Shown here: in pieces, positions 1 to 64,000 of the stretch
Layout: every line of letters begins with the position of its first letter
How positions within the stretch are numbered: the stretch's first letter is position 1
Assembly (NCBI RefSeq): GCF_014204985.1
Contig: NZ_JACHMP010000001.1
Location: forward strand, 4,464,001-4,528,000
From: Streptosporangium becharense
GTDB taxonomy: Bacteria > Actinomycetota > Actinomycetes > Streptosporangiales > Streptosporangiaceae
Reading direction: 5' to 3'
Length of the DNA stretch: 64,000 nucleotides
Notes under the pieces: generated by a model
Told to the model about the DNA's origin: nothing
What the model saw: the letters and a program-made list of their open reading frames with translations, nothing else
Database searches by the model: none
Translations under genes and position numbers: made by a program

Positions 1-1422
1 ACCGACGGTCACACGGGCATCCGGAGCACCCGTTCCGCGACGAGAGGCGGCGCGGGTGTCCGCGGCGGCACGGCCGGCGGCCATGTCGGACCGTCGTCCA
101 CCGGCCTTTCGCCCACCGAGCCCGCAATCGTCACACCGCCGTCCGCCGGGTCTGCATCCACCGCGTCCCCGTCCGCCGGGCCCGCAGCCGTCACGCCGCC
201 GTCCACCGGGTCTGCGCTCGCCGGGGCCGGGAGGCCGCTGCCGCGGGCCAGGGGACCGATCACCGCCTGGCTCTTCGACCGGCTGGCGCGTCCGCCGCAC
301 CGGTTCGACCCGCCCCCGCTCCCCGGCCCCGCCCGTCCGGTGAACGGTGCCGCCGCGGTGGACGTCCCACCCGCCGCAGATCCCGCCCCCCTCCTCGACG
401 AGGATCTCCAGCTCGCGCTGTTCGCCTGCTACGAGCTGCACTATCAGGGGTTCGACGGGGTCGACGAGCGGTGGGAGTGGAACCCGTCCCTGCTGGAGAC
501 GCGCGGCATCCTGGAGGCGCGGTTCGAGGAGGGGCTCGCGCGGGCCGTACCGCGTCCGTCCGCCGGGCCGGAGCTGTCCGCCGTACCGCGGTCCACCGCG
601 CCGAAGCCGCCCGTCGCGCCGGTCCCGTCCGCCGGGCCGAAGCCGTCCACCGCGCCGAAGTCGTCCGCCGTCCCGGTTCCGTCCGCCGGGCCGGCCGCGT
701 GGATGCGCCGCGCGCTGACCGAGCTGGTGGCCGCGGACGACGGGCCCGCCCTCTCGGCCTACCTGCAACGGGAGGCGGATCTGGAGCAGTTCCGCGAGTT
801 CGTCGTGCACCGGTCGATCTACCACCTCAAGGAGGCCGACCCGCACACCTGGGCGATCCCCCGGCTGCGCGGTCAGGCCAAGGCGGCCCTGGTGGAGATC
901 CAGACGGACGAGTACGGCGGCGGACGCGCCGAGCGGATGCACGCGGAGCTCTTCCGGGTCACCATGCGCCGGCTGGGTCTGGACGACTCCTACGGCGCCT
1001 ACCTCGACCGGGTTCCCGCGGTCACCCTGGCCATCTCGAACACCATGTCGCTGTTCGGGCTCCACCGGCGCCACCGGGGAGCGCTGCTGGGCCACCTCGC
1101 GGCGTTCGAGATGACCTCCTCGCTGCCCAACCGCCGTTACGGCCGGGGCCTGCGACGGCTGGGCGGGGACGAGGCGGCGTGCAGCTTCTACGACGAGCAC
1201 GTGCAGGCCGATGCCGTCCACGAGCAGATCGCCGCCCACGACATGTGCGGCGGGTTCGCGGCGGCGCACCCGGAGCTGGCGGGCGACGTCCTGTACGGGG
1301 CGGCCTGCGCGCTGGCGCTCGACCGGCTCTTCGCCACGCACGTCCTGGCGTGCTGGCGGCGGGGTGCCACGTCGCTGCGGGAGCACGGCGGCGGTGAAGT
1401 GACGTCGGGCCCCGGCCGATGA
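1..1422 (+). CDS. Iron-containing redox enzyme (haem-oxygenase-like di-iron oxidase), 5' incomplete
   Basis: The family comprises helical haem-oxygenase-fold enzymes that bind a di-iron centre through Glu, His and Asp side chains. Visible features are the family N-terminal pattern DLQLALFACYELHY followed by WEWNPSLL, then EIQTDEYGGGR with RMHAELF, AFEMTSSLPNRRYG and a His/Glu-rich stretch FYDEHVQADAVHEQIAAHD that supplies likely ligands. A GTG at 340 could start it, but the frame is open to base 1 and the stretch just before it (RGPITAWLFDRLARPPHRF) looks like the family N-terminus, so the true start is probably left of the window. Pro/Ser/Ala-rich repeats (PSAGP) occur before the domain and again as an insert near 550-700. 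The substrate is unknown. CDGSH and glycosyltransferase genes are its neighbours. Confidence 0.75.
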   Translation, partial: TDGHTGIRSTRSATRGGAGVRGGTAGGHVGPSSTGLSPTEPAIVTPPSAGSASTASPSAGPAAVTPPSTGSALAGAGRPLPRARGPITAWLFDRLARPPHRFDPPPLPGPARPVNGAAAVDVPPAADPAPLLDEDLQLALFACYELHYQGFDGVDERWEWNPSLLETRGILEARFEEGLARAVPRPSAGPELSAVPRSTAPKPPVAPVPSAGPKPSTAPKSSAVPVPSAGPAAWMRRALTELVAADDGPALSAYLQREADLEQFREFVVHRSIYHLKEADPHTWAIPRLRGQAKAALVEIQTDEYGGGRAERMHAELFRVTMRRLGLDDSYGAYLDRVPAVTLAISNTMSLFGLHRRHRGALLGHLAAFEMTSSLPNRRYGRGLRRLGGDEAACSFYDEHVQADAVHEQIAAHDMCGGFAAAHPELAGDVLYGAACALALDRLFATHVLACWRRGATSLREHGGGEVTSGPGR

Positions 1423-1504
1423 CGGCGAACCCCGGCCGGGGCGACGCCGCGGCGGCCCGGCCGGTGAGGAAGCGACGACGGACCCCTCGACGGGCGGTGA
1501 GACC

Positions 1505-2695
1505 ATGATGGACCTCGATTACGTGCTGCCGTTGCGCTGGGACGACGACACCGGCCTGGAGGAGCTGACCGCCTACCTCCTCCGGCTCTCCCGGAATGCG
1601 CGGATCATCGTGGTCGACGGCTCGCCACCGGAGATCTTCGACCGGCATGCGCGGACGTGGGGTGGGTTCCTCCACCATGTGCGTCCCGACCCGGGCCTGC
1701 CTTTCGCCAACGGCAAGGTGTCCGGAGTGATCACCGGTATGCGCCTGGCCCGCGCCGAACGAGTGATCATCGCCGACGACGACGTCCGCTACGGTGAGGC
1801 GGAGCTGGCCGCGGTCGCGGCGCTGCTGGACGGGGCCGATCTCGTCCGGCCACAGAACTACTTCGATCCGCTGCCCTGGCACGCCCGCTGGGACTCCGCC
1901 CGGACCCTCCTCAACCGGAGCCTGGGGGCCGACTACCCGGGCACGTTCGGAGTGCGGAACTCGACCTTTCGGGAGATGGGCGGTTACGACGGCGACGTGC
2001 TGTTCGAGAACCTGGAGCTCATCCGCACGGTGCGTGCCCACGGCGGACGCGAACGCCGCCCGCTCGACCTGTACGTCCGCCGCCTGCCGCCCGAACCCGG
2101 CAGGTTCTGGTCCCAGCGGGTCCGCCAGGCGTACGACGACCTGGCGCAACCCGTGCGGATGGCCGCCTTCCTCGCGGTGCTGCCCTCCCTGGCCGCCGCG
2201 CTCCTGCGTCGGCGCCACCGGGTCGTGCTGGCCGGCGCGGGGCTCGCGGTCGGCCTGGCCGAGGTCGGCCGTCGCCGGGCGGGGGGACGCCGGGTGTTCC
2301 CCTGGACGGTCTCGCTGTTCGCTCCGGTGTGGATCCTGGAGCGGGCCGTCTGCAGCTGGCTCGCCCTGGCCGCCCGGTTCGTCCGCGGCGGGGTCCCGTA
2401 CGCGGGACGGCGGCTGCGGACGGCGGCACACCCGGTGCGCGGCCTCCGTCCGGGCCGGGGCGGGGAGCCGTCAGGCGGAGCGCTCGGGCCCACCCGGTGC
2501 CCGGAAGCCCGTGGCCTTGTGAGACCCGTCGCAGAACGGCTTGGTGGAGGACCGGCCGCAGCGGCACAGCGCCACGGTCGCCCGGCCGGGGTCGATGGCC
2601 TGACCGTCCTGGGCGAGCAGGGTGAAGGGCCCCCGCAGCAGGAGCGGCCCGTCCTCACAGGTCGTCACCGTGACCGAAATACCCTCTTTGTCTGA
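1505..2695 (+). CDS. GT2-like glycosyltransferase, membrane-associated
   Basis: The protein has 396 residues and resembles a family-2 (GT-A fold) glycosyltransferase. It has an N-terminal beta-alpha segment (ARIIVVDGSPPE), a metal-binding acidic cluster (VIIADDDVRYG near residue 85) and an acceptor-side segment (GVRNSTFREMGGYDGDVLFENLEL). The second half has hydrophobic helices separated by Arg-rich loops, suggesting membrane attachment. Donor and acceptor cannot be read from sequence. The last 75 or so codons (from about 2471) lie entirely over the oppositely transcribed CDGSH gene and have an atypical Gly/Arg/Pro-rich composition, so the natural C-terminus may be nearer residue 320 and the present stop may reflect loss of an earlier one. 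ATG 1505 and the adjacent ATG 1508 are both possible starts. Confidence 0.7.
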   Translation: MMDLDYVLPLRWDDDTGLEELTAYLLRLSRNARIIVVDGSPPEIFDRHARTWGGFLHHVRPDPGLPFANGKVSGVITGMRLARAERVIIADDDVRYGEAELAAVAALLDGADLVRPQNYFDPLPWHARWDSARTLLNRSLGADYPGTFGVRNSTFREMGGYDGDVLFENLELIRTVRAHGGRERRPLDLYVRRLPPEPGRFWSQRVRQAYDDLAQPVRMAAFLAVLPSLAAALLRRRHRVVLAGAGLAVGLAEVGRRRAGGRRVFPWTVSLFAPVWILERAVCSWLALAARFVRGGVPYAGRRLRTAAHPVRGLRPGRGGEPSGGALGPTRCPEARGLVRPVAERLGGGPAAAAQRHGRPAGVDGLTVLGEQGEGPPQQERPVLTGRHRDRNTLFV

Positions 2696-2698
2696 CAT
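2471..2698 (-). CDS. CDGSH iron-sulfur domain protein
   Basis: A 75-residue protein carrying the complete CDGSH signature CRCGRSSTKPFCDGSH, whose three Cys and one His bind a 2Fe-2S cluster in this family. The remainder (a strand-rich N-terminus with GPLLLRGPF) is the usual single-domain bacterial layout. ATG 2698 gives MSDKEGISV; longer upstream readings lack the family pattern. Small CDGSH proteins are redox or Fe-S handling proteins. The nearby di-iron oxidase gene suggests a functional link, which is inferred. The whole gene is antisense to the last 225 bases of the glycosyltransferase frame. Confidence 0.85.
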   Translation of the reverse strand: MSDKEGISVTVTTCEDGPLLLRGPFTLLAQDGQAIDPGRATVALCRCGRSSTKPFCDGSHKATGFRAPGGPERSA

Positions 2699-2938
2699 TT
2701 CTGACAAGTGCCCTGGGTGGTGGAGGGGAAACGCCACCCGGGGCACCGGGAGGTCACCCGCTTGGGAAGTGCGGAGCGGCCCCACCGTTTCCGGAAACCC
2801 GGCACTGTTTCCCGCGCTTCCCGCGTTTCCCCGCCCTTCCCGCACTCCCGACCGGCGGAGGCTGGCGACGACGGGACGAGGGAAGCGCGGCGGGAAATCC
2901 GTTGGACGCCCACCGGGCACTCTGCGACCATCCGCAGG

Positions 2939-3520
2939 ATGACCGACGAAACCGGCCGTGGGACGCGGCCTGCCGACGGCCCGAAGCGCGTGAGCTTCGC
3001 CGCGCTGCCCGGCACCGCCCTGGCCGCCCTGCTCGACGATGACCTGCGCACGGCCGGCGAGGTGGCCGGGGTCGCCCTGCCCGAGTACTTCCTGGACGAC
3101 GAGTCACAGTGGCTCTGGCGGCTCCGGTCCGGCCAGATGGCCGACGACCCCGGTCACGAACGGTGGATCGCGCCGCAGGCGGTCACCGGGTGCGAAGGCG
3201 TCGTCATCGGTTACGCCGGATTCCACGGGCCGCCCGACGGGGCGGGCATGGTGGAGGTCGGCTACTGGGTCGCCCCCGAGTTCCGTCGCAGGGGGTACGG
3301 CCGGGCCATCCTGGCCGAGATGCTGCGCCGGGCCGGGGCCGAGCCCGCGGTGAGGACCGTGCGGGCGTCGATCAGTCCCGGCAACGCGGCGTCCCTGGCC
3401 ACGATCGCCGGTTTCGGCTTCGTCGAAGTCGGTGAGCAGTGGGACGAGGAAGACGGCCTGGAGCTGATCTTCGAGGTCCCGGTGGGGCCTCGTACGGACG
3501 GAGGAGCCGGGCCGGCATGA
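2939..3520 (+). CDS. GNAT family N-acetyltransferase
   Basis: A 193-residue GCN5-related acetyltransferase. The acetyl-CoA pyrophosphate-binding loop is visible as RRRGYGRAILAEML, preceded by the GYWVAPEF strand and followed by ASISPGNAASLATIAGFGFVEVG, the usual motif A/B arrangement. The acceptor is unknown. The frame extends to 2708, but the extra residues are Arg/Pro-rich and unlike the family, so ATG 2939 (MTDETGRG) is chosen. It converges on the hemerythrin gene across a strong hairpin. Confidence 0.8.
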   Translation: MTDETGRGTRPADGPKRVSFAALPGTALAALLDDDLRTAGEVAGVALPEYFLDDESQWLWRLRSGQMADDPGHERWIAPQAVTGCEGVVIGYAGFHGPPDGAGMVEVGYWVAPEFRRRGYGRAILAEMLRRAGAEPAVRTVRASISPGNAASLATIAGFGFVEVGEQWDEEDGLELIFEVPVGPRTDGGAGPA

Positions 3521-3635
3521 ACGCGGGGTCGGCATGAGCACCGGACCGGCATGAACGCCGGGCCGCCGCGAACGCCGGACCGCCGAACGCCGGGCCGCCG
3601 CGAACACTGGACCGGCACGAACACCGGACCGGCAT
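3521..3635. repeat. Degenerate short tandem repeat between GNAT gene and terminator
   Basis: Variants of an approximately 15-18-bp unit (such as gaacgccggaccggcat) follow one another from the GNAT stop to the hairpin. Unit lengths vary and copies are contiguous, so this is a GC-rich minisatellite, not CRISPR. Every strand-frame here yields low-complexity peptide. Confidence 0.6.
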
Positions 3636-3696
3636 GAACACCGGGCGGCGCGGGGCCGCACTCCGCCGGAGCGCGGCCCCGCGCCGCCCGGTGTTC
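3636..3696. terminator. Strong bidirectional terminator hairpin
   Basis: Two perfect 24-nt inverted arms (3636-3659 and 3673-3696) flank a 13-nt loop. The hairpin sits between two convergent genes and its right arm ends just before the hemerythrin stop codon, so it would terminate both. The stem is GC-rich with no long T tract, as is usual in actinomycetes. Confidence 0.8.
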
Positions 3697-3698
3697 CC

Positions 3699-4286
3699 TC
3701 AGCCGTGTTCCTTGCCCATGGCCTGCCGGATCACGTCGCGGGCTCGGTCCATGATGGCGATCGGGGTGCCCAGTAGCAGGTTCTTCGTCGCCGACTCCGT
3801 CCCCGGATGCGGGTGGGTGGGCGCCATGGCCTCGGCCGCCTTCACCCCGGCCGCCATGGCACGCCGTTCGGCCTCGCTGGTCTGGGCACGCAGCTGGGTG
3901 AACTCGTAGCGCTCCTCCGACCTCGCGTGCGCGAGCACGGCCGCCCGCAGCATCGCCAGGTTCGTCATGAACTGAGGGGCGCCGGGGCCGGCCTTGTCCA
4001 TCTGCATCAGGAGCTGCTTGGCCTCGTTCTCCTCGGCCAGGCGGTCGTCCACCACCGAGTCGCCGCCGTCCAGCTTGCGGCGGGCGTAGGGGTGCACGAT
4101 CTCCTCCTCCGCCGTCTCGTGGACGGCCAGCATCCGCACCAGCCGCTGGAACGCCTCCCCGCGATCCGCCGCAGGCGCCTCCTCGACCTCGTCGAACAGA
4201 TCCCTGATCAGCGCGTGCTGCCGCAGCAGCAGATCGACGACGTCGGTGTCGTCCATCAGCTCGGGCACGGTCTGGCGGTCGCTCAT
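3699..4286 (-). CDS. Hemerythrin domain-containing protein
   Basis: A 195-residue soluble helical protein of the hemerythrin/HHE family, which binds a non-haem di-iron centre used for O2, NO or iron sensing or storage. Candidate ligands are His24 (LLLRQHALI), His56 and Glu60 (LAVHETAEEE), His65 (IVHPYARR) and a later pair in LAHARSEERYEF. The C-terminal tail resembles that of actinobacterial stress-associated hemerythrins. It is divergent from the envelope-stress operon at 4742. Confidence 0.85.
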   Translation of the reverse strand: MSDRQTVPELMDDTDVVDLLLRQHALIRDLFDEVEEAPAADRGEAFQRLVRMLAVHETAEEEIVHPYARRKLDGGDSVVDDRLAEENEAKQLLMQMDKAGPGAPQFMTNLAMLRAAVLAHARSEERYEFTQLRAQTSEAERRAMAAGVKAAEAMAPTHPHPGTESATKNLLLGTPIAIMDRARDVIRQAMGKEHG

Positions 4287-4741
4287 GGGTCCTCCTCCGA
4301 CTCTTCTCCGTCCTGGGCGTTGCTACCCGCGCCTGTCGATCGAAACCCGGAGCGAAAACGCGGGAAGGCGCCGGAGAACAGCGCGGTAAAGGGCCGCCCC
4401 CCAGGTCGGGAAGCGTTTTCGGCAGGAACGTCGACGGGGCGGCACACCATGGAAATCCCGTATTCCCGGGCCTTCCCGCGGTGACCGCGAACCGGCGGCG
4501 GGAAATGGCGGTTCACCTGGGGTGATGCCGCCTGACCTGGTCTTCCGTGATCGGAGGCCGTCGTCTCGTCCGGGTGCCCGGACATTGAAAATTTACCGGT
4601 GGCGCCGAGCCCCAGCTCAGAGCGGCAAAAAGGTCGCGGAAGGTAGATCTTTTTGTCGGCTTTTCGACACTTTGGGGAGTGGAGCCGTACACCCGGGGTA
4701 GCGGCGCCCCAACCGAAGATGCACGACCTCTGGAGGCATCG
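4287..4741. other. Divergent intergenic region, hemerythrin / stress operon
   Basis: This 455-bp region has no convincing gene; its open frames are proline/arginine-rich shadows. A sigma-B-like promoter lies at its right end. AT-rich patches near 4585-4600 and 4640-4675 contrast with the surrounding GC-rich sequence and are where promoters would be expected. Confidence 0.6.
4677..4700 (+). promoter_or_regulatory. Candidate sigma-B-family promoter
   Basis: GAGT at 4677-4680 and GGGTA at 4696-4700 are separated by 15 nt, fitting the actinobacterial sigma-B/sigma-H pattern GNNT-N14-16-GGGTA. The predicted start of transcription is 25-35 nt upstream of ATG 4742. Downstream products (holin-like protein, DUF3618) are typical stress-envelope genes, which supports the call. 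It is pattern-based only. Confidence 0.4.
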
Positions 4742-5521
4742 ATGACTGAGTTTTCGAACGGGGTGGGGGAGCGCCCCGGGCAGGGCGGGCAGCCTCAGAG
4801 CGCCGCCCAGCAGGCAAAATCCGCCGCCGGAGAGGTGGCGCAGACCGCCAAGGGGCAGACGCAGGCCGTGGCCGGTGAGGCCAAGGAGCAGGCCCGTCAG
4901 GTGGTCGGCCAGCTTCGCGACCGCGTCACCGAGCAGACGCAGCAGCAGAGCCGCCGCGCCGCCCAGGGCATCCGTCAGTGGGCCGACGAACTGGCCTCGA
5001 TGGGCGAAGGCGCCAAGCCCGACTCCCCGGTGTCCGGGGTGGTGCAGCAGGTCGCCGACAGCGGACGCCGCGCCGCCGACTACCTGGAGCACCACGGCCT
5101 CGCCGGCGTGGTGGAGGAGGTCCAGAACTTCGCGCGCCGCCGCCCTGGAGCGTTCCTGGCCGGTGCCGTCGCGGCGGGCTTCCTCGTCGGCAGGCTCGCC
5201 AAGGCCTCCGGGGGTGCCGCGTCCGGCGGTTCCGGCACCACGGGCACGGAGCGGTACGGGGCCGTCCCCGGCGTTCCGCCGCAGGCCGCCCCGTACGGGA
5301 CGCCCACGGCGGACCCGTACGCGACCGGCCAGTACGGAACCGGCGCCTACGGGACGGACCCGTACGGCACGCCGCCCGCCGAGCCCTACGGCACCCCGAC
5401 CGACCCGTACCGCACGCCGTCCGGGACGTACCCGGCACAGGAGACGTACCCGCCCCAGTCGCCGTACGCCGACCCGACCAGGCCCGCGACGCCGCGGGAC
5501 CCGGGCGGTGACTTCCGATGA
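4742..5521 (+). CDS. Membrane-anchored, Gln/Ala-rich stress protein, first gene of a three-gene operon
   Basis: The protein has 259 residues. The N-terminal half is Ala/Gln-rich amphipathic helix (apolipoprotein or LEA-like, e.g. AAQQAKSAAGEVAQTAKGQ). One membrane segment follows near residues 135-155 (FLAGAVAAGFLVGRL), and the C-terminal tail repeats PYGT/QYGT-type units. No enzymatic motif is seen. ATG 4742 is preceded by a TGGAGG ribosome site; an upstream ATG at 4679 lies in the promoter. It overlaps the next gene by 4 nt (ATGA), so translation is coupled. This composition is common in actinobacterial genes that precede phage-holin-family and DUF3618 genes and are thought to support the envelope under stress. 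Confidence 0.75.
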   Translation: MTEFSNGVGERPGQGGQPQSAAQQAKSAAGEVAQTAKGQTQAVAGEAKEQARQVVGQLRDRVTEQTQQQSRRAAQGIRQWADELASMGEGAKPDSPVSGVVQQVADSGRRAADYLEHHGLAGVVEEVQNFARRRPGAFLAGAVAAGFLVGRLAKASGGAASGGSGTTGTERYGAVPGVPPQAAPYGTPTADPYATGQYGTGAYGTDPYGTPPAEPYGTPTDPYRTPSGTYPAQETYPPQSPYADPTRPATPRDPGGDFR

Positions 5522-5919
5522 GCTACCCGAGCGCCGATCACCAGGAGCCGTCACTGGGACAGCTCGTCGGCGAGATCGGGGAGGACCTCTCCAGGCTGAT
5601 GCGCCAGGAACTCGAACTGGCGAAGGCGGAGATGCGCGAGGAGGCCGGGAAGGCCGGCAAGGCGGCCGGGCTGTTCGGCGGAGCGGGATTCGCCGGGTAC
5701 ATGGTCGCCCTGCTGGTGACGCTGGCCGTCATGTTCGGCCTGGGCAACGTCATGGACCTGGCCTGGGCGGCGCTCATCGTCGCCGCCGTCTGGGCGGTGG
5801 TCGGAGCGGTGCTCTACAGCTCCGGACGCGCCAAGTGGCGCGAGGTGACGCCCAAGCCGGAACGGACCGTCGAAACCCTGAAGGAGGATGCGCGATGGGC
5901 GCGGGACCTGACGAAATAA
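5518..5919 (+). CDS. Phage holin family protein (superfamily III / DUF1469-like)
   Basis: A 133-residue protein with an amphipathic N-terminus (LGQLVGEIGEDLSRLMRQE) and two hydrophobic helices near residues 55-80 and 83-105, the layout of the PF07332 holin-like family. In actinomycetes these chromosomal proteins are not lysis holins but go with DUF3618 partners. It starts in the ATGA overlap with the preceding gene and overlaps the next by 25 nt. Confidence 0.8.
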   Translation: MSYPSADHQEPSLGQLVGEIGEDLSRLMRQELELAKAEMREEAGKAGKAAGLFGGAGFAGYMVALLVTLAVMFGLGNVMDLAWAALIVAAVWAVVGAVLYSSGRAKWREVTPKPERTVETLKEDARWARDLTK

Positions 5920-6605
5920 GGGCTGAGATCAACGCCACCCGGGCCGAGCTGGCCGCGGACGTGGAACGACTCGCCGACCGGACGAGCCCGAGGAGGATCG
6001 TGCAGCGCCGGACCAACAGGATGCGCAACGCGGTGCGCTCGGTTCGCGAACGGGTGATGGGAACCCCGTCGTACGCCGCACACCGAGTGGGCCAGCAGGC
6101 GTCGTACGCCGCGGGTACCGTCCGCCACGTCGCCGCCGACACCGCGGGCACCGTCCGTGACGTCGCCGCGGACACCGCGGGTACGGTCCGCGACGTCGCG
6201 GTCGACACCGCGGGCACCGTCAAGCACGGCGCCCAGCAGGCCGCCGAGGCCGTCCAGCGGGCACCGGAGCAGGCGATGCGGAGCACACAGGGCAACCCGC
6301 TGGCGGCCGGCGTGATCGCGTTCGGCGCCGGGCTCCTGGCCGCGACCCTCATCCCGAGGACCGAGGCGGAGGAGCGCGCCGCCGGCCAGCTCATGGAGCA
6401 GGCCGAGGGCGTGATCCAGCCGGTCAAGGAAGCGGTGCGGGAGACGGCCCAGGAGCTGGGGCAGGAGGCCAAGGAGGCGACCCAGCAGGCCGCCCAGCAG
6501 GTCAAGGAGACCGCGACCGAGGCCGCACAGGTCACCGGGAACGAGGCCCGCGACCAGGCCCAGCGCGTGGCCGACCAGACCCGTTCCACCAACCCCGGCC
6601 GCTAG
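5895..6605 (+). CDS. DUF3618 domain-containing protein
   Basis: A 236-residue protein. The N-terminus matches the DUF3618 signature (DEIRAEINATRAELAADV, then RTSPRRIVQRR). A middle region carries four near-identical 11-residue repeats based on TAGTVRDVAAD, followed by one membrane segment (AAGVIAFGAGLLAATLIP) and a long Gln/Glu/Ala coiled tail. It has an AAGGAGG ribosome site seven nt before ATG 5895 and shares the operon of the two upstream genes. The role is unknown beyond envelope association. Confidence 0.85.
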   Translation: MGAGPDEIRAEINATRAELAADVERLADRTSPRRIVQRRTNRMRNAVRSVRERVMGTPSYAAHRVGQQASYAAGTVRHVAADTAGTVRDVAADTAGTVRDVAVDTAGTVKHGAQQAAEAVQRAPEQAMRSTQGNPLAAGVIAFGAGLLAATLIPRTEAEERAAGQLMEQAEGVIQPVKEAVRETAQELGQEAKEATQQAAQQVKETATEAAQVTGNEARDQAQRVADQTRSTNPGR

Positions 6606-6643
6606 CGCGGAGGCGACCGCGGGCCAGGGAGGGCCGTGCCGGT

Positions 6644-6684
6644 CGCTCCCGCCGGGCCCGGACCGGCCGGGCCCGGCGGGAGCG
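6644..6684 (+). terminator. Hairpin terminator after DUF3618
   Basis: Perfect 18-nt arms (6644-6661 and 6667-6684) surround a 5-nt loop and are followed by CTTTCT. It lies 39 nt after the DUF3618 stop and closes the three-gene operon. Confidence 0.75.
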
Positions 6685-6710
6685 CTTTCTCGCACGGTCC
6701 GGCCGGTCCG

Positions 6711-6858
6711 GTCCGCACGCGGTCCTTTCGTGCTCCGGTCGGGCCCGGTCCGCATATGGTCCTTTCGTGCTCCGGTCGGGCCCGGTCCGCATACGGTCCT
6801 TTCGCACTCCGGTCGGGCCCGATCCGCACGCGGTCCTTTCGCCCCCCGGCCGGGCTCG
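6711..6858. repeat. Four tandem copies of a 37-bp unit
   Basis: Copies start at 6711, 6748, 6785 and 6822. The core is ggtcctttcg followed by ctccggtcgggcccg. Divergence increases towards the right. There are no spacers between copies. It lies in the 356-bp interval between DUF3618 and the YihY gene; no gene is seen in that interval. Confidence 0.85.
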
Positions 6859-6961
6859 ACCCGTACGTGCCCGGCGCGTGTGACCTCTCACAGCAGGCCG
6901 TGCCCCGCCGCCCCGCCCCGTCCGGCGGGGCGGCGGCCCCCAGAACGAAGACGGTGTTCCC

Positions 6962-8008
6962 ATGTCACGTCACGACGTCGAACGTCCCGCAGACCACGCC
7001 GCCGACCCCGGCCGCCCGCCGCGAGTGGACCGTTCCCGGGGCGGACCGGCGGACGGGACCGAACCGGAGAGCCCGGCCGAACTGCCCAAGCGGTCGTGGT
7101 GGGGTGTGCTCAAACGCACCGTCAAGGAGTTCCAGCAGGACAACCTCACCGACTGGGCCGCAGCTCTCACCTACTACGCGGTGCTGTCGATCTTTCCGGC
7201 GCTGCTGGCCGTGGTCTCGCTGCTCGGGCTGTTCGGCAGATCGGCCACCCAGCCGCTCGTCGACAACCTGGGAGCACTGGCCCCCGGGCCCGCCAGGCAG
7301 ACCGTCGAGACCGTGCTCCAGACGTTGCAGAGCAGCCAGCGCGCGGCCGGCCTGGCCGCCGTCATGAGCATCGCCGTCGCGCTCTGGTCGGCCTCGGGAT
7401 ACGTGGGGGCCTTCATCCGGGCCGCCAACGTCATGTACGAGATGCCCGAGGGCAGGCCCATCTGGAAGACCCTGCCGCTGCGTCTGGCCATCACGACCGT
7501 CCTGGTGATCCTGACCGCGGCCGGAGCGGTCGCGGTCGTCTTCACCGGCGGCCTCGCCGAGCAGGCCGGGCGGCTCCTCGGCGTCGGCCAGACCGCGGTG
7601 ACCGTCTGGGGCATCGTCAAGTGGCCGGTCCTGGTGGTCGCCGTGATGCTCGTGCTCGCCCTGCTCTACTGGGCTTCGCCCAACGTCGAGCATCCCGGGT
7701 TCCGCTGGCTCACCCCGGGCAGCGCTCTCGCCGTGGTGCTCTGGATCCTGGCCTCGGCCGCGTTCGGGTTCTACGTCGCCAACTTCAGTTCCTACAGCAA
7801 GACCTACGCGGCCCTCGCCGGCGTCATCGTCTTCCTCGTCTGGCTGTGGATCTCCAACGTCGCCGTGCTGCTCGGGGTGGAGTTCGACGCCGAGCTGGCC
7901 CGCGAACGCGCCATCGAGAAGGGGCATCCCGAGGACGTGGAACCCTACGTCGAGCCCCGCGACACCCGGAAGTTCGACGAGCAGGAGGCCCGCCGGGCCG
8001 GGCTGTGA
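6962..8008 (+). CDS. YihY/BrkB family membrane protein
   Basis: The protein has 348 residues. A hydrophilic 40-residue leader is followed by the family signature (FQQDNLTDWAAALTYYAVLS) and about six hydrophobic helices, ending in a charged C-terminal tail. The family (once called ribonuclease BN) consists of inner-membrane proteins of unresolved function, often linked to envelope stress. The downstream hairpin at 8015-8052 separates it from the convergent sugar operon. Confidence 0.85.
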   Translation: MSRHDVERPADHAADPGRPPRVDRSRGGPADGTEPESPAELPKRSWWGVLKRTVKEFQQDNLTDWAAALTYYAVLSIFPALLAVVSLLGLFGRSATQPLVDNLGALAPGPARQTVETVLQTLQSSQRAAGLAAVMSIAVALWSASGYVGAFIRAANVMYEMPEGRPIWKTLPLRLAITTVLVILTAAGAVAVVFTGGLAEQAGRLLGVGQTAVTVWGIVKWPVLVVAVMLVLALLYWASPNVEHPGFRWLTPGSALAVVLWILASAAFGFYVANFSSYSKTYAALAGVIVFLVWLWISNVAVLLGVEFDAELARERAIEKGHPEDVEPYVEPRDTRKFDEQEARRAGL

Positions 8009-8014
8009 CCCTCC

Positions 8015-8052
8015 GGCCCGGGTCCTCTTCGAGTTCGAGGGGACTTCGGGCC
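8015..8052. terminator. Imperfect hairpin between convergent genes
   Basis: The arms ggcccgggtcctcttcga (8015-8032) and tcgaggggacttcgggcc (8035-8052) pair with a few mismatches. It lies just past the YihY stop. The following 8055-8110 carries a short repeated ccggctcaggaccgtccgg motif. Confidence 0.5.
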
Positions 8053-8110
8053 GGGGCATCCGGCTCAGGACCGTCCGGCGGCCGGAGCGTCCGGCTCGGG
8101 ACCGTCCGGC

Positions 8111-8977
8111 TCAGGACCGTCCGGTGGTCGGGAGCGCGTCCCGGACGGCGGCCAGGCAGCGCTCCACCACCGGCCGGGGGTCGAGGGCGTAGCTCCCGTC
8201 ACCGAAGAGCTCGAAGGTCATGCACCCCTGGTAGCCGCGGCGGTCCAGGGCGGCCAGGTAGTCCGCCAGCGGCAACTCGCCGTCACCCCAGGCCAGGTGT
8301 CCGGCGGGCCGGCCGTCGATCAGGTGCACGTGGCGGACGCGGTCGCCGAGCGCGTCGAAGTAGTCGTCGACGCTCTCCCCGGCCACGGCCATGCCCACGG
8401 TGTCGAGCACGGCACCCAGGTTCGGCGCGCCGATCTCGTCGAGCATCCTGGCGAGCGTGCGGGAGTCGTTGACGAGGTTCGACTCCAGTCGCTGCAACGG
8501 CTCGACCACGCACGTCACCCCGAGAGCGCCTGCGTAGGCGGCGATCTCGCCGAGCGCGTCGGCCGAGCGGCGCCACCCGGCCTCCACCGGCTCGTCCTCG
8601 AAGCCGCGGCCCGGAGTGAGCAGCAGCAGCTCCGCCCCGAGCTCCGCGCACAGTTCGGCCGCGCGGCGGAAGAGGGCGATGCTCGCCGCGCGCAGCCGGG
8701 TGTCGGGGGAGGCCACGTTGACCGGGTACATCACCTGCTCGGGGGTGAGGCAGTGCACCGTGAGGCCGCGTGACTCGACACGGCGGCGGACCGCGCGGGC
8801 CTCGGCGTCGCTCAGCTGCGGGAGGTGGAACTGCGGCGCGATGCCCCACAGCTCCACCCGCTCGCGGCCGAGGTCGGCGGCGTCGTCGAGGAACCGCTCG
8901 AACGGCAGATGCTGGTAGGCGAAGTTCGCGCCGGTGATCTGCCGGTCGGAGAGGGGCATCAGGCCTCCTGTCGTCAT
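8111..8977 (-). CDS. Sugar-phosphate isomerase/epimerase, FrlC-like
   Basis: A 288-residue TIM-barrel (AP-endonuclease-2 type) protein. Visible elements are the N-terminal strand (GANFAYQHLPFERFLDDAADLG), ELLLLTPGRGFED, a metal-ligand Glu in CVVEPLQ, GAVLDTVGM, and the paired HVHLIDGRP and MTFELFGDGSY strands near the C-terminus, which hold the other metal ligands. Its position beside SIS, PfkB and ABC genes matches the Frl pathway, where FrlC interconverts fructoselysine and psicoselysine. Two starts, ATG 8977 and ATG 8959, each have an identical AGGAGG at the same spacing; 8959 begins closer to the conserved domain. Confidence 0.75.
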   Translation of the reverse strand: MTTGGLMPLSDRQITGANFAYQHLPFERFLDDAADLGRERVELWGIAPQFHLPQLSDAEARAVRRRVESRGLTVHCLTPEQVMYPVNVASPDTRLRAASIALFRRAAELCAELGAELLLLTPGRGFEDEPVEAGWRRSADALGEIAAYAGALGVTCVVEPLQRLESNLVNDSRTLARMLDEIGAPNLGAVLDTVGMAVAGESVDDYFDALGDRVRHVHLIDGRPAGHLAWGDGELPLADYLAALDRRGYQGCMTFELFGDGSYALDPRPVVERCLAAVRDALPTTGRS

Positions 8978-9008
8978 CGGGCCTCCTGTCGTAGGCGGTG
9001 CGCCACGG

Positions 9009-9845
9009 TCACTTGCCCACCCCGTCGGCGAGCCCCTTGACGATGTAGCGCTGGCCGAAGATGAACAGCAGTACCACCGGGATGGCGGCGATGACCATGC
9101 CGGCGAAGACGACGGGGTAGTCGGTGCCGTGCTTGCTCATCAGGCTCGTCAGGCCCACCGGGAGGGTCTGCACTCCGCTGCCGCTGGTGAAGACCATCGC
9201 GAAGAGGTACTCGTTCCAGGCGAAGAGGATCTGCAGCATGACCGTCGAGGTGATGATCGGCTTGCACATGGGCAGGATGATCCGCCAGAAGGTCGTCCAG
9301 CGGCTGGCGCCGTCCATCTTGGCGGCCTCGTCGACCTCGTGCGGGAGGTCGACCATGTAGGCGCGGATGAGGAAGGTGGTGAAGGGCACCCGGAACGCGG
9401 TGTAGAGGATGAGCAACGCCCAGAAGGTGTTGTACAGGCCCATCGCCTGGAACATCTTCACCAGGGGGACGAGCGCCACGGTCGGGGTGAGCATGAGCCC
9501 GCCGAGGATCAGCGCGGTGACCGTCTTGCCGAACGGGATCTCCACTCGGGTGAGGCCGTACGCGGCCCAAGCGCTGATGAACACGGTGGCGATCGTCGAG
9601 GTCACCGTGACGAGCACGCTGGTGGTGAGGTAGTCGCTCACCCCGCGGTTCCACGCCTTCTGGTAGTTCTCGAAGCTCCAGTCGACGGGGAGGGCGAAGG
9701 GGTTGCCGAAGAGCTCGGCGTTGGTCTTGAAACCGTTGAGCGCCATCCACAGCAGCGGGTAGAGCACGATCACCGCGAGGCCGAGGAGGAAGGACCACAT
9801 GAACACGCGTGCGATCACGCCCATGAAGTTCAGGCGTTTCACCAT
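9009..9845 (-). CDS. Carbohydrate ABC transporter permease, MalG type
   Basis: A 278-residue inner-membrane permease with six hydrophobic segments and the EAA loop EAAKMDGASRWTTFWRIILP that docks on the ATPase. ATG 9845 (MVKRLNFMG) is chosen because the upstream extension reads over the preceding gene. It overlaps the MalF-type gene by 7 nt, so the two are co-translated. No ATP-binding subunit is encoded in the locus, as is common for actinobacterial sugar importers that share an MsiK-type ATPase. Confidence 0.9.
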   Translation of the reverse strand: MVKRLNFMGVIARVFMWSFLLGLAVIVLYPLLWMALNGFKTNAELFGNPFALPVDWSFENYQKAWNRGVSDYLTTSVLVTVTSTIATVFISAWAAYGLTRVEIPFGKTVTALILGGLMLTPTVALVPLVKMFQAMGLYNTFWALLILYTAFRVPFTTFLIRAYMVDLPHEVDEAAKMDGASRWTTFWRIILPMCKPIITSTVMLQILFAWNEYLFAMVFTSGSGVQTLPVGLTSLMSKHGTDYPVVFAGMVIAAIPVVLLFIFGQRYIVKGLADGVGK

Positions 9846-10732
9846 TCCACCCTTCTCCTGCGGGTGACCCACATCTGCGCCAGCGCGATGCCGAGCGTGA
9901 TCACGAAGAGCACGGTGGCGATCGCGGCGGCGTAACCGAAGTTGTTGCGCACGAAACCGCTGCGGTACAGCCACGTCCCCAGCACCTGGGTCGAGTTGTT
10001 GGGGCCGCCGCTGGTCATCACCATGACCTCGTTGAACACCTGGAACGCGCCGGAGATGGTGACCATCATCATCAACCCGGTCATCTCACGCACCAGCGGG
10101 AGCGTCACGTGGAAGAAGCGGCGGATCGGCCCGGTGCCGTCGAGGGCGGCGGCACCGTAGATCTCCGACGGGATGCGCTGGATCGCGACGGCGAACAGCA
10201 GGGTGGAGTACCCGAAGCCCTGCCACTGGCTCATCGCGATGATCGCCGACATCGCGGTGCTCTCCTGGCCCAGCCACGCCTGGGTGAACTCCCCGAGCCC
10301 CACCGCCTTGAGCGCGTGGTTCAGCGGGCCCAGGTTGGGTTCGTAGATGAAGTAGAAGAGCAGGCCCGCGACGGTCAGCGAGATCGCCGAGGGGAGGAAG
10401 TAGATCGCCCGGAGGTTGCGCCGCCACCGATCGCTGCTGATGCTCTCGATGAGCGCGGCGAGCAGGAGCGCGCCGAACACCTGGAACACGATCGAGATGA
10501 CCGCGTACAGCAGGTTGTTGCCGAACGACGTCCAGAAGATCGGGTCGTCGAGCAGCTTGGTGTAGTTCTTCAGTCCGACGAACTCCTGCTCGCCGCTGTA
10601 GATGTCCCACTCGAGCGCGCTGAACCCGAAGTTCTGCACGAGCGGCAGGTAGACGAACACCCCGACCAGCGCGAGGGCGGGGATGACCCACGCGAGCCCG
10701 AGTGCCCTTTGAAAGACGGCGCGCACCGGCAC
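9839..10732 (-). CDS. Sugar ABC transporter permease, MalF type
   Basis: A 297-residue permease with six or more hydrophobic helices (e.g. LGLAWVIPALALVGVFVYLPLV) and an EAA-like loop near YGAAALDGTGPIRRFFHVTLP. It pairs with the MalG-type protein (7-nt overlap) and the upstream lipoprotein to form an importer. The order binding protein, permease, permease, epimerase is a single transcription unit reading leftward from the divergent promoter. Confidence 0.9.
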   Translation of the reverse strand: MPVRAVFQRALGLAWVIPALALVGVFVYLPLVQNFGFSALEWDIYSGEQEFVGLKNYTKLLDDPIFWTSFGNNLLYAVISIVFQVFGALLLAALIESISSDRWRRNLRAIYFLPSAISLTVAGLLFYFIYEPNLGPLNHALKAVGLGEFTQAWLGQESTAMSAIIAMSQWQGFGYSTLLFAVAIQRIPSEIYGAAALDGTGPIRRFFHVTLPLVREMTGLMMMVTISGAFQVFNEVMVMTSGGPNNSTQVLGTWLYRSGFVRNNFGYAAAIATVLFVITLGIALAQMWVTRRRRVEW

Positions 10733-10752
10733 GCTCTCCTTTCGGATGGGGG

Positions 10753-12087
10753 CTACTTGGCGGAGTTCGATGCCTCGCGCACGCTTTCGAGGACCTTCTC
10801 CGGAGTCATGCCACCGCTGATGAGCCCCTCACCGCCGGCGAGCCAGGCGTCGGACACCTCGGGCACCGTCACCATGTCGAGCCAGCTGACCAGCTCAGGA
10901 GCCTGGTTGACGGCCTCGATGCCCTTGAACACGGGCTTGCTGGACGTCTCCTCCGTGACGGCGCCGATGACCGTGCTGGGCTGGCCGTACGGGGGAGAGG
11001 AGAGCGTCTTGGCGTTCTCGGCGTTCGTGACGAACTTCATGAAGTCGACGGCGAGCGCCGCGCGCGGCGACTTGGCGTTGACGAAGTAGCCCTCGGGGGC
11101 GCCCTCGATCGTCTTCGGGTTGCCCGCGGCGCCCTGGGGCACCGGCAGCGGGAAGATGCCGAACTCCTCGACCGGGAGCTTCTTCTCACCGGTCACCGAG
11201 TCGAACTCCAGGACCTCCTGGTAGTACATCGCGGCCTTGCCGTTGGAGAACGCCTCCTGCGCCGAGGTGTAGAGCACGCCGTTGGTGCCGTCGCGGGTGT
11301 CGGTGCACTCGGTGACGAGGGTCTTGAACTGCTTGAGCGCGTTGACGTAGCCGGGGTGGTCGAGCTTGGCCGTCTCGGGGTTGAAGTCGGCGCGGAAGAC
11401 GTCGCTCGGCACGGAGTAGGCGAAGAGCTGCTGCATGTAGTGCAGGGCGGGCCAGCCGTCCTTGTTGCCGAAGGCGATGGGCTCGTAGCCGGCCTTGCGC
11501 AGCGGCGTGCAACTGCTGATGAGCTCCTCGAAGCTGGTGGGCACCTTGACACCGGCCTTCTCGAAGGCGGTCGTGTTGTAGCCCATGAACTTGCCGTTGT
11601 TGTACAGCGGGATGCCGTAGTACTTGCCGCCGAAGGCGAAGGCGGACAGCGACGCCTTGCTGAAGGTCTTGCCCCACTCGGTGTCGGGGCCGATCACCTT
11701 GCTGAGGTCGGCCGCACGGCCACCGCGCACGAAGTTCTCGGCCCAGTTGCCGGTCCAGGTGAAGAAGATGTCGGGCAGGGCGTCCGAGGCGGTGAGCGTC
11801 TTGGTCTTGTCCTTGATGCTCTGGTCGGTCTCCTGGATGAGCTCGATCTTCACCTCGGGATGCTGCTTCTGGTACGCCGCGGCGAGGTCCTTGAAGTAGG
11901 GCTCCAGGGGGTCACCGGCGAACTTGGTGAGGATGCTCAGGGTGCCGGAGAACTCCGGGGCGGCGGCGACGTCGGCCGCGGGGGCGCCGGCCGTCCCGCC
12001 TCCGCCTCCCCCTCCACCGCAGGCGCTGAGGGTGAGGACAGAGGTCCCGACGAGTGCCGCGAACGTCGTCAGTGCGCGAGGGCGCAT
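10753..12087 (-). CDS. Extracellular sugar-binding lipoprotein
   Basis: A 444-residue family-1 solute-binding protein. A signal peptide ends in the lipobox LSAC (Cys23), followed by a Gly-rich linker and the domain start SGTLSILTKFAGDPLEPYF. The protein should be lipid-anchored outside the membrane and deliver substrate to the two permeases. ATG 12087 follows an AAAGGAAGG ribosome site; the longer in-frame reading to 12165 would hide the signal peptide. Genomic context suggests fructosamine (Amadori) substrates. Confidence 0.9.
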   Translation of the reverse strand: MRPRALTTFAALVGTSVLTLSACGGGGGGGGTAGAPAADVAAAPEFSGTLSILTKFAGDPLEPYFKDLAAAYQKQHPEVKIELIQETDQSIKDKTKTLTASDALPDIFFTWTGNWAENFVRGGRAADLSKVIGPDTEWGKTFSKASLSAFAFGGKYYGIPLYNNGKFMGYNTTAFEKAGVKVPTSFEELISSCTPLRKAGYEPIAFGNKDGWPALHYMQQLFAYSVPSDVFRADFNPETAKLDHPGYVNALKQFKTLVTECTDTRDGTNGVLYTSAQEAFSNGKAAMYYQEVLEFDSVTGEKKLPVEEFGIFPLPVPQGAAGNPKTIEGAPEGYFVNAKSPRAALAVDFMKFVTNAENAKTLSSPPYGQPSTVIGAVTEETSSKPVFKGIEAVNQAPELVSWLDMVTVPEVSDAWLAGGEGLISGGMTPEKVLESVREASNSAK

Positions 12088-12200
12088 GGCCTTCCTTTCT
12101 CTCGGGGGGAGAGGGGACCGCCGGTGCCGTGGCACCTCGGATCCGCCGTGTGGTGTCTCCGTCACGAACCGTTTGGTGTGGGCTGACTGTACAGACGTTC

Positions 12201-12214
12201 TGATACCGGTACCA
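12201..12214. promoter_or_regulatory. LacI-family operator-like site, left copy
   Basis: TGATACCGGTACCA differs at one position from the perfect palindrome at 12355. The central CG and flanking TG/CA are typical of LacI-family operators. It lies about 115 bp upstream of the binding-protein gene and overlaps a possible minus-strand -10. Confidence 0.65.
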
Positions 12215-12354
12215 GGTCTAGAAACAAGATCTTTTTTTGCGATGATGTTTGATGCTGTTACGTGACATGTAATGCCTGGTCAGACAGTAGTTCATCATCG
12301 AGGGTGCTTGCGCGGTTGACGCTGACCGCCTACTGTGCCAGCGTGACTCCAGCG

Positions 12355-12368
12355 TGATACCGGTATCA
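12355..12368. promoter_or_regulatory. LacI-family operator, perfect palindrome
   Basis: TGATACCGGTATCA is a perfect 14-bp palindrome, 54 bp before the SIS gene. With its near copy 154 bp to the left, it brackets the divergent promoters. The LacI-type regulator encoded at 14529 in the same locus is the obvious candidate ligand; autoregulation through the SIS-kinase-lacI transcript would follow. Confidence 0.75.
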
Positions 12369-12421
12369 GTCGCCATAAGCCACGGAGCGACGCCGACCCC
12401 ACGCACTCCCGAAAGGACACG

Positions 12422-13426
12422 ATGATGCTCGGCTTCAACGAGCCCGAATTCCTCTCGCAGCTCGCGAGCACGGTGGCGCTTCGCCCCCAGATCGAGGAAC
12501 TGGTCGACCGTCTGGTGGACGAGGGGTTCGACAACCTCTTCCTTGTCGGCGCCGGCGGAACCTACGCCCAGATGTGGCCGTACGAGCACCTCGCCCGGCG
12601 TAGCTCCACCCTCAGCGTACGCTCCGTCATCGCCGCCGAACTCATCGTCTCGGGTGACGCCTCCCTCGGTGAGCGCTCGGTCGCGATCTTCACCTCGGTC
12701 TCGGGCACCACCGACGACAGCCTCCGCGCCATCGAGTACTGCAAGGCCAAGGGCGTCTACACGATCGGCTTCACCGGCTACCCCGAGTCGCCCATCGCGC
12801 AGAACGTCGACATCGCCCTCATCTCCGAGCCGAAGGCCTGGCCCTTCGACCAGCAGATGCTGCTCTTCATCGGCCGGCTGCTCTCGCGCCGCGGCGAGTT
12901 CGACGGCTACGAGAAGCTCGCCGACGAGCTCGCGAACATCCCGCAGGTCCTCCTGGAGGTGGCCAAGCAGGCCGACTCCGCCGCCTCCGACTTCGCCGAG
13001 GCGCACAAGGACACCGACTACCACTTCCTCGTCGGCGGCGGGAACCTGTGGGGCTTCACCTACCTGTACTCCATGTGCATCCTCGAGGAGATGCAGTGGC
13101 TGCGCACCACCCGGGTGCACAGCGCCGAGTTCTTCCACGGCTCCCTGGAACTGCTCGAGGAGAACACGAGCGTCATCATCTTCCAGGGTGAGGACGAGAC
13201 CCGCGCTCTCACCGACCGCGTCGAGTCCTTCGCCAAGCGCATCTCCAAGGACGTCACCGTCTTCGACACCCGCGACTACCCGCTCGACGGGATCAGCCCG
13301 GAGTTCCGCGGCCTGCTCGCGCCGCTCGTCCTCGACACCGTCATGGGCCGCGTCAGCAAGCACCTGGAGCGGGTCCGCGACCACTCACTCGACCTGCGCC
13401 GCTACTACCGCGTCATGGACTACTGA
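12422..13426 (+). CDS. SIS-domain deglycase, FrlB-like
   Basis: A 334-residue two-SIS-domain isomerase/lyase. The first domain shows FLVGAGGTYAQ and FTSVSGTTDDSL (sugar-phosphate loop), and the second FLVGGGNLWGFTYLYSMCILEEMQ with a conserved HSAEFFHG. This pattern is shared with FrlB, which cleaves fructoselysine-6-phosphate to glucose-6-phosphate and the free amine, and with GlmS isomerase domains. With the kinase and epimerase alongside, a fructosamine-6-phosphate deglycase is favoured; exact specificity is inferred. It starts at an ATGATG pair after GAAAGGA. Confidence 0.8.
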   Translation: MMLGFNEPEFLSQLASTVALRPQIEELVDRLVDEGFDNLFLVGAGGTYAQMWPYEHLARRSSTLSVRSVIAAELIVSGDASLGERSVAIFTSVSGTTDDSLRAIEYCKAKGVYTIGFTGYPESPIAQNVDIALISEPKAWPFDQQMLLFIGRLLSRRGEFDGYEKLADELANIPQVLLEVAKQADSAASDFAEAHKDTDYHFLVGGGNLWGFTYLYSMCILEEMQWLRTTRVHSAEFFHGSLELLEENTSVIIFQGEDETRALTDRVESFAKRISKDVTVFDTRDYPLDGISPEFRGLLAPLVLDTVMGRVSKHLERVRDHSLDLRRYYRVMDY

Positions 13427-13604
13427 GCACCCGCCCCCGCCCGGACGACCACCCGGGCGGGGGCACCCCGCGTGCGGCCCCCGGCGGCCCTCCCCGGCAC
13501 CCCCTCGCACCCGCCACAACCCACCGCCCGCGTACCCCGGTCGCCGCCGGCGTACGCGTTCCCTCCCGGGCCGCACACCGCGGCCCGCGCACAGGAGAAC
13601 CCTT

Positions 13605-14516
13605 ATGAGAGTCCTCGGCTTCGGCGACAACATCGTCGACCGGTTCGTCGACCGCGGCGTCGACTACCCGGGCGGCAACAGCGTGAACGTCGCCGTGTAC
13701 GCCCACCGGCTCGGCCTCGAAGCCGGCTACCTGGGAGTCTTCGGCGACGACGACCTCGGACGCTTCCTGGCCGAGGCGATCGCGGCCCAGGGGCTCGCCG
13801 TCGACCGCTGTGTCGTACGGGCCGGCGAGAGCGGAATCTCCACCCTGCGCGTCGACGACGGCGACCGGATCTTCCTCGGCTGGAACGGCGGCGGCGTCAC
13901 GGTGCGGGAACCGCTGGTGCTCGACGACGACCTGCTCGACTACGTGACCTCCTTCGACCTCGTGCACTCAAGCGTGTACTCCGGCAGCGAGAGCGAACTG
14001 CCGAAGCTCGCCGGACGCGGCACGCTGGTCAGCTTCGACCTGTCGAGCGAGGACGACTACCGCACCCCCGACTACCTCGACCGCGTCTGCCCGCACGTCG
14101 ACCTGGTGCTGCTGTCCTGCTCCCACCTCGACGAGGCCGGCACCCGCGATCTCCTGGCCGACGTCGTACGACGCGGCGCCCGCCTCGCACTCGGCACCCG
14201 CGGCATGGACGGGGCCATCGCCCACGACGGCCGCGTCACCGTCAGCGCGCCGGCGCGCCGCGTGGCCGACCCGGGACAGATCGTCGACACGATGGGCTGC
14301 GGCGACGCCTTCCTTGCCGGATTCGAGGTCTCCCTGCTGCGCGCCGGCTGGTCGACCACCGCCGCACCGGGGCATGACATGATCGAACGTGCGCTGCGCG
14401 ACGGCGCGGACGCCGCCTACGAGCAGTGCTTCGTCGAAGGCGCATTCGGCTACGGCAAGCCCACCGGGCAAGCGGTGATGGCTAGCATGTCGCCAGCCGC
14501 CGAAAGCCAGAAATGA
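13605..14516 (+). CDS. PfkB-family carbohydrate kinase, FrlD-like
   Basis: A 303-residue ribokinase-family enzyme. It has the N-terminal sugar-binding GFGDNIVDRF and YPGGNSVNVAVYAHRLG motifs, and the C-terminal ATP/anion-hole signature DTMGCGDAF with the likely catalytic base Asp234. In the Frl pathway this kinase phosphorylates the 6-hydroxyl of fructoselysine to give the substrate of the SIS deglycase encoded just upstream. It has an AGGAG site nine nt before ATG 13605. The gap from the deglycase is 178 bp and to lacI 12 bp. Confidence 0.85.
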   Translation: MRVLGFGDNIVDRFVDRGVDYPGGNSVNVAVYAHRLGLEAGYLGVFGDDDLGRFLAEAIAAQGLAVDRCVVRAGESGISTLRVDDGDRIFLGWNGGGVTVREPLVLDDDLLDYVTSFDLVHSSVYSGSESELPKLAGRGTLVSFDLSSEDDYRTPDYLDRVCPHVDLVLLSCSHLDEAGTRDLLADVVRRGARLALGTRGMDGAIAHDGRVTVSAPARRVADPGQIVDTMGCGDAFLAGFEVSLLRAGWSTTAAPGHDMIERALRDGADAAYEQCFVEGAFGYGKPTGQAVMASMSPAAESQK

Positions 14517-14528
14517 GGAACACGTCCC

Positions 14529-15629
14529 ATGCCAGCTGCTGACCGGGGTCAGGCGACGGGACCGCCGACGATCTCCGAGGTGGCCGCCGAGGCCGGCGTC
14601 GGCCGCGCGACCGCGGCCCGCACGCTCGGCGGGTATGGGTACGTCAGCCCCGAGCTCCGGGAACGGGTGCTCGCGGCGGCCGAGAAACTCGGCTACCGCG
14701 CCAACGCGCTCGCGCGCAGCATGTCCACGGGCGTGAGCCACACCCTCGGCGTGATCGTCGCCGACATCGGCAACCCCTTCTTCGCCGGGGTGATGCGCGG
14801 GATCTCCGACACCTCCCGGGCACGGGGCTTCGACACGATCGTGCTGAGCACGTACGAGGACCTCAGCCAGGAGATCGCCGCGACGAACGTGCTCATCGAC
14901 AAGCGCGTCGACGGCGTCATCATCGCCTCCGCCGCGGTCCGCCGCAGCGAGGTCGCGCACATCAGGGCCGCGATGGACCGCGGCATCCCCGTCGTCCTCG
15001 TCGACCGCGCGGTCGCCTCGCTCGACCTCGACTCGGTCGTCATCGACAACCGCGACGCGGCGCGGGCAGCCGTCGAGATGCTCATCTCCGCCGGTCACCG
15101 CCGCATCGGATTCATATGGGGGCCGCCCGCAGCCGAGGCACCCGCGACCCGGCGCGAACTCCTCGCCGAGGCGTCCCGCAACCTGTGGACCGACGGGGAA
15201 CGACTGCGCGGCTACCTCGACGCGCTCGACGACGCGCGCATCCCCTTCGACCCCCAGCTGGTGATGGTCGGACGCAAGACCGAGGGACGGGCGACCCAGG
15301 AGGTCGCCCGCATGCTCGCCCTCCCCGACCGGATCACCGCGGTGTTCTGCACCGAGACCGAGGCGGTGACGGGCGCCCTGCGGGCCCTGCGCGCCGCCGG
15401 GCTCTCCTACCCGCGCGACGTCGCACTGATCGGCTTCGACGACAGCGCCTGGGCCGCGGTCATGGAACCGCCGCTGACCATGATCGAACAACCCGTGCAC
15501 CAGCTCGGCGCGAAGGCCGCTGAGGTGCTGCTCGACATCCTGGACGGCGCCGAACCCCGCCGCGAGATGCACACGCTGCACTCACGCCTCATCGTCCGCT
15601 CCTCGGTCGCCGCCCCGGCGCTCCCCTGA
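14529..15629 (+). CDS. LacI-family transcriptional regulator
   Basis: The protein has 366 residues. The helix-turn-helix is at residues 14-34 (TISEVAAEAGVGRATAARTL), followed by the hinge (YRANALARSM) and a periplasmic-binding-type effector domain (LGVIVADIGNPFFAGVMRG ... VALIGFDDSAW). It follows the kinase by 12 nt, so it is cotranscribed. It likely represses the divergent fructosamine genes by binding the TGATACCGGTATCA palindromes; the inducer is probably a pathway intermediate. Confidence 0.9.
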   Translation: MPAADRGQATGPPTISEVAAEAGVGRATAARTLGGYGYVSPELRERVLAAAEKLGYRANALARSMSTGVSHTLGVIVADIGNPFFAGVMRGISDTSRARGFDTIVLSTYEDLSQEIAATNVLIDKRVDGVIIASAAVRRSEVAHIRAAMDRGIPVVLVDRAVASLDLDSVVIDNRDAARAAVEMLISAGHRRIGFIWGPPAAEAPATRRELLAEASRNLWTDGERLRGYLDALDDARIPFDPQLVMVGRKTEGRATQEVARMLALPDRITAVFCTETEAVTGALRALRAAGLSYPRDVALIGFDDSAWAAVMEPPLTMIEQPVHQLGAKAAEVLLDILDGAEPRREMHTLHSRLIVRSSVAAPALP

Positions 15630-15639
15630 GCGGGCGGCT

Positions 15640-15960
15640 GTCTTTCTCCTGAGGGGCGGGGACGGGGTCGTGTTGTGAGGGGTGTCTTCTGAGGGGGAGT
15701 GTTCTGAGAGGGCGTCTTCCCGGGGGTCGTGTTCTGAGGGGGGCGTGTTTCGAGGGGCGGTCTTCCGAGGGAGGATCGTTTCCCGAGGGGCTGGTTCTCA
15801 CCGAGGTGCCGGCCGTTTCCCGGGGGCCGATCGTTTCCTGAGCGTCGGCCGGTTTCCTGGGCGTCGGCCGTTTCTTGAACGTAGGCCGTTTCTTGAGGGC
15901 TGATCGTTTCTCGGAGGGTTGATCGCTTCCCGGCGGGTTGATCGCTTCCCGAGCGGCCGG
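15640..15960. repeat. Degenerate G/T-rich tandem repeat field
   Basis: Units of about 21-24 bp based on cgtttcctgaggg recur with variable spacing (e.g. ggccgtttcttgaac, gatcgtttctcgga, gatcgcttcccg). Copies are contiguous and diverged. On the minus strand they give a Lys/Arg/Pro repeat peptide with no family resemblance. Confidence 0.6.
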
Positions 15961-16096
15961 TGGCTTACCGAAGGACCGGTCGGGGCGGTGGGCAGCGGGC
16001 ATCTCGAACAGCGGGTGACCTCGGACCGCAGACGATCTCGAACGGCAGGCGACTCCGGGTGGTGGAGCCCCCGGCGAACCCGCATGCCCACACCCG

Positions 16097-16250
16097 GCCG
16101 TAGAACGACTCCATCCCGGTCGTGGAACGACTTCACCCCGGTCGTAGAAGGACTTCGCCCTGGCCGTGGGACGACTTCACCTCGATCGTGGGAGGATTTC
16201 GCCCCGGCCATGGGACGACGCCTCCCAGCCGTGGAACGGTTCCACGACTA
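16097..16250. repeat. 22-bp tandem repeat, about seven imperfect copies
   Basis: Copies start at 16097, 16119, 16141, 16163, 16185, 16207 and 16229 (partial). The consensus is gtcgtggaacgacttcaccccg; the internal gtcgt...acgac makes each copy partly self-complementary. Confidence 0.8.
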
Positions 16251-16786
16251 TCCCGCAACTATGTTCTCACTGTGAATCGACCTATGGAATGCCGCTGAAA
16301 CCCGGCCTCGCCTCCAAGGATCCATACTCATCTCCAAGCCATTCCCAAGAGGCGGGTCCTAGCCACTCCCAAGCAGTATCGGTGACCCTGTACACAGGTC
16401 GAAGCCGTTCAGATGTCTCTCGGTGAATCGAGAGTCCGGGCGGGTTCTTCCTGTGAAGAGGTATCGATCGGTCCGGAAGGCGATCCCATCGGAAATGTGG
16501 GGCAACGGAGGCTGGGAACACTTTCTCCCTGCTTTCTTTCCTATGGAAAACGCTCTCTGGGATGTCACCCGGAACCGGGAAGAGTCATTCACGGCATACG
16601 GAGCCGGCGACCGGCCCGAGTGATCGGACCAGGTCGATCCGGGGACGACGTGGCAGCCGGCCTCGTTCCGGTGCGCTCACGGCTTCCGGTCGAGTGGCCG
16701 GCAGCCGATTCCGACGTCGACGGTCTCCGTGAAGAGGGAGAAGCGCCGAAGGCGGCTGACCTGCGTTCATCTCAGTCAGCTGCGGG

Positions 16787-19228
16787 ATGTCAGGCGAAGG
16801 CGGTGGGGGTTTGAAGGGCTTGGCCGTGTGGGACACGAACGAGGACGGACGTCCGGACAGGGATCGTCATCTGCCGGAGGGCGTCACCGGCTCGATCATC
16901 AATGCCTCCGGGAGGGAGCCCTTCACGGACGTCCGGCGGGTCAACTTCTGCTTCTCCGGCCGCGGGCGGTATGCCGCCTGCCTGGCGGACCACGGGAACC
17001 GCCGACTGGTCCCGGAGGTGTGGGACCTCACCGGCGAGACCCCGCTGCCCCGGACGCTGCACGGCTACGAGGGTGTGACTCCGGAGACCGTGCCGGTCGC
17101 CACCGACGACGGCCACATACTGCTGTGCCGCCCGACCGGCGACGGTGCACTCCACCTCATCCTGGTCGTCCCCTCTCAAAACGACGGCGCTTCCCGCAAC
17201 GACGGCGTCTCTCGAAACGACGGCGTCTCTCGAAACGACGGCGTCTCTCGAAACGACGGCGTCTCTCGAAACGACGGCGCTTCCCGCAACGACGGCGCTT
17301 CCCGCAACGACGGCGCTTCCCGCAACGACGGCGACGGTTTCTCCCCGTACGGGGACGCCGTTTTCTCCCCAGGCGGCGTTTTCTCCCCAGGCGGCGCTTT
17401 CTCGCCGGGTGTCGGTTTCTCCCCGGGCGGTGTTTTCTCGCAGGGCGATGGTGTCCCCCCGGGCGGCGATGGTTCTTCTCCGGACCGCGGCGATGTGGCC
17501 GAGGAATACCCGCTGGCCGTCATCCGCAGCTCGGGCTTCAGGCTCATCGCCGCTCCGACAGCCGGAACAGCCGCCCTGGCTTTCGAAACCGGGCCCAGCC
17601 GGATCACCACGGTCTGGCGGCTGTCCGGACGCGACGAACCCCTCGAACCGGTCACTGAGCTGTTCGGCCAGTTCAGCGGCGGGATCTGGCTGGACGCCAC
17701 CGGCGACCACCTCGCTCTGAAGTTCCACCGCTTCAACCGCTCCAACCGGTTTAACCCCTATGACCGGTCTAATCCCTCCTCCAACCGGCCCTTTGCCCGG
17801 ACCGCCGATCAGGCTTCCACCCGGGGCGGCGGCCGAGCCGAGACGGGCACCGTGGTCCTGGACCTCTCACGCGGCACCCTGACCCCCCTCGGCGGGCTGG
17901 CCGGCGACGAACGTCTGCTGCTGGCGGCGCCCCGCACCGGGGTGCTGCTCACCGCCGCGAACCGCGACGGCGTCCACCGGCTCGGCGTACGCCACCGCGA
18001 CGACGAGCGACCTACCGTCTTCCCCAACCGGCTGAACGCGATCGAGGGCAACGTCACCCCGCTGGCCCTGGACCCCACCGGACGGCACCTGGCGCTGGCG
18101 GTCACCCGCGGTGCCCGCTCCCACCTGCTCCTGCACGACCTGGTGGAGGACACCGGCCAGGAGATCGACCTGCCGCCCGGGATCCTGTACCAGCGGGCCT
18201 ACTGGAGTGCCACCGGCCTGCACCTGATCCACAGCACACCCGACCGGCCGCCCACCCTGATCACCGTGCCCCCGCCGTCCGCGTCGCATGCCTCCCTGTC
18301 CCCGCCGCACGTCTCATCGTCCGCGTCGCATGCCTCGCCGTCCCCGCCGCACGTCCCATCGCTCGCGCCACATGCCTCGCCGTCCCCGCTGTCCTCACCG
18401 CCCCTCCTGCCGTCCCCGCCACCTCGCGGGCGCCGTCGGGAGCCGGTCCGCGTTCAGAACTACGACGGGCCGGCGGGAGCCGTCGAGGCGATCGTGTACG
18501 GCGACCCCGCCACCAGTGACCGGGTCGTGCTCGCGCTGCACGGCGGCCCCGAGGCCGCTTGGCAGCTCGGCTTCAATCCGCTGTTCCGGCGGCTGGCCGC
18601 AGCCGGAACCGCCGTGGTCGCACCCAACCAGCGCGGCAGCATCGGCTACGGCGCCGCGCACCGCGACGCCATCCGCGGCGCCTGGGGTGGCCCCGACCTG
18701 GCCGACGTCCTCCATCTGGGACGTGCCCTGCTCACCGCACGCGGGCCCGGCCGCGAACGCCCGGTGCTGTACGGCCCCAGCTACGGCGCTCACCTGGCGC
18801 TGCTGGCCGCCGCCGCACAGACCGGCCTGTGGTCCCGCGCCGCGGTCGTCGCACCATTCCTGTCCGGGCGGCTCCTGTACGAGGACGGGCCGCCCACGGT
18901 ACGCAACCTGCTCGACCGGCTCGGCGGGCACGAGGAGATCCACGACGAGCTCGGCCCCCGCGACCTGCTGCGGCTGGCCGGCCGAATGCGGCTGCCGATC
19001 CTCATCATCCACGGCGACCAGGACCCGACCATCCCGGTCACCCACTCCCGGCGGCTACGCGACCGGCTCCGCGAGAGCGGCCACCGCGACGGCACCGACC
19101 TGATCTATCTGGAGGTCCCCGGGGCGGGCCACGACCCGTTGACCGAGGCCGACGAGCGCCTCGTCCTCGACCGAGTCGTCGGCTTCCTGCACGTCGGCCC
19201 CCTCGGTGCCTTGAACGTGTCCGGGTAA
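16787..19228 (+). CDS. Prolyl-oligopeptidase-type S9 peptidase
   Basis: An 813-residue, probably cytoplasmic enzyme. The N-terminal two thirds are beta-propeller-like, and the C-terminal alpha/beta-hydrolase domain has LALHGGPEAAWQLGF, the nucleophile elbow GPSYGAH (Ser665), Asp746 in HGDQDPTIP and His782 in GAGHDP. The propeller carries low-complexity inserts: eight tandem six-residue units (SRNDGV/SRNDGA), then FSPGG-type units, and near residues 500-545 a Ser/Pro/His stretch. These inserts are encoded by near-identical 18-bp DNA repeats and probably form surface loops. ATG 16787 lacks a strong ribosome site. The substrate is unknown. Confidence 0.8.
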   Translation: MSGEGGGGLKGLAVWDTNEDGRPDRDRHLPEGVTGSIINASGREPFTDVRRVNFCFSGRGRYAACLADHGNRRLVPEVWDLTGETPLPRTLHGYEGVTPETVPVATDDGHILLCRPTGDGALHLILVVPSQNDGASRNDGVSRNDGVSRNDGVSRNDGVSRNDGASRNDGASRNDGASRNDGDGFSPYGDAVFSPGGVFSPGGAFSPGVGFSPGGVFSQGDGVPPGGDGSSPDRGDVAEEYPLAVIRSSGFRLIAAPTAGTAALAFETGPSRITTVWRLSGRDEPLEPVTELFGQFSGGIWLDATGDHLALKFHRFNRSNRFNPYDRSNPSSNRPFARTADQASTRGGGRAETGTVVLDLSRGTLTPLGGLAGDERLLLAAPRTGVLLTAANRDGVHRLGVRHRDDERPTVFPNRLNAIEGNVTPLALDPTGRHLALAVTRGARSHLLLHDLVEDTGQEIDLPPGILYQRAYWSATGLHLIHSTPDRPPTLITVPPPSASHASLSPPHVSSSASHASPSPPHVPSLAPHASPSPLSSPPLLPSPPPRGRRREPVRVQNYDGPAGAVEAIVYGDPATSDRVVLALHGGPEAAWQLGFNPLFRRLAAAGTAVVAPNQRGSIGYGAAHRDAIRGAWGGPDLADVLHLGRALLTARGPGRERPVLYGPSYGAHLALLAAAAQTGLWSRAAVVAPFLSGRLLYEDGPPTVRNLLDRLGGHEEIHDELGPRDLLRLAGRMRLPILIIHGDQDPTIPVTHSRRLRDRLRESGHRDGTDLIYLEVPGAGHDPLTEADERLVLDRVVGFLHVGPLGALNVSG
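17177..17336 (+). repeat. 18-bp in-frame coding minisatellite in S9 peptidase
   Basis: Nine or so copies of an 18-bp unit (gacggcgtctctcgaaac and variant gacggcgcttcccgcaac), each encoding six residues, so copy-number change keeps the frame. The middle copies are identical, which suggests recent expansion. Confidence 0.85.
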
Positions 19229-19752
19229 CGTACGACGGCAGGTGGGGCAGACCCCGGCTGGGCCGGCGGCCGACCGCCACCCGGTGGCGGCGATGCCCTC
19301 GTGCACCGCCCTCGCGTACCGCCTCGAAAATCCCCTCGGTCGCATCGGGCAGGCGGGCGGCGCTGGAAAGCGCTGGAATAGGTCAGCAGTGACGGATCGA
19401 ACGCGTTGTGATGAGTCCGGCCCGCAGGCGGCCTTCCGCCGCAGATCACGTCACAGCGCTGGACGGCCTCGACATCGGGGGCCTCATACAGGGGTTACGG
19501 CAGCACCGCCGCGGCTGGAATCTGCGGCGGCGTGCCAGGCAGCCCGTCAGACGAAGACGCCACGGTGGCGGATGTCGCGACCGGGATAAGCGTCTGGCAC
19601 TGCTCGACCGGGCATACGGACGTGCCACCTCCGGGGAGGGGACGGCTGTCGGCAGGTGGCCTGCGCACTCGATCCGACCGGCTCTCCAGCCACTTGCCTT
19701 GCATAACAACAGTCTGACCCCGCTGCTGTTCGCAGCGGGGTCAGACCCCTCT
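19229..19752. other. Intergenic region without recognisable gene
   Basis: The interval is 524 bp between the S9 gene and the IS3 element. Short frames on both strands show no family features. It ends in a strong hairpin (19712-19746). Confidence 0.45.
19712..19746. terminator. 14-bp perfect hairpin next to IS3 left end
   Basis: gtctgaccccgctg (19712-19725) and its exact complement (19733-19746) flank a 7-nt loop, ending six bases before the IS left repeat. It may insulate the element from outside transcription. Confidence 0.55.
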
Positions 19753-19828
19753 CTGTCAGACTGCCGTGAGACATGGGACGCAGGAGTCCTTCTGATGTGA
19801 AGCAGGGCGAGACAGGACGATCAAGACA

Positions 19829-20266
19829 GTGACGATGACCCTCGCCGACCAGACCGCGATGACCGGGCAGGATGGTCGTGTGACCTCCCAGCAGCCGGAG
19901 CAGCCCAAGCGGCGCACCTTCACCAAGGCCTGCAAGGCGCGGATCCCGGCGGCCTTCGACGCCCTGCCCGAAGGCAGCGCCGAGCGCGGCGCCCTGCTGC
20001 GCAGGGAACGGCTGTACCACTCCCACATCGAGCACTGGCGCAAGCAGGCCGAGACCGGCACCCTGGCCGCCTCGACGGGAAAGCCGGTGAAAAGCGCCGA
20101 GGCCGAGGAACTGGCCCGGCTGCGCGCCGAGAACAAGAAACTCAAGGCCGCCAACGACAAACTCGTCGGCGAGCTCGGCAAGACCCGGACCGCCCTGGAC
20201 ATCGCGGGAAAAGCGTTCGCGCTGCTGCAGGACATCTCAAGCAGCGCGGACTCCGAGAAGAAGTGA
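19829..20266 (+). CDS. IS3-family transposase OrfA
   Basis: A 145-residue protein with a basic N-terminal DNA-binding part (RTFTKACKARIPAAFDAL) and a C-terminal leucine-zipper-like coil (ARLRAENKKLKAANDKLVG), as in IS3 OrfA proteins. Its stop overlaps the GTG start of orfB by 4 nt (GTGA), so the two are translationally coupled. The start may be internal to the given frame. Confidence 0.8.
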   Translation: MTMTLADQTAMTGQDGRVTSQQPEQPKRRTFTKACKARIPAAFDALPEGSAERGALLRRERLYHSHIEHWRKQAETGTLAASTGKPVKSAEAEELARLRAENKKLKAANDKLVGELGKTRTALDIAGKAFALLQDISSSADSEKK

Positions 20267-21310
20267 CCCGGCTCCTCGACGAGCACTTCCCCGAGATGGA
20301 AGAAGCCGTCGGCACAGTGCGCGCGTGTGCGATTCTCGGGAAATCCCGGGCCACGCTGCACCGGCACCGCAACCCCGCCCCGCCCTGGCTGGGGCCGCGC
20401 CGCCCGTTCCATCACCCGACCGAGCTGACCGAGCACGAGCGGGCCCAGGTGCTGGCGGCGCTGGACTCGCCCCGCTTCGCCGACAAGTCGCCGGGCCAGG
20501 TGTGGGCGACGCTGCTGGACGAGGGCGTCTACCTGTGCTCGCAGGCCACCATGTACCGGCTGCCGCGGGAGCGTGGCACGGCCGGCGAGCGCCGCGCCCA
20601 GGCCGTCCACCCCGCGCGTAAGAAACCCGAGCTGACCGCCGACGGCCCCCACCAGGTGTGGTCATGGGACATCACGAAACTGAAAGGCCCCGCGCGGGGT
20701 GCACTATCTGCTGTACGTCATCCTGGACATCTTCTCCCGGAAAGTCGTCCGGTGGGAGATCCGGCCGACCGAGACCGGGATCTTGGCCAAGGAGTTCATC
20801 GAGCACGCCATCGCCGCCAACGACGGGATCGCGCCGGAGGCGATCCACGCCGACCGCGGCACGGTGATGACGTCGACCACCGTCTCCGGGCTGCCGGCGC
20901 TGCTGGGGATCGACCAGTCCCATTCCCGGCCGCGCGTGTCCAACGACAACCCGTATTCCGAAGCGCAGTTCAAGACGCTCAAGTACTGTCCGGCGTTTCC
21001 GGGCGAGTTCGGGTCCATCGAGGACGCGAACGTCTTCTGCGGCCAGTTCTTCCGGTACTACAACACTGAGCACCGCCATTCCGGGATCGGGATGCACACC
21101 CCCGCCTCGGTGCGTGACGGCTCGGCGGTCGAGATCCAGGCCCGGCGGGCCGCCACGCTGAACGCGGCGTTCCTGGCCTATCCCGAGCGGTTCCGCGGTC
21201 GGCGGCCGAGCCCGCCGCCGCTGCCCGCCCGGGTATGGATCAACAAGCCGTCGACAGACCTCGAAGACGACGAAGCCGAGGCCTCAGCACAGACACCGAA
21301 CGTGGCTTGA
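20263..21310 (+). pseudogene. IS3-family transposase OrfB, frameshifted
   Basis: The first part (20263-20698) reads an HTH-21-like region up to WSWDITKLKGPARG, containing the first catalytic Asp. The remainder (from about 20699) continues one frame over from VHYLLYVILDIFSRK through the second Asp (IHADRGT), NDNPYSEAQFKTLKY and YYNTEHRHSGIG. A single-base change in the GC run at 20690-20698 accounts for it. This is not the usual orfA/orfB frameshift site, so the copy is probably inactive. Confidence 0.8.
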
Positions 21311-21401
21311 TGTCTCAACAGGTTTGACAGGTACCGAACGGCCTGACGAGCAGCTCTCATCTACAGCAGCCTAGAAAATCTTGATCCACAGGTCTTGACG
21401 A

Positions 21402-21700
21402 TTACTCCGGCCGCCGGCTCCTGATCGCGGCCGTCAGCGCGTCGCTGACCAGCTCGGTCCGCAGGTGATCGGCGATCGACCAGCTGATCAGGCGCCGTGA
21501 CCCGGTATGGATCACGGTCGCGAGATACAGCCACGAGTCATTGACCGGCAGATAAGTGATATCCCCACACCACTGCTGGTCGATCTCACCGGGTGTGAAG
21601 TCGCGCTCGAGCAGGTCCGCAACCGGCGCAGCGTCCTGGTCGGGGATCGTGGTTGGAGTTGACCTGGTGTGGGAACGGCCACCGCTGTCTCCGCGGTACC
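21402..21700 (-). pseudogene. IS3-family transposase OrfB remnant
   Basis: An internal DDE-domain piece (LLERDFTPGEIDQQWCGDITYLP, then GSRRLISWSIADHLRTELV) similar to the complete copy at 34119-35009 but lacking both ends. It stops at 21402. It marks the left border of the restriction-modification island. Confidence 0.75.
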
Positions 21701-21723
21701 TGTGCCGCCAGCTCCTCTGTCCG

Positions 21724-22551
21724 CTATAAGGCCGTAGCACGGAGCTGCTGCGCGGCGATTTTGACCTGCTCCGCGCTCGGCAGATGGACTACGCCGAACT
21801 TCGATGCCTTCTCCAGCTGGATCTTGTGAAACTGAAACGGTGGCGTAGCACCTGAGAGCAGTTCGGAGGTCTGGCGCTTTCTCCCTTGGTCGTCCTTATG
21901 GAACTTGCTGTTCTGGACAAGGAGGCTGCACGCCGTACGCCCACACCAGAAGTCCACGCGGAATAGCGCATCAGCGAGGGGGTGCACGCGGACGTCCAGC
22001 CCAGCCGCCCGGAGATGCGTTACCACGTATACCTCGCGGAGGAAGGAGTAGTAGGCGTTACCAACGCGCCATCGCATCGCGTCCCTGACGATGGTCCTAC
22101 TGATGCCGAACGAAGAGGTGACCCGCTGCACCTCTTCTTGGGCAGGCCTCCACAGCATGCTGTTGGCCTGTGGGTCATCGTGGGCGAACTCGTTGAAGCG
22201 CTGCCAGGTCGGCAGCTCGCGCGTCGCTTCCACGGTGTAGTGGAGGACGTGCATGAACGCAAAGTCTGGATGCCAGTCGACGATGGCTCGAACTCTCTCG
22301 GCGTTCGCGCGCTTCACCTCACCAAGCGCGTGATCCGTTGTGCGGCACACATGCTCCACGTCCCCAGGCCCGAGCTGGTAGACAAACGAAGTCTCGTGCG
22401 CCTCGACGAAGGGCACGACCGTGTACATCTTTGCTGGAGTCGCCCGCCAATCAGCAAGAGCCTGTCTGGTCTGCGGAGTTACGTTGAACAGGTCGAGGAC
22501 GTCGTGAGCAGTCGTACGGAGAGTCATCCTAGCCATCCGAACTGTGCGCAA
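21724..22551 (-). CDS. Uncharacterised protein beside the NaeI-type locus
   Basis: A 275-residue soluble protein I do not recognise. It has balanced composition and lower GC than the flanking chromosome, unlike shadow frames. Features are a helical N-terminus, Trp-rich segments (DWHPDFAFMHVLHYTVEATRE), and a C-terminal half that reads like a nuclease-type core (RVDFWCGRTACSLLVQNSK, with D and Q/K spaced as in PD-(D/E)XK folds), followed by a Gln/Lys helix. It is divergent from the HNH gene. An alternative start is at 22527 (MTLRTTAHD). A restriction accessory role is possible but unproven. Confidence 0.6.
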   Translation of the reverse strand: MRTVRMARMTLRTTAHDVLDLFNVTPQTRQALADWRATPAKMYTVVPFVEAHETSFVYQLGPGDVEHVCRTTDHALGEVKRANAERVRAIVDWHPDFAFMHVLHYTVEATRELPTWQRFNEFAHDDPQANSMLWRPAQEEVQRVTSSFGISRTIVRDAMRWRVGNAYYSFLREVYVVTHLRAAGLDVRVHPLADALFRVDFWCGRTACSLLVQNSKFHKDDQGRKRQTSELLSGATPPFQFHKIQLEKASKFGVVHLPSAEQVKIAAQQLRATAL

Positions 22552-22701
22552 GCTTGCGGTAACCGGACCGTTCTGCTCGGGAAGATACGGGGTGCTACCG
22601 ACATTTCTAGATTAGTGTGATCTTTGCCGGAATCTGCCGATAGTTGCCGAATCCTGCCGCGACCTCTAACCTCCTCTTGGCGGAACCCTGGGGAGGTCTC
22701 G

Positions 22702-23427
22702 ATGGACACGATGTGGGCGGATTGGCGCAACCCCAAGCTCGGCGCGCGGATTCGTGTCGCGCTGTGGCTGCATGGGGAGATCGGTGAAGGTCAGCGCTTC
22801 AACAAGCAGCAGCTCCGCAAGGCGATCCCCGACGTTGAGCAAGTCGACCGCCGGATGAGAGACCTGCGCCCGGCTGGATGGGTGATCAAGACATACAGAG
22901 ACATGGCGAGCTTGAGCCCAGATGAGCTGTACCTAGAGAAGATCGGCACTCCCATCTGGGAACCTGGTCAGCGTTCGGTCGGCCTGCGCTCCATTAGCGG
23001 GAAGGTCCGGCGTCAAGTCATGGAGCGCGACCTTCACTGCTGTCTTCGATGCGGTATCAGCGCGGGCGAGCCATACCCAGACGACCCCACCAGTACGGCG
23101 CGGCTCACCATGGGCCACGTGAACCCGCATAAGCATGGTTCTACGGCCACTTTGGAGGACCTGGTGACCGAGTGTGCTCGATGTAACGAAACTGCACAGC
23201 ACCTTACGGGAGTCCAGCTTTCACCAGAGCAGGTCTGGGACCGGATTAAGGAACTGCCGAAGAAGGAGAAGCAGAAGCTTCTGAACTGGATGGCGGCTGA
23301 ACGCAGGTCCCCCTCCGAGACCGAGCAGGTCTGGGCTCGCTATCGGCAACTGCCCGCAGTACACCGAGCCGAGCTCCGCCAGCGATTGGGGCTTGCATTG
23401 GAACCGGATGGAGAGAGCCCGAAGTGA
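22702..23427 (+). CDS. HNH endonuclease
   Basis: A 241-residue protein. The HNH/zinc fold is visible at CLRCGISAG ... GHVNPHKHG ... LVTECARCNETAQ, giving two CxxC pairs and the catalytic His. The N-terminus (RIRVALWLHGEIGEGQRFNKQQLRKAIPDV) looks like a winged-helix. ATG 22702 has a GGGGAGG site; the longer frame to 22624 has none. The gene overlaps the NaeI-like endonuclease by 4 nt (GTGA), so the two are translated together. It may be a second nuclease of the restriction system. Confidence 0.85.
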   Translation: MDTMWADWRNPKLGARIRVALWLHGEIGEGQRFNKQQLRKAIPDVEQVDRRMRDLRPAGWVIKTYRDMASLSPDELYLEKIGTPIWEPGQRSVGLRSISGKVRRQVMERDLHCCLRCGISAGEPYPDDPTSTARLTMGHVNPHKHGSTATLEDLVTECARCNETAQHLTGVQLSPEQVWDRIKELPKKEKQKLLNWMAAERRSPSETEQVWARYRQLPAVHRAELRQRLGLALEPDGESPK

Positions 23428-24428
23428 TTGTCGGTCCCGATGGCTATGTTCAGCCCATGCTTATCGAAATCGCTGCACACGACTCCGAGATGGAAAGAGT
23501 CTTCGCTAATCTAATGGGGCTCGACCCTACGGGCTCCCGGACAGCAAAGGCTATCCGGCGAACGTTCGACATGCTCCTCGATGGCCAGCACACTGGCCGT
23601 TTCCGATGGGAACAGCTCCTCAAGACCGAGAAGACCCATTGCGGGACTCTGGTCGAGATCAACCTCCAGCGTGAGTTCGGCTTCTCAGACGGCGCAGTGC
23701 TCGATTACTCAATTGAGGGCATCGAGGTGGACTGCAAGTACTCACAGGATCTTGGAGACTGGATGATCCCCCCAGAAGCGGTGAGACACGTGCTCTTGGG
23801 CCTGTGGGCGAACGACAAAAAGGGCTTATGGTCTGCTGGTCTGGTCCGGGCCGTCCCAGACTTGCTGACATCCCCTAAGGGAAACCGCGATCTCAAGCGA
23901 CGTCTGAGCAAGGAAGGCAAGCGCACCGTTCGGTGGCTCTTTCGAGACTTTCCGCTGCCCGAGAATGTCCTGCTCCGGCTGCCGCCAGAAGATGTCGCCG
24001 CAATCTTCGACTGCGGTCTTCCCGGCCACAAGTGCACTCGGCATGGGAGCAAGCGGGTGGACGAGCTCTTCCGGAGAGCGCAGGGCCGGCTGATAAGCCG
24101 AACAGCCGTCGCCACCGTCGCCCAGCAAGAGGATTACATGAAGCGAGTACGTGGCAACGGTGGTGCTCGCTCCAGTCTTCGGCCCGAAGGCATTGTGATC
24201 TTCGGTCAGTACGACAGTCATCGAGTCCTAGCCCGCCAGCTCGCCGTACCCGTTCCTGGTGCTGGAGAGTCGATCAGCGTACGGCTAGCGCAGCGCGGCC
24301 CTCACCACGGCGCTCGCCCTTATATCTCCCTCGATGGGAAGGAATGGGTAGTCGCGGACTCCGATGATCCAATAGAGGCTGCGCCTACTCTCCCAGAGAC
24401 AAAGAAGTCTGCTCTGGAAGATGAGTAG
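23424..24428 (+). CDS. NaeI-family type II restriction endonuclease
   Basis: A 334-residue protein that aligns from memory along most of R.NaeI (recognises GCCGGC and requires two sites). Landmarks are LLKTEKTHCGTLVEIN with Glu78, Asp94, and the Asp103-Cys-Lys105 catalytic pair. Downstream landmarks are NRDLKRRLS, HGSKRVDELFRRAQGRLI and the effector-domain signature DYMKRVRGNGGARSSLRPEG. Leu51 corresponds to the NaeI leucine whose change to lysine makes a topoisomerase. GTG 23424 overlaps the HNH stop; ATG 23457 is an alternative. The cognate methyltransferase is at 25279. Confidence 0.92.
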   Translation: MIVGPDGYVQPMLIEIAAHDSEMERVFANLMGLDPTGSRTAKAIRRTFDMLLDGQHTGRFRWEQLLKTEKTHCGTLVEINLQREFGFSDGAVLDYSIEGIEVDCKYSQDLGDWMIPPEAVRHVLLGLWANDKKGLWSAGLVRAVPDLLTSPKGNRDLKRRLSKEGKRTVRWLFRDFPLPENVLLRLPPEDVAAIFDCGLPGHKCTRHGSKRVDELFRRAQGRLISRTAVATVAQQEDYMKRVRGNGGARSSLRPEGIVIFGQYDSHRVLARQLAVPVPGAGESISVRLAQRGPHHGARPYISLDGKEWVVADSDDPIEAAPTLPETKKSALEDE

Positions 24429-24685
24429 ACCGGTCCCCCGACACCCCCAACAGGGACGTTAGGTCGTCCGGCTGGCGTCCCCAGCCTGGGGTAACTCCCA
24501 GTTTGGGAGGCAAGAGCGCATAGCAGCCGTCGCGAGCTACGGTCTCACCGGCACGCCCCAGCTGAGCCTGTGTAGGCATGCCTGACCATCGGATGTGCTC
24601 GCGGCCAGAAACGGCGGCGAGCGCAGTGATCTAGTATTTCTTTACCTATGGCCCGCCGCTGAACGCTCTCTCGGTTGCAGAAGTG

Positions 24686-25183
24686 TCAGCCAGTCACGCT
24701 AGTCTCGCTCGCATGTTCGGGACTTGGGCGCACTGCCGCAACTACTGCCTCAATGGCCGTGGCCAGCGCTTCATGCTCCCAGAGCCGGATCACCTGCCAG
24801 CCAGCAGCTTCAAGAGCACTGTTGACGCGCTGATCGCGTTCCATGTTCCGGCGGAGCTTCGGCGTCCAGTACCACTCGTTCGTGGTGGGTTGCCGACCGT
24901 GCTCGGGACAGACGTGCCAGAAGCAGCCGTCGACGAAGACAGCGACCTTTTTGGCGGTGAAGACGATGTCCGGACGGACCTTCACCTCGCCCAGGTCCAG
25001 CCGAAGATCCTTCCGGTAGCGGAAGCCCATGCGGTGCAGCGCACTACGCAGGACCACCTCGGGCTTGGTGCCAGAGCGCCTGTTGGCCTGCATGTTGCGC
25101 GATCGGCCCTCGTTGAGCGGCGCCGGATAAATCCCCCGCTCGTGGGCCTGCTTCCTGGCTTGGACTCTCTTACTCTCTCCCAC
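24686..25183 (-). CDS. vsr: Very short patch repair (Vsr) endonuclease
   Basis: A 165-residue protein of the Vsr family, which nicks 5' of T in T:G mismatches arising from 5mC deamination. Visible are RSRNMQANRRSGTKPE, the catalytic-Asp strand KVRPDIVF, the Zn/His core VAVFVDGCFWHVCPEHG and the C-terminal WQVIRLWEHE. GTG 25183 is the annotated start; an internal Met before MQANRRSG is possible. Its location between the NaeI-like nuclease and the C5 methyltransferase fits repair of methylation-induced mutations. It overlaps no neighbour and converges on the endonuclease. Confidence 0.9.
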   Translation of the reverse strand: MGESKRVQARKQAHERGIYPAPLNEGRSRNMQANRRSGTKPEVVLRSALHRMGFRYRKDLRLDLGEVKVRPDIVFTAKKVAVFVDGCFWHVCPEHGRQPTTNEWYWTPKLRRNMERDQRVNSALEAAGWQVIRLWEHEALATAIEAVVAAVRPSPEHASETSVTG

Positions 25184-25278
25184 ACTCGTCCTATTGGGCG
25201 TACAGCTGACAGTCGTCTCCGCGAAGATACAGCTGCCTACTGGCCCATGGCCTCATCCGGACTACGAAAGGGGTCCTA

Positions 25279-26730
25279 GTGACTGAAAACCAGCTTCACG
25301 TCATTGAGATCCAGGCTGAGGTCGGCGAGCAGCCCCTCGAACCGGAGGAAGCAGGAACGGAGCACGAGCTCGCCGCTAGGTCCGCTGGATCAGAAACGTT
25401 GGCTGCAGAGCGCGAGGATGTGCTTGAGGTCGTCGAGATCTGTGCCGGGGCTGGAGGCCAGTCACTCGGGTTGGAACGCGCAGGCTTCCGGCATGTGCTT
25501 GCCGTCGAGCTCGACAGGCAAGCTGCCGAGACGCTCCGCCACAACCTCGTCGAAGTGCTCGGATACGACGAGAAGGAGGCCGCCGACACCGTCAAGATCG
25601 GTGACGTTGCTGACTCTAAGGTTTGGGATCCAGACGAATACCGCGGCGTCGATCTGCTTGCTGGAGGCGTGCCCTGTCCCCCTTTCAGCATCGCGGGCAA
25701 GCAACTGGGGGCCACCGACGAGAGGGACTTGTTCGCCTGGGCCGTGGAGCTGTGTGGCCGGATCAAGCCGAAGGCGCTCCTGCTTGAGAACGTCAAGGGC
25801 CTGAGCGGCAGCCGGTTCACGGCGTATCGGCAGCGCGTACTTGACCGGCTGAGCGAGTACGGCTACATAGCCGAGTGGAGGCTGCTGCACGCGGATGACT
25901 ACGGGGTTTCTCAGCTCCGGCCCCGGTTTGTGCTGGTCGCGCTTATGCCTGAGTACGCGGAATACTTCGAGTGGCCTAAGAAGCACCCGGAACGGCCGCT
26001 CCCGGTTGGGGAACTGCTCAGGGACCTAATGGCCAAGGGTGATTGGTCTGAAGACAAGCTGGAGGAGTGGGTTCAGCAGGCGAACAAGATAGCCCCGACC
26101 ATTGTTGGTGGCTCCAAGAAGCACGGCGGCGCTGACCTCGGCCCTTCGCGGGCCAAGGCCGCCTGGGAGGCGATGGGGGTTGACGCCAAGGGGGTAGCAG
26201 ACGAACCGCCTGGACTGAAGAACCCGCGGGTGAAGGGAGCCCCGCATCCGATGCTCACCGTGGACATGGTCGCGCGCATCCAGGGCTGGTACGGCGAGGA
26301 CTTCGCTAAGTGGGAGTTCCTCGGCAAGAAGACCTCTCAGTACCGGCAAATCGGCAATGCCTTCCCACCGCCGGTTGCGAAGGAGCTCGGGGTAGCGATT
26401 AGAAGAGCTCTGCGGAAGGAAGGCGAGCGGCGGGTTCTGGTAGAGGAGACCGACGTTGTGCTGGACCCCGTCTACAGGGTTCTGCTTGGCAGTAGTCGGC
26501 CGCTGACGGTTGAGCAGATCGTCGAACGCCTAGCTGCTACGAACGAGCCACTGGAGCAGCCAGAGGTGGAGCGGCACCTGAACCACCTCCGCCATGACTT
26601 CGAGCTGATATCGGTTCAGCGGTCCAATGGTGACGTTGCGTACCAGCTCGGCGAATTCAAGGCGTTCCTCGGACAGGAGGATCATCAGCGGCATGACCTG
26701 TTCAGCAAGTACAGATCGAAGATCAGCTGA
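25279..26730 (+). CDS. C5-cytosine DNA methyltransferase, M.NaeI-like
   Basis: A 483-residue protein. Motif I is VEICAGAGGQSLGLERAGF (SAM site). Motif IV is GGVPCPPFSIAGK with catalytic Cys133; the second Pro, in place of the usual Gln, is shared with M.NaeI as I recall it. Motif VI is ENVKGL, VIII is LRPRFVLVAL and X is GNAFPPPVAKELG. It should methylate GCCGGC to protect against the adjacent endonuclease. A C-terminal extension of about 90 residues (PLTVEQIVERLAATNEPL ... LNHLRHDFELI) reads like a winged helix and could regulate the locus. It starts at GTG 25279 behind AAAGGGG. Confidence 0.9.
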   Translation: MTENQLHVIEIQAEVGEQPLEPEEAGTEHELAARSAGSETLAAEREDVLEVVEICAGAGGQSLGLERAGFRHVLAVELDRQAAETLRHNLVEVLGYDEKEAADTVKIGDVADSKVWDPDEYRGVDLLAGGVPCPPFSIAGKQLGATDERDLFAWAVELCGRIKPKALLLENVKGLSGSRFTAYRQRVLDRLSEYGYIAEWRLLHADDYGVSQLRPRFVLVALMPEYAEYFEWPKKHPERPLPVGELLRDLMAKGDWSEDKLEEWVQQANKIAPTIVGGSKKHGGADLGPSRAKAAWEAMGVDAKGVADEPPGLKNPRVKGAPHPMLTVDMVARIQGWYGEDFAKWEFLGKKTSQYRQIGNAFPPPVAKELGVAIRRALRKEGERRVLVEETDVVLDPVYRVLLGSSRPLTVEQIVERLAATNEPLEQPEVERHLNHLRHDFELISVQRSNGDVAYQLGEFKAFLGQEDHQRHDLFSKYRSKIS

Positions 26731-26810
26731 CATGGTGGATGCTAACCCCAATGTTCTCTCTGGTGGGAGTTGGAGTTGCCCCGGTTCGGTAGACACATCA
26801 GGGCTTGCGA

Positions 26811-26985
26811 CTACGCAGCAGCATAGCTGTCTTGATGGACGTTCTTGAGGGCCTGTCGGCGCTCGTATTCGGCTGGGCTGAGTTGACCGTTGGCCGAATG
26901 CCGGCGCCGGGGGTTGTAGAACCCCTCGATGGAGGCGAACACCGCCCGCTCGGCCTCCGAACGGGTGCGGAAGGTCCGCCGGTTC
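26811..26985 (-). pseudogene. IS3-family transposase C-terminal remnant
   Basis: Only the C-terminal end of an OrfB remains (RSEAERAVFASIEGFYNPRR, SPAEYERRQ), reading leftward to a TAG at 26811. The typical outer IS sequence (ttgccccggttcggtagacaca) lies at 26775-26799. The sequence breaks near 26985. It is the right border scar of the restriction-modification island. Confidence 0.75.
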
Positions 26986-27074
26986 CAACTAGCGTGATCC
27001 GGCTCACCGGGGTGAGGCGGGAGATCCCTCCACGGTGTGATCCGGATGATCGGCGGTCTCCCTAGGCTGGCCGG

Positions 27075-28391
27075 ATGGCTTCTCCCCCCGCTCAGCGGCC
27101 CGTCGCCCGGCTGGGCCGCGCGCTCACCGCGGCCGTGTGGACCGGCAGGGCCGGTCCGCCGCACCCCCGCCCCCGGCGGCTGGCCCCCCGCGTGCCGGGG
27201 TTTCTGAGTCTGCTGCCGTTCCGCACGATCGACCTGGTCGTCGTCGCCGATCTCGTGCTGGCTTTCATCCTGTTCCGTGTCGTGCAGGCGCTCATGAGGG
27301 ACGAGTCGCTGTATATGGCGACGCCTCTGGACGAGGGAGAGATCGCGTTCATCGCCGTGACCTCCTCGCTGCCGCTGGCGCTGCGCGACCGCTGGCCGCT
27401 GACGGCCTGGCGGCTCGCGGTGGTGCTGATTCCCTGGGGGATCGTCACCCGCGGCCAGGACCTGGAGGCGGCCTTCTCCGCCGACGCCGTGATCATGTAC
27501 CTGCTGGTGGTCTACGCGGTCGCGGTCCGCTGCGAGCGGCACGTCATCATCGGCGTGTGGATGATCTCGGCTGCCGCTCTGTGGATCCTCGGCATCCAAT
27601 CCGGCCCCAACCTGCCCGGCGTGACGTTCATCGGCATCGCCATGGTGACCGTCACCGTCCTGTTCGGCTACAACGTCCAGGCCAGGAGGACGGCCGCCGG
27701 GCGGCTGGCCGAGGAGGAACGGCGCAGCGAGCAGGCGCTGGCCGGGCAGGCCGTGCTGGAGGAGCGGGCCAGGATCGCCCGGGAGCTGCACGACGTGGTG
27801 GCGCACCACATGTCGGTGATCGCCATCCAGGCGGAGGCCGTACCGCTGAAGGCGCGGGGGGACGCGCGGCTGCTGGAAGAGGGGCTCGGCGAGATCCGCG
27901 CGCTCTCGCTGGCCGCCATGACCGAGATGCGCCGCGTGCTGGGCGTGCTGCGCGACGGGGACGGGCGTACGGACACCGCGCCGCAGCCGAGCCTGGGCCG
28001 CCTGGACGAACTCGCCGCCACCGCGCGCTCCGCCGGGCTCGCCGTGGAGCTCAAGCTGGGCGGCGACCTGCTCGAACTGCCCACCGCGGTGAGTCTGTCC
28101 GCCTACCGGATCGTGCAGGAGTCGCTCAGCAACGCCATGCGACACGCGCCCGGCTCGGCCGTCACGGTGAAGATCTCCCGATCCGGCGACGAGCTGAACA
28201 TCCACGTGGCGGACGACGGCGGGGACCGCGCCGCCGCGGAGGCGGCGAAGGCGGGGCGCGAGAAGCACACGGGACACGGCCTGATCGGGATGCGGGAACG
28301 GGCCGCCATGCTCGGCGGGAGCGTGTGGGCGGGGCCGGCGGGAAAGGGCTTCGCGGTCACCGCGATACTTCCGATCGCTGAGGAAGCATGA
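27075..28391 (+). CDS. NarL-type sensor histidine kinase
   Basis: The protein has 438 residues. About five membrane helices occupy residues 45-190. A short coil leads to the HisKA_3 box ERARIARELHDVVAHHMSVI (phospho-acceptor His near residue 239) and an HATPase domain (QESLSNAMRHAPGSAV; GHGLIGMRERAAMLGG). The signal is unknown. It is followed 25 nt later by its response regulator; the bases around the stop duplicate the start context of that gene (gcatgacgatc twice). Confidence 0.9.
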   Translation: MASPPAQRPVARLGRALTAAVWTGRAGPPHPRPRRLAPRVPGFLSLLPFRTIDLVVVADLVLAFILFRVVQALMRDESLYMATPLDEGEIAFIAVTSSLPLALRDRWPLTAWRLAVVLIPWGIVTRGQDLEAAFSADAVIMYLLVVYAVAVRCERHVIIGVWMISAAALWILGIQSGPNLPGVTFIGIAMVTVTVLFGYNVQARRTAAGRLAEEERRSEQALAGQAVLEERARIARELHDVVAHHMSVIAIQAEAVPLKARGDARLLEEGLGEIRALSLAAMTEMRRVLGVLRDGDGRTDTAPQPSLGRLDELAATARSAGLAVELKLGGDLLELPTAVSLSAYRIVQESLSNAMRHAPGSAVTVKISRSGDELNIHVADDGGDRAAAEAAKAGREKHTGHGLIGMRERAAMLGGSVWAGPAGKGFAVTAILPIAEEA

Positions 28392-28416
28392 CGATCCAGG
28401 CGATCACGGAGGACGC

Positions 28417-29127
28417 ATGACGATCAGGGTGCTCATCGCCGACGACCAGGGCATGGTCAGAACCGGCTTCACCGTGTTCCTGGACGCCCAGCCCGACATC
28501 GAGGTCGTGGGTGAGGCGGTGAACGGGCGGGAGGCGATCGAGCGCATCGCCGAGCTGCGGCCGGACGTGGTCCTGATGGACGTGCGCATGCCGGTCATGG
28601 ACGGGCTGGCCGCGACCCGGGAGATCCTCTCCCCCGGCCCGCGCGAGGAGTCCGGAGAACGCGGGGAGCGGACCGGTTCCGGCGAGGACGACGGGCGCCC
28701 GCCGAAGATCCTGATCCTGACCACGTTCGATCTCGACGACTACGTCTACGAGGCGCTGCGGGCCGGGGCCAGCGGGTTCCTGCTCAAGGACGCCTCCGCG
28801 CAGCAGCTGGCCGAGGCCGTACGGGTGGTCGCCGCCGGGGAGGCGCTGCTGGCGCCCTCGGTGACCAGGCGGCTCATCGCGGAGTTCGCCCGCGTCGGGC
28901 CGCAGCGCCCGCGCGTTCGCCTGGACGGCATCACCGAACGCGAGACCGAGGTGCTCGTCCTCATCGCCAAGGGCCGCTCCAACCAGGAGATCGCCGAGGA
29001 GCTCGTACTCTCGGAGCAGACGGTCAAGACCCACATCGGCCGGATCCTGGCCAAGCTGAACCTGCGCGACCGGGCCCAGGCGATCGTGTACGCCTACGAG
29101 TCCGGGCTGGTCCGCCCCGGCGAGTGA
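28417..29127 (+). CDS. LuxR/NarL-type response regulator
   Basis: The protein has 236 residues. The receiver has acidic pair Asp9/Asp10, phospho-acceptor Asp55 in VVLMDVRMP, and Lys in GFLLKDAS. A 25-residue Gly/Glu/Arg-rich insertion (around residue 75-98) expands the receiver between beta3 and beta4. The C-terminal LuxR HTH reads GITERETEVLVLIAKGRSNQ and LSEQTVKTHIGRILAKL. It is the partner of the kinase upstream, in the same transcript. Confidence 0.92.
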   Translation: MTIRVLIADDQGMVRTGFTVFLDAQPDIEVVGEAVNGREAIERIAELRPDVVLMDVRMPVMDGLAATREILSPGPREESGERGERTGSGEDDGRPPKILILTTFDLDDYVYEALRAGASGFLLKDASAQQLAEAVRVVAAGEALLAPSVTRRLIAEFARVGPQRPRVRLDGITERETEVLVLIAKGRSNQEIAEELVLSEQTVKTHIGRILAKLNLRDRAQAIVYAYESGLVRPGE

Positions 29128-29285
29128 GGTCCCCAGGGGACCGTCCCACGCCCCGCTCCCCGGGATGGCGCCGCCTCCCTCCCTCCGGGGGGTGACGTGA
29201 AGGTGAGCACCGCGGTGTGACGCGAGTTACCGATCTTGATTCGTAGCGTCCTGTCTCGTTCCCCCGAACCGGACAGGAGGCCCCC

Positions 29286-30026
29286 GTGCTCCGCTCCTTG
29301 CTCGCCGTCGCCACCGCCGCGGCGCTCACCTACCTGGTCGTCCCCTCACCGCAGGGTGACCGGATCATCCGGGTCTACGGCGATCTCAGTACGACGGAGC
29401 ACGTGGCCGTCATCGTCCCCGGCGCCGACACCACGTCCGCCACCTTCGACGGCGGGCGGGCCAAGCCGTACAGCACCCCCGGAGGCGGGGCACGGGCGGT
29501 GCTCGCCCAGGCGCGGGAACTGGATCCGGCAGCCCGGCTGGCCGTGGTCGCATGGCTCGGGTACGACAGCCCGGCGACCGTCAGCCTGGGGTCCGCCACC
29601 GGCTGGGCTGCGGAGAAGGGCGCCCCGGCGCTGCGGCGCTACGTGAACGAGACGCTCCGCGGCAAGCGGGTCAGCCTGCTGTGCCACAGCTACGGGTCGG
29701 TGGTGTGCGCCAAGGCCGCGCCGGGGATCCGGGCGGACAACCTAGCCGTGTTCGGCAGCCCCGGGCTCGGCGTCTCCTCGGCGGCCGAGCTGGGCGGGGT
29801 CCCGCTCTGGGCGGGCAGCGGCACGGAGGACTGGGCTCGCGGCATCCCCAAGATCAAGATCGGCCCGCTGGGCTTCGGCCGCGATCCCGCCGAGCCCGGC
29901 TACGGTTCCCGGGTGTTCGCGGCCGGCGCCGCCGGGCACAGCGACTACCTCGCCCCCGGCGGCGAGTCCCTGCGCAACCTCACCCTGATCGCCCTCGGGC
30001 GGACCGCCGAGGTGTCCCATGCGTGA
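29286..30026 (+). CDS. Exported alpha/beta hydrolase (DUF1023-like)
   Basis: A 246-residue protein with an N-terminal hydrophobic signal segment (LLAVATAAALTYLVV). The hydrolase core reads VAVIVPGADTTSATFDGG, VAWLGYDSP, the nucleophile elbow LLCHSYGSVV, then LAVFGSPGLGV and a C-terminal GHSDYL His. This is the DUF1023 (PF06259) arrangement; the substrate is unknown. GTG 29286 follows ACAGGAGG. It overlaps the next gene by 8 nt. Confidence 0.8.
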   Translation: MLRSLLAVATAAALTYLVVPSPQGDRIIRVYGDLSTTEHVAVIVPGADTTSATFDGGRAKPYSTPGGGARAVLAQARELDPAARLAVVAWLGYDSPATVSLGSATGWAAEKGAPALRRYVNETLRGKRVSLLCHSYGSVVCAKAAPGIRADNLAVFGSPGLGVSSAAELGGVPLWAGSGTEDWARGIPKIKIGPLGFGRDPAEPGYGSRVFAAGAAGHSDYLAPGGESLRNLTLIALGRTAEVSHA

Positions 30027-31209
30027 CCCGACCGAGCGCCGTACGGCGGCGCGAGTCGAGGCGATGACGCCGCCGGGGCGGGACCGGGGGGTGGACGCGC
30101 TGCGGGCGCTGGCGATCGCCGGGGTGGTGCTGGGGCACTGGCTCGTCACGGCGTGGGTGCTCGGGCCCCGGGGGACGGTCGCCGTCTCCAGCCCGCTCGC
30201 GTTCATGCCGGAGCTCGCGCCGCTGTCGTGGGTGCTGCAGACGCTGGCGGTGTTCTTCTTCGTGGGCGGGTACGCCGCGGCACGGAGCCTGCGGACTGCG
30301 GATGATCGGGCGCGGGCGGAGACGGCGGGTCCGGCGCGGGCGAGAACGGACGGTCCGGCGCGGGCGGCGGCGGGTCCGGCGTGGGTGCGGGCCAGGATGG
30401 GGCGGCTACTGCGGCCGGTGGGCCCGCTCCTGCTGGTCTGGGCGGGGATCGCGGCGGGGCTGGCGCTGCACGGCGCGCCGTACGCGACGGTCAGGGCGCT
30501 GGCGCTCCCGGCGCTCGGGCCGATCTGGTTCCTGGCGGTCTTCGCGGCGCTCACCGCCGCCACTCCCCTGCTGCTGAAACTGCGGCCGGGCGTCACCGCC
30601 GCCTCGGCGGCCGCGGTGGTGCTCGCGGTGGACGCGGTCAGGTTCGGCCTGGGCGGGCCGGCCTGGCTGGGGTGGGTGAACCTCGCGGCCGGGTGGCTGG
30701 TGCCGTACATGCTGGGGGTGGGCTGGGCGGTCGGCGGGCTCGCCTCCCGGCGGACGGCGGTGGCGCTGCTGGCCGGAGGGGCGGCCGGGGCGGCGGTCCT
30801 GGTGGCCGGGTTCGGCTATCCCGCGAGCATGGTGGGCGTGCCGGGGGCGGGGGTCTCGAACCTCAGCCCGCCTACGCTCGCCGCCGTCGCCTTCGGGCTC
30901 GCCCAGGTGGGGCTGGCGCTGCTGGCGCACGGGCCGCTGGGGCGGCTGATGCGTCGGCCCCGGCTCTGGGCCGCGGTGGCGCTGCTCAACCTGTTCACTA
31001 TGACGATCTTCCTCTGGCACCTGACAGTGGTTGCCGTGACCGCCCTGGCCGCACTCCGCTTCGGCGCCGTCCCGGGACTGCTCACCCCGCCTGCCCACCT
31101 CTCCTGGCTGCCGGAGCGCCTGGGCTGGCTGCCGGTGTTCGGAGGGCTGCTCGCCCTGGCGGGGGCAGCGGCGAAGCGGTTAAATGACAGAGTGTCGCGA
31201 TCAGCTTGA
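30019..31209 (+). CDS. Membrane acyltransferase (acyltransferase-3 family)
   Basis: The protein has 396 residues. It begins with the family signature RGVDALRALAIAGVVLGHW, in which the final His is part of the catalytic region, followed by about ten membrane helices. An Ala/Arg-rich loop (residues 95-125) separates the first two helices from the rest. It likely transfers acyl groups to an envelope glycan or antibiotic. It is coupled to the upstream hydrolase by an 8-nt overlap. The end at 31209 is 58 bp from the first IS4 scar. Confidence 0.8.
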   Translation: MRDPTERRTAARVEAMTPPGRDRGVDALRALAIAGVVLGHWLVTAWVLGPRGTVAVSSPLAFMPELAPLSWVLQTLAVFFFVGGYAAARSLRTADDRARAETAGPARARTDGPARAAAGPAWVRARMGRLLRPVGPLLLVWAGIAAGLALHGAPYATVRALALPALGPIWFLAVFAALTAATPLLLKLRPGVTAASAAAVVLAVDAVRFGLGGPAWLGWVNLAAGWLVPYMLGVGWAVGGLASRRTAVALLAGGAAGAAVLVAGFGYPASMVGVPGAGVSNLSPPTLAAVAFGLAQVGLALLAHGPLGRLMRRPRLWAAVALLNLFTMTIFLWHLTVVAVTALAALRFGAVPGLLTPPAHLSWLPERLGWLPVFGGLLALAGAAAKRLNDRVSRSA

Positions 31210-31227
31210 CGCGGCCTTCGCATGTTT

Positions 31228-31242
31228 GTGACACTGTGTCAC
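31228..31242. promoter_or_regulatory. Orphan operator-like palindrome
   Basis: GTGACACTGTGTCAC has perfect 6-nt arms around CTG and lies after a TTGACG at 31206-31211. It looks like a regulator site of a gene whose body was lost to the adjacent IS4 insertion at 31267. Confidence 0.4.
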
Positions 31243-31266
31243 GAAAGGCCCCTGCGACTGGAGTTG

Positions 31267-32245
31267 CCCCAAGGCCAGGTAGTTAAGCTCTTTGAGCTGA
31301 TGGCAAGAGCGCCGCGGAGATCGGCTCGGCGGTGTAGACACCTGGTCTGATCTTGCGGATGAGTTGGCTGACGGCCCAGCGCGATAGCTGCCGATACATC
31401 GTGTTCAGGGTGACATCACCGAGGTGGTGGGCGATGTCGCGGGCCTTCCACGGGCGGTGGGGGTTTTGGTGGAGGAGGGCCAGGACTTGATGTTGTCTGC
31501 GGCGGTCGGCCGCGGTCATGGGTCGCTCGTCTCGGGACGCGGCAGGCAGTGTGGGTGGTGGCGGCAGGAGGGTGATGTCGAGGTCGGTGATGATGCGGCT
31601 GCGGTCGGGTCTGCCGTCGTCCAGTCGTTCGTTGTAACGCGAGATGGGTGATTTGACCTTGCGGGTGCTGACCCGTGGACGGCGGGGTGGTAGCAGCGCG
31701 GCCAGGATGCGGTGTCCGATGGTTGCGACCAGGCCGGTGATGGTGCCGGGGGCATCCCTCGGCTGAATCACCAGGTCGCGGGCGGCGTGCAGGGCGAGGG
31801 AGAAGCTGCAGCGGTCGGGGTCGGTGCCGGGCCGGGACTCGGCGGCATCGACCATCACGGTGCGCAGCAGTTGATAGAGCGTGAGCACCGACGACATCTC
31901 CTGCTCCAGGCCGGCGGGGTCGCCTGAGCGCAGGATCCGTCCTTGCATGATCGTGTGGCGCAGTGCGTAGTAGGCCGACTCGTGTTCCCATCGCTGGTGG
32001 TAGAGCCTGACCAGGGCGGCGGCCGGGTAGCGGCGGGCGTCGGTCAAGGTGGTGGCCAGGCGGTAGGTACCGGTGAAGGTGGTGCCGTCGACGCAGATCA
32101 CGGTCACCTGGGCCTCGATGACGCGGATCTGCAAGGCGCCGATCACCGACAGGTAGGAGCCGTCGGTGAGCATGGCCAGTATGGGGGTGCGCCGGTTGTT
32201 GCGCAGCCGGCCGAGCACCTGAGCGCCGGTGGCGCTGGTTAGGAC
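31267..32245 (-). pseudogene. IS4-family transposase, N-terminally truncated copy
   Basis: The left terminal repeat ccccaaggccaggtagttaag (31267-31287) remains. The reading frame (stop at 31283) covers the C-terminal half of the transposase, from TGAQVLGRLRNNRRTPIL near 32240 through the YHQRWEHESAYYALR catalytic-Glu motif. About 250 N-terminal residues are missing. It is related to, but clearly diverged from, the intact copy immediately to the right, so it is an older insertion rather than a duplicate. Confidence 0.8.
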
Positions 32246-32322
32246 GGTCTGAGCTGGCCCCACCCGCGGCTTAGGTTCTAGATCTCGTCGCAACACCTGG
32301 CTCGAAGGGTGTTGGGGGCTCA

Positions 32323-34089
32323 CCCAAGGCCGGGTAGTTAGGGTTTCTGGCCTGCTGGCAAGGGGCCGGGGGAAGCCGTGGTCGCGGTGTAGATGCCGTG
32401 GCCGATCTTGCGGATGAGGCCGCGTTCGGCCCAGCGAGACAGCTGCCGGTACATCGTGTTCAGGGTGATGTCGCCGAGGTGGAGGGCGATGTCGCGGGGG
32501 TGCCAGAGCCGGTCGGGATGTTCGTGGATCAGTGTCAGGACGCGGTGGTGGCGGCGCTTGTTCGGGGTGGTGTGCCGGTCGTCGCGGGAGGCGGTGGGGA
32601 GTGTGGGCGGGGGATCGAGGAGGGTGATATCGAGGCTGGTGACGGCGCGGCTGCGATCGGGTCTGCCGTCGGGGCGGCGTTCTTTGTAGCGGGACATGGG
32701 TGACTTGACCTTGCGGGTGCTCACGCGCGGGCGGCGCGGTGGGAGCAGGGCGGTCAAGGTGGCGTGGCCGATGGCGCCGACCAGGTCCGTCCCGTCGGTG
32801 ATCACACCGGTGGCCTGGAGGACTTGGTCGCGGGCGGTCTGGAAGGCGATGGTGAAGGAGCAGCGGTCGGGGTCGGTGCCGGGGCGGGACTCGGCCGCGT
32901 CCACCATCACCGTGCGCAGCAGTTGGTAGAGCGTGAGCAGGGCCCACATCTCCTGTTCCAGGCCAGGGCGGTCGCCGGAGCGCAGGACGCGGCCGTTCAT
33001 GATCGTGTGACGGAGAGCGTAGTAGGCCGATTCGTGTTCCCACCGCTGGTGGTAGAGGTCGACCAGGGCCGCGGCCGGGTAGCGGTCGGCGTCGACCAGG
33101 CTGCTGGCCAGCCGGTAGGAGCCGACAAAGACGGTTCCGTCCGCGCAGGTCACGGTGATGCGCGCCTCGATGATGCGCATCTGGACAGCGCCGATCACCG
33201 ACAGATAGGAGCCGTCGCCAAGCCGGCGCAGGATGGGAGTGCGCCGGTTACCGCGCAGCCGGCCCAGGACCTGCGCGCCGGTGGCCCTCACCTCGGCCAG
33301 GAAGTCGTTGCTGTCGAAGCCCTTGTCCCACAACACCAGCATGTCCGGGGTCAGTAGGTGCAACAGCCGCCGGGCATAGCTCGTCTCGCCCTCGCTGGTC
33401 GGGCCGAAGACCGCGCCGATCACGGCGCGGGTGCCGGTCTCCACCAGCGTCATCAGCTCCAGCAGGGGGTAACCGCCGTGCCCGACCGAGCCTAGCCATG
33501 CCTGGTTACGGGCGGTGTCGGGGGCCTTCAGCGAGCTGCAGCCATCGAAGGAGACCGGGCGATAGGCGCCGAACCTCGCACCTGGTGTTCGACGCCCGGC
33601 CAACGGCCCGGACACGACCTCGAACAATCGGCGCATCGACACGCTGCCGACCCGCCGACGCAGGTCACGCAGAGCTTTGGCGGTCGGTGTCACCACCACC
33701 AGCCCGGCCAGGCCCGTCGTCAGCTTCTGCCAGACCAGCCGGTAGCCGATCTCCGGGAACAGGCACATCGCCAGCAGGAAGTAGACGCCGACCCGTGAGG
33801 GCAGGTCCCGCAGGCGGCGCTGCACGGTTCGGGTCTCGTCCAACACCGCGTCGACCAGCTCGAACGGCATCAGCGCGGTCAGCTCCCCGAGGTGCCCGGG
33901 CGCGAACACGCCCTCGGCTACCGTGACACGACGGGTGATGGCAGACTGTGCGGACAGCGGAGTCTCCTCACGAAGAGCGATCTTGGCCGAAAGCCCTTCT
34001 ACCGGAGCTCCGCTCCTTCGTTCACGCCCCGTTCACTCTGTGAGACGCTCTTGCGCCGCAGCTCCAGGCTCTAACTACCCGGCCTTGGG
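32323..34089 (-). mobile_element. Complete IS4-family element
   Basis: Perfect 19-bp terminal inverted repeats (CCCAAGGCCGGGTAGTTAG at 32323-32341; complement at 34071-34089). The six bases ggctca occur immediately outside both ends (32317-32322 and 34090-34095), a possible target duplication. One transposase gene fills the element. Confidence 0.85.
32338..33909 (-). CDS. IS4-family transposase
   Basis: The protein has 523 residues. The N-terminal IS4 domain (ELTALMPFELVDAVLDETRT) is followed by the DDE core: Asp in VSFDGCSSLKAP, Asp in MLVLWDKGFDSNDFL, and Glu in the Y-x2-R-x3-E signature YHQRWEHESAYYALR. A winged-helix-like C-terminus (RDIALHLGDITLNTMYRQLSRW) follows. GTG 33909 is the first standard start, but similar-looking sequence (ITRRVTVAEG) continues in frame upstream, so the real start may be a rare codon. 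It appears intact. Confidence 0.85.
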   Translation of the reverse strand: MFAPGHLGELTALMPFELVDAVLDETRTVQRRLRDLPSRVGVYFLLAMCLFPEIGYRLVWQKLTTGLAGLVVVTPTAKALRDLRRRVGSVSMRRLFEVVSGPLAGRRTPGARFGAYRPVSFDGCSSLKAPDTARNQAWLGSVGHGGYPLLELMTLVETGTRAVIGAVFGPTSEGETSYARRLLHLLTPDMLVLWDKGFDSNDFLAEVRATGAQVLGRLRGNRRTPILRRLGDGSYLSVIGAVQMRIIEARITVTCADGTVFVGSYRLASSLVDADRYPAAALVDLYHQRWEHESAYYALRHTIMNGRVLRSGDRPGLEQEMWALLTLYQLLRTVMVDAAESRPGTDPDRCSFTIAFQTARDQVLQATGVITDGTDLVGAIGHATLTALLPPRRPRVSTRKVKSPMSRYKERRPDGRPDRSRAVTSLDITLLDPPPTLPTASRDDRHTTPNKRRHHRVLTLIHEHPDRLWHPRDIALHLGDITLNTMYRQLSRWAERGLIRKIGHGIYTATTASPGPLPAGQKP

Positions 34090-34118
34090 GGCTCACCCCG
34101 AAGTGTGGACACCGATCG

Positions 34119-35009
34119 TTATGCGGCGAGCAGCACCCTATCGACGGTCTGCTGCTCGTAGTCATTCGGGCTGAGGTAGCCGAGGGCGGAATGTCTTCTT
34201 CGGGTGTTGTAGCGGGTGATCCACTTGAAGACGGCCAGGCGGGCCTCACGTGCCGAGGGCCAGCGCTTGGCGCCCTGCAGCGTCTCGCGTTTGAGGCTGG
34301 CGTTGAACGCCTCCGCGGCGGCGTTGTCGGCGCTGGTGCCGACGGCTCCCATGGATTGGTGTACGCCGAGTTCGGCACAGACCTTGGCGAACTCGGCCGA
34401 GGTGTACTGGGCTCCATGATCGGAGTGGAAGATCGCGCCGTCCAGGCTGCCCCGGATCGCGGCGGCGGCCCGCAGCGCGTCGGTCACCAGCTTGGTGCGC
34501 ATGTGGTCGGCGATCGACCAGCCCGCCAATCGGCGTGAGCCCAGATCCAGCACGGTCGCCAGATAGAGGAACCGGCCATCGCCGACGGGCAGGTACGTGA
34601 TGTCGCCGACGTAGCGCCGGTTCGGGGCCGGTGCGGTGAAGTCCCGCTGGATCAAGTCGGGCACCTTGTGATGCGATGGCTCGGGCACCGTGGTGCGCAC
34701 CTTCTTGCGCAGGTGCAGCCCGACGATGCCGGAACGGCGCATCACTCGTGCGACCCGCTTGTGGTTGACCCTGCGCCCCCGGGCCCGCAGCTCAGCGGTG
34801 ACGCGTGGACTGCCGTAGGTGCCGTCGAACGCATCGTGGATCTGCTTGATCTCCTCCGCCAGCGCGGCATCGGCCGCGGCCCGCTCCGCCCGGGCTGGAG
34901 CGGCCTTGCGCCACCGGTAGAACCCCGAGCGGGACACCTTCAAGATCCGGCACAGCCGCTTCACGCCGAAGGCGTCCCGATGGTCGTCAACGAACTCGAA
35001 GCGGCTCAC
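34119..35009 (-). CDS. IS3-family transposase OrfB
   Basis: A 296-residue integrase-core transposase: HTH_21-like GTYGSPRVTAELRARGRRVN, then the DDE residues in YVGDITYLPVG, IFHSDHGAQYTS and AFNASLKRETL, with the tail YNTRRRHSALGYLSP. GTG 35009 overlaps the orfA stop by 4 nt (GTGA). A -1 frameshift fusion is also possible because the frame is open upstream to 35216. Confidence 0.9.
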   Translation of the reverse strand: MSRFEFVDDHRDAFGVKRLCRILKVSRSGFYRWRKAAPARAERAAADAALAEEIKQIHDAFDGTYGSPRVTAELRARGRRVNHKRVARVMRRSGIVGLHLRKKVRTTVPEPSHHKVPDLIQRDFTAPAPNRRYVGDITYLPVGDGRFLYLATVLDLGSRRLAGWSIADHMRTKLVTDALRAAAAIRGSLDGAIFHSDHGAQYTSAEFAKVCAELGVHQSMGAVGTSADNAAAEAFNASLKRETLQGAKRWPSAREARLAVFKWITRYNTRRRHSALGYLSPNDYEQQTVDRVLLAA

Positions 35010-35341
35010 CAGTTCGTCTCTCCGGCGAAATATTTCGCCGCCCGGCGCAGGATGTCGCGCTCCAGCTCCAGCTCCAGCTCCCGGATCCGGGCCTTGAGCT
35101 GCTTGTTCTCCTCTTCCAGCACGTCGTCGGACGATAGCGGGCCCCGCGCTAGCCGCTTGACCGGGCCCGCCTTCTTCGCCCCGGCCGTGCCGTTCGCGCG
35201 GGCCTCCTTGACCCACAGGCGCAGCGTCTCGCGGTTGATCCCCAAGTCCCGGGCCACCGACGCGTACGTCCGCGCCGGATCAGACAGGTACAACGCGACG
35301 GCGTCCGCCTTGAACTCCGGCGGGTACGACTTCATCGCCAC
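35006..35341 (-). CDS. IS3-family transposase OrfA
   Basis: A 111-residue HTH protein (YPPEFKADAVALYLSD; DLGINRETLRLWVKEAR) followed by a leucine-zipper coil (EENKQLKARIRELELELERD). Typical OrfA, translationally coupled to orfB. Confidence 0.9.
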   Translation of the reverse strand: MAMKSYPPEFKADAVALYLSDPARTYASVARDLGINRETLRLWVKEARANGTAGAKKAGPVKRLARGPLSSDDVLEEENKQLKARIRELELELERDILRRAAKYFAGETNW

Positions 35342-35401
35342 GTGGAACTCCTTGTCTCCGGATTTCCATCATCCGGTATTCAAGGTGTCCACACCTCGGG
35401 G

Positions 35402-35623
35402 GCAGGGCCCAGTGACGGGCTAACCGCCCTGCTGCGTTCGCTGCAATTGCTCGCCGTCGACCCAACCCACCTGCCCTCACATAAGGGCCGTACCCCCAAG
35501 TAGCGCGAACTGGTCCGGCTGACCACCCACCACCCGATCCAGCTGCTACTTGTCGCCAACGGAGCCCGCTGGTGGTTCACCGCGCAGGCGGCAGGCGGCA
35601 CGGTCAAGCTGATTCCGCAGTAG
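35402..35623 (+). pseudogene. Degraded coding remnant
   Basis: A plus-strand frame reads LTALLRSLQLLAVDPTHLPS, one internal TAG, then RELVRLTTHHPIQLLLVANG and ends at TAG 35621. The composition is protein-like and the single internal stop suggests a decayed 3' end of a gene cut by the IS3 element. The family is not recognised. Confidence 0.4.
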
Positions 35624-36075
35624 CTACTGCACTGCCCGAGCTTGATGTCGATGCCCCAACCCCTGATCCGTAGCACGGTCGGCGCTGTCCAAGGGTGACA
35701 CGAACGCCTGTTCAGAAGCGATGTCCGACGTCGGGGTTCCACAGCCGTCCGTGGTTGTCGGGTGTTGTGTTAGCACTATGTTAGCAAGCTCAACCGGCAC
35801 CGACTCCGCTCTGCTGCGCGCTCAGCAATCACTCTGCTGTCCATATCAGCAAGCAAGCCACGCTAGACCGATCGGGTCGGCCCTCCTAAGCATCCCTAGA
35901 TTGGGACTACTTTTGTCTCAGTTGCCCGAATGGAACGTACAGATAGTCGAAAACGGTTTCATAACAATATGCTCTCCTCTGGCATCGGTGGCCATCCCTG
36001 CTGTTAAGTATGCTCAGGCAAGGTAAAGAAGTTGCTGGATGCACAACCCTCTGTCACGGTGCGAAGGGGGATGTG
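35624..36075. promoter_or_regulatory. Leader region of the DISARM-like operon
   Basis: This 452-bp region has no gene. It is AT-richer than the chromosome and contains the direct repeat GTTAGCA at 35769-35775 and 35780-35786, spaced 11 bp (one helical turn), a possible regulator site. A TTGTCT near 35911 is a possible -35; the -10 is not clear. The five-gene operon must be driven from here or from the flanking IS. Confidence 0.4.
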
Positions 36076-37041
36076 GTGGCGACTCAAACAACCCCTCAGG
36101 AGAGCAAGCGGTCAGTGTTCATGCACTCGGTCGCCGGCCAATCCCGCGCAATCCCCGATTGGTTCACGGCGTGGCTCCGCCTGGGGATCACGACAGCCAA
36201 GGGGTCGCTCGAATCTGCTCAGCGGCAAACTGTTGTAGCCGTCTCAGTCACAACGCGGCTCCAGAGCGCAGCAGCCATCGCCCTCGGGTACGTCTGCCAG
36301 CGCTACACCCAGCGTAACCGCAAGCCTCTGACAGCCGACTGGTCAATCTCCCTCAGTGATGTCACGCCTGGAACGCGGATCTGGGTGAGGACTCCGAAAC
36401 GAGTCATCGTTGGGGACTACCTCACCGGCCTACCGGACCGCCTCTATTTGAATACCCCCAAGACGGGAGCGTTCCAGACCCGGTTGGTGAAGGAGGTTAG
36501 GACGCCTCCACCTGGGGTGTTAACAGTCGGCGCAACAACCTATTCCGACACGGAGACCACCTTCGTGAAGTCTCTGCTGCCCAGCGCAGACCCAGAGGAG
36601 TTCCTCTCGTCGTGGGATTGGGGTCTCTTGCTTGTGGGGTCGCCTGAGCGCATCTACGGCGACCTGGCCGAGCAAATTTCGACGCCGAACGGTCTTCGGT
36701 TCGGCCCTATGAGTTCGATCGTCCGGCCGATCGAACTCACGGCCCCTGTGGGTTGGCGCAGTTCGGTCATGTCCTCCCGGGCGGAGACACCCGCCTGGGA
36801 GGCGTTCCCCACTTCACCGCACTTAGTGATCCTCGACGGGGCCTATGCCACGAGCCGGTGGCTCCCCGAATGCCCGGCCCCTGTAGTCATCGCCATCCTG
36901 GAGCGAACCGAGCCGGGCGTGGACGCGGCGGTGGCCACCTTGATGCAGGAGCGTGCCTACGCAACACCTGTCCGCGACCATGAACTTGGTTGGAACGCAC
37001 CAGCGGGCTGCGAGGTTCTGGCATTCAGGAGGGCACTGTGA
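36076..37041 (+). CDS. Unknown first gene of DISARM-like operon
   Basis: A protein of about 321 residues that I do not recognise. GTG 36076 lies five nt after AAGGGGG; an upstream in-frame ATG at 36010 is possible. Beta-rich segments (ISLSDVTPGTRIWVRTPKRV) precede a Rossmann-like C-terminal region with PHLVILDGAYATSRWLPECP and VVIAILERTEPG, similar in feel to a helicase-type Walker B/motif III without a visible Walker A. It overlaps the next gene by 4 nt (GTGA). By position it, or it together with the next gene, could correspond to DrmE of class 2 DISARM, but no motif confirms this. Confidence 0.7.
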   Translation: MATQTTPQESKRSVFMHSVAGQSRAIPDWFTAWLRLGITTAKGSLESAQRQTVVAVSVTTRLQSAAAIALGYVCQRYTQRNRKPLTADWSISLSDVTPGTRIWVRTPKRVIVGDYLTGLPDRLYLNTPKTGAFQTRLVKEVRTPPPGVLTVGATTYSDTETTFVKSLLPSADPEEFLSSWDWGLLLVGSPERIYGDLAEQISTPNGLRFGPMSSIVRPIELTAPVGWRSSVMSSRAETPAWEAFPTSPHLVILDGAYATSRWLPECPAPVVIAILERTEPGVDAAVATLMQERAYATPVRDHELGWNAPAGCEVLAFRRAL

Positions 37042-38570
37042 ATGGCATCGCCCTCGCCGACAGCTATTACCGCAGCGCCGAGGCAGCCCCGCAGCGCGTT
37101 CATGTGGATGACGCTGCGGCGCACCGGTTTTCCCGGGAAGTCCGATCCCTGCTCAAGGCACTCCAGGACGAACCCGACTCGCCAGCCTGGGAATCCTTAT
37201 CACGTCTCGCCAACGCCGCTCGATGGCGAGGGCTCTACGACCCTGTGCCCTTCTCCAGCGCGGCGTCCACCACCGCTCCGCTGCTCAGAGAACTCGTATG
37301 CTCAGCTGAAGCCCTTCGCATTGGTGCTCCCGTCCACCTTCTGCCATTACTCGACTCCTTGCGGATGACAGCGGAAGCGTACGAGTCCGGAGGCAATGAA
37401 CCATTCGGATCCGCAGTGATGAGCACGTTGGAGGAGGTGGATCCTACCAGCGCCTGTTTGATTGCAAGGAATCGTCGCACTGCCCTCGCGCTCGCGGACT
37501 GGCTGCGATCTCGGCACGGTCAAGCACCTTCCGTCTTCGTGCCTGCCGAATATGCCCGCCACGAACCACTCCATCTCGCCGTCGTCTGTGGGCCGAGTTT
37601 CGTCTTCCCTCTTCAGCTACTCACGACACCCCGAGCCATGGCGGTCCAGCTTGTACACCATCACTGGGTTCGCGACGAGGAGAAGATCCCAGGGCTTTTC
37701 GGCCAATTCGCCACGATAACGCTAACAACACGGATCCAGGAGCCCATGCGCCCAGCGGTGAGCTGGCAACCGTGGAGCGGCACTCCAGCCGCCGAGCTCC
37801 AGATCGCTCCCGACTGGGAAAGCGTTCTGGCTTCCGCCCCCCGGACTCTGGCCAAGGATACCGAGAAGGTGCTTGCCCGCCTTGCCGTACTCGGCGGGAA
37901 GCATGCGATCTGGCTCCCAGTTGAGGGGGAACGCATCCGTGGCCTGGACCCCGCCGCGCCCCCGGGTGAGCGCGTGACTTCCCTGCCCATGTCCTCTGTA
38001 ACTCAAGGCACGATTCTCATCCTCCGTGCGGGGGTCAGTGAAGCCGCGACTACTCGGGAAGTGGCCTATGGGCTGCTCGGAAATACCAAGGGCGCTGAGG
38101 TCAGGCACCTGCAAGAGGATTGGAAGTGCCGGCTTCGGCGGCTACTTGACGATCAAGGGCCGACGGCGATCACTCGGCGGCTCGCCGCACTCGGTGTCGA
38201 GGTTCACAACATCTCGCACTGGGCCCATGAGGAGCTCATCCAACCGCGAAAGGTCGAGGACTTCAAGGTCCTGTTGCGCATGCTCGGGATCGGGGATGTA
38301 ACCACCTACATCGAGGCAGGTCAGGTGCTGCGCCGAGCCGTTGTCACGGCCGGACACCGCCTCATGGAAGCATTGGAAAGCAAGGCCAACAGCTGCGATC
38401 TGCATCAGCTAGAAGCTGGTGGCGTGATCGAACTCCATTTGGATGACGTTCCCGGTGCCGCCCCAATGACCGCTTACCAGGTCCTGGCACTTCGAGAGGA
38501 ACCGACTGCGGTCGCCCTCCGCGATTGCCGCAGACCTTTCGCGATACGAGGAGTGGAATGGCTCGAATGA
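37038..38570 (+). CDS. Unknown second gene of DISARM-like operon
   Basis: A 510-residue soluble protein with no clear catalytic motif. It is helical at the N-terminus (HRFSREVRSLLKALQDEP), has a middle part with LHLAVVCGPSFVFPLQLLTT and TFLIL-type strands, and ends with a helical region (RRLLDDQGPTAITRRLAALG, RKVEDFKVLLRMLGIGDVTT). GTG 37038 follows CAGGAGGG and overlaps the preceding stop by 4 nt; its own stop overlaps the helicase ATG by 4 nt. Translation of the five proteins is therefore coupled and probably stoichiometric. A DrmE-like role is possible; this needs a profile search. Confidence 0.75.
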   Translation: MNGIALADSYYRSAEAAPQRVHVDDAAAHRFSREVRSLLKALQDEPDSPAWESLSRLANAARWRGLYDPVPFSSAASTTAPLLRELVCSAEALRIGAPVHLLPLLDSLRMTAEAYESGGNEPFGSAVMSTLEEVDPTSACLIARNRRTALALADWLRSRHGQAPSVFVPAEYARHEPLHLAVVCGPSFVFPLQLLTTPRAMAVQLVHHHWVRDEEKIPGLFGQFATITLTTRIQEPMRPAVSWQPWSGTPAAELQIAPDWESVLASAPRTLAKDTEKVLARLAVLGGKHAIWLPVEGERIRGLDPAAPPGERVTSLPMSSVTQGTILILRAGVSEAATTREVAYGLLGNTKGAEVRHLQEDWKCRLRRLLDDQGPTAITRRLAALGVEVHNISHWAHEELIQPRKVEDFKVLLRMLGIGDVTTYIEAGQVLRRAVVTAGHRLMEALESKANSCDLHQLEAGGVIELHLDDVPGAAPMTAYQVLALREEPTAVALRDCRRPFAIRGVEWLE

Positions 38571-40267
38571 TCCCCCCGGTGATTGATCGAGGCGCGCCGC
38601 CCGGTGAGCGGCGCCTTTTCGAGCGGCTCCGGAGCGATCCTGGGACAGACGGCTGGATCGTGCTGCATTCGCTGCACATCGCCCAGCACCGCAGACAGGT
38701 GGAAGGCGAGGCGGATTTCGTCATCATCGTTCCCCGCCTGGGAGTTCTGTGCATGGAGGTCAAGTCTCATCGCACCGTCAGCCGCGACAGCTCGGGCACG
38801 TGGCATCTAGGAGCTCAGCAACCGACTAGTCGTAGCCCTTTCACGCAAGCTGCCGAGGCCATGCATAGCCTGAGGGCCTTCCTCGGGAGGAGCAGGCGCG
38901 ATCTCACGCACATTCCGTTCTGGTCAGCGGTCTGGTTCACAGACGCGAATGCGACAGCCGTACCGTCCTCGCCCGAATGGCACCATTGGCAACTCCTTGA
39001 TCGCGGTGATTTGATCCGCCATCCCGTCTCCAGGTCGCTGACTTCCGTCCTGGTCCAGGCACGTCGTCATCTGTCGGCCACCCGGCCCAGCTTTGACGCC
39101 GCGCGAAACGAGCCTACGGAAGCTCAGTGCGAGGAACTGGCCACGAAACTCCGCCCGCGCTTCGAACTGGCAATATCACCGGCCGACGTACGGCGCCTGC
39201 GAGATGACGATCGCCTGACGTTTTTGCAAGAACAGTACGATGCCCTTGACCTCATCGAGTCCGAGCCCCGGGTGCTGTTCGCCGGCGCAGCCGGCACAGG
39301 TAAGACCTTCCTGGCGCTCGAAGCTGCCCGGCGAGCCAGCCTCCAGGGGCAGTCGGCGCGAGTGCTCTGTTTCAACCAGCTGCTGGGCAGATGGCTGGCC
39401 GACCAGCTTGGGAATTTCCCGGGCGTGCGTGCCGGGACCCTCCACCGTGCAATGCTCGACCTGGCCCAGGTGAAGGTACCCGGAGATAATCCGGGTGCTG
39501 ACTGGTGGCAGGAGGAACTGCCCGATCTTGCGCTTGAGGTGTTGTTCGAGCGAACCGATCCCGTCGATGTCCTGATCGTCGACGAGGCTCAGGACCTCTG
39601 CGTCCCAGGGTACTTGGATGTGCTCGACCTCATGGTCAAGGGCGGTCTGGCCGCGGGGAGATGGCTCATGTTCGGTGACTTCCAGCGGCAGGCGATCTAT
39701 GGCCAAGGTGACGGCCGTATAGAGCTGACTGCGCGCGGCCCATCGTTCTTTCAGCCGGTCCTGCACCACAATTGCCGCAACACCCCGCGCATTGGCCAGG
39801 CGGCGGCGCAGCTCACCGGCCTGGGGAACGTCTACCGGAAGTTCCGGCGTCCCGATGACGGCATTGATGTCGAGTACTACAAGTACGGCTCGCCGTCCGA
39901 GCAGGAGACTAAGCTCGCCCGGGCACTTGATGCCCTGTACAAGGACCATTACCCACCCGAGCAGATTGTCGTGCTCTCCGCCCGCACTCAAGGCGCCGCC
40001 CATATCAGCACCTCACCCGCTCTACGCCAGCGGCTGAGCCCTTACTCCTCGGCCAAAGCTGGCCAGACCGGATACTCGACCATTCATGCGTTCAAGGGGC
40101 TCGACGCGCCGGCCGTCATTGTGACTGACGTGGAGTCGGCTGAGGGGCCCGGAGCAGAGGCTCTGCTGTATGTGGCCTTAAGCAGGGGTTCCGATCGGCT
40201 CATCGTGCTCGCCAAGGATCAGGCGATGCGCCAGATGGCGCGCAATCTCGGCAGGGGGTACGCGTGA
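38567..40267 (+). CDS. NERD-domain superfamily-1 helicase (UvrD-like)
   Basis: A 566-residue protein. The N-terminal nuclease-related domain shows GEADFVIIVPRLGVLCMEVK, in which D, E and K match a restriction-type core. The helicase follows: Walker A FAGAAGTGKTFLALEAA, motif II VLIVDEAQDL, LMFGDFQRQAIYG, HHNCRNTPRI and the UvrD_C_2-type GYSTIHAFKGLDAPAVI / LLYVALSRGSDRLIVLA. ATG 38567 lies in an ATGA overlap with the upstream stop; longer readings start at 38525 or 38558. It probably supplies a nuclease/translocase to the DISARM-like system, a role filled by SNF2-type DrmD or PLD-type DrmC in the classical versions. Confidence 0.85.
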   Translation: MIPPVIDRGAPPGERRLFERLRSDPGTDGWIVLHSLHIAQHRRQVEGEADFVIIVPRLGVLCMEVKSHRTVSRDSSGTWHLGAQQPTSRSPFTQAAEAMHSLRAFLGRSRRDLTHIPFWSAVWFTDANATAVPSSPEWHHWQLLDRGDLIRHPVSRSLTSVLVQARRHLSATRPSFDAARNEPTEAQCEELATKLRPRFELAISPADVRRLRDDDRLTFLQEQYDALDLIESEPRVLFAGAAGTGKTFLALEAARRASLQGQSARVLCFNQLLGRWLADQLGNFPGVRAGTLHRAMLDLAQVKVPGDNPGADWWQEELPDLALEVLFERTDPVDVLIVDEAQDLCVPGYLDVLDLMVKGGLAAGRWLMFGDFQRQAIYGQGDGRIELTARGPSFFQPVLHHNCRNTPRIGQAAAQLTGLGNVYRKFRRPDDGIDVEYYKYGSPSEQETKLARALDALYKDHYPPEQIVVLSARTQGAAHISTSPALRQRLSPYSSAKAGQTGYSTIHAFKGLDAPAVIVTDVESAEGPGAEALLYVALSRGSDRLIVLAKDQAMRQMARNLGRGYA

Positions 40268-43200
40268 TGGCGGATTTCCTCGGCTCGCGAGCGCAGGTCC
40301 TCAACGACCTGAAGGCTGAGCTGGTCGGCCCCAAGCCGCTCGGGAAGGCACTGAATCTCTCGAAGACCATCACATTTGCATCGAAAGAAGAGGCTCGCGG
40401 TCCCTGGCGGGATGCCGCCACAGGCGAGGAAATCCTTCACGATTTCAGGCCACTTCGCCGGTACGGCACAGCCGTACTCGCTCCGGCAGGTGAGGAAGAG
40501 ACTCTGGAGGATTCACTGCCAGAATTTGGCACTGTTTCTGACGAGGTCCTCGAACCGCTGATCAGCGACCAGCTCGTCGAGAAGCGCCAGTCGGACATCT
40601 CCAAGATCAAGCAGGAGCTGGACGATGATCTGGATCTCTCCCTGGCGAATACCCGGAAGCAGAGCACGATGGGCATCTCGGTCCACTGCCAGCTCCCCGA
40701 CGCCGCGAAAATTGTCGTGACCGCATCATTCGGCCGATACAAGCCCTTCCAAGTGGACATCGCGGGTAAGGCCGTGGACCCCTGGTGGGTTCGAAGCCCG
40801 GTCTCGGTGAGGGCGGTTTTCAGCGCGAAGAGCCTGGCGCCCACGGGAGTTCGCCGCATGGTGTATCCCGACGAGGTAGCCGTGGAGGGTGCCGATGGCC
40901 TGGAAATCGCAGTGCGCGCCTACAGCCGACGTATCGACGGCAATCACCTGATCACGCTCACGGTCACCAACCGCTCTTCCGGCCGGGGCGATCAAACATC
41001 GCTCTTTCAGGCAGAGTTCTCCGCCCTAGTGGAAGGCGGAGGCGTGTTCCTTCCCTACCCGGAGGAGCGTGGCCGCCGCGACCTGGACGCCGAAGAGCAA
41101 TCGATCGCGCTGCTCTACCGGCATCACCAGACCTTCGCGCTCGGCCATGGCTGCGCGGCGAACTGGGCTCGCGAGCCGGGCGAATCGACGACTCGGGTCG
41201 ATGCGGTTTGCCTGCCGACTTTCGAAACGCCGAGTATCACGCCGGTGATCCGCCGCGAGAACGGCACTGAGCTCGCTGTCGGCATGAAGGTACTCGCCGC
41301 CCCAGAGCGGCGAGACGAGGCAGCATCCCAAGTAGAAGAGATCATCCGGCGCTATGAGCAGTGGATCACAGACCGCTGGGGGGAGGTTCCTGACCAGCAC
41401 CGGCCCGCTGCAGAGGCTCACCTTCGCCAATGCGAGGCGGCTCTCGCTCGCATGCGCCGCGGCTGGGAGCTCATCTGCACGGATGGGCAGATCGCCACCG
41501 CCTTTCGTCTCGCCAACCAAGCCATGGTTGACCAGCAGGCAAGGTCAAGCGTCTCCCCCAGGGAGACCTTGCTCGATGGGCAAGGGTTTATCAGCGTTGA
41601 GGGAGACCCCCCTACGGGTGAACTGCCTCCCGGACGCGGAGACTGGCGTCCCTTCCAGATCGCCTTCTTCCTGGCCGTTGTCGAGTCAATCGCTTTCCCC
41701 CAGAGCGATGACCGGGACAACGTTGAGCTGATCTTCTTCCCCACAGGGGGAGGCAAGACCGAGGCTTATCTGGCCGTGGCTGCCTTCGCGATGTTCCTGC
41801 GGAGACTGCGAGATCCCGGTGACGTCGGGACTGAGGTCATCATGAGGTACACACTCCGGCTTCTGACCGCGCAGCAGTTCCTCCGTGCAGCAGCTTTGAT
41901 CTGCGCCATGGAACAACTCCGCGCTGGCCGTAGCGACCTGGGCAGCGAGCCGTACACCATCGGCATCTGGTTGGGTGGCGCAACGACACCAAACAGGCGC
42001 GACAAGGCGGTGGAGGCGTGGAAGGACATGGCCAAGGAGCCTGCCCAGGCAGCCAACAAATTTTTACTGCTGCGCTGCCCATGGTGCGCGGCAAAGCTTG
42101 GGCCGACCGCCGAGCAGATGAAGGCCCGCGGCAGACGGATTCGGCATTCAGTTATTCCCGGATACCGTTATCACCGGAATCCTGATCGAATTGCCCTGGA
42201 ATGCCCCGATAATCGATGCCCCTTCCACCGAGGACTGCCCCTACTGGTCGTAGATGAGGACATCTACGAGAAGCCGCCCTCGATGGTGATCGGCACAGTG
42301 GACAAGTTCGCCATGATTCCGTGGCGGCCCCTGGCCCGGGCGCTCTTCGGGCGAGACGGGTCGGGGCGGCAGGTCGCCTCTCCTCCTGGCCTGATCATCC
42401 AGGATGAGTTTCACCTGATTTCTGGCCCACTCGGCTCTATGGTGGGTATGTACGAGGCGGTAGTCGAAGACCTCTGCACCGATCGCCGCAAGGCAGTTCC
42501 AGTCAAGCCAAAGATCATCGCTTCCACCGCCACCATTCGGCGATATGCGCAGCAGGCGAAGGCAGTGTACGGCCGGGATCGGGTCGCTCTCTTCCCGCCA
42601 TCCGGACTGACCGCCGAGGACTCCTTTTTCGCCGTATGGGCGCGGGACGAGCGGACCAAGCAACTGCTCCCAGGTCGGCTCTATGTTGGAGTTCACGCAC
42701 CAGGCCTGGGCTCGATCCAGAGTGTTCAGGTCCGGACAGCCGCGGCACTCCTCCAGTCCGGAGGATACCTGCCCGACGAGCAGAAGGATCCTTGGTGGAC
42801 TTCCCTATGGTTCTTCAACAGCCTCCGGGAACTGGGCAACACCTTGTCTCTGATCCAAGCGGACATCCCGGATTATCTTGTCGGCATCCGGCGACGCGAA
42901 GGAATCGAACAGGCACGCTTCCCCCGGACCACCATGGAGCTCACGAGCCGCCGCCGGAACGACGAAATCCCGCGTGCGATCGACGAACTGGCCACCGACT
43001 TCGCCACCGGTAAAGCCATCGACATCTGCTTAGCATCCAACATCATCGAAGTCGGCGTCGACATCGACCGGCTCTCTCTCATGGCCGTCGTCGGCCAGCC
43101 CAAGACCACCTCTCAGTACATCCAGGTCACCGGCCGCGTCGGCCGCCGATGGCAGGAACGTCCTGGTCTGGTGGTCACGCTGTATGGTGCCGCCAAGCCG

Positions 43201-43683
43201 CGTGACCGCTCCCACTACGAACGTTTCCGCAGCTACCATGAACGCCTCTACGCCCAAGTGGAGCCAACCAGCGTCACGCCCTTCGCCCGTCCGGTCCTGA
43301 GGCGAGCACTCCGTGGAGCACTGGTCGCGCACGTCCGGACGACCGGATCCGTGGATCTGCCATCGTGGCCTCTTCCTCATGACGAGGCTGATGTTGCAGC
43401 TGGCGTCCTACTCGCCAGGGCCGAGCTGGTTGATCCCGAGGAGCTCGACGCCGTCGAACGCGAGGTCACTCAAGCGCTCCAGGAGTGGGACGACTGGGAC
43501 CGCGCGAAATGGGAGGCGAACCCGGTAACGGGTGACCCCCTCAACGGTTTGATGCGGTACGCCGGCACGGCCGAGAGCAGCGGCAAGCCTTCCTGGCCGG
43601 TGCCCACGTCGATGCGCAACGTGGACGCAGAATGCCGTGCCGCGATCACCGATGCCTTCAACACCTCTGGGGAGGTCTCATGA
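40264..43683 (+). CDS. drmA: DISARM helicase DrmA
   Basis: A 1139-residue superfamily-2 helicase. Walker A is FFPTGGGKTEAYLAV near residues 490-503. A Cys4 zinc-like insert follows (LLRCPWCAAKLG ... LECPDNRCPFHRG), then the DEFH box IIQDEFHLISGPLG near residue 714. The second RecA domain has CLASNIIEVGVDIDRLSLM and QYIQVTGRVGRRWQ. The size, insert and DrmB partner match DrmA, which binds or unwinds incoming DNA in DISARM. GTG 40264 (ATG 40267 adjacent) overlaps the helicase stop by 4 nt. Confidence 0.87.
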   Translation: MMADFLGSRAQVLNDLKAELVGPKPLGKALNLSKTITFASKEEARGPWRDAATGEEILHDFRPLRRYGTAVLAPAGEEETLEDSLPEFGTVSDEVLEPLISDQLVEKRQSDISKIKQELDDDLDLSLANTRKQSTMGISVHCQLPDAAKIVVTASFGRYKPFQVDIAGKAVDPWWVRSPVSVRAVFSAKSLAPTGVRRMVYPDEVAVEGADGLEIAVRAYSRRIDGNHLITLTVTNRSSGRGDQTSLFQAEFSALVEGGGVFLPYPEERGRRDLDAEEQSIALLYRHHQTFALGHGCAANWAREPGESTTRVDAVCLPTFETPSITPVIRRENGTELAVGMKVLAAPERRDEAASQVEEIIRRYEQWITDRWGEVPDQHRPAAEAHLRQCEAALARMRRGWELICTDGQIATAFRLANQAMVDQQARSSVSPRETLLDGQGFISVEGDPPTGELPPGRGDWRPFQIAFFLAVVESIAFPQSDDRDNVELIFFPTGGGKTEAYLAVAAFAMFLRRLRDPGDVGTEVIMRYTLRLLTAQQFLRAAALICAMEQLRAGRSDLGSEPYTIGIWLGGATTPNRRDKAVEAWKDMAKEPAQAANKFLLLRCPWCAAKLGPTAEQMKARGRRIRHSVIPGYRYHRNPDRIALECPDNRCPFHRGLPLLVVDEDIYEKPPSMVIGTVDKFAMIPWRPLARALFGRDGSGRQVASPPGLIIQDEFHLISGPLGSMVGMYEAVVEDLCTDRRKAVPVKPKIIASTATIRRYAQQAKAVYGRDRVALFPPSGLTAEDSFFAVWARDERTKQLLPGRLYVGVHAPGLGSIQSVQVRTAAALLQSGGYLPDEQKDPWWTSLWFFNSLRELGNTLSLIQADIPDYLVGIRRREGIEQARFPRTTMELTSRRRNDEIPRAIDELATDFATGKAIDICLASNIIEVGVDIDRLSLMAVVGQPKTTSQYIQVTGRVGRRWQERPGLVVTLYGAAKPRDRSHYERFRSYHERLYAQVEPTSVTPFARPVLRRALRGALVAHVRTTGSVDLPSWPLPHDEADVAAGVLLARAELVDPEELDAVEREVTQALQEWDDWDRAKWEANPVTGDPLNGLMRYAGTAESSGKPSWPVPTSMRNVDAECRAAITDAFNTSGEVS

Positions 43684-45557
43684 CCAGCGGCAACATTCGC
43701 CGAGCTCAGCTCATCTCCCCGTTCGGAGTGGGCGCGATGACTGTGATGGTGGACGGCACTTCCGTCATCACCACTGGGCTCGACCACTGGTTCGAAGGCG
43801 AGGACGTTGACGTAAGCGAGTTCAGGATCGACGAATGGCGACTGCAGAAGCGGCTGCGCGTCAGCCACTTCCGGCTGCCACCGGACTACCGGCCCCGGGT
43901 CCCGGGAATGCCCAATAGTCCCAACCTCCTGCTCACGATTCCCTTCCTCCGGTTCCCGAGCTGGAGCTTCTGCCCGTACTGCAAGCGATTGGAGGAGCAG
44001 CCACTCGCTTACCACGGAAAAGCCCGCTGCCCGGATAAGCAGCACCAGGCGGGCGGCAAGCCCGCTACCAAGGGGCCCGCGATGTCTCAGGTTCCCTTCG
44101 TGGTGATCTGCGAGAAGGGACATGTCGGCAACTTTCCCTGGCGGGAGTGGGTTCATCGCAGCATCCAGCCGTCCTGCCGTGGAGTTCTCCGCCTAAAGGC
44201 CGTGGGCACCGGTTCCCTATCCGGACAACTCGTCGTGTGCGAAGGGTGCGGCAAGGTTCGCACGCTGGAAGGAGTCACTACGGCTACCAAGGTGGATGGT
44301 GAGGCGTCGACCATCCTTAGCAGCCAACTGGAAAAGGGCGCCGACTACGCCTGCGACGGATGGCGGCCGTGGCTTGGCGGAGCGTCCCAGCCATGCGGTC
44401 ATCCCTTGCGGGGCAGCCTGCGGGGCGCATCTAATGTCTACTTTCCCCTGGTAGAGAGCTCTATCTACCTTCCGCAGAGTTCGAGCACTGTACCGCCTAC
44501 GCTCTTGGAGATCCTCAATCGCCCGAACTTCGTGACTGCGATGAATCTCGCGCGGAAGACCGGGGACGTGACCGTGGCGACCGTTCGCATGATCGACGAA
44601 TACAATGTACTCAAGCCGTATACAGACGCCCAGATCCAGCAAGCCCTTGATGAGGCATACGGCGGCGAAATGGCGGAGGAGGTTTACGACCTCGATGAGC
44701 TCACCCCAACACAATGGCGGCGTCCCGAGTACGCCATGCTCCGCAACGAGATCGACCATCCAAACCTTGTAGTGAACTCCGCGGCCGTGCCCTACGAGCA
44801 TGCCATAAGAAATAACTTTTCCCGTGTACGGCTGGTGGAATCGCTGCGCGAGACTCGCGCCCTATGGGGCTTCACCCGATTGGTCTCTTCCGGTCTCAAA
44901 CTCAAGGAAGGCAAGAGCAGGCTCTGGAAGAACCAGCCCTCCCCCGAACGAGACTGGCTCCCGGCCTACACCGTCTCCGGGGAGGGCATCTACCTTGAAC
45001 TCGACGAAGAGCGCCTGCGTGCATGGGAGAGGCGTGATGAGGTCCAGGACAGGGCAAACCGCATCGCGGAGCGATACCGCGGCCTTCCCGCCGATCGTCT
45101 GCTCACTCCTAAGGAGATTACCCCGCGCTTCCTCCTGATCCACACCATCGCCCATCTGCTCATCAACCAACTGATCTTCGAGTGTGGTTACAGCACCGCC
45201 TCACTCCGGGAACGGCTATATGTCTCCGACGAGCGCGACGCGCCGATGGCGGGAATGCTGGTCTATACGGCTGCCGGAGACGCCGAAGGCACCATGGGCG
45301 GATTGGTCCGGATGGGCAAGCCGGGGTATTTGGAGCGCGCGTGGGCGGCGGCTCTGGCGAACGCCGAATGGTGCTCGACCGATCCAATCTGCATGGAAGC
45401 CGGCGAAGGCGGTCAGGGGCCGGATTCCTGCAACCTCGCTGCATGCCACGCGTGCGCTCTCCTGCCAGAGACTGCTTGCGAGGAGTTCAACAGATTCCTT
45501 GACCGTGGACTCGTCGTCGGCTCGCTGACGGAACCCAAACTCGGGTTTTTCAGCTGA
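43680..45557 (+). CDS. drmB: DISARM protein DrmB (DUF1998)
   Basis: A 625-residue protein. The N-terminus reads RRAQLISPFGVGAMTVM, followed by zinc-type pairs (FCPYCKRLEEQP, VICEKGHVGNFPWREW, VCEGCGKVR). The C-terminal DUF1998 core reads PRFLLIHTIAHLLINQLIFE with a Cys-rich end (DSCNLAACHACALLPETACE). In DISARM, DrmA and DrmB form a DNA-recognition complex. ATG 43680 sits in an ATGA overlap with drmA. No drmC (phospholipase-D-like) follows; the next gene is convergent. Confidence 0.9.
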   Translation: MTSGNIRRAQLISPFGVGAMTVMVDGTSVITTGLDHWFEGEDVDVSEFRIDEWRLQKRLRVSHFRLPPDYRPRVPGMPNSPNLLLTIPFLRFPSWSFCPYCKRLEEQPLAYHGKARCPDKQHQAGGKPATKGPAMSQVPFVVICEKGHVGNFPWREWVHRSIQPSCRGVLRLKAVGTGSLSGQLVVCEGCGKVRTLEGVTTATKVDGEASTILSSQLEKGADYACDGWRPWLGGASQPCGHPLRGSLRGASNVYFPLVESSIYLPQSSSTVPPTLLEILNRPNFVTAMNLARKTGDVTVATVRMIDEYNVLKPYTDAQIQQALDEAYGGEMAEEVYDLDELTPTQWRRPEYAMLRNEIDHPNLVVNSAAVPYEHAIRNNFSRVRLVESLRETRALWGFTRLVSSGLKLKEGKSRLWKNQPSPERDWLPAYTVSGEGIYLELDEERLRAWERRDEVQDRANRIAERYRGLPADRLLTPKEITPRFLLIHTIAHLLINQLIFECGYSTASLRERLYVSDERDAPMAGMLVYTAAGDAEGTMGGLVRMGKPGYLERAWAAALANAEWCSTDPICMEAGEGGQGPDSCNLAACHACALLPETACEEFNRFLDRGLVVGSLTEPKLGFFS

Positions 45558-45898
45558 GATGGATGCTGGCGTCACCAGCCTCCCCTTTCCCGACGCCTGC
45601 AGGTGACGGGCCTGTCTAGAGCCATTGTTCTTACAGTCCTGGCTTTCATCGATCGCGCCACACGATGGATGCGAAGTCCGTGATCGTCACGGCCCTCAGT
45701 TGCGATGCCCGCTGTAGGAGAGCGTGGATTGTAAGGCTGGTCTGCCTCGTTCGACCTGCAGGAATAAGCTGTCCGGCTCGTCGGGCGGACAAGATCATCC
45801 CGCGCATGTCCCTGCGCGATGCGACTGTGTAATAAGCATTCGGATGGTCATACTCGCTGCTGTAGCACCGCGAAGCGACGTGTGGTTCATGCGCGTGG
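45558..45898. other. Intergenic between convergent DrmB and Vsr-like genes
   Basis: A 341-bp interval. A 115-codon minus-strand frame crosses it but has no family features and overlaps the Vsr-like gene, so it is not called. No strong terminator hairpin is visible. Confidence 0.5.
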
Positions 45899-46483
45899 TC
45901 ATGTTCGGCCTGATTGTCCGTGCCGCATGACTTCATCGACGATGCGAGTGGCCGCTTCCGATGGATCTTCGTGCTCCCATACACGAATGACACGCCACCC
46001 TGCTTGATGCAGGTGCTCGTTGGTGGCTATGTCGCGAGCGACGTTCTTGGCCAGCTTCTCTGACCACCACGTGTCGTTCGAGGCAGGACGGGTGGCGTGC
46101 TCAGGACAGGAGTGCCAGAAACACCCGTCTATGAACACCGCGACCTTCGTCCGTGTGAAGGCGATGTCGATGGTCCGCCGTTTCATGCCAGGTATTGGCC
46201 AGGCCACTCGATACCGCAGCCCGTGGGCGTGCAGCAGCTTCCGCACGGCGAGCTCAGGGGCAGTGTCCCTCCGACGTTGCCTGCTCATCCGTGCCGACAC
46301 GTCGGCCGAGCTGGGAAGAGGCATGGTAGCCACGCCATAACGGTATAGCTCATCCACGGTCCTAGGCGCCACTGATGCCCCGCGTTCCAGACGCGGTTGC
46401 CTGCACTCTTCGACATGTCGACCTCTCGAAGGGGGCGGAGGCATGTAGTCAATCAAAGCGACTCCACGAAAACCGGGGTACAT
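45899..46483 (-). CDS. vsr: Vsr-type endonuclease associated with the DptH-like gene
   Basis: The Vsr core is clear: ARMSRQRRRDTAPELAVRKL, the Asp strand RTIDIAFTRTKVAVFIDG, CFWHSCPEHATRP and WRVIRVWEHEDP. Vsr nicks at T:G mismatches from 5mC deamination; here it may be repair or a repurposed nuclease. The start is uncertain. ATG 46483 lies eight nt after the DptH-like stop, within reach of a GGGAG, and gives a 50-residue leader; ATG 46324 (MPLPSSAD) is nearer the conserved part. It is last in the leftward operon DptF-DptG-DptH-Vsr, which suggests co-expression. Confidence 0.8.
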   Translation of the reverse strand: MYPGFRGVALIDYMPPPPSRGRHVEECRQPRLERGASVAPRTVDELYRYGVATMPLPSSADVSARMSRQRRRDTAPELAVRKLLHAHGLRYRVAWPIPGMKRRTIDIAFTRTKVAVFIDGCFWHSCPEHATRPASNDTWWSEKLAKNVARDIATNEHLHQAGWRVIRVWEHEDPSEAATRIVDEVMRHGQSGRT

Positions 46484-46490
46484 CACCTGT

Positions 46491-49400
46491 TTAGCTCCCG
46501 TCGTAGGCCACCTGCAGTCGTATGGTGCCCTTCGCCGTGTGCAGAAAGGCGTCACCATGTCCGGCCAGAGCTTCAGCTCCGGTCTCGTCCAGAATGATGC
46601 GACTGTCGGTCGCGGTCTTGACCCGCAGAGCGAGTTGGGCGGGGAAGTTGGAGCGGATGGTCGTCGAGATAACGTCCGCGCTCGGGCGCTGCGTGGCTGC
46701 GATAACGTGGATGCCCGCAGCGCGGGCCTTCTGCGTTAGGCGCTTGAGCAGTGCTTCGATTTGCTTCTTCTCTTCAGGGTCGCTGGTGAGGTCGGCGTAC
46801 TCGTCCAGGACGACGACGATCCATGGCTTTCGGTCTGCTTTGTCGACCTTAGCGTTGTACTCGACGAGCTTGCGTGCGCGGATCGCCTTCATGTCCTTGT
46901 AGCGCTCGTCCATCTCTTTGACGGTTTCCTCAAGAATCTCGATCGCGTCGGCGGCGTCCATACCGATCATGCCATCAAGGTGAGGGTCGTCCTCGAAGTC
47001 GACAAGCTCGGTGCCCTTGGGATCAACGAGGCGGAGTCGCAGGGCACTCTTGTCATACCGGATCAAGCCCTTGAGGATCGTGTCCAGGGCAACGGACTTT
47101 CCTGATCCAGTAGTGCCAGCCACCAGCAAGTGCGGTGAGTCCGCGGAGGAGAGGTCGATGGTGACCGGGTTACCTTCGATGTCGGCGCCCAGCGGGGCGA
47201 TGAGGCTCTCGGGATCGACCGGGCACTGCTGCCACAGTGCCTTGGCGTCGACCCCGTACTTTTCGTCGTCGATCTTGGGGATTTCGAAGAGTACGGAGCC
47301 GCGGTCGCTGCGGGTGCGAATGCTGAACCCGGAGGGCAGCGCCAGAGCCAGGAAGATCTCGTCACGCCGGTTGGTCAGTTTGTCCACGGTGACCCCAGGA
47401 TTGGGGATGAATCGGAAGATGTAGAAGCCGGGCCCCTCCTGCCACTTGCCGAACTCCGGGGAGCTGACCGCGACCTTGTGGCGGACGAAGACGTCAACGA
47501 CCTTGTTGTATCGAAGCCGCAGCTCCTCCTCGGGGAGCCCACCGCGGTGAGCCTTCGGAGGGACAGGATCCGCCTCTGCGGCAGAGTGGCGCGCAATTAC
47601 CACTCTCGGCACGTTTGTTGGAGCAGTCGTTCCGACCACCTCGGCAGGTGCCGTCGGTTCTTCCGGAGTAGGCAGTTTGGCGGAAATGTCTGTCAAGGTG
47701 GTCTGAACGGCGCTGCCAGAGACCTTCACGGTCCCGCCGAGGTCCCTAGAGGCAACAAGGGGGTCTGCATCGGCGGGGTCCTGATTTGCGCGCAGAGCGC
47801 CGATGAGGTTCAGCAGCTCGTGCTTGTTCAACCTCACCAAGGTGTGCTTGCCGAGGCTTCCGACCACGGGAGCCGGCTGATCGTCCTCGGCTGAGATAGC
47901 CACAGCAACGCCAGTAACTTGACCGAGCTGGACATCCTCGGAGCGCAGGGCGTCAAGGACCTTCGCCTCGACCTGACGGTGGCCGTCGTCGCCGATCACG
48001 GTGCGAGCTGGAAGGTCTGCAGCCTTTAAAACGTTTCCACTGCTCTGAGCGATCGCGGCGGCAAGCTCGTCCAGCCAGAAGGGACGGTCGTGGCGAACCT
48101 CGCCGTCCGAGCGAAAGGCATCCTCGCACAGGTCGGTGGTGCGGTTGAGTTGTTCCTCGGCCGAGCCGACGTCAAAGGTCTGGCGGAACTTGGACTCGGC
48201 GACCAGGATATCCAGGCGAACCATGCCGTCATCCTGGACGGTCAGCACGAAGCGGCCCAGATCAGCACGAGTCTTGTGTCCCCGGCCGAACCAGCGGTGG
48301 TGCTCGTCGAAGCTGATCCAGGTGACCAGGCTCGTGCCCTGCCGAGGGACGGGGAACTGCTGGTCAATGACGAACCGGGTGGCGACCAGGCCGACGACTT
48401 CGTTGACCGTGGTGCCGATACCGAGGGAGCGCAGCACGGCACCAGGGGCCACATTACGGCCTACCTCGTAGATCCGCTTAGCGGTGCCTTCGGAGTCCTG
48501 CGGAGTAACGACCCCGATCTGCTCCAACCGGCGCCGCAGTCGCCGGACGACGAACTGCTGGCCGGTCTGTGAGCTGACAATAAGGGTGTAGGACTCGTTC
48601 TTGCCGACTCTGGGCTTGACCAGGATGACGTCAGGGCGGTTACGCAGGGCATCGATCTGCTCACGTCCAATGAAGCTGTCGAGAGTGACGACCCAGTGGG
48701 CCACGCGGTGCAGGGTGGTGAACAAGTCCTGGTGCTGGTCGAACCGCACCTGCATCTCGAAGTAGTCGATGCCGTCGACGCTCTCCCGAGAGACCGGGGA
48801 ACGGCGGTCGTAGCGCACGCACAAGGTCGACCAGGACTCAAGAGTCTCGTCGGCGGTCTCGGGCAACAGCGCTCTTACGACGTTCTCGCTGGTTTGAGCC
48901 AGGTTGTGCGAGGCCGGGTGCTTCCAGGAGTTGAAGGAACCCGACAAGGATTCCTTCTTGGTGCTCTCCTTGATACTAGTCTGGGTGCCGAACAGCGCGG
49001 GAGCCAGGGCGAGGTCGATGGTGTCTTCCAGCCCTGACAGGTCTGCTTCCTGGTCGGGCTCCCATGCTTGCAGGATGAGTTGGACGTCGGGCAGGAAACT
49101 GTCCTCGGACATCTCTGCGCCGGAAAACTGCAGGTCAAAACCCTGAATGATCTCGTGATGGGTTGCTTGGGGAGCCAGCACGACCAGATCGACCTTCAGA
49201 CGAGGGCTCTTGGCCCGCATCTGCTTTGCCACGCGCATGGGCAGGACAGGGTCGCCGTTGCGGTCCAGAAGTAGTACGCGTAGGCCGTCGAGCTTGTGAG
49301 GGTAGGTCGTCAGGTAGTCGGTGATGACGCGGACCATCTCATCGATCGCGGTCTCATCGACACTGGAGAGCCAGTCCTTGGACTCGTTGCCGCCATGGCG

Positions 49401-51524
49401 GACAGGCGCGTACTCCTCATGTCCGGCCGATTCCCGCATCGGAATGGCAATCGTGCCGCCGGGCCCGACGAGGATCGCAGGTGTCCCATGGGGGGAGATA
49501 CGATCGATGGCGTCGAAGAAGAGGTCCTCGTTCTCCTGGTTGAGACTCAGCCCTCCCTCCTTGTTCAGGGCCGTCTTGATGCTGCCGGCGGCCTCCGCGT
49601 AGTTCTTTGCCAGCCAGCGCAGCTTCAGCGGGTGGGTGGCCAGCATCATCATGCGGTGGTCGGCCAGCCCGACGACATCGGTCAGGACGACGGCCTCAAG
49701 GTCTACGTTCGGGGCGTTGTTGGGAACCAGGGCGGTGCGAGCTGCGCGGAGTATGCCTTCCCATTCGCGTACGTATTCGTTGATGTTCTCGGCCTCGAGC
49801 CCGTCGGAGATCCGCTTGAAGTGCTTCTGTTTGAGGCGCTCCATCTGGCTGGCGAAATGTGATGTGGGTTCGGGCACGGGCTCGTCGACCTGCCAGTGCC
49901 TGGGCTCGTTGAACTTCTGAAGGAAGGTGTCAAAGGTCAGATTGCTGACATGGCCGGAGGGAGGTCTCCAGCCGTGGATGAGGGCCGCCAGAGCGATCTG
50001 GCCAGGGATGCCCAGGGGGTCCCAGCGGAAGCGTCGCTGGGCGGCACCGTCCATCTCGACCAGGATGCGCAGCGGGGCCCACTCGATGTTCGGGTCAAAC
50101 GGCTCGTCTTCCTGCGGCAGGCGCGGCTTGGTCAGGTCCAGCAGGCACTCCTTGACCTCGAGAGTCAGGCGAAGTCCGGTGGAGTCCTGGACATCTCGCA
50201 GGGTGCGTGCGTACAGGAAGGCGAACAGCCAGCGGCTCCACTGTCCGGCTTCCTGGTTGCCTTCAAGCCCGACGACGACGGAGCCTTCCTCTTCGTCGGA
50301 AAAGTAGGTCAGCTCGCGCAGCAGGGCACGCAGTGGGTCATGGACGAATTGAGAGTCCGGGAAGGCGAGTTTTTCGACTTTGCGGCGACATCGCTTGGAC
50401 AGCAGGTCGGCTAGCGGTTCGGTTCCTCCGACGGGAGCCTCGTCAAGGAAGCGCTGTGCGGATTCCTGGTCTCCGCGGTCGAGCGCGTCTTCGATCATCA
50501 TGGCGTCGTACTCGTCGACCCGCTCTGCGGCGCTCCGCTCGATCTCCTGACGGATCTGCTGGCCCAGGCCGATCTTCTTGGACTTCTGCTCGAACACTTC
50601 AAGCCATAGGGTCAGGTCCTGCTCACGGCGAAGCTGACGAGCATCCTGCGGGGTAGAACCATTGAGCTTGAGTACCAGGCTGCGCATGCGCGTTCTGGCA
50701 GTATCGGCGTCCATGCCGATGTGCTCCAAGGACTCCTCGCTGAACTCAGTCGTGGCGATGCGATCTATCAGGTCGTCCTCGGTGATCTCCTTGCCGGTGG
50801 GCTGTTTGAAGGCACTGACCCAGACGTTCTTCTTGATTCGGGCGGGCAGCGCAGCGGGCTTGATGAAGAGCCCTCGGTCCGGAAAGAGATCAAGAGCGGG
50901 CAGGGCTGCAGAGATCTCGGAGTAGACCACGTCAGGGGTATGGACCTGAGTTGCTGCGACTTTCTGCGCGGTTTCGACCAGGAAGGTCGCCCAGCGGCGC
51001 AAGGACCGGGGCGCCTCATCGGTGACGGCACGCCAGATCTCCGGCAAACGGGTGGCCATGAGGGCCGGAACGGTGCCGATGCCACCGGCCTCCCGCCACG
51101 CTTCTGCCATGAACCTTTCGAACCCGCGCTCGCCGGAGGTGTCGTGGTGATCCCCCAGGATCGTGGCGTCGTCAAGGGCGTTCATGGCCGCCAGCCCCTG
51201 TGCGTCCGGCGACTCCCCCCATTCGAAGAGCAACACCGCCGTACCCTGTCCCGAATTTCGCCACTTGGTCAGCTGGTCCTGCGGATCCAGCAGGTAATCA
51301 ACCGGTACGCCTTCGATCGGCTCCGAGGTGCCGACCTTGACGACAACCTGACGGTCCGGCGATTCCAACAGCCTCTGGGCCGTGCGACGGAGAGCCTCGG
51401 CCACGGTCGGCCGATCGAATCCACTGACTCGCAGGACGGCACGGGCTCCGCTGATATCAGTGACCTTGCGCAGCGCTTCGTCGGCGACGAACCGACCGAG
51501 CGCTCGGATACTGCTGTCGGTCAC
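46491..51524 (-). CDS. dptH: DptH-like restriction ATPase with FtsK/HerA domain
   Basis: A 1677-residue protein. The C-terminal 300 residues are an FtsK/HerA motor: ADIEGNPVTIDLSSADSPHL, Walker A VAGTTGSGKSVALDT near residue 1470, Walker B PWIVVVLDEYADL near residue 1566, then AAGIHVIAATQRPSADVIS. The long N-terminal region is helical and unrecognised. Size, C-terminal motor and position third after a P-loop protein and a mid-size partner match DptH (DndH) of phosphorothioate-dependent restriction. GTG 51524 overlaps the DptG-like stop by 4 nt. No dnd modification genes are in the window. Other large FtsK-domain defence proteins are the main alternative. Confidence 0.7.
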   Translation of the reverse strand: MTDSSIRALGRFVADEALRKVTDISGARAVLRVSGFDRPTVAEALRRTAQRLLESPDRQVVVKVGTSEPIEGVPVDYLLDPQDQLTKWRNSGQGTAVLLFEWGESPDAQGLAAMNALDDATILGDHHDTSGERGFERFMAEAWREAGGIGTVPALMATRLPEIWRAVTDEAPRSLRRWATFLVETAQKVAATQVHTPDVVYSEISAALPALDLFPDRGLFIKPAALPARIKKNVWVSAFKQPTGKEITEDDLIDRIATTEFSEESLEHIGMDADTARTRMRSLVLKLNGSTPQDARQLRREQDLTLWLEVFEQKSKKIGLGQQIRQEIERSAAERVDEYDAMMIEDALDRGDQESAQRFLDEAPVGGTEPLADLLSKRCRRKVEKLAFPDSQFVHDPLRALLRELTYFSDEEEGSVVVGLEGNQEAGQWSRWLFAFLYARTLRDVQDSTGLRLTLEVKECLLDLTKPRLPQEDEPFDPNIEWAPLRILVEMDGAAQRRFRWDPLGIPGQIALAALIHGWRPPSGHVSNLTFDTFLQKFNEPRHWQVDEPVPEPTSHFASQMERLKQKHFKRISDGLEAENINEYVREWEGILRAARTALVPNNAPNVDLEAVVLTDVVGLADHRMMMLATHPLKLRWLAKNYAEAAGSIKTALNKEGGLSLNQENEDLFFDAIDRISPHGTPAILVGPGGTIAIPMRESAGHEEYAPVRHGGNESKDWLSSVDETAIDEMVRVITDYLTTYPHKLDGLRVLLLDRNGDPVLPMRVAKQMRAKSPRLKVDLVVLAPQATHHEIIQGFDLQFSGAEMSEDSFLPDVQLILQAWEPDQEADLSGLEDTIDLALAPALFGTQTSIKESTKKESLSGSFNSWKHPASHNLAQTSENVVRALLPETADETLESWSTLCVRYDRRSPVSRESVDGIDYFEMQVRFDQHQDLFTTLHRVAHWVVTLDSFIGREQIDALRNRPDVILVKPRVGKNESYTLIVSSQTGQQFVVRRLRRRLEQIGVVTPQDSEGTAKRIYEVGRNVAPGAVLRSLGIGTTVNEVVGLVATRFVIDQQFPVPRQGTSLVTWISFDEHHRWFGRGHKTRADLGRFVLTVQDDGMVRLDILVAESKFRQTFDVGSAEEQLNRTTDLCEDAFRSDGEVRHDRPFWLDELAAAIAQSSGNVLKAADLPARTVIGDDGHRQVEAKVLDALRSEDVQLGQVTGVAVAISAEDDQPAPVVGSLGKHTLVRLNKHELLNLIGALRANQDPADADPLVASRDLGGTVKVSGSAVQTTLTDISAKLPTPEEPTAPAEVVGTTAPTNVPRVVIARHSAAEADPVPPKAHRGGLPEEELRLRYNKVVDVFVRHKVAVSSPEFGKWQEGPGFYIFRFIPNPGVTVDKLTNRRDEIFLALALPSGFSIRTRSDRGSVLFEIPKIDDEKYGVDAKALWQQCPVDPESLIAPLGADIEGNPVTIDLSSADSPHLLVAGTTGSGKSVALDTILKGLIRYDKSALRLRLVDPKGTELVDFEDDPHLDGMIGMDAADAIEILEETVKEMDERYKDMKAIRARKLVEYNAKVDKADRKPWIVVVLDEYADLTSDPEEKKQIEALLKRLTQKARAAGIHVIAATQRPSADVISTTIRSNFPAQLALRVKTATDSRIILDETGAEALAGHGDAFLHTAKGTIRLQVAYDGS

Positions 51525-52972
51525 CGGGGTTCCCCTCGAACCATGCTGGTTGCATCTGAATATTGAGTGAGCAGACCGATAGCGGCCAGCTTTTCCCGGA
51601 ACGCCTTGCCGTTGTGGTCAAGGATCGACGGGTCGACCTCGTAAGCCAACGGGCTCGCAGCCGCGACCTTGTTCTCCACCACGAGCCCGTACTTCTCGTA
51701 CAGCAATGCACAGAACTGGTCAAACTCCATCTCCGTGCCCTGCGGGACGGTGGCAGATACCAGACCCTCAAGCATCGGGGGCTTCATGGTGAAGTGTCGG
51801 CGCCCGACCGTCGCATTCAGGGCTCCCACAGCAGCGAGGGTCTCACTGAAGAACGCTCGGGGAGAGGCGACCGCGCTGCCGGCCTCTTTGGTGAACCTTT
51901 CGTAGCGGCGCTTCCTGTCCTCGTCACCTTCGGCTTCGATTTCGTCGATCATTTCCTGAGCCTGGACATTGATCGCGTTCACGATGTCATTGCGGAAGCC
52001 GGTGAGGTTCTTCTGCGACTCTCTGCGCAGCGGGGTTGCCTCGTTGCCGAAGTCCAGCAGGATCGACTCGTGATCGGTAACACCGAGCTTCGTCCGTGCG
52101 AGGTGCAGCTGGTGGCGTGCCAGGCAGTAGGGGACCCAGTGCATGAGGCTCTCGGTGCGCTTTGCTCTGGGGACCGTCGCAATCCGAGTGACAATGTTGC
52201 GGGTCCCTTCCCTCAGCAGATCAGGCCACGGGCTGAGATCCTCGCGCAGCTCGATTCCTGCGTCTGGGCCCGCCACGGGCGCTTCGTCGTAGTCGAAGTC
52301 GTGCGCGCTGAGGGCCTTGGCAAGGTTGCCCAGCGGAGTGCCGCTGTCCTGTACGAGGTCGGTCAGGCCCTTTCGAGTCGCTTCCTTGCGGTCGGCATCA
52401 GGGTCGCTGCGTAAGACTTTGTAGGCCCATCCCCCGCCATCGCGGAAGAGGTAACGCTCGATACTCGGAGCATTGATGCCAGCAGCGACCTTGCCGGCCT
52501 GCTTGCGCTTCTTGTCGCTGCTCTTGGAGGAGGCATCGGTTTGCTTGATTCGTCGTTCGACTGCGTCGTAGTGGATGAGCTCACCAACGAACGGATAAAT
52601 GTGCACGCCGAACCAACCGGGTTGGCTACGACGCCCGGGGATTTCGACCAACAGGGAGGAGAACAGGGCGTGGAGCGTTGCCATCGTCTCAGGGGAGTCC
52701 AGCTCGACGGCCTTGCTTAGTTCCTCGTTGCCCTCGACGATGGGGGACCTGGTCGCGATCCGCCGGACCAGGTCGTGCGAGGTCCTTCTATAAGCTGTAT
52801 CGGCTCCGCCGTCCAGGAGCCCTGCGAACTTCTCCGGGTCTTCCTGATGCGCCAGGTAGACGCCACGGGCGATCGCGAGCATCTCGAGCGGGACGTAGAA
52901 GCCGCGGCCCTGCCGTTCGAGATTCACCCCGAAGAGACGAAGGACAACCTCAGCCTTGGAACGATCGGCCAT
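51521..52972 (-). CDS. dptG: DptG-like restriction subunit
   Basis: A 483-residue soluble protein without known motif. It starts RSKAEVVLRLFGVNLERQGR and contains FVGELIHYDAVERRIKQTDA and a C-terminal EMEFDQFCALLYEKYGLVV. The call rests on its place between DptF-like and DptH-like genes, a size near the usual 430-480, and coupling at both ends: TGATG with the DptF-like gene and GTGA with the DptH-like gene. In phosphorothioate systems DptG is a scaffold or DNA-binding member of the F-G-H complex. Confidence 0.6.
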   Translation of the reverse strand: MADRSKAEVVLRLFGVNLERQGRGFYVPLEMLAIARGVYLAHQEDPEKFAGLLDGGADTAYRRTSHDLVRRIATRSPIVEGNEELSKAVELDSPETMATLHALFSSLLVEIPGRRSQPGWFGVHIYPFVGELIHYDAVERRIKQTDASSKSSDKKRKQAGKVAAGINAPSIERYLFRDGGGWAYKVLRSDPDADRKEATRKGLTDLVQDSGTPLGNLAKALSAHDFDYDEAPVAGPDAGIELREDLSPWPDLLREGTRNIVTRIATVPRAKRTESLMHWVPYCLARHQLHLARTKLGVTDHESILLDFGNEATPLRRESQKNLTGFRNDIVNAINVQAQEMIDEIEAEGDEDRKRRYERFTKEAGSAVASPRAFFSETLAAVGALNATVGRRHFTMKPPMLEGLVSATVPQGTEMEFDQFCALLYEKYGLVVENKVAAASPLAYEVDPSILDHNGKAFREKLAAIGLLTQYSDATSMVRGEPR

Positions 52973-54804
52973 CAGGCGCGCACCGACCTGATCTTATCGC
53001 CGACGTCGATCATAAGTTTTCTCATGGCGTTGCCCGCCAATACCTGAATCTCGTCGTCCTTGTTCGACGAGTCGGCCAGCTCTGCCAGGGATCCACTCAG
53101 ACCGCGGATCTCTGCCTCATGCTGGACCTCGCTGCGCAGGCCCGCGGCCCACCGTGTCAGCAACTCAAAGCGCAACAAGTCCGCTTCCACCGAGACCGCG
53201 TCTTGGTCAGGGGTGACGGCCGGGATGCGGATGTAGATGGCCCGGTTGAGCCACTCGACGGCGTTCTGCATCTCAGGGGCGACGCCCGTCCGGCCTCTCT
53301 CTTGCCACTGGGTGATCTGGTCGACAACCTCGACACCCTTGCTGGGCACTCGCCGAGAGATCACGGCCGCGCGGCCGCGGTGGGTGAAAAAGGCCGGGTC
53401 GAGTATCAGGAAGTCGGGGTTGCTCCCTGCCCGGTGGATGCCCTGGACGGCCTCCAGGCCCTTGAGAAAGCGGTCTCGTACCCTGGTGTCTGCCGGGTCC
53501 CGGTTCTTGTCCTGGACACTGACGAAGTCGTCGCCGGCCTGCAGCCCCATGCGGGCGAACCGGTCCTTGTTGTCGTCGCTGTTGAAGAAGTCGGCTCGTC
53601 GCAGGAACGTGTACACGCTTCGCAACTGTTCGGCCTGCTTTTGGACGTCCCGACTCGTACGGACCTTCTGCAGGTAGCTACTGGCATCCGCGGGAGGGAA
53701 GTCGCTGGCCGTTTCCGGGTCCAGCCGGTCGTCGACCTGGCGGCGGGAGACCTTGCCCGGGTCCAGTTTTCGTAGTGCGAAGAAGGCAGGTACCAGATGA
53801 CGCTGTTGCTGGGTCAGCCGGTCACCGAAGAGGGCCTGGTGGTACAAGTGGGGGGCCTGCCATAACCTATTCGAGTGCGACCGCTGGTACTTGGCGTGGA
53901 CGTTCTCGCAGGAAAGGCCACCGGTTAGCATGTAGCTGGTCACGGCCAGGGCCTGACGGGTCGTGAGTACGGCCCCGGTGCGCTCGGCCGCGGCGAACAC
54001 GTCCCGGATCGCGGCCCGGCGCTGGGGCCCGTGGGTCGGATCGCTGAGCTCGTTGCGGTTGGCCAGGATTGGGCAGACTTTCCGTGCATCGCAGGTCTCG
54101 CAGGGCTTCCATCGCGACCATTGCGTCGTCGTCCACTGCTTCAGGACCCACTGGATGAGCCCGCCGTTGGGGCTGTCGGCCGCTACGGACTGGTAGTTGA
54201 GGTTGATGACGGTGACTGTGCCATCGGGGTCGCTGACCTGCCCGCGGAGGATGCCTTCCGTGAGGGTCGTCACCAGGATCTTGGCGCGCCCCGTGCCGCC
54301 TTTGCGGAGACTATCGTCTTCGGCGGCGCACTTGCGTAGCTGGCCCTCGTTTGCACAGATGATCGCGACACCCCCATCCGCAGGGTCGAGCAACTCCACG
54401 AGCTTGTGAGCGCCCGCCTGCACGCTGAGCTCGCTGAGATCCTTAAGGATGTACAGCGGGCGTCCGCTACGGGTCCGACCAATAGGGCGGCTGGCATCGC
54501 CGGCCTTGGACAACTCGCGGAAAACCGTCTTCCGGATCTCTGGTGTGACCGTCTCGGTGTCGGCCTGCAGCTCGGCCAGAAGGCTGGCGCACAAGCTTGT
54601 CTTGCCATGCCCGGCGTCCCCGGTCAGGACGATGGTTTTCATGGTCGGTCGCTCAATGGCGCTCAGCAGGTAGTCCAGCGTCACGACAGGGAACAGCGAC
54701 TGCGTCCAGTCTTCCTGCAGCTCGTAGATCATCTCGGAGGTGTCGGCGTCGAACGGCTGGTAACGACGTATCCGTTGAACGTGTTTGTTGACCTCTAGCG
54801 GCAT
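52972..54804 (-). CDS. dptF: DptF-like restriction ATPase
   Basis: A 610-residue P-loop protein with Walker A VLTGDAGHGKTSLC at residues 62-69 and likely Walker B in GRPLYILKDLSE or GVAIICANEGQLR. A zinc-type cluster follows near residue 240 (WKPCETCDARKVCPILANR), then long helical regions (RRADFFNSDDNKDRFARMG). An early P-loop plus a CxxC...CP cluster and the F-G-H order fit DptF. ATG 54804 follows AAGGAC. It opens the leftward operon F-G-H-Vsr; the methyltransferase on the same strand lies 857 bp upstream. Confidence 0.65.
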   Translation of the reverse strand: MPLEVNKHVQRIRRYQPFDADTSEMIYELQEDWTQSLFPVVTLDYLLSAIERPTMKTIVLTGDAGHGKTSLCASLLAELQADTETVTPEIRKTVFRELSKAGDASRPIGRTRSGRPLYILKDLSELSVQAGAHKLVELLDPADGGVAIICANEGQLRKCAAEDDSLRKGGTGRAKILVTTLTEGILRGQVSDPDGTVTVINLNYQSVAADSPNGGLIQWVLKQWTTTQWSRWKPCETCDARKVCPILANRNELSDPTHGPQRRAAIRDVFAAAERTGAVLTTRQALAVTSYMLTGGLSCENVHAKYQRSHSNRLWQAPHLYHQALFGDRLTQQQRHLVPAFFALRKLDPGKVSRRQVDDRLDPETASDFPPADASSYLQKVRTSRDVQKQAEQLRSVYTFLRRADFFNSDDNKDRFARMGLQAGDDFVSVQDKNRDPADTRVRDRFLKGLEAVQGIHRAGSNPDFLILDPAFFTHRGRAAVISRRVPSKGVEVVDQITQWQERGRTGVAPEMQNAVEWLNRAIYIRIPAVTPDQDAVSVEADLLRFELLTRWAAGLRSEVQHEAEIRGLSGSLAELADSSNKDDEIQVLAGNAMRKLMIDVGDKIRSVRA

Positions 54805-55661
54805 GCTGCTGTCCTTTGTCGACCGAGCCGAGAGCGTTGTGAAATTCTAGCTGTCGGGGCCGCTGTCGGTAGGTCAAATTCCCTGGCCGAGCGCTGAATT
54901 CGCCTGGTTCACGCTGTGTGACTGTGTTAGAGGCCGCGAGAATCATTGATCATGATTGGTGATGAGACACTCAATGTTGACTGCGATCGCGCTTAAGACG
55001 TGTGCGACCTGAGCTTTGACGACCTCTGGGTAGCAACAGCGCGCATTCGATGGTCGTTGATGAGCTTATTCAGGATGCCCGTGATGCCAGCAGGTGAGGC
55101 GTGGAACCGCCGCGATCAGCACGTCAGGTTACATTCAGATACCGGTCTACGTACACACTCATCCTTGATCGAGTGCGGTGACCGCTCGTTCCGCCAGTTC
55201 TAAGAGGCAAGGACCGATAGGGGACCACACATGGATGAGCGGTGCCCCTTGCGAGCCAAGCAGAGGCCGAAGTTTAAGGAGGGCTCCGTTCCCCCGCGAG
55301 TCGTCGATCTTGCGCTGGCTGCGATGGCTCACCCTCGGCATCGCCCAGGGCGGCCCAGAAGCATGACGTCTCGCTCGATGTTGGTCTCGCAGTTACCTTA
55401 GAGGCAGCTCTATCGGCCTCGCGTGCTGGGCTAACAACGGGCTGCTCCGACTATGAGCCGTCAGCAATAATGCTGCTGGTGAGCTGCAGCCGTTCGATCG
55501 AGAACTTGTTTGTGTCAGCATCCCAGGCAATTTTCATCAGCCTAGACAGGTCGGCAGCAGAATTGCTGTAGAGGTTGATTTCAAGCGGCTCGATGACCGC
55601 CACGTCGACGATCACTCAAACCTGGAAGAGCCACCGCTCGCGACCGGTATCCGCCAATCCC
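54805..55661. promoter_or_regulatory. Upstream region of the DptFGH-like operon
   Basis: The region is 857 bp without a supported gene, comparatively AT-rich. It has an inverted repeat AATCAT-TGATC-ATGATT at 54941-54957, 137 bp upstream of the DptF-like start, as a possible operator. On the minus strand TAGAAT (complement of 54844-54849) could be a -10 box; no well-spaced -35 is evident. Short frames at 55000-55366 have no family features. Some of it may be decayed mobile DNA. Confidence 0.45.
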
Positions 55662-56717
55662 CTAGCAGGCCTGCTGATTGACTGCCGCGAGGAGGGCGCT
55701 CCCCACCGCTTGTGCGATCGCAGGAGGAACAGCATTTCCGATCATTCGACCTATAGAGTTGAACTCCACAGGTTCTCCTGGCCTGACAAACTGGTAATTC
55801 TCTGGAAATCCTTGGAGTATCGCCGCTTCCCGCAGGGTAATCGCACGATCTTGCTCCGGATGGCCGAACCTTCCGGTACCGAAATTGTACGACATAGTCG
55901 TGATAGTTGGAGACGGCTTGTCCCATTCCATGCGGGCATAGACGTTCTTGAACGTGGCGCCAGAAGGCCTAGTGTGGCAAGGAGATAGCAGCTCTGTTGG
56001 CCAATCATGCCATGTCCCCCCTGGCCTGGACGCTTTGATTCGCTTCAGGTTCAGAGGGCTTAAAGATCTTGCCTTATGCATGCTATCAAGGTCATGCGTT
56101 CTCCCTTGATGAACTGCCGGGAGGCCGGAAATCGCATCTCTCACCGTCGTGAACTCTTCGGGCTTGCGTTTACCTCCAGGGACCTCGATGTGTCCGATTC
56201 GCGACGCAATGAGAACAAGTCGACGACGCTCTTGCGGAAGGCCATATTCCGGGCCGTAGCAGCTTTTAAAAGAAACTTCGTAACCAATTTCTTCGAGAGA
56301 GCTGGAAAACTCCCTGAAGATCTTGGAGCCCACGATTCGAGGGACATTTTCCATGGTCACAAGCTCAGGGCGAGAATCTTTGACGAGTCGTGAAAATTCA
56401 CCAAGGAGCGACCACTGCGGCTCTGAAGACGTATCTACGCCTCGCCTGTAGGGCGAGAAGGGCTGGCACGGCGCGCATCCCGCCAAGAGGCGTATTGAGT
56501 CTGGCTCCCATAGAAGCTCAAGCTGCTCTTTAGAGACCGTCCGGACATCTTGCTCAATGAACGGAGCTTCAATATTTTTCTCGAATGGGTATTTGCATCG
56601 AGGATCTATATCAAAACCGGCGACTACGTTCAGCCCAGCCTGCATCAGTCCATGCGACAGCCCGCCCACTCCGCAGAAGAGATCTATCGCTGAGATGCGC
56701 CTTGCCATGTCGCCCAT
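55662..56717 (-). CDS. C5-cytosine DNA methyltransferase, DrmMII candidate
   Basis: A 351-residue complete 5mC methyltransferase. Motif I is SAIDLFCGVGGLSHGLMQAG, motif IV is CAPCQPFSPYRRG with catalytic Cys84, VI is TMENVPRIVG, VIII is PQERRRLVLIAS and X is GRMIGNAVPPAIAQAVG. The target-recognition region is short. GC content is clearly lower than that of the chromosome, so recent transfer is likely. It is on the same strand as DptFGH and near drmAB. Class 2 DISARM uses a 5mC methyltransferase (DrmMII) for self-marking, so that role is proposed. ATG 56717, or ATG 56708 (MARRISA). Confidence 0.9.
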   Translation of the reverse strand: MGDMARRISAIDLFCGVGGLSHGLMQAGLNVVAGFDIDPRCKYPFEKNIEAPFIEQDVRTVSKEQLELLWEPDSIRLLAGCAPCQPFSPYRRGVDTSSEPQWSLLGEFSRLVKDSRPELVTMENVPRIVGSKIFREFSSSLEEIGYEVSFKSCYGPEYGLPQERRRLVLIASRIGHIEVPGGKRKPEEFTTVRDAISGLPAVHQGRTHDLDSMHKARSLSPLNLKRIKASRPGGTWHDWPTELLSPCHTRPSGATFKNVYARMEWDKPSPTITTMSYNFGTGRFGHPEQDRAITLREAAILQGFPENYQFVRPGEPVEFNSIGRMIGNAVPPAIAQAVGSALLAAVNQQAC

Positions 56718-56989
56718 ACTCTGAACTTAGCGTAGATCACCCCGCCTCGTCGACGGGTGGGGGATAACGACAGGAGCTCATCATCGCAGTGCTCCTTGGC
56801 TCCCAGCGGCAGCCCCCTCCTGCCCAGGTCTTGGAGGACGGGAACAGGGATGAACGCGTTGCCTGCCGCAATCTCGGCGTCCCTTACAGCCTCAGTCAAT
56901 GGCCTAGGACCTGTCTCGAGGTCGGTTATCAGCGTGTCGCTGGTCGCAACTGAGGTCTCCGGTATTGGGTTCAACGATGAAGAACCAAA
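56684..56989 (-). pseudogene. C-terminal fragment of an unknown gene upstream of the methyltransferase
   Basis: The minus-strand frame ending at TAG 56684 reads about 96 protein-like residues (TSDTLITDLETGPRPLTEAV, then NAFIPVPVLQDLGRRGLPLG). It overlaps the methyltransferase start by 34 nt. It has no good start codon before the IS5 remnant at 57002. It is probably the 3' end of a gene beheaded by that insertion, once cotranscribed with the methyltransferase. Confidence 0.35.
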
Positions 56990-57001
56990 ACCGGACACCT
57001 C

Positions 57002-57523
57002 GTGGCGACCTTCGCGGTGACGCGGCGCTTTGACCTGAGTGATGAGCAGTGGGCGCGATTGGCGCCGCTGCTCCCGGCTGCCGTACGGCCAGGTCGCCCG
57101 CCTCGAGGGAGCAGGCGTCAACTGATCGACGGGATCCGCCGGCGGTTCCGGGTCGGGGCGCCCTGGCGGGACGTGCCCGAGTGCTACGGCTCCTGGCAAA
57201 CCGCCTACGCCCTGTTTCGGCGCTGGCAACGCGCAGATATCTGGCAGCAGATCCTGCCCGCTTTGCACGCCTTGGCTGATGCGAGCGGCCGGATCGGCTG
57301 GGACGTCGGGGGCGATTCCATCATCTGTCGCGCCCACCAGCACGCAGCCGGAGCCTGCCACCACGGTGATCAGCAAGCCGGACGACTCGGCGGTGCCCGC
57401 CATGAGCCCGCCGGTCACGCACTGGGACGCTCCCGCGGCGGCCTGTCGACCAAACCGCACATGGCGTGTGAGGCGAACCGGCTGCTGTTATCGCTGGTGA
57501 AGCTGCCACGCGTAGCTCGTTGA
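57002..57523 (+). pseudogene. IS5-family transposase, N-terminal fragment
   Basis: It reads the typical IS5/DUF4096 start (RFDLSDEQWARLAPLLPAAV; RRFRVGAPWRDVPECYGSWQ) and the first DDE Asp region (IICRAHQHAAGA). It then ends at 57523 after GGLSTKPHMACEANR, before the second and third catalytic residues. The 3' half and right end are missing. Confidence 0.85.
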
Positions 57524-57693
57524 ACCTTCTGCAGGCCTCGCAAGCAATTTCATCGGAAGTCGGCGATGGTCTGGCCGCTACTGAGCACTTCATTGCGAGC
57601 TGGATCACGTCCGTCCAGAACCATCCACTGACAGTGAGAACTGTTCTCGCTTGAGCTATCGATGGATCTATTTATTTGCTCTCAGGGATACAT

Positions 57694-58659
57694 CTATTTG
57701 TGCTGCAAATGAGAATACTCATCTTTAAACATTGTTACACGCTCTGCCCGCTCAAGCGCTCCTCTGTAGTCAAATAGCCTAGTACGATCCATCGCAACCT
57801 GATGATATCCAGAGGGTGGCCCGGCGGCCAGCTGCTTGTCTAGGAAATGTATGCGTTCTATCACCTTGCACCCTCTTGATGTCAGTGGACTAATGAAGGT
57901 TCCGAAAATTCCGTCACTTTTTAATCTGCGCCACGCATCGTAATCCAATCGAGCGATATCATTTGCTATCAAGAAGGTTGCATACCCGTCGATGAATTCC
58001 CGTTCATGGGGCGTGTATGTGATTGTTCCTATTGGTTCATCTCTGATCAAGTCATTATGTGCGGCGATTGCGTATGCAAGGTCCGCGGAGAAGTGGATTG
58101 ACCTCCCAATGTCGGTGAGCCCATGCACCAAGAGGTCGAAGTATGTTATGTCGAACAACTTTGACTTAGTTGAAAAGCCTATGAGCTGCCCAACTATCTG
58201 ATCGGGGTTGAACTCGCCTATCGGAAGGGGGCCTTCTGATTCGAGTGCACGCAGCACCGCTGCGGGATCGAAGCTCGATGAAAATGGGACGATTATTGGA
58301 GATCCTGGATTGGAGCGTAGTTGCTGACGGGCGTCAGTCCATATCCCCCTATCTTCTCCAGGGTCATATAGAAATAGAATTACCGGAAGCGGAAATGATT
58401 CCCAGTATTTGCGATGACGTTCCTTGGGGTGAAATATAACGCCCCTTTCATCTGATTGCTTGAAATACGAAGAGCCACTCTTGGCCTGAACGGCAACGAC
58501 TCTTCCCGTCGGGAGTCCTTCTGGTGTACAGTGTTCTATTTGCCCATCGATGCCCACGTCGTGCATTAATGTCTCTCGCCACATGCATCCTGCTTTAATG
58601 ATGGATTGCTCTGCGGCAATTATGCCAAGACGCTCTGTTCTCCATGAAGGCTCAGGCAT
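57694..58659 (-). CDS. DUF4365 domain protein
   Basis: A 321-residue protein. The N-terminal DUF4365 pattern is clear: MHDVGIDGQIEHCTPEGLPT followed by VVAVQAKSGSSYF, giving Asp38, Glu42, Gln58 and Lys60, a layout like the PD-(D/E)XK nuclease core. The C-terminal half is helical and unrecognised. GC content is low for the window. DUF4365 proteins often occur in defence islands as stand-alone genes; the role here is unknown. It is isolated between IS5 and IS3 sequences. Confidence 0.8.
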   Translation of the reverse strand: MPEPSWRTERLGIIAAEQSIIKAGCMWRETLMHDVGIDGQIEHCTPEGLPTGRVVAVQAKSGSSYFKQSDERGVIFHPKERHRKYWESFPLPVILFLYDPGEDRGIWTDARQQLRSNPGSPIIVPFSSSFDPAAVLRALESEGPLPIGEFNPDQIVGQLIGFSTKSKLFDITYFDLLVHGLTDIGRSIHFSADLAYAIAAHNDLIRDEPIGTITYTPHEREFIDGYATFLIANDIARLDYDAWRRLKSDGIFGTFISPLTSRGCKVIERIHFLDKQLAAGPPSGYHQVAMDRTRLFDYRGALERAERVTMFKDEYSHLQHK

Positions 58660-58989
58660 TTTGGTAATTCACCTTAATTGCTATTTTGCTCTACTGGATC
58701 TTTGAATGAATCGCCGATCCGACTGGGAACCCTATAGGAAATCTTCGCCCATTGGGGGTGTTTGCAGTGTTGTGATCCACCTACTACCTCCTAGACAGCT
58801 CTCCTGTTGTAGGAACTCGGGCCTCGAGGGGAACTTACGGCGGGATCAAGAGGACATTCGGTGGCAAGCCGACCCGTACCGCAGGGCCGCTAAGGCCCGA
58901 GGAACGGAAGCGGCGCGGCAGCCTTCGGAGGGATCACTATGAACCGCTCCGGCTTCGATGGAGACTTGTTCTCTTGAGAGGATCGAGTC

Positions 58990-59316
58990 ATGGCAGCCAA
59001 GTCCCCCTATCCGGCGGAGCTGCGTAAGCGCGCGGTGCGGATGGTCGCGCAGGTCCGCCCGGACTACCCGACCGAGTGGGCCGCGATCAACGCAGTCGCA
59101 GCCAAACTCGGCATCGGCACCGCCGAAACGCTGCGCAAGTGGATCCGTCAGGCCCAGATCGACGAAGGACAGCGACCGGGTACCACCAGCGATGAATCGG
59201 CCGAGCTCAAGCGGCTGCGGCGGGAGAACGCCGAGCTGCGCCGGGCCAACGAGATCCTCAAAGCCGCTTCGGCTTTCTTCGCGGCCGAGCTCGACCGGCC
59301 ACACACGCACTCGTGA
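58990..59316 (+). CDS. IS3-family transposase OrfA
   Basis: A 108-residue HTH protein (YPAELRKRAVRMVAQVRPDY; AETLRKWIRQAQID) plus a C-terminal coil (LKRLRRENAELRRANEILKA). It overlaps orfB by 4 nt (GTGA), the coupling used by many actinobacterial IS3 elements. Confidence 0.9.
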   Translation: MAAKSPYPAELRKRAVRMVAQVRPDYPTEWAAINAVAAKLGIGTAETLRKWIRQAQIDEGQRPGTTSDESAELKRLRRENAELRRANEILKAASAFFAAELDRPHTHS

Positions 59317-60233
59317 CCTTCATCGACGAACACCGCAAGGTGTTCGGTGTCGAGCCGATCTGCCGCGTCCTGACCGAGCATGGCCTGTTGATCTCTCCCA
59401 GCACCTACTACGCCGCCAAGAGCCGGCGGCCCTCGGCCCGCACCGTTCGCGATGCCGAGCTGGACGGGCACATCAGGCGGGTTCACGCCGCCAACTACGG
59501 CGTCTACGGTGCCCGGAAGGTGTGGCGGCACCTGCTGCGTGAGGGCCACCAGGTGGCCCGGTGCACGGTGGAGCGGCGGATGCGTGCCCTGGGCCTGGCA
59601 GGGGCCCGCCGCGGAAAGAAGATCCGCACCACCACAGCCGATCCCGGCCACCAACGGGCATCAGACCTGCTCAAGCGGGACTTTTCCGCGCCCCGCCCGA
59701 ACATGGTCTGGGTCGCCGACTTCACCTACGTTCATGCCTGGTGCGGGATCGTCTACGTCGCCTTCGTCATCGACGTCTACTCCCGCGCGATCGTCGGCTG
59801 GTCGGCAGCCACCTCCAAGCGTGCCGGGCTGGTGCTGGACGCCCTGGACATGGCGTTGTGGCGGCGCGGCCGTACCGGGCGTCCCGTCGGGCCGCGCCTG
59901 ATCCATCATTCGGACGCGGGAAGTCAGTACACCGGTTTCCGCTTCACCGCCCATCTGATGGGCGCAGGTATCGACGCGTCCATCGGGACGGTCGGGGACG
60001 CGCTGGACAACGCGCTGATGGAGTCGCAGATCGGCTTGTACAAGACCGAGCTGATCAAACCCCGCGGCCCCTGGCGCACCCTGGCGGAGGTGGAACTGGC
60101 CACCGCCGAATGGGTCGAGTGGTTCAACACCACCCGCCTGCACTCGGCCATCGGCAACGTCCCACCGGAGGAATACGAAGCCCTCTACTACGCTCAGCAC
60201 CAGCCCAGCGAGACCATTGGAATCAACCCCTGA
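59313..60233 (+). CDS. IS3-family transposase OrfB
   Basis: A 306-residue protein: HTH_21-like YGVYGARKVWRHLLREGHQV, then the DDE core with Asp in WVADFTYVHAWCG, Asp in LIHHSDAGSQYTG and Glu in LMESQIGLYKTELI, with tail FNTTRLHSAIGNVPPEEYE. It is intact, so this copy may be active. Confidence 0.92.
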   Translation: MTFIDEHRKVFGVEPICRVLTEHGLLISPSTYYAAKSRRPSARTVRDAELDGHIRRVHAANYGVYGARKVWRHLLREGHQVARCTVERRMRALGLAGARRGKKIRTTTADPGHQRASDLLKRDFSAPRPNMVWVADFTYVHAWCGIVYVAFVIDVYSRAIVGWSAATSKRAGLVLDALDMALWRRGRTGRPVGPRLIHHSDAGSQYTGFRFTAHLMGAGIDASIGTVGDALDNALMESQIGLYKTELIKPRGPWRTLAEVELATAEWVEWFNTTRLHSAIGNVPPEEYEALYYAQHQPSETIGINP

Positions 60234-60260
60234 GGTCTCCATCGAAGTCGGGGCGGTTCA

Positions 60261-61280
60261 GTTGCCGACATTCCGGACCGACCGGAGGACGACGAGCTGC
60301 GGCAGGTGCTACGCAACCACGTGCTGCTCCCGGAGGACCGGCGGGGGACGCTGACCCGCACGCAGACCGTGGCGCTGCGTTGGCTGGAGAAGGCGTCCCT
60401 TCCGCTGGCGGATCTCCAGGAGGCACGCGTCGCCCGGATCGCACTCGACGCCATCTCGGTCACCTTCGATGGCAAGGAGGCCGCAGCCAACACCGTACGG
60501 CGGAAGCGGGCGATCCTTCATCACCTCCTGGAGCTGGCGGTGGAACAGAAGGTGTTCGCGACCAACCCATTGCACGAGATCAAGTGGAAGCCGCCCAAGG
60601 CCGTCACCGTCGTCGACCTCCGTACGGTGATCAATCCGACTCAGGCGAAGCAGCTCCTGGCCGCCGTGCCCAAGGTCGGCCGTACTCGGGGCGTCCGGCT
60701 CAAGGCCCTGTTCGCCTGCATCTACTACGCGGGTCTGCGGCCGGAGGAGGCGGCGGACCTTCGCCTGAAGAACTGCACTCTGCCCGAATCAGGATGGGGC
60801 CAGATCATCCTGGAGAGGGCGCGACCGCAGGCGAACAAGCGATGGACCAACTCGGGGGAGACCCACGAGTCGCGCAGCCTCAAGCACCGAGCGAAGAAGG
60901 AGACCAGGGAGATCCCCATCCCGCCGGCTTTAGTCGTCATCCTTGGAGAGCACATCGACGCCTATGGCATCGAAAGCGACGGCCGGCTGTTCCGGACAGC
61001 CAACGGTGGCTCCTACTCCAGCTCGGCATACTCCTACGTCTGGCAGAAAGCTCGATCGCTCGTCCTCACCGAGGAGCAGGTGAGGTCGCCGCTCGCCGCC
61101 CGCCCCTATGACCTGCGACATGCAGCCCTGTCCCTCTGGCTTAACGCAGGAGTGCCGGCGACCGAGGTGGCCAAGCGCGCCGGGCACAGCGTGGAGGTCC
61201 TCCACCGGGTCTACGCCAAGTGCATGGAGGGCCAGCAGGAACGGATGAATGGGAAGATCAGTAGCGCTCTGGATGATTAA
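60261..61280 (+). pseudogene. Tyrosine recombinase (integrase), N-terminus removed by IS3
   Basis: The frame is open from the IS3 right end (VADIPDRPEDDE) to 61280; the first ATG-type start, at 60306, is internal. It retains the core-binding region (TFDGKEAAANTVRRKRAILH) and the catalytic domain: Arg in YYAGLRPEEAADL, RPYDLRHAALSLWL, AKRAGHSVEVL and the nucleophile Tyr in VYAKC. Roughly 80-130 N-terminal residues expected for the family are absent. It is probably inactive and was the integrase of the island at this end. Confidence 0.8.
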
Positions 61281-61641
61281 ACCTTTCCATCCGATGAGGG
61301 GTCGGCTCGACAACAAGATCACGACAGGGGTGTTTTTCTCGGAACCTGTTTCCGCGTATGGCGGGCAGCAGGCAGATTGATCGACCCCCACTGTGTGTCG
61401 GTCGGATCTAGGGGATGGAAGCGATCTCGCATCTGTTGGTTCTGCGGGTCAGAAGCCAACCTCACGACCATCCCCAACCGCGCCTTAGGGTAAGAAAGCG
61501 ATAATTCCGGACAATTTTCTCATACTCATCTTATGAACAGATTTCCTACCACTCACAACGGATTCAAGGTGCGTACATGCAGGAAGCATGATATAGACCT
61601 CTAAGCGATGAGTGTGTTAGTAGCGGTCCAGGAGGAGATGC
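61281..61641. other. Post-integrase intergenic region with structured element
   Basis: A 361-bp region with no gene. A nested inverted-repeat structure lies at 61411-61475 (listed separately). The right half (61500-61640) is AT-rich and probably contains the promoter of the next gene, whose ribosome site is caggagg at 61629-61635. Confidence 0.5.
61411..61475. other. Nested hairpin, candidate structured RNA or att-associated element
   Basis: The outer stem GGGGATGG (61411-61418) pairs perfectly with CCATCCCC (61468-61475). The inner stem gttggttctg (61435-61444) pairs with cagaagccaac (61450-61460) with one bulge and a 5-nt loop. It is 130 bp after the integrase stop. Confidence 0.4.
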
Positions 61642-62595
61642 ATGGCTAAGGCAGGTTATGTCGTCTATGAGGTCACGGCCCGCGTTCTAAGGCGGAAGGA
61701 TGAGCCTCGTCCGCTAGACGACCTGAACGGCAATGGTGTCGACACCCTCCATGGTGTAGGTATGATCTTGAAAACCCTCGCCGACGAGTCGAGTCCTCAA
61801 GCCGATGATCGCTATGAGCAGGCGTTCGATATCCAGGATTTTCATCGTTCCGGAAGGACGCTTAAGATCTGGGGATCGGCAGGTCCGTATGGTGCCACTG
61901 GGAATCTGACCAATGTCGATTCAGGCAATAGGCGTCGTTATGGCAACCGCGATGCAACAATGGTTGATCTTAGAGCAATGCTGATCATCCCCGCGGGGGA
62001 GCGAATGGGATTGCTCTTCTGTGAGCGTAGGGGTGCGCGTCACCTCAAGAACATAATCGAGAGACATGTTCTGAAAGTAATCGGCAATCGACATAGCGTT
62101 CGCTTCGATGTCCTTCCATTTGTCGATCCGAAGGCGTGGAAGAAGTTCCTTGACTCTGCCCAGACGTATGAGATCTCTTACGTATATCGCTCTACTAGAC
62201 TAGAGGATCTAGCACCTGAAAGGCGCAGTGCAGGAGATCTTCGCATGACGGTCAGTGGCGGTGTCGCCCGACGAGTGGGGAAGAGCTTCCGCTCGATTCT
62301 GTCGCAGATGGCGGAGAAGCATGAAGAGGTGGAGGATGATCATAGCGGCGTAGTGATTCAGGAGTTTCCTCGCCCTGCAGAGCTGAGGCCCCGCGACGAG
62401 GAACACTTTGACCATGAGCGGATCGAGATGCAGGTAGGCAACGATGGTGCTAAGCGGACAATTGTCATAGAGAGAGAACGGTTGCCTCAGTTCATATACG
62501 AGCTTGAGAAGGATCTGGCCGATGACGCCTTGTGGGAGCATTTCCAGGATCACGCCGATAAGATTTTGTCGGACCTAGGGAGTACTCTTGGGTAG
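61642..62595 (+). CDS. Unknown soluble protein, first gene of a two-gene module
   Basis: A 317-residue protein I do not recognise. It has a strand-rich N-terminus (AKAGYVVYEVTARVLRR), a middle domain with VDLRAMLIIPAGERMGLLFC and NIIERHVLKVI, and an acidic/charged C-terminus. GC content is low, as in other transferred genes here. ATG 61642 has CAGGAGG seven nt upstream. A small membrane protein follows 59 bp later; a soluble sensor plus membrane effector pair is common in abortive-infection systems (size alone resembles Kiwa in reverse order), but no motif confirms this. Confidence 0.7.
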   Translation: MAKAGYVVYEVTARVLRRKDEPRPLDDLNGNGVDTLHGVGMILKTLADESSPQADDRYEQAFDIQDFHRSGRTLKIWGSAGPYGATGNLTNVDSGNRRRYGNRDATMVDLRAMLIIPAGERMGLLFCERRGARHLKNIIERHVLKVIGNRHSVRFDVLPFVDPKAWKKFLDSAQTYEISYVYRSTRLEDLAPERRSAGDLRMTVSGGVARRVGKSFRSILSQMAEKHEEVEDDHSGVVIQEFPRPAELRPRDEEHFDHERIEMQVGNDGAKRTIVIERERLPQFIYELEKDLADDALWEHFQDHADKILSDLGSTLG

Positions 62596-62654
62596 ACAAG
62601 ATCAGGAAGCCGCCTTGGCTGCTCGATGAGCGGCCGGCTGGAGGTGTCTGCCCA

Positions 62655-63200
62655 GTGAGTTCCCGCATGCATCGTTACTTCGGGCGGCTCGGCATCCGTG
62701 ATCTTATTAGAGATCACCTCAATACCCTATATGAGTTTGGTCCCAACAATAAGATTCATGCCAGCTGGCCAGACATCGCCTTGTTTTATGTCTTGCCGGT
62801 AGGTGTTGGGATATTCTTCTGGATTAAAGATGCGCAGCTGTATGTAAGTGATGTGCTCCTGAGTGGCATCGCCGTTCTTACGGGGTTTCTATTCGGGTTA
62901 CTGGTGCATGTATTTAGTGTCGGGGTAAAGGTGGCTGACGACCCTCGCTATGGATCAGGAGACAGGTTGCCAATCCTGATTGATGAGCTCCGCGCAAATG
63001 TGTCGTATTCATGTGGAGTGGGACTTCTTATTACAGTCCTTCTTATTTTTCCAGTGGCTTTCATGAAGCCTGAAGACTTAGAGGATGGGTTAAGTTCAGG
63101 GATGGCAGGATTATTTTCTACGCTATTCACTCATCTAATTTTGACGCTTTTGATGGTTGTTAAACGAGTTAGGTCCGCCTATAAAGTCATGGCCAAATAG
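62655..63200 (+). CDS. Small integral membrane protein, second gene of the module
   Basis: A 181-residue protein with four hydrophobic helices (around residues 37-56, 65-87, 116-134 and 148-166; e.g. ALFYVLPVGVGIFFWI and GVGLLITVLLIFPVAFM) and charged loops. The N-terminal 35 residues and C-terminal tail are cytoplasmic-looking. GTG 62655 is preceded by GGAGG ten nt away; ATG 62667 is an alternative. The family is unknown. It probably works with the upstream soluble protein. Confidence 0.7.
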   Translation: MSSRMHRYFGRLGIRDLIRDHLNTLYEFGPNNKIHASWPDIALFYVLPVGVGIFFWIKDAQLYVSDVLLSGIAVLTGFLFGLLVHVFSVGVKVADDPRYGSGDRLPILIDELRANVSYSCGVGLLITVLLIFPVAFMKPEDLEDGLSSGMAGLFSTLFTHLILTLLMVVKRVRSAYKVMAK

Positions 63201-63286
63201 TGGATTTGTTGAGGGTTTTTCAACACTTGATGTTCGTCCACCTGATTGCCAAGGTGTTCCCTTGGGTCTGGCGCAAACCGGTGGCC

Positions 63287-63763
63287 TCAGCCTATATATG
63301 GATTACTTGCGCCTTCGAGGAAGTGACCGATCCGCAGGCGCATTGACCGGTCCATCGACAGGGAAAACACCTCGTCCCGCGGTATCCAACGCACCTCGCG
63401 GGACTCGTCGCTCGGCGTCGGCTCACCGTCGACGGCTCGGCCAGTGAGCACGATGGAGAACTCCTGCCGGGCCTCGCCGTCGCTGGTGTAGAGGATCACG
63501 TGCTTGGGGTCGGTATACGTCCCGACGAGGCCGGTGACCTCACACTTGATCCCGGTCTCCTCCAACATCTCGCGGACCGCCGCGTCGGGCAGGGACTCGC
63601 CGAGGTCGATCGCACCGCCGGGAACGGCCCAGTTGTCATTGTCACTGCGGCGGATCATCAGGATGTCGCCTGCCTCGTTGGTGACCACAACGTTCACCGA
63701 GGGAACCAGGCTGTTGGGTCTGAGCGCGGCGGGGTCATCGTAGAAGTCGATCCGGCGGCCCAT
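63287..63763 (-). CDS. NUDIX hydrolase
   Basis: A 158-residue protein with a perfect Nudix box from Gly50 to Ile72 (G-x5-E-x7-REMLEETGI), which binds Mg2+ and hydrolyses nucleoside-diphosphate-linked compounds. The start ATG 63763 gives MGRRIDFYDDP, typical of actinobacterial NUDIX proteins; longer readings run over the HAD gene. It is probably cotranscribed with the HAD gene 28 nt upstream. The substrate is unknown. Confidence 0.92.
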   Translation of the reverse strand: MGRRIDFYDDPAALRPNSLVPSVNVVVTNEAGDILMIRRSDNDNWAVPGGAIDLGESLPDAAVREMLEETGIKCEVTGLVGTYTDPKHVILYTSDGEARQEFSIVLTGRAVDGEPTPSDESREVRWIPRDEVFSLSMDRSMRLRIGHFLEGASNPYIG

Positions 63764-63791
63764 GGTCAGGACTCTACTGGTGTGTCCGCGG

Positions 63792-64000
63792 CTACCGATG
63801 CTTCTTGGGAAGTCGTCCGTTGATGTCGCGCAAGATGTCCGCCGCTTGGATGACATCGCTGACCACATGGTCCGGGGAGCATTCATGGCCGACGCGCGTC
63901 CCGCGGTCGAGCCAGACCGTACGCAGGCCGGCTGCCCGTCCTCCGTCGATATCTGCGACGGGGTGGTCTCCCACCATCCAACCCCCATCAGTAAGGCTCA
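63792..64000 (-). CDS. HAD-family hydrolase, 5' part outside window
   Basis: Only the C-terminal 68 residues are visible. They show the HAD motif IV region GGWMVGDHPVADIDGGRAAG followed by LRTVWLDRG, as in phosphoglycolate-phosphatase-like enzymes. The frame is open to the right window edge; the Met in this segment is internal, not a start. Confidence 0.8.
   Translation of the reverse strand, partial: SLTDGGWMVGDHPVADIDGGRAAGLRTVWLDRGTRVGHECSPDHVVSDVIQAADILRDINGRLPKKHR

Follow-up and report, generated by a model that had tools for sequence, protein, structure and literature searches.

An SspFGH-type complex accompanied by a C5 methyltransferase and a Vsr nuclease adjoins a DISARM-like DrmAB module in Streptosporangium becharense

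RESULTS

Two convergent gene sets in one stretch

Does a stretch of Streptosporangium becharense DNA in which DrmA and DrmB face an FGH complex and a C5 cytosine methyltransferase encode one methylation-gated system or two? A first-pass annotation of the 64,000-nt stretch (the window; all coordinates are window positions) had raised both possibilities, the latter as two systems sharing one self mark. Two convergent gene sets adjoin there (Table 1): a coupled operon on the plus strand at 36.0 to 45.6 kb, consisting of u343, u526, a NERD-SF1 helicase, DrmA, and DrmB, and a minus-strand set at 45.9 to 56.7 kb, consisting of the methyltransferase, SspF, SspG, SspH, and a Vsr nuclease. sspF and sspG overlap by 1 base, and 4-base overlaps occur at sspG/sspH, u343/u526, NERD/DrmA, and DrmA/DrmB. 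The flanks contain IS3 transposases, one IS4 transposase, and one phage-type integrase. Profile matches (PADLOC, Pfam, and NCBIfam) found all the named genes where the first-pass annotation had placed them, far above chance, which bore out its calls of drmA and drmB, an FtsK-type giant with two coupled partners in F-G-H order, a Vsr-like nuclease, a C5 methyltransferase, and IS and integrase flanks. What that inventory had overlooked was an NaeI-type restriction-modification (R-M) set at 22.6 to 26.7 kb (HNH, NaeI, Vsr, and C5 methyltransferase), which contains a second C5 methyltransferase/Vsr pair. In addition, the Vsr gene on the FGH side probably starts at 46324 and not at the listed open reading frame start, 46558, because its relatives align only from about residue 69 to 87 of that frame.

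Table 1. Features of the two convergent gene sets, the NaeI-type set, and the flanks
Feature	Position	Strand	Evidence
HNH protein of NaeI-type R-M set	22624..23427	+	PF01844 E 5.4e-5
NaeI-family restriction endonuclease	23424..24428	+	PF09126 E 4.4e-113
Vsr endonuclease of NaeI-type set	24686..25183	-	PF03852 E 3e-20
C5 methyltransferase of NaeI-type set	25279..26730	+	PF00145 E 1.3e-56
IS3-type transposase, left edge of DrmAB operon	34119..35216	-	PF00665, PF13276
u343, first gene of DrmAB operon	36010..37041	+	No PADLOC, Pfam, or NCBIfam match
u526, second gene of DrmAB operon	37038..38570	+	510 aa from GTG at 37038; no family match
NERD nuclease-like domain fused to SF1 (UvrD-like) helicase	38558..40267	+	PF08378 E 1.8e-13; PF13538 E 6.1e-8
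DrmA helicase, short DrmAS type	40264..43683	+	PADLOC E 1.3e-205; NF038325 868.9 bits
DrmB (DUF1998/MZB)	43680..45557	+	NF038324 429.7 bits; PF09369
Vsr-type endonuclease of FGH system	45899..46324	-	141 aa from likely ATG; PF03852 E 9.3e-16; TIGR00632 E 6.2e-35, over cut-off
SspH (DptH-like), 1677 aa	46491..51524	-	PADLOC SspH E 1.3e-96; PF01580 E 6.5e-36
SspG (DptG-like)	51521..52972	-	PADLOC SspG E 1.2e-14
SspF (DptF-like)	52972..54804	-	PADLOC SspF E 2.5e-31; P-loop GDAGHGKTSL; tree
Spacer between methyltransferase and sspF	54805..55661	-	Conserved in four loci
C5 cytosine DNA methyltransferase of FGH system	55662..56717	-	351 aa, PCQPF motif; PF00145 E 1.9e-54; PADLOC DrmMII/MTase_II
IS3-type transposase, right of FGH system	59313..60233	+	PF00665, PF13276
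Tyrosine recombinase/integrase	60306..61280	+	PF00589 E 5.3e-10

Identity and conservation of the FGH complex

The order of F, G, and H, their family-profile matches, and the motifs of H identify the minus-strand genes, at the sequence level, as a complex of the SspFGH/DndFGH type. The description as DptFGH-like needs a correction: models of SspF, SspG, and SspH matched, but none of the DptF/G/H models, nor any of DndF/G/H, reached an E value of 0.01 for the window proteins in profile searches. SspG was found in all 18 FGH relatives, and the SspF P-loop was identical in 19 of 19 aligned rows. In SspH, LDILVAESK at residue 1104 was picked out by eye as a PD-(D/E)XK-like motif, and the C terminus is an FtsK translocase, with FtsK solved structures matching residues 1362 to 1667; every one of the 19 rows retains the P-loop as well as the motif's D, E, and K. 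Selection on the FGH system was seen in dN/dS values of 0.11 to 0.16 across F, G, H, and the methyltransferase (0.11 to 0.14 for the methyltransferase itself). SspG had no relative among viral contigs and no match among plasmids. For SspH, no plasmid record reached 80% query coverage at a single place; the 40 matches listed were to the FtsK part. A single-sequence FGH query of the class sample matched its own genome only (1 of 394), with 2 first-look candidates scored per genome; since only 2 to 4 such candidates per genome were scored in the class-sample searches, the rates may be too low.

A C5 methyltransferase and Vsr recur beside FGH

The proposed link between FGH and methylation gained support from the relatives, as a C5 methyltransferase lay within 1.6 kb of sspF on the genome contigs in 16 of 18. 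These methyltransferases represent at least three lineages and are 22 to 97% identical to that of the window; copies that are 89 to 97% identical occupy the same position beside FGH in L006, L014, and L020. In five other loci (L007, L008, L009, L011, and L015), two common neighbors follow on the side of the methyltransferase that faces away from FGH; those of L008 encode a tRNA synthetase and a glycosyltransferase and not a restriction endonuclease. Even in the divergent locus L097, where the best pieces of F, G, and H are 26 to 32% identical, methyltransferase, F, G, H, and Vsr stand in a row on one strand. In two Nocardia loci (L004 and L005), the 25 kb around FGH lacks a C5 methyltransferase, and in both genomes a methyltransferase/Vsr pair is present elsewhere. 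Comparison of the window methyltransferase with solved structures gave no readable specificity for its recognition motif.

A Vsr gene was found within 10 kb of FGH in 11 of 18 relatives, against a background of 32 Vsr matches over the roughly 162 Mb that make up the 19 genomes. The probability of this proximity arising by chance was 1.6e-21, a value that used 33 Vsr matches and 164 Mb and treated related loci as independent. The other seven loci had no full Vsr within that distance. The L007 contig ends just past sspH, L006 has a Vsr fragment within 10 kb and a full Vsr 18 kb off, the L020 Vsr is 24 kb away, and none was detected in the stretches around FGH in L004, L005, L012, and L013.

When SspH was compared between two groups of loci (13 of the 19 rows; L004, L005, L013, L016, L018, and L019 were left out), columns 661 to 1140 were 94 to 97% identical between loci whose methyltransferases were only ∼30% identical. 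This means that FGH may not read the motif of its methyltransferase.

Comparison with phosphorothioate-linked and MADS loci

The best-matching FGH models come from SspABCD-SspFGH, in which FGH is phosphorothioate gated and, according to the available excerpts of that study, toxic without its mark (Wang et al. 2021, PMC8092258). The same excerpts describe Vibrio SspFGH as dependent on the right sequence context. Common to that system and the window are a three-gene complex matching the SspF, SspG, and SspH models, the FtsK-type giant, and a putative self mark from neighboring genes. Unlike that system, the window FGH has no recognized phosphorothioate gene beside it but a C5 methyltransferase and Vsr instead, and its SspF forms a separate clade in the SspF tree (L119, the same strain as L113, was left out). 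In a genome-wide search for DndC, the gene was absent from the own genome and from 18 of 19 FGH genomes, and on this absence of DndC a canonical phosphorothioate system was rejected; the single DndC-bearing genome was that of L005, on another contig. The own genome has only two PAPS-reductase matches, both below E 1e-43, and these are taken, by score, as CysH/CysD. Plasmids gave a different picture of the FGH neighborhood. Among 13 inspected plasmid FGH regions (18 records had an SspF match, and six were left out of inspection), nine had a PAPS-reductase gene beside FGH, one had a phosphorothioation-associated gene, one was MADS-like, and two had no mark gene. Phosphorothioate genes thus accompany FGH in 10 of the 13, and a C5 methyltransferase or Vsr in none (tblastn, E 1e-4).

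In the MADS system (mad1 to mad8; Maestri et al. 2024), the partners of FGH are reportedly mad2, a type I-like methyltransferase, and mad5, an S subunit, and F is reportedly fused to NERD and kinase domains. By profile and sequence matches, the mad6 C terminus, mad7, and mad8 are SspF-, SspG-, and SspH-like. The window FGH is likewise methylation associated, but unlike MADS it has a one-chain C5 methyltransferase, a plain F, and a Vsr. MADS membership was ruled out by NCBIfam scores far under the cut-offs (MADS7, 22.6 versus 410 bits; MADS8, 16.9 versus 175) and by SspF, which at 610 aa has no kinase match in Pfam. The 18.5 to 20 kb around each of eight MADS-like loci contained neither a Vsr nor a C5 methyltransferase.

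The DrmAB module and the NaeI-type set

The plus-strand operon contains the DISARM core, DrmA plus DrmB, as the first-pass annotation held, without the full DISARM set. DrmA matched NCBIfam DrmAS (NF038325) with an E value of 6.3e-261, its bit score being under the curated cut-off of 950, and DrmB was over its cut-off of 240. Like DISARM, the window has adjacent, coupled DrmA and DrmB with a 5mC methyltransferase nearby. Unlike DISARM, the operon has no DrmC but a NERD-SF1 helicase and two proteins without a family match, and its DrmA falls under the NCBI DISARM cut-off. No PLD match was found in the window, which rules out the full DISARM set (the three PLDc_2 matches in the genome all lie outside the window); DrmC, the PLD nuclease, was reported as nonessential in the accessible part of a DISARM study (PMC9142583). 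As to the DISARM methyltransferase, the one at 55.7 kb matches DrmMII (PADLOC E 4.7e-92) but adjoins FGH, and the other candidate belongs to the NaeI set.

Among six relatives of the five-gene module, u343 homologs (17 to 28% identity) occupy the same position in five, u526 homologs (24 to 31%) are present in five, and the NERD-helicase is 35 to 51% identical in L053 to L056, 45% in L064, and 39% in L122. None of the u526 homologs matched PADLOC; the best solved structure for u526 was a SWR1-complex protein (E 0.00069), u343 matched no solved structure, and DrmA had no relative among viral contigs. A C5 methyltransferase lay within 4 kb of the module in all six relatives and a Vsr beside it in four, with no full Vsr in the stretches of L056 and L122. 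A recognizable restriction endonuclease was near the module in three: NaeI in L064, AspBHI/Mrr-like in L055, and MvaI/BcnI in L056 (the L122 neighbors were outside the scan). FGH was absent from the stretches around the module in six of six relatives, and the five-gene operon from 18 of 18 FGH loci. Since, across the loci compared, either module is encountered where its counterpart is missing, one fused DrmAB-FGH system, the first of the two options in the first-pass annotation, was rejected as unsupported. The refuting conditions set by that annotation gave a mixed outcome: Ssp and not Dpt models matched FGH, and although the five-gene operon did not co-occur with FGH in the loci compared, a different DrmAB subclade lies 10 to 29 kb away from the complex in 3 of the 18.

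The NaeI endonuclease and the adjoining C5 methyltransferase are predicted from gene content to form a type II (NaeI) R-M system. On pROB02 of Rhodococcus opacus B4 (L064), HNH, NaeI, Vsr, and C5 methyltransferase directly adjoin the five-gene DrmAB operon, and the 29 kb examined there contained only FtsK-part matches and no FGH. The window NaeI-set methyltransferase is 56 to 57% identical to those beside the operon in L064 and L055, and its Vsr is 63% identical to the one on pROB02. Unlike on pROB02, the NaeI set of the window is ∼9 kb from the DrmAB operon, with unrelated, GC-rich genes and also IS elements in between, so their link is drawn solely from homology to L064 and L055. Judged by this homology, the NaeI-type set is most likely the partner of the DrmAB module here.

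DISCUSSION

We consider it fairly probable that two adjacent, convergent systems are present: a 5mC-marked R-M system using SspFGH and Vsr and, beside it, a DISARM-like module of u343, u526, NERD-helicase, DrmA, and DrmB partnered with the NaeI set, in line with the C5 methyltransferase, frequent Vsr, and (in half) restriction endonuclease of its relatives. The FGH system would be an ATP-dependent R-M system with the SspFGH-type complex as its restriction machine. The single-chain C5 methyltransferase would put 5mC on host DNA, the recognition and nuclease part of SspH would find unmarked DNA, and its FtsK motor would translocate, so that DNA without 5mC would be restricted and marked self DNA spared. 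Vsr would mend T:G mismatches arising from 5mC deamination.

Could one mark instead serve both? The 55.7-kb methyltransferase, or both methyltransferases, would then shield the host from FGH and DrmAB, with the intervening Vsr serving both. Indeed, the 36- to 57-kb region contains only one methyltransferase and one Vsr, and in L008 the FGH Vsr is the sole Vsr near the neighboring DrmAB operon; the accessible part of PMC9142583 also reports a lower ATPase activity of Serratia DrmAB with 5mC, in that 5mC-bearing DNA stimulates it less, and DrmAB is said there to depend on no particular sequence. Of the 18 other FGH genomes, 9 have DrmA, versus 63 of the 393 genomes of the class sample (Fisher p 0.0012), a comparison unmatched for lineage and genome size and uneven in depth, with 2 first-look candidates scored per genome in the class and all candidates in the FGH genomes. 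However, the DrmA near FGH elsewhere is of another subclade (36 to 38% identical, no u343 or u526), and the match in the L008 genome is interrupted by a stop codon. A shared mark becomes less likely because the window has a second methyltransferase/Vsr pair, of the lineage adjoining the DrmAB operon in two relatives; together with the separate recurrence of the modules, this leads us to regard it as unlikely.

Just as unlikely, in our estimate, is that FGH is a stand-alone counter-invader complex blind to the methyl mark, and the methyltransferase and Vsr a neighboring type II remnant, kept, e.g., through Vsr making methyltransferase loss costly. The variable methyltransferase lineage beside a near-constant FGH and the two Nocardia loci fit this, as do a 2024 survey whose available text argues for DndFGH as stand-alone, with no inbuilt modification module (Rakesh et al. 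2024, PMC10853773), and the proposal, in the accessible part of PMC12907096, that a Caulobacter Vsr-like protein stabilizes a solitary cytosine methyltransferase. Yet the association holds for at least three lineages of the methyltransferase and appears again in the row of the distant L097, and in five loci the methyltransferase stands between FGH and two common neighbors, neither of them a restriction endonuclease in L008. That Vsr acts as an effector in restriction, brought in by DrmAB and/or FGH, and not as a repair enzyme seems to us quite improbable. The window offers DrmAB no PLD nuclease, vsr lies between the two operons, and ARMADA YprA helicases carry fused, predicted active Vsr-type domains in the portion of PMC12458937 available; but the pairing of Vsr and a C5 methyltransferase is in keeping with very short patch repair (PMC12907096, in part), and a nearby full Vsr is missing from 7 of 18 FGH loci and 2 of 6 five-gene relatives.

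In the FGH set, a complex that cuts DNA in systems with sulfur-marked DNA has apparently been rewired to a plain methyl-cytosine mark. FGH is usually studied as phosphorothioate gated, and the recurrent methyltransferase-F-G-H-Vsr unit, a compact 5mC counterpart of MADS, would offer a simple one-enzyme mark with which it becomes testable whether FGH reads mark chemistry, sequence, or mere absence. We lean slightly toward FGH being a mark-agnostic restriction machine that evolution joined to phosphorothioate (Ssp/Dnd), to N6-methyladenine (MADS), and, here, to 5-methylcytosine with its own Vsr. If so, the similar SspH stretch beside ∼30% identical methyltransferases would mean that it reads a motif both make or senses 5mC without a motif. 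The neighborhoods of FGH, DrmAB, and NaeI suggest that, in actinobacteria, a C5 methyltransferase and Vsr together form a chassis to which different restriction modules attach. Finally, the spacer between the methyltransferase and sspF, which had no match in Rfam, has a mean column identity of 75% in four loci, highest near sspF, and is presumed to be a promoter or leader.

Gene content of the window

All genes named in the first-pass annotation were found again by profile scans (table below). The composite defense locus that it described is itself well observed, but its reading was over-unified, and the recurrent methyltransferase-F-G-H-Vsr unit is a stronger finding than the composite locus. 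Its DptFGH-like operon stood as FGH genes, which were matched by Ssp models, but not as Dpt, since no DptF/G/H or DndF/G/H model matched a window protein at E 0.01 in profile scans. At the gene junctions checked, F and G share 1 base, and the overlap is 4 bases at G/H, u343/u526, NERD/DrmA, and DrmA/DrmB (u343 and u526 are proteins without a family match). The spacer between the methyltransferase and sspF (54805-55661) is conserved, most strongly at the sspF end, and gave no Rfam match. Past the methyltransferase, on the same strand, lies a DUF4365 protein (57694-58659) that is not part of the conserved unit.

Features of the window
Feature	Position	Strand	Evidence
HNH protein of NaeI-type set	22624-23427		
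NaeI of NaeI-type set	23424-24428		
Vsr of NaeI-type set	24686-25183		
C5 methyltransferase of NaeI-type set	25279-26730		
Five-gene DrmAB operon (two unknown proteins, NERD-SF1 helicase, DrmA, DrmB)	36010-45557	plus	profile scans
Vsr of FGH system	45899 to about 46324	minus	profile scan
SspH	46491-51524	minus	profile scan
SspG	51521-52972	minus	profile scan
SspF	52972-54804	minus	profile scan
C5 methyltransferase of FGH system	55662-56717	minus	profile scan

A second methyltransferase/Vsr pair, overlooked in the earlier annotation, is part of a complete NaeI-type restriction-modification set (22624-26730). At E 0.001, Vsr matched twice and C5 methyltransferase three times in the 7.8-Mb genome, one of the methyltransferase matches being a weak fragment; the window holds both Vsr and both full methyltransferases. 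A two-component system and an acyltransferase lie between this set and the DrmAB operon (26800-31200), where GC is about 0.72 compared to about 0.60 to 0.65 in the set and the operon, which suggests two islands or one split island.

A recurrent methyltransferase-F-G-H-Vsr unit

One genome_contigs scan with SspH yielded 18 relatives in Nocardia, Streptomyces, Nonomuraea, Georgenia, Herbidospora, Glycomyces, and Actinomadura. Every one has F, G, and H, and 16 have a C5 methyltransferase no more than 1.6 kb upstream of sspF; the exceptions, L004 and L005, are both Nocardia loci. In 11 of the 18 (L008 to L011, L014 to L019, and L021), Vsr is no farther than 10 kb away. Among the other seven, the L007 contig stops about 0.2 kb past sspH, in L006 a Vsr fragment follows sspH at about 5.5 kb while the full Vsr is 18 kb off, L020 has a Vsr 24 kb off, and none was found in the examined stretch around FGH in L004, L005, L012, and L013. 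The Vsr background was 32 matches in about 162 Mb (19 genomes); the chance of the association, computed with 33 matches and 164 Mb and with related loci treated as independent, was 1.6e-21.

By identity to the window's enzyme, the methyltransferases beside FGH form at least three lineages: one near it (L006, 97%; L014, 90%; L020, 89%; L018, 57%), one of 384 to 422 aa at 29 to 31% (L007 to L013, L015, L017, L019, and L021), and the separate L016 enzyme at 22%. L019 also has a second methyltransferase, 56% identical to the window's. At L019:1500-4576, a GHKL-type ATPase gene (PF13589) is followed by this enzyme, adjoining the 422-aa-lineage one; the ATPase is possibly a third effector type on the same methyltransferase chassis. 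F, G, H, and the methyltransferase are under purifying selection (dN/dS 0.11 to 0.16 versus L006, L020, and L014). The P-loop and nuclease-like motif (D, E, K) of SspH are kept in 19 of 19 rows, with conservative changes in Walker B. SspH columns 661-1140, with putative target recognition, inactive methyltransferase, and REase domains named after the accessible text of Rakesh et al. (PMC10853773), are 94 to 97% identical when four rows carrying the window's methyltransferase type are compared with nine carrying the 422-aa type; the methyltransferases of these two groups are about 30% identical.

Comparison with phosphorothioate FGH and MADS

Plasmid FGH records numbered 19 (18 found by SspF, one by the SspH of L097), of which 13, two from one strain, were inspected. 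A PAPS-reductase-family gene adjoins FGH in 9 of the 13; L117 carries a phosphorothioation-associated gene along with a DUF4007 gene, in L116 an N-6 DNA methylase is found together with a long kinase protein, and no mark gene was seen in the inspected stretch of L120 or L121. None of the 13 regions gave a C5 methyltransferase or Vsr match (tblastn, E 1e-4). DndC occurs in 1 of 19 FGH genomes, that of L005, on a contig different from the FGH contig. The strong PAPS-reductase matches of the FGH genomes were taken as CysH/CysD, judged by score; further matches occur in the genomes of L005 (two), L004 (weak), and L017 (about 430 kb from FGH).

An SspF profile search of the class, with up to three candidates scored per genome, matched 15 of 345 genomes: the window's, L097, and 13 others with open frames of 1270 to 1571 aa, which fits expected kinase-F fusions. 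Eight of these 13 were taken as a MADS-like sample (L098 to L105); L098, scanned for gene content, has mad2, mad5, mad6, mad7, and mad8, and the examined stretches of all eight lacked a C5 methyltransferase or Vsr. The FGH genes of L097 are divergent (best pieces 26 to 32% identical to the window's); there, a C5 methyltransferase, F, G, H, and Vsr follow one another on a single strand, and the Vsr frame has its first ATG 6 bases past the sspH stop. The SspF tree (40 rows, plasmid region L119 omitted) contains three groups with support of 99 to 100: the window's clade (19 rows, including L004 and L005), the plasmid Ssp/PT group (11 rows, including the mark-gene-less L120 and L121), and MADS (9 rows). 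L097 sits on a long branch, weakly placed beside MADS (94/71). Because several long branches meet (program warning), the order of the groups is not fixed by the tree, and therefore the 5mC link with FGH is either old or was gained more than once.

Proposed roles and published systems

The C5 methyltransferase of the FGH unit would place a self mark on DNA, FGH would attack DNA without that mark, and Vsr may limit mutation at 5mC. According to the accessible text of the sources, SspFGH is toxic when a cell lacks the phosphorothioate mark, and the mark in another sequence context gives no protection (PMC8092258); in Caulobacter, a solitary cytosine methyltransferase is functionally linked with a Vsr-like protein (PMC12907096). 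The accessible text of Rakesh et al. places cytosine methylases with CxC-DndE systems, not FGH, and the word Vsr is absent from its main text (PMC10853773). No description of FGH accompanied by both a C5 methyltransferase and Vsr appears among the open-access literature matches listed or in the accessible main-text parts of PMC12904381, PMC12839542, PMC12458937, PMC12707154, PMC12907096, PMC8092258, PMC9142583, and PMC10853773.

The DrmAB operon and its relation to FGH

Of 58 other matching class-sample genomes, the four with the nearest DrmB (L053 to L056; u343 of L056 matched only partly by tblastn) have the same five genes, as does pROB02. A phylum-wide search with u526 matched 3 of 366 genomes (the window's, that of L054, and that of L122); L122, which came from this search, has four of the five genes, u343 not being detected. 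In 6/6 relatives, the operon has a C5 methyltransferase no farther than 4 kb away, Vsr accompanies it in 4/6, and an REase was recognized by Pfam or record annotation in 3/6, five of the six having been covered; the scanned neighbors in L053 and L054 gave no recognized REase. The NaeI set of pROB02 is located 0.5 to 4.4 kb downstream of the operon; identity to the window's NaeI set is 56% for the methyltransferase and 63% for Vsr. In two more distant DrmAB operons (L057 and L058), none of u343, u526, and the NERD helicase was matched. DISARM typically has DrmC, although DrmC is reported as nonessential in the accessible text of PMC9142583; the window has no PLD match.

Nine of the 18 other FGH genomes have DrmA, versus 63 of 393 class-sample genomes (Fisher p 0.0012), an excess that may be inflated because all candidates were scored in the former and two per genome in the latter, and the samples were unmatched. 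The expected co-occurrence of the two gene sets was borne out in part: the distance between DrmAB and FGH is no more than about 30 kb in L020 (about 10 kb), L008 (one stop codon inside the DrmA match; about 11 kb), and L006 (about 29 kb), but these DrmAB pairs belong to another subclade (36 to 38% identical) with no u343 or u526, not to the window's own. Clustering of defense genes in islands would explain this co-occurrence without shared function.

In nine FGH genomes with short-type DrmA (L065-L074), a C5 methyltransferase and Vsr lie within about 15 kb of the best DrmA operon (9/9); in L008, this Vsr is the one that adjoins FGH. The L006 genome has a second, long-type DrmA with no Vsr near it. 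Besides the DrmAB pair upstream of FGH, L020 carries a broken DrmB-like remnant downstream (L020:23021-23762), with pieces 39 to 58% identical.
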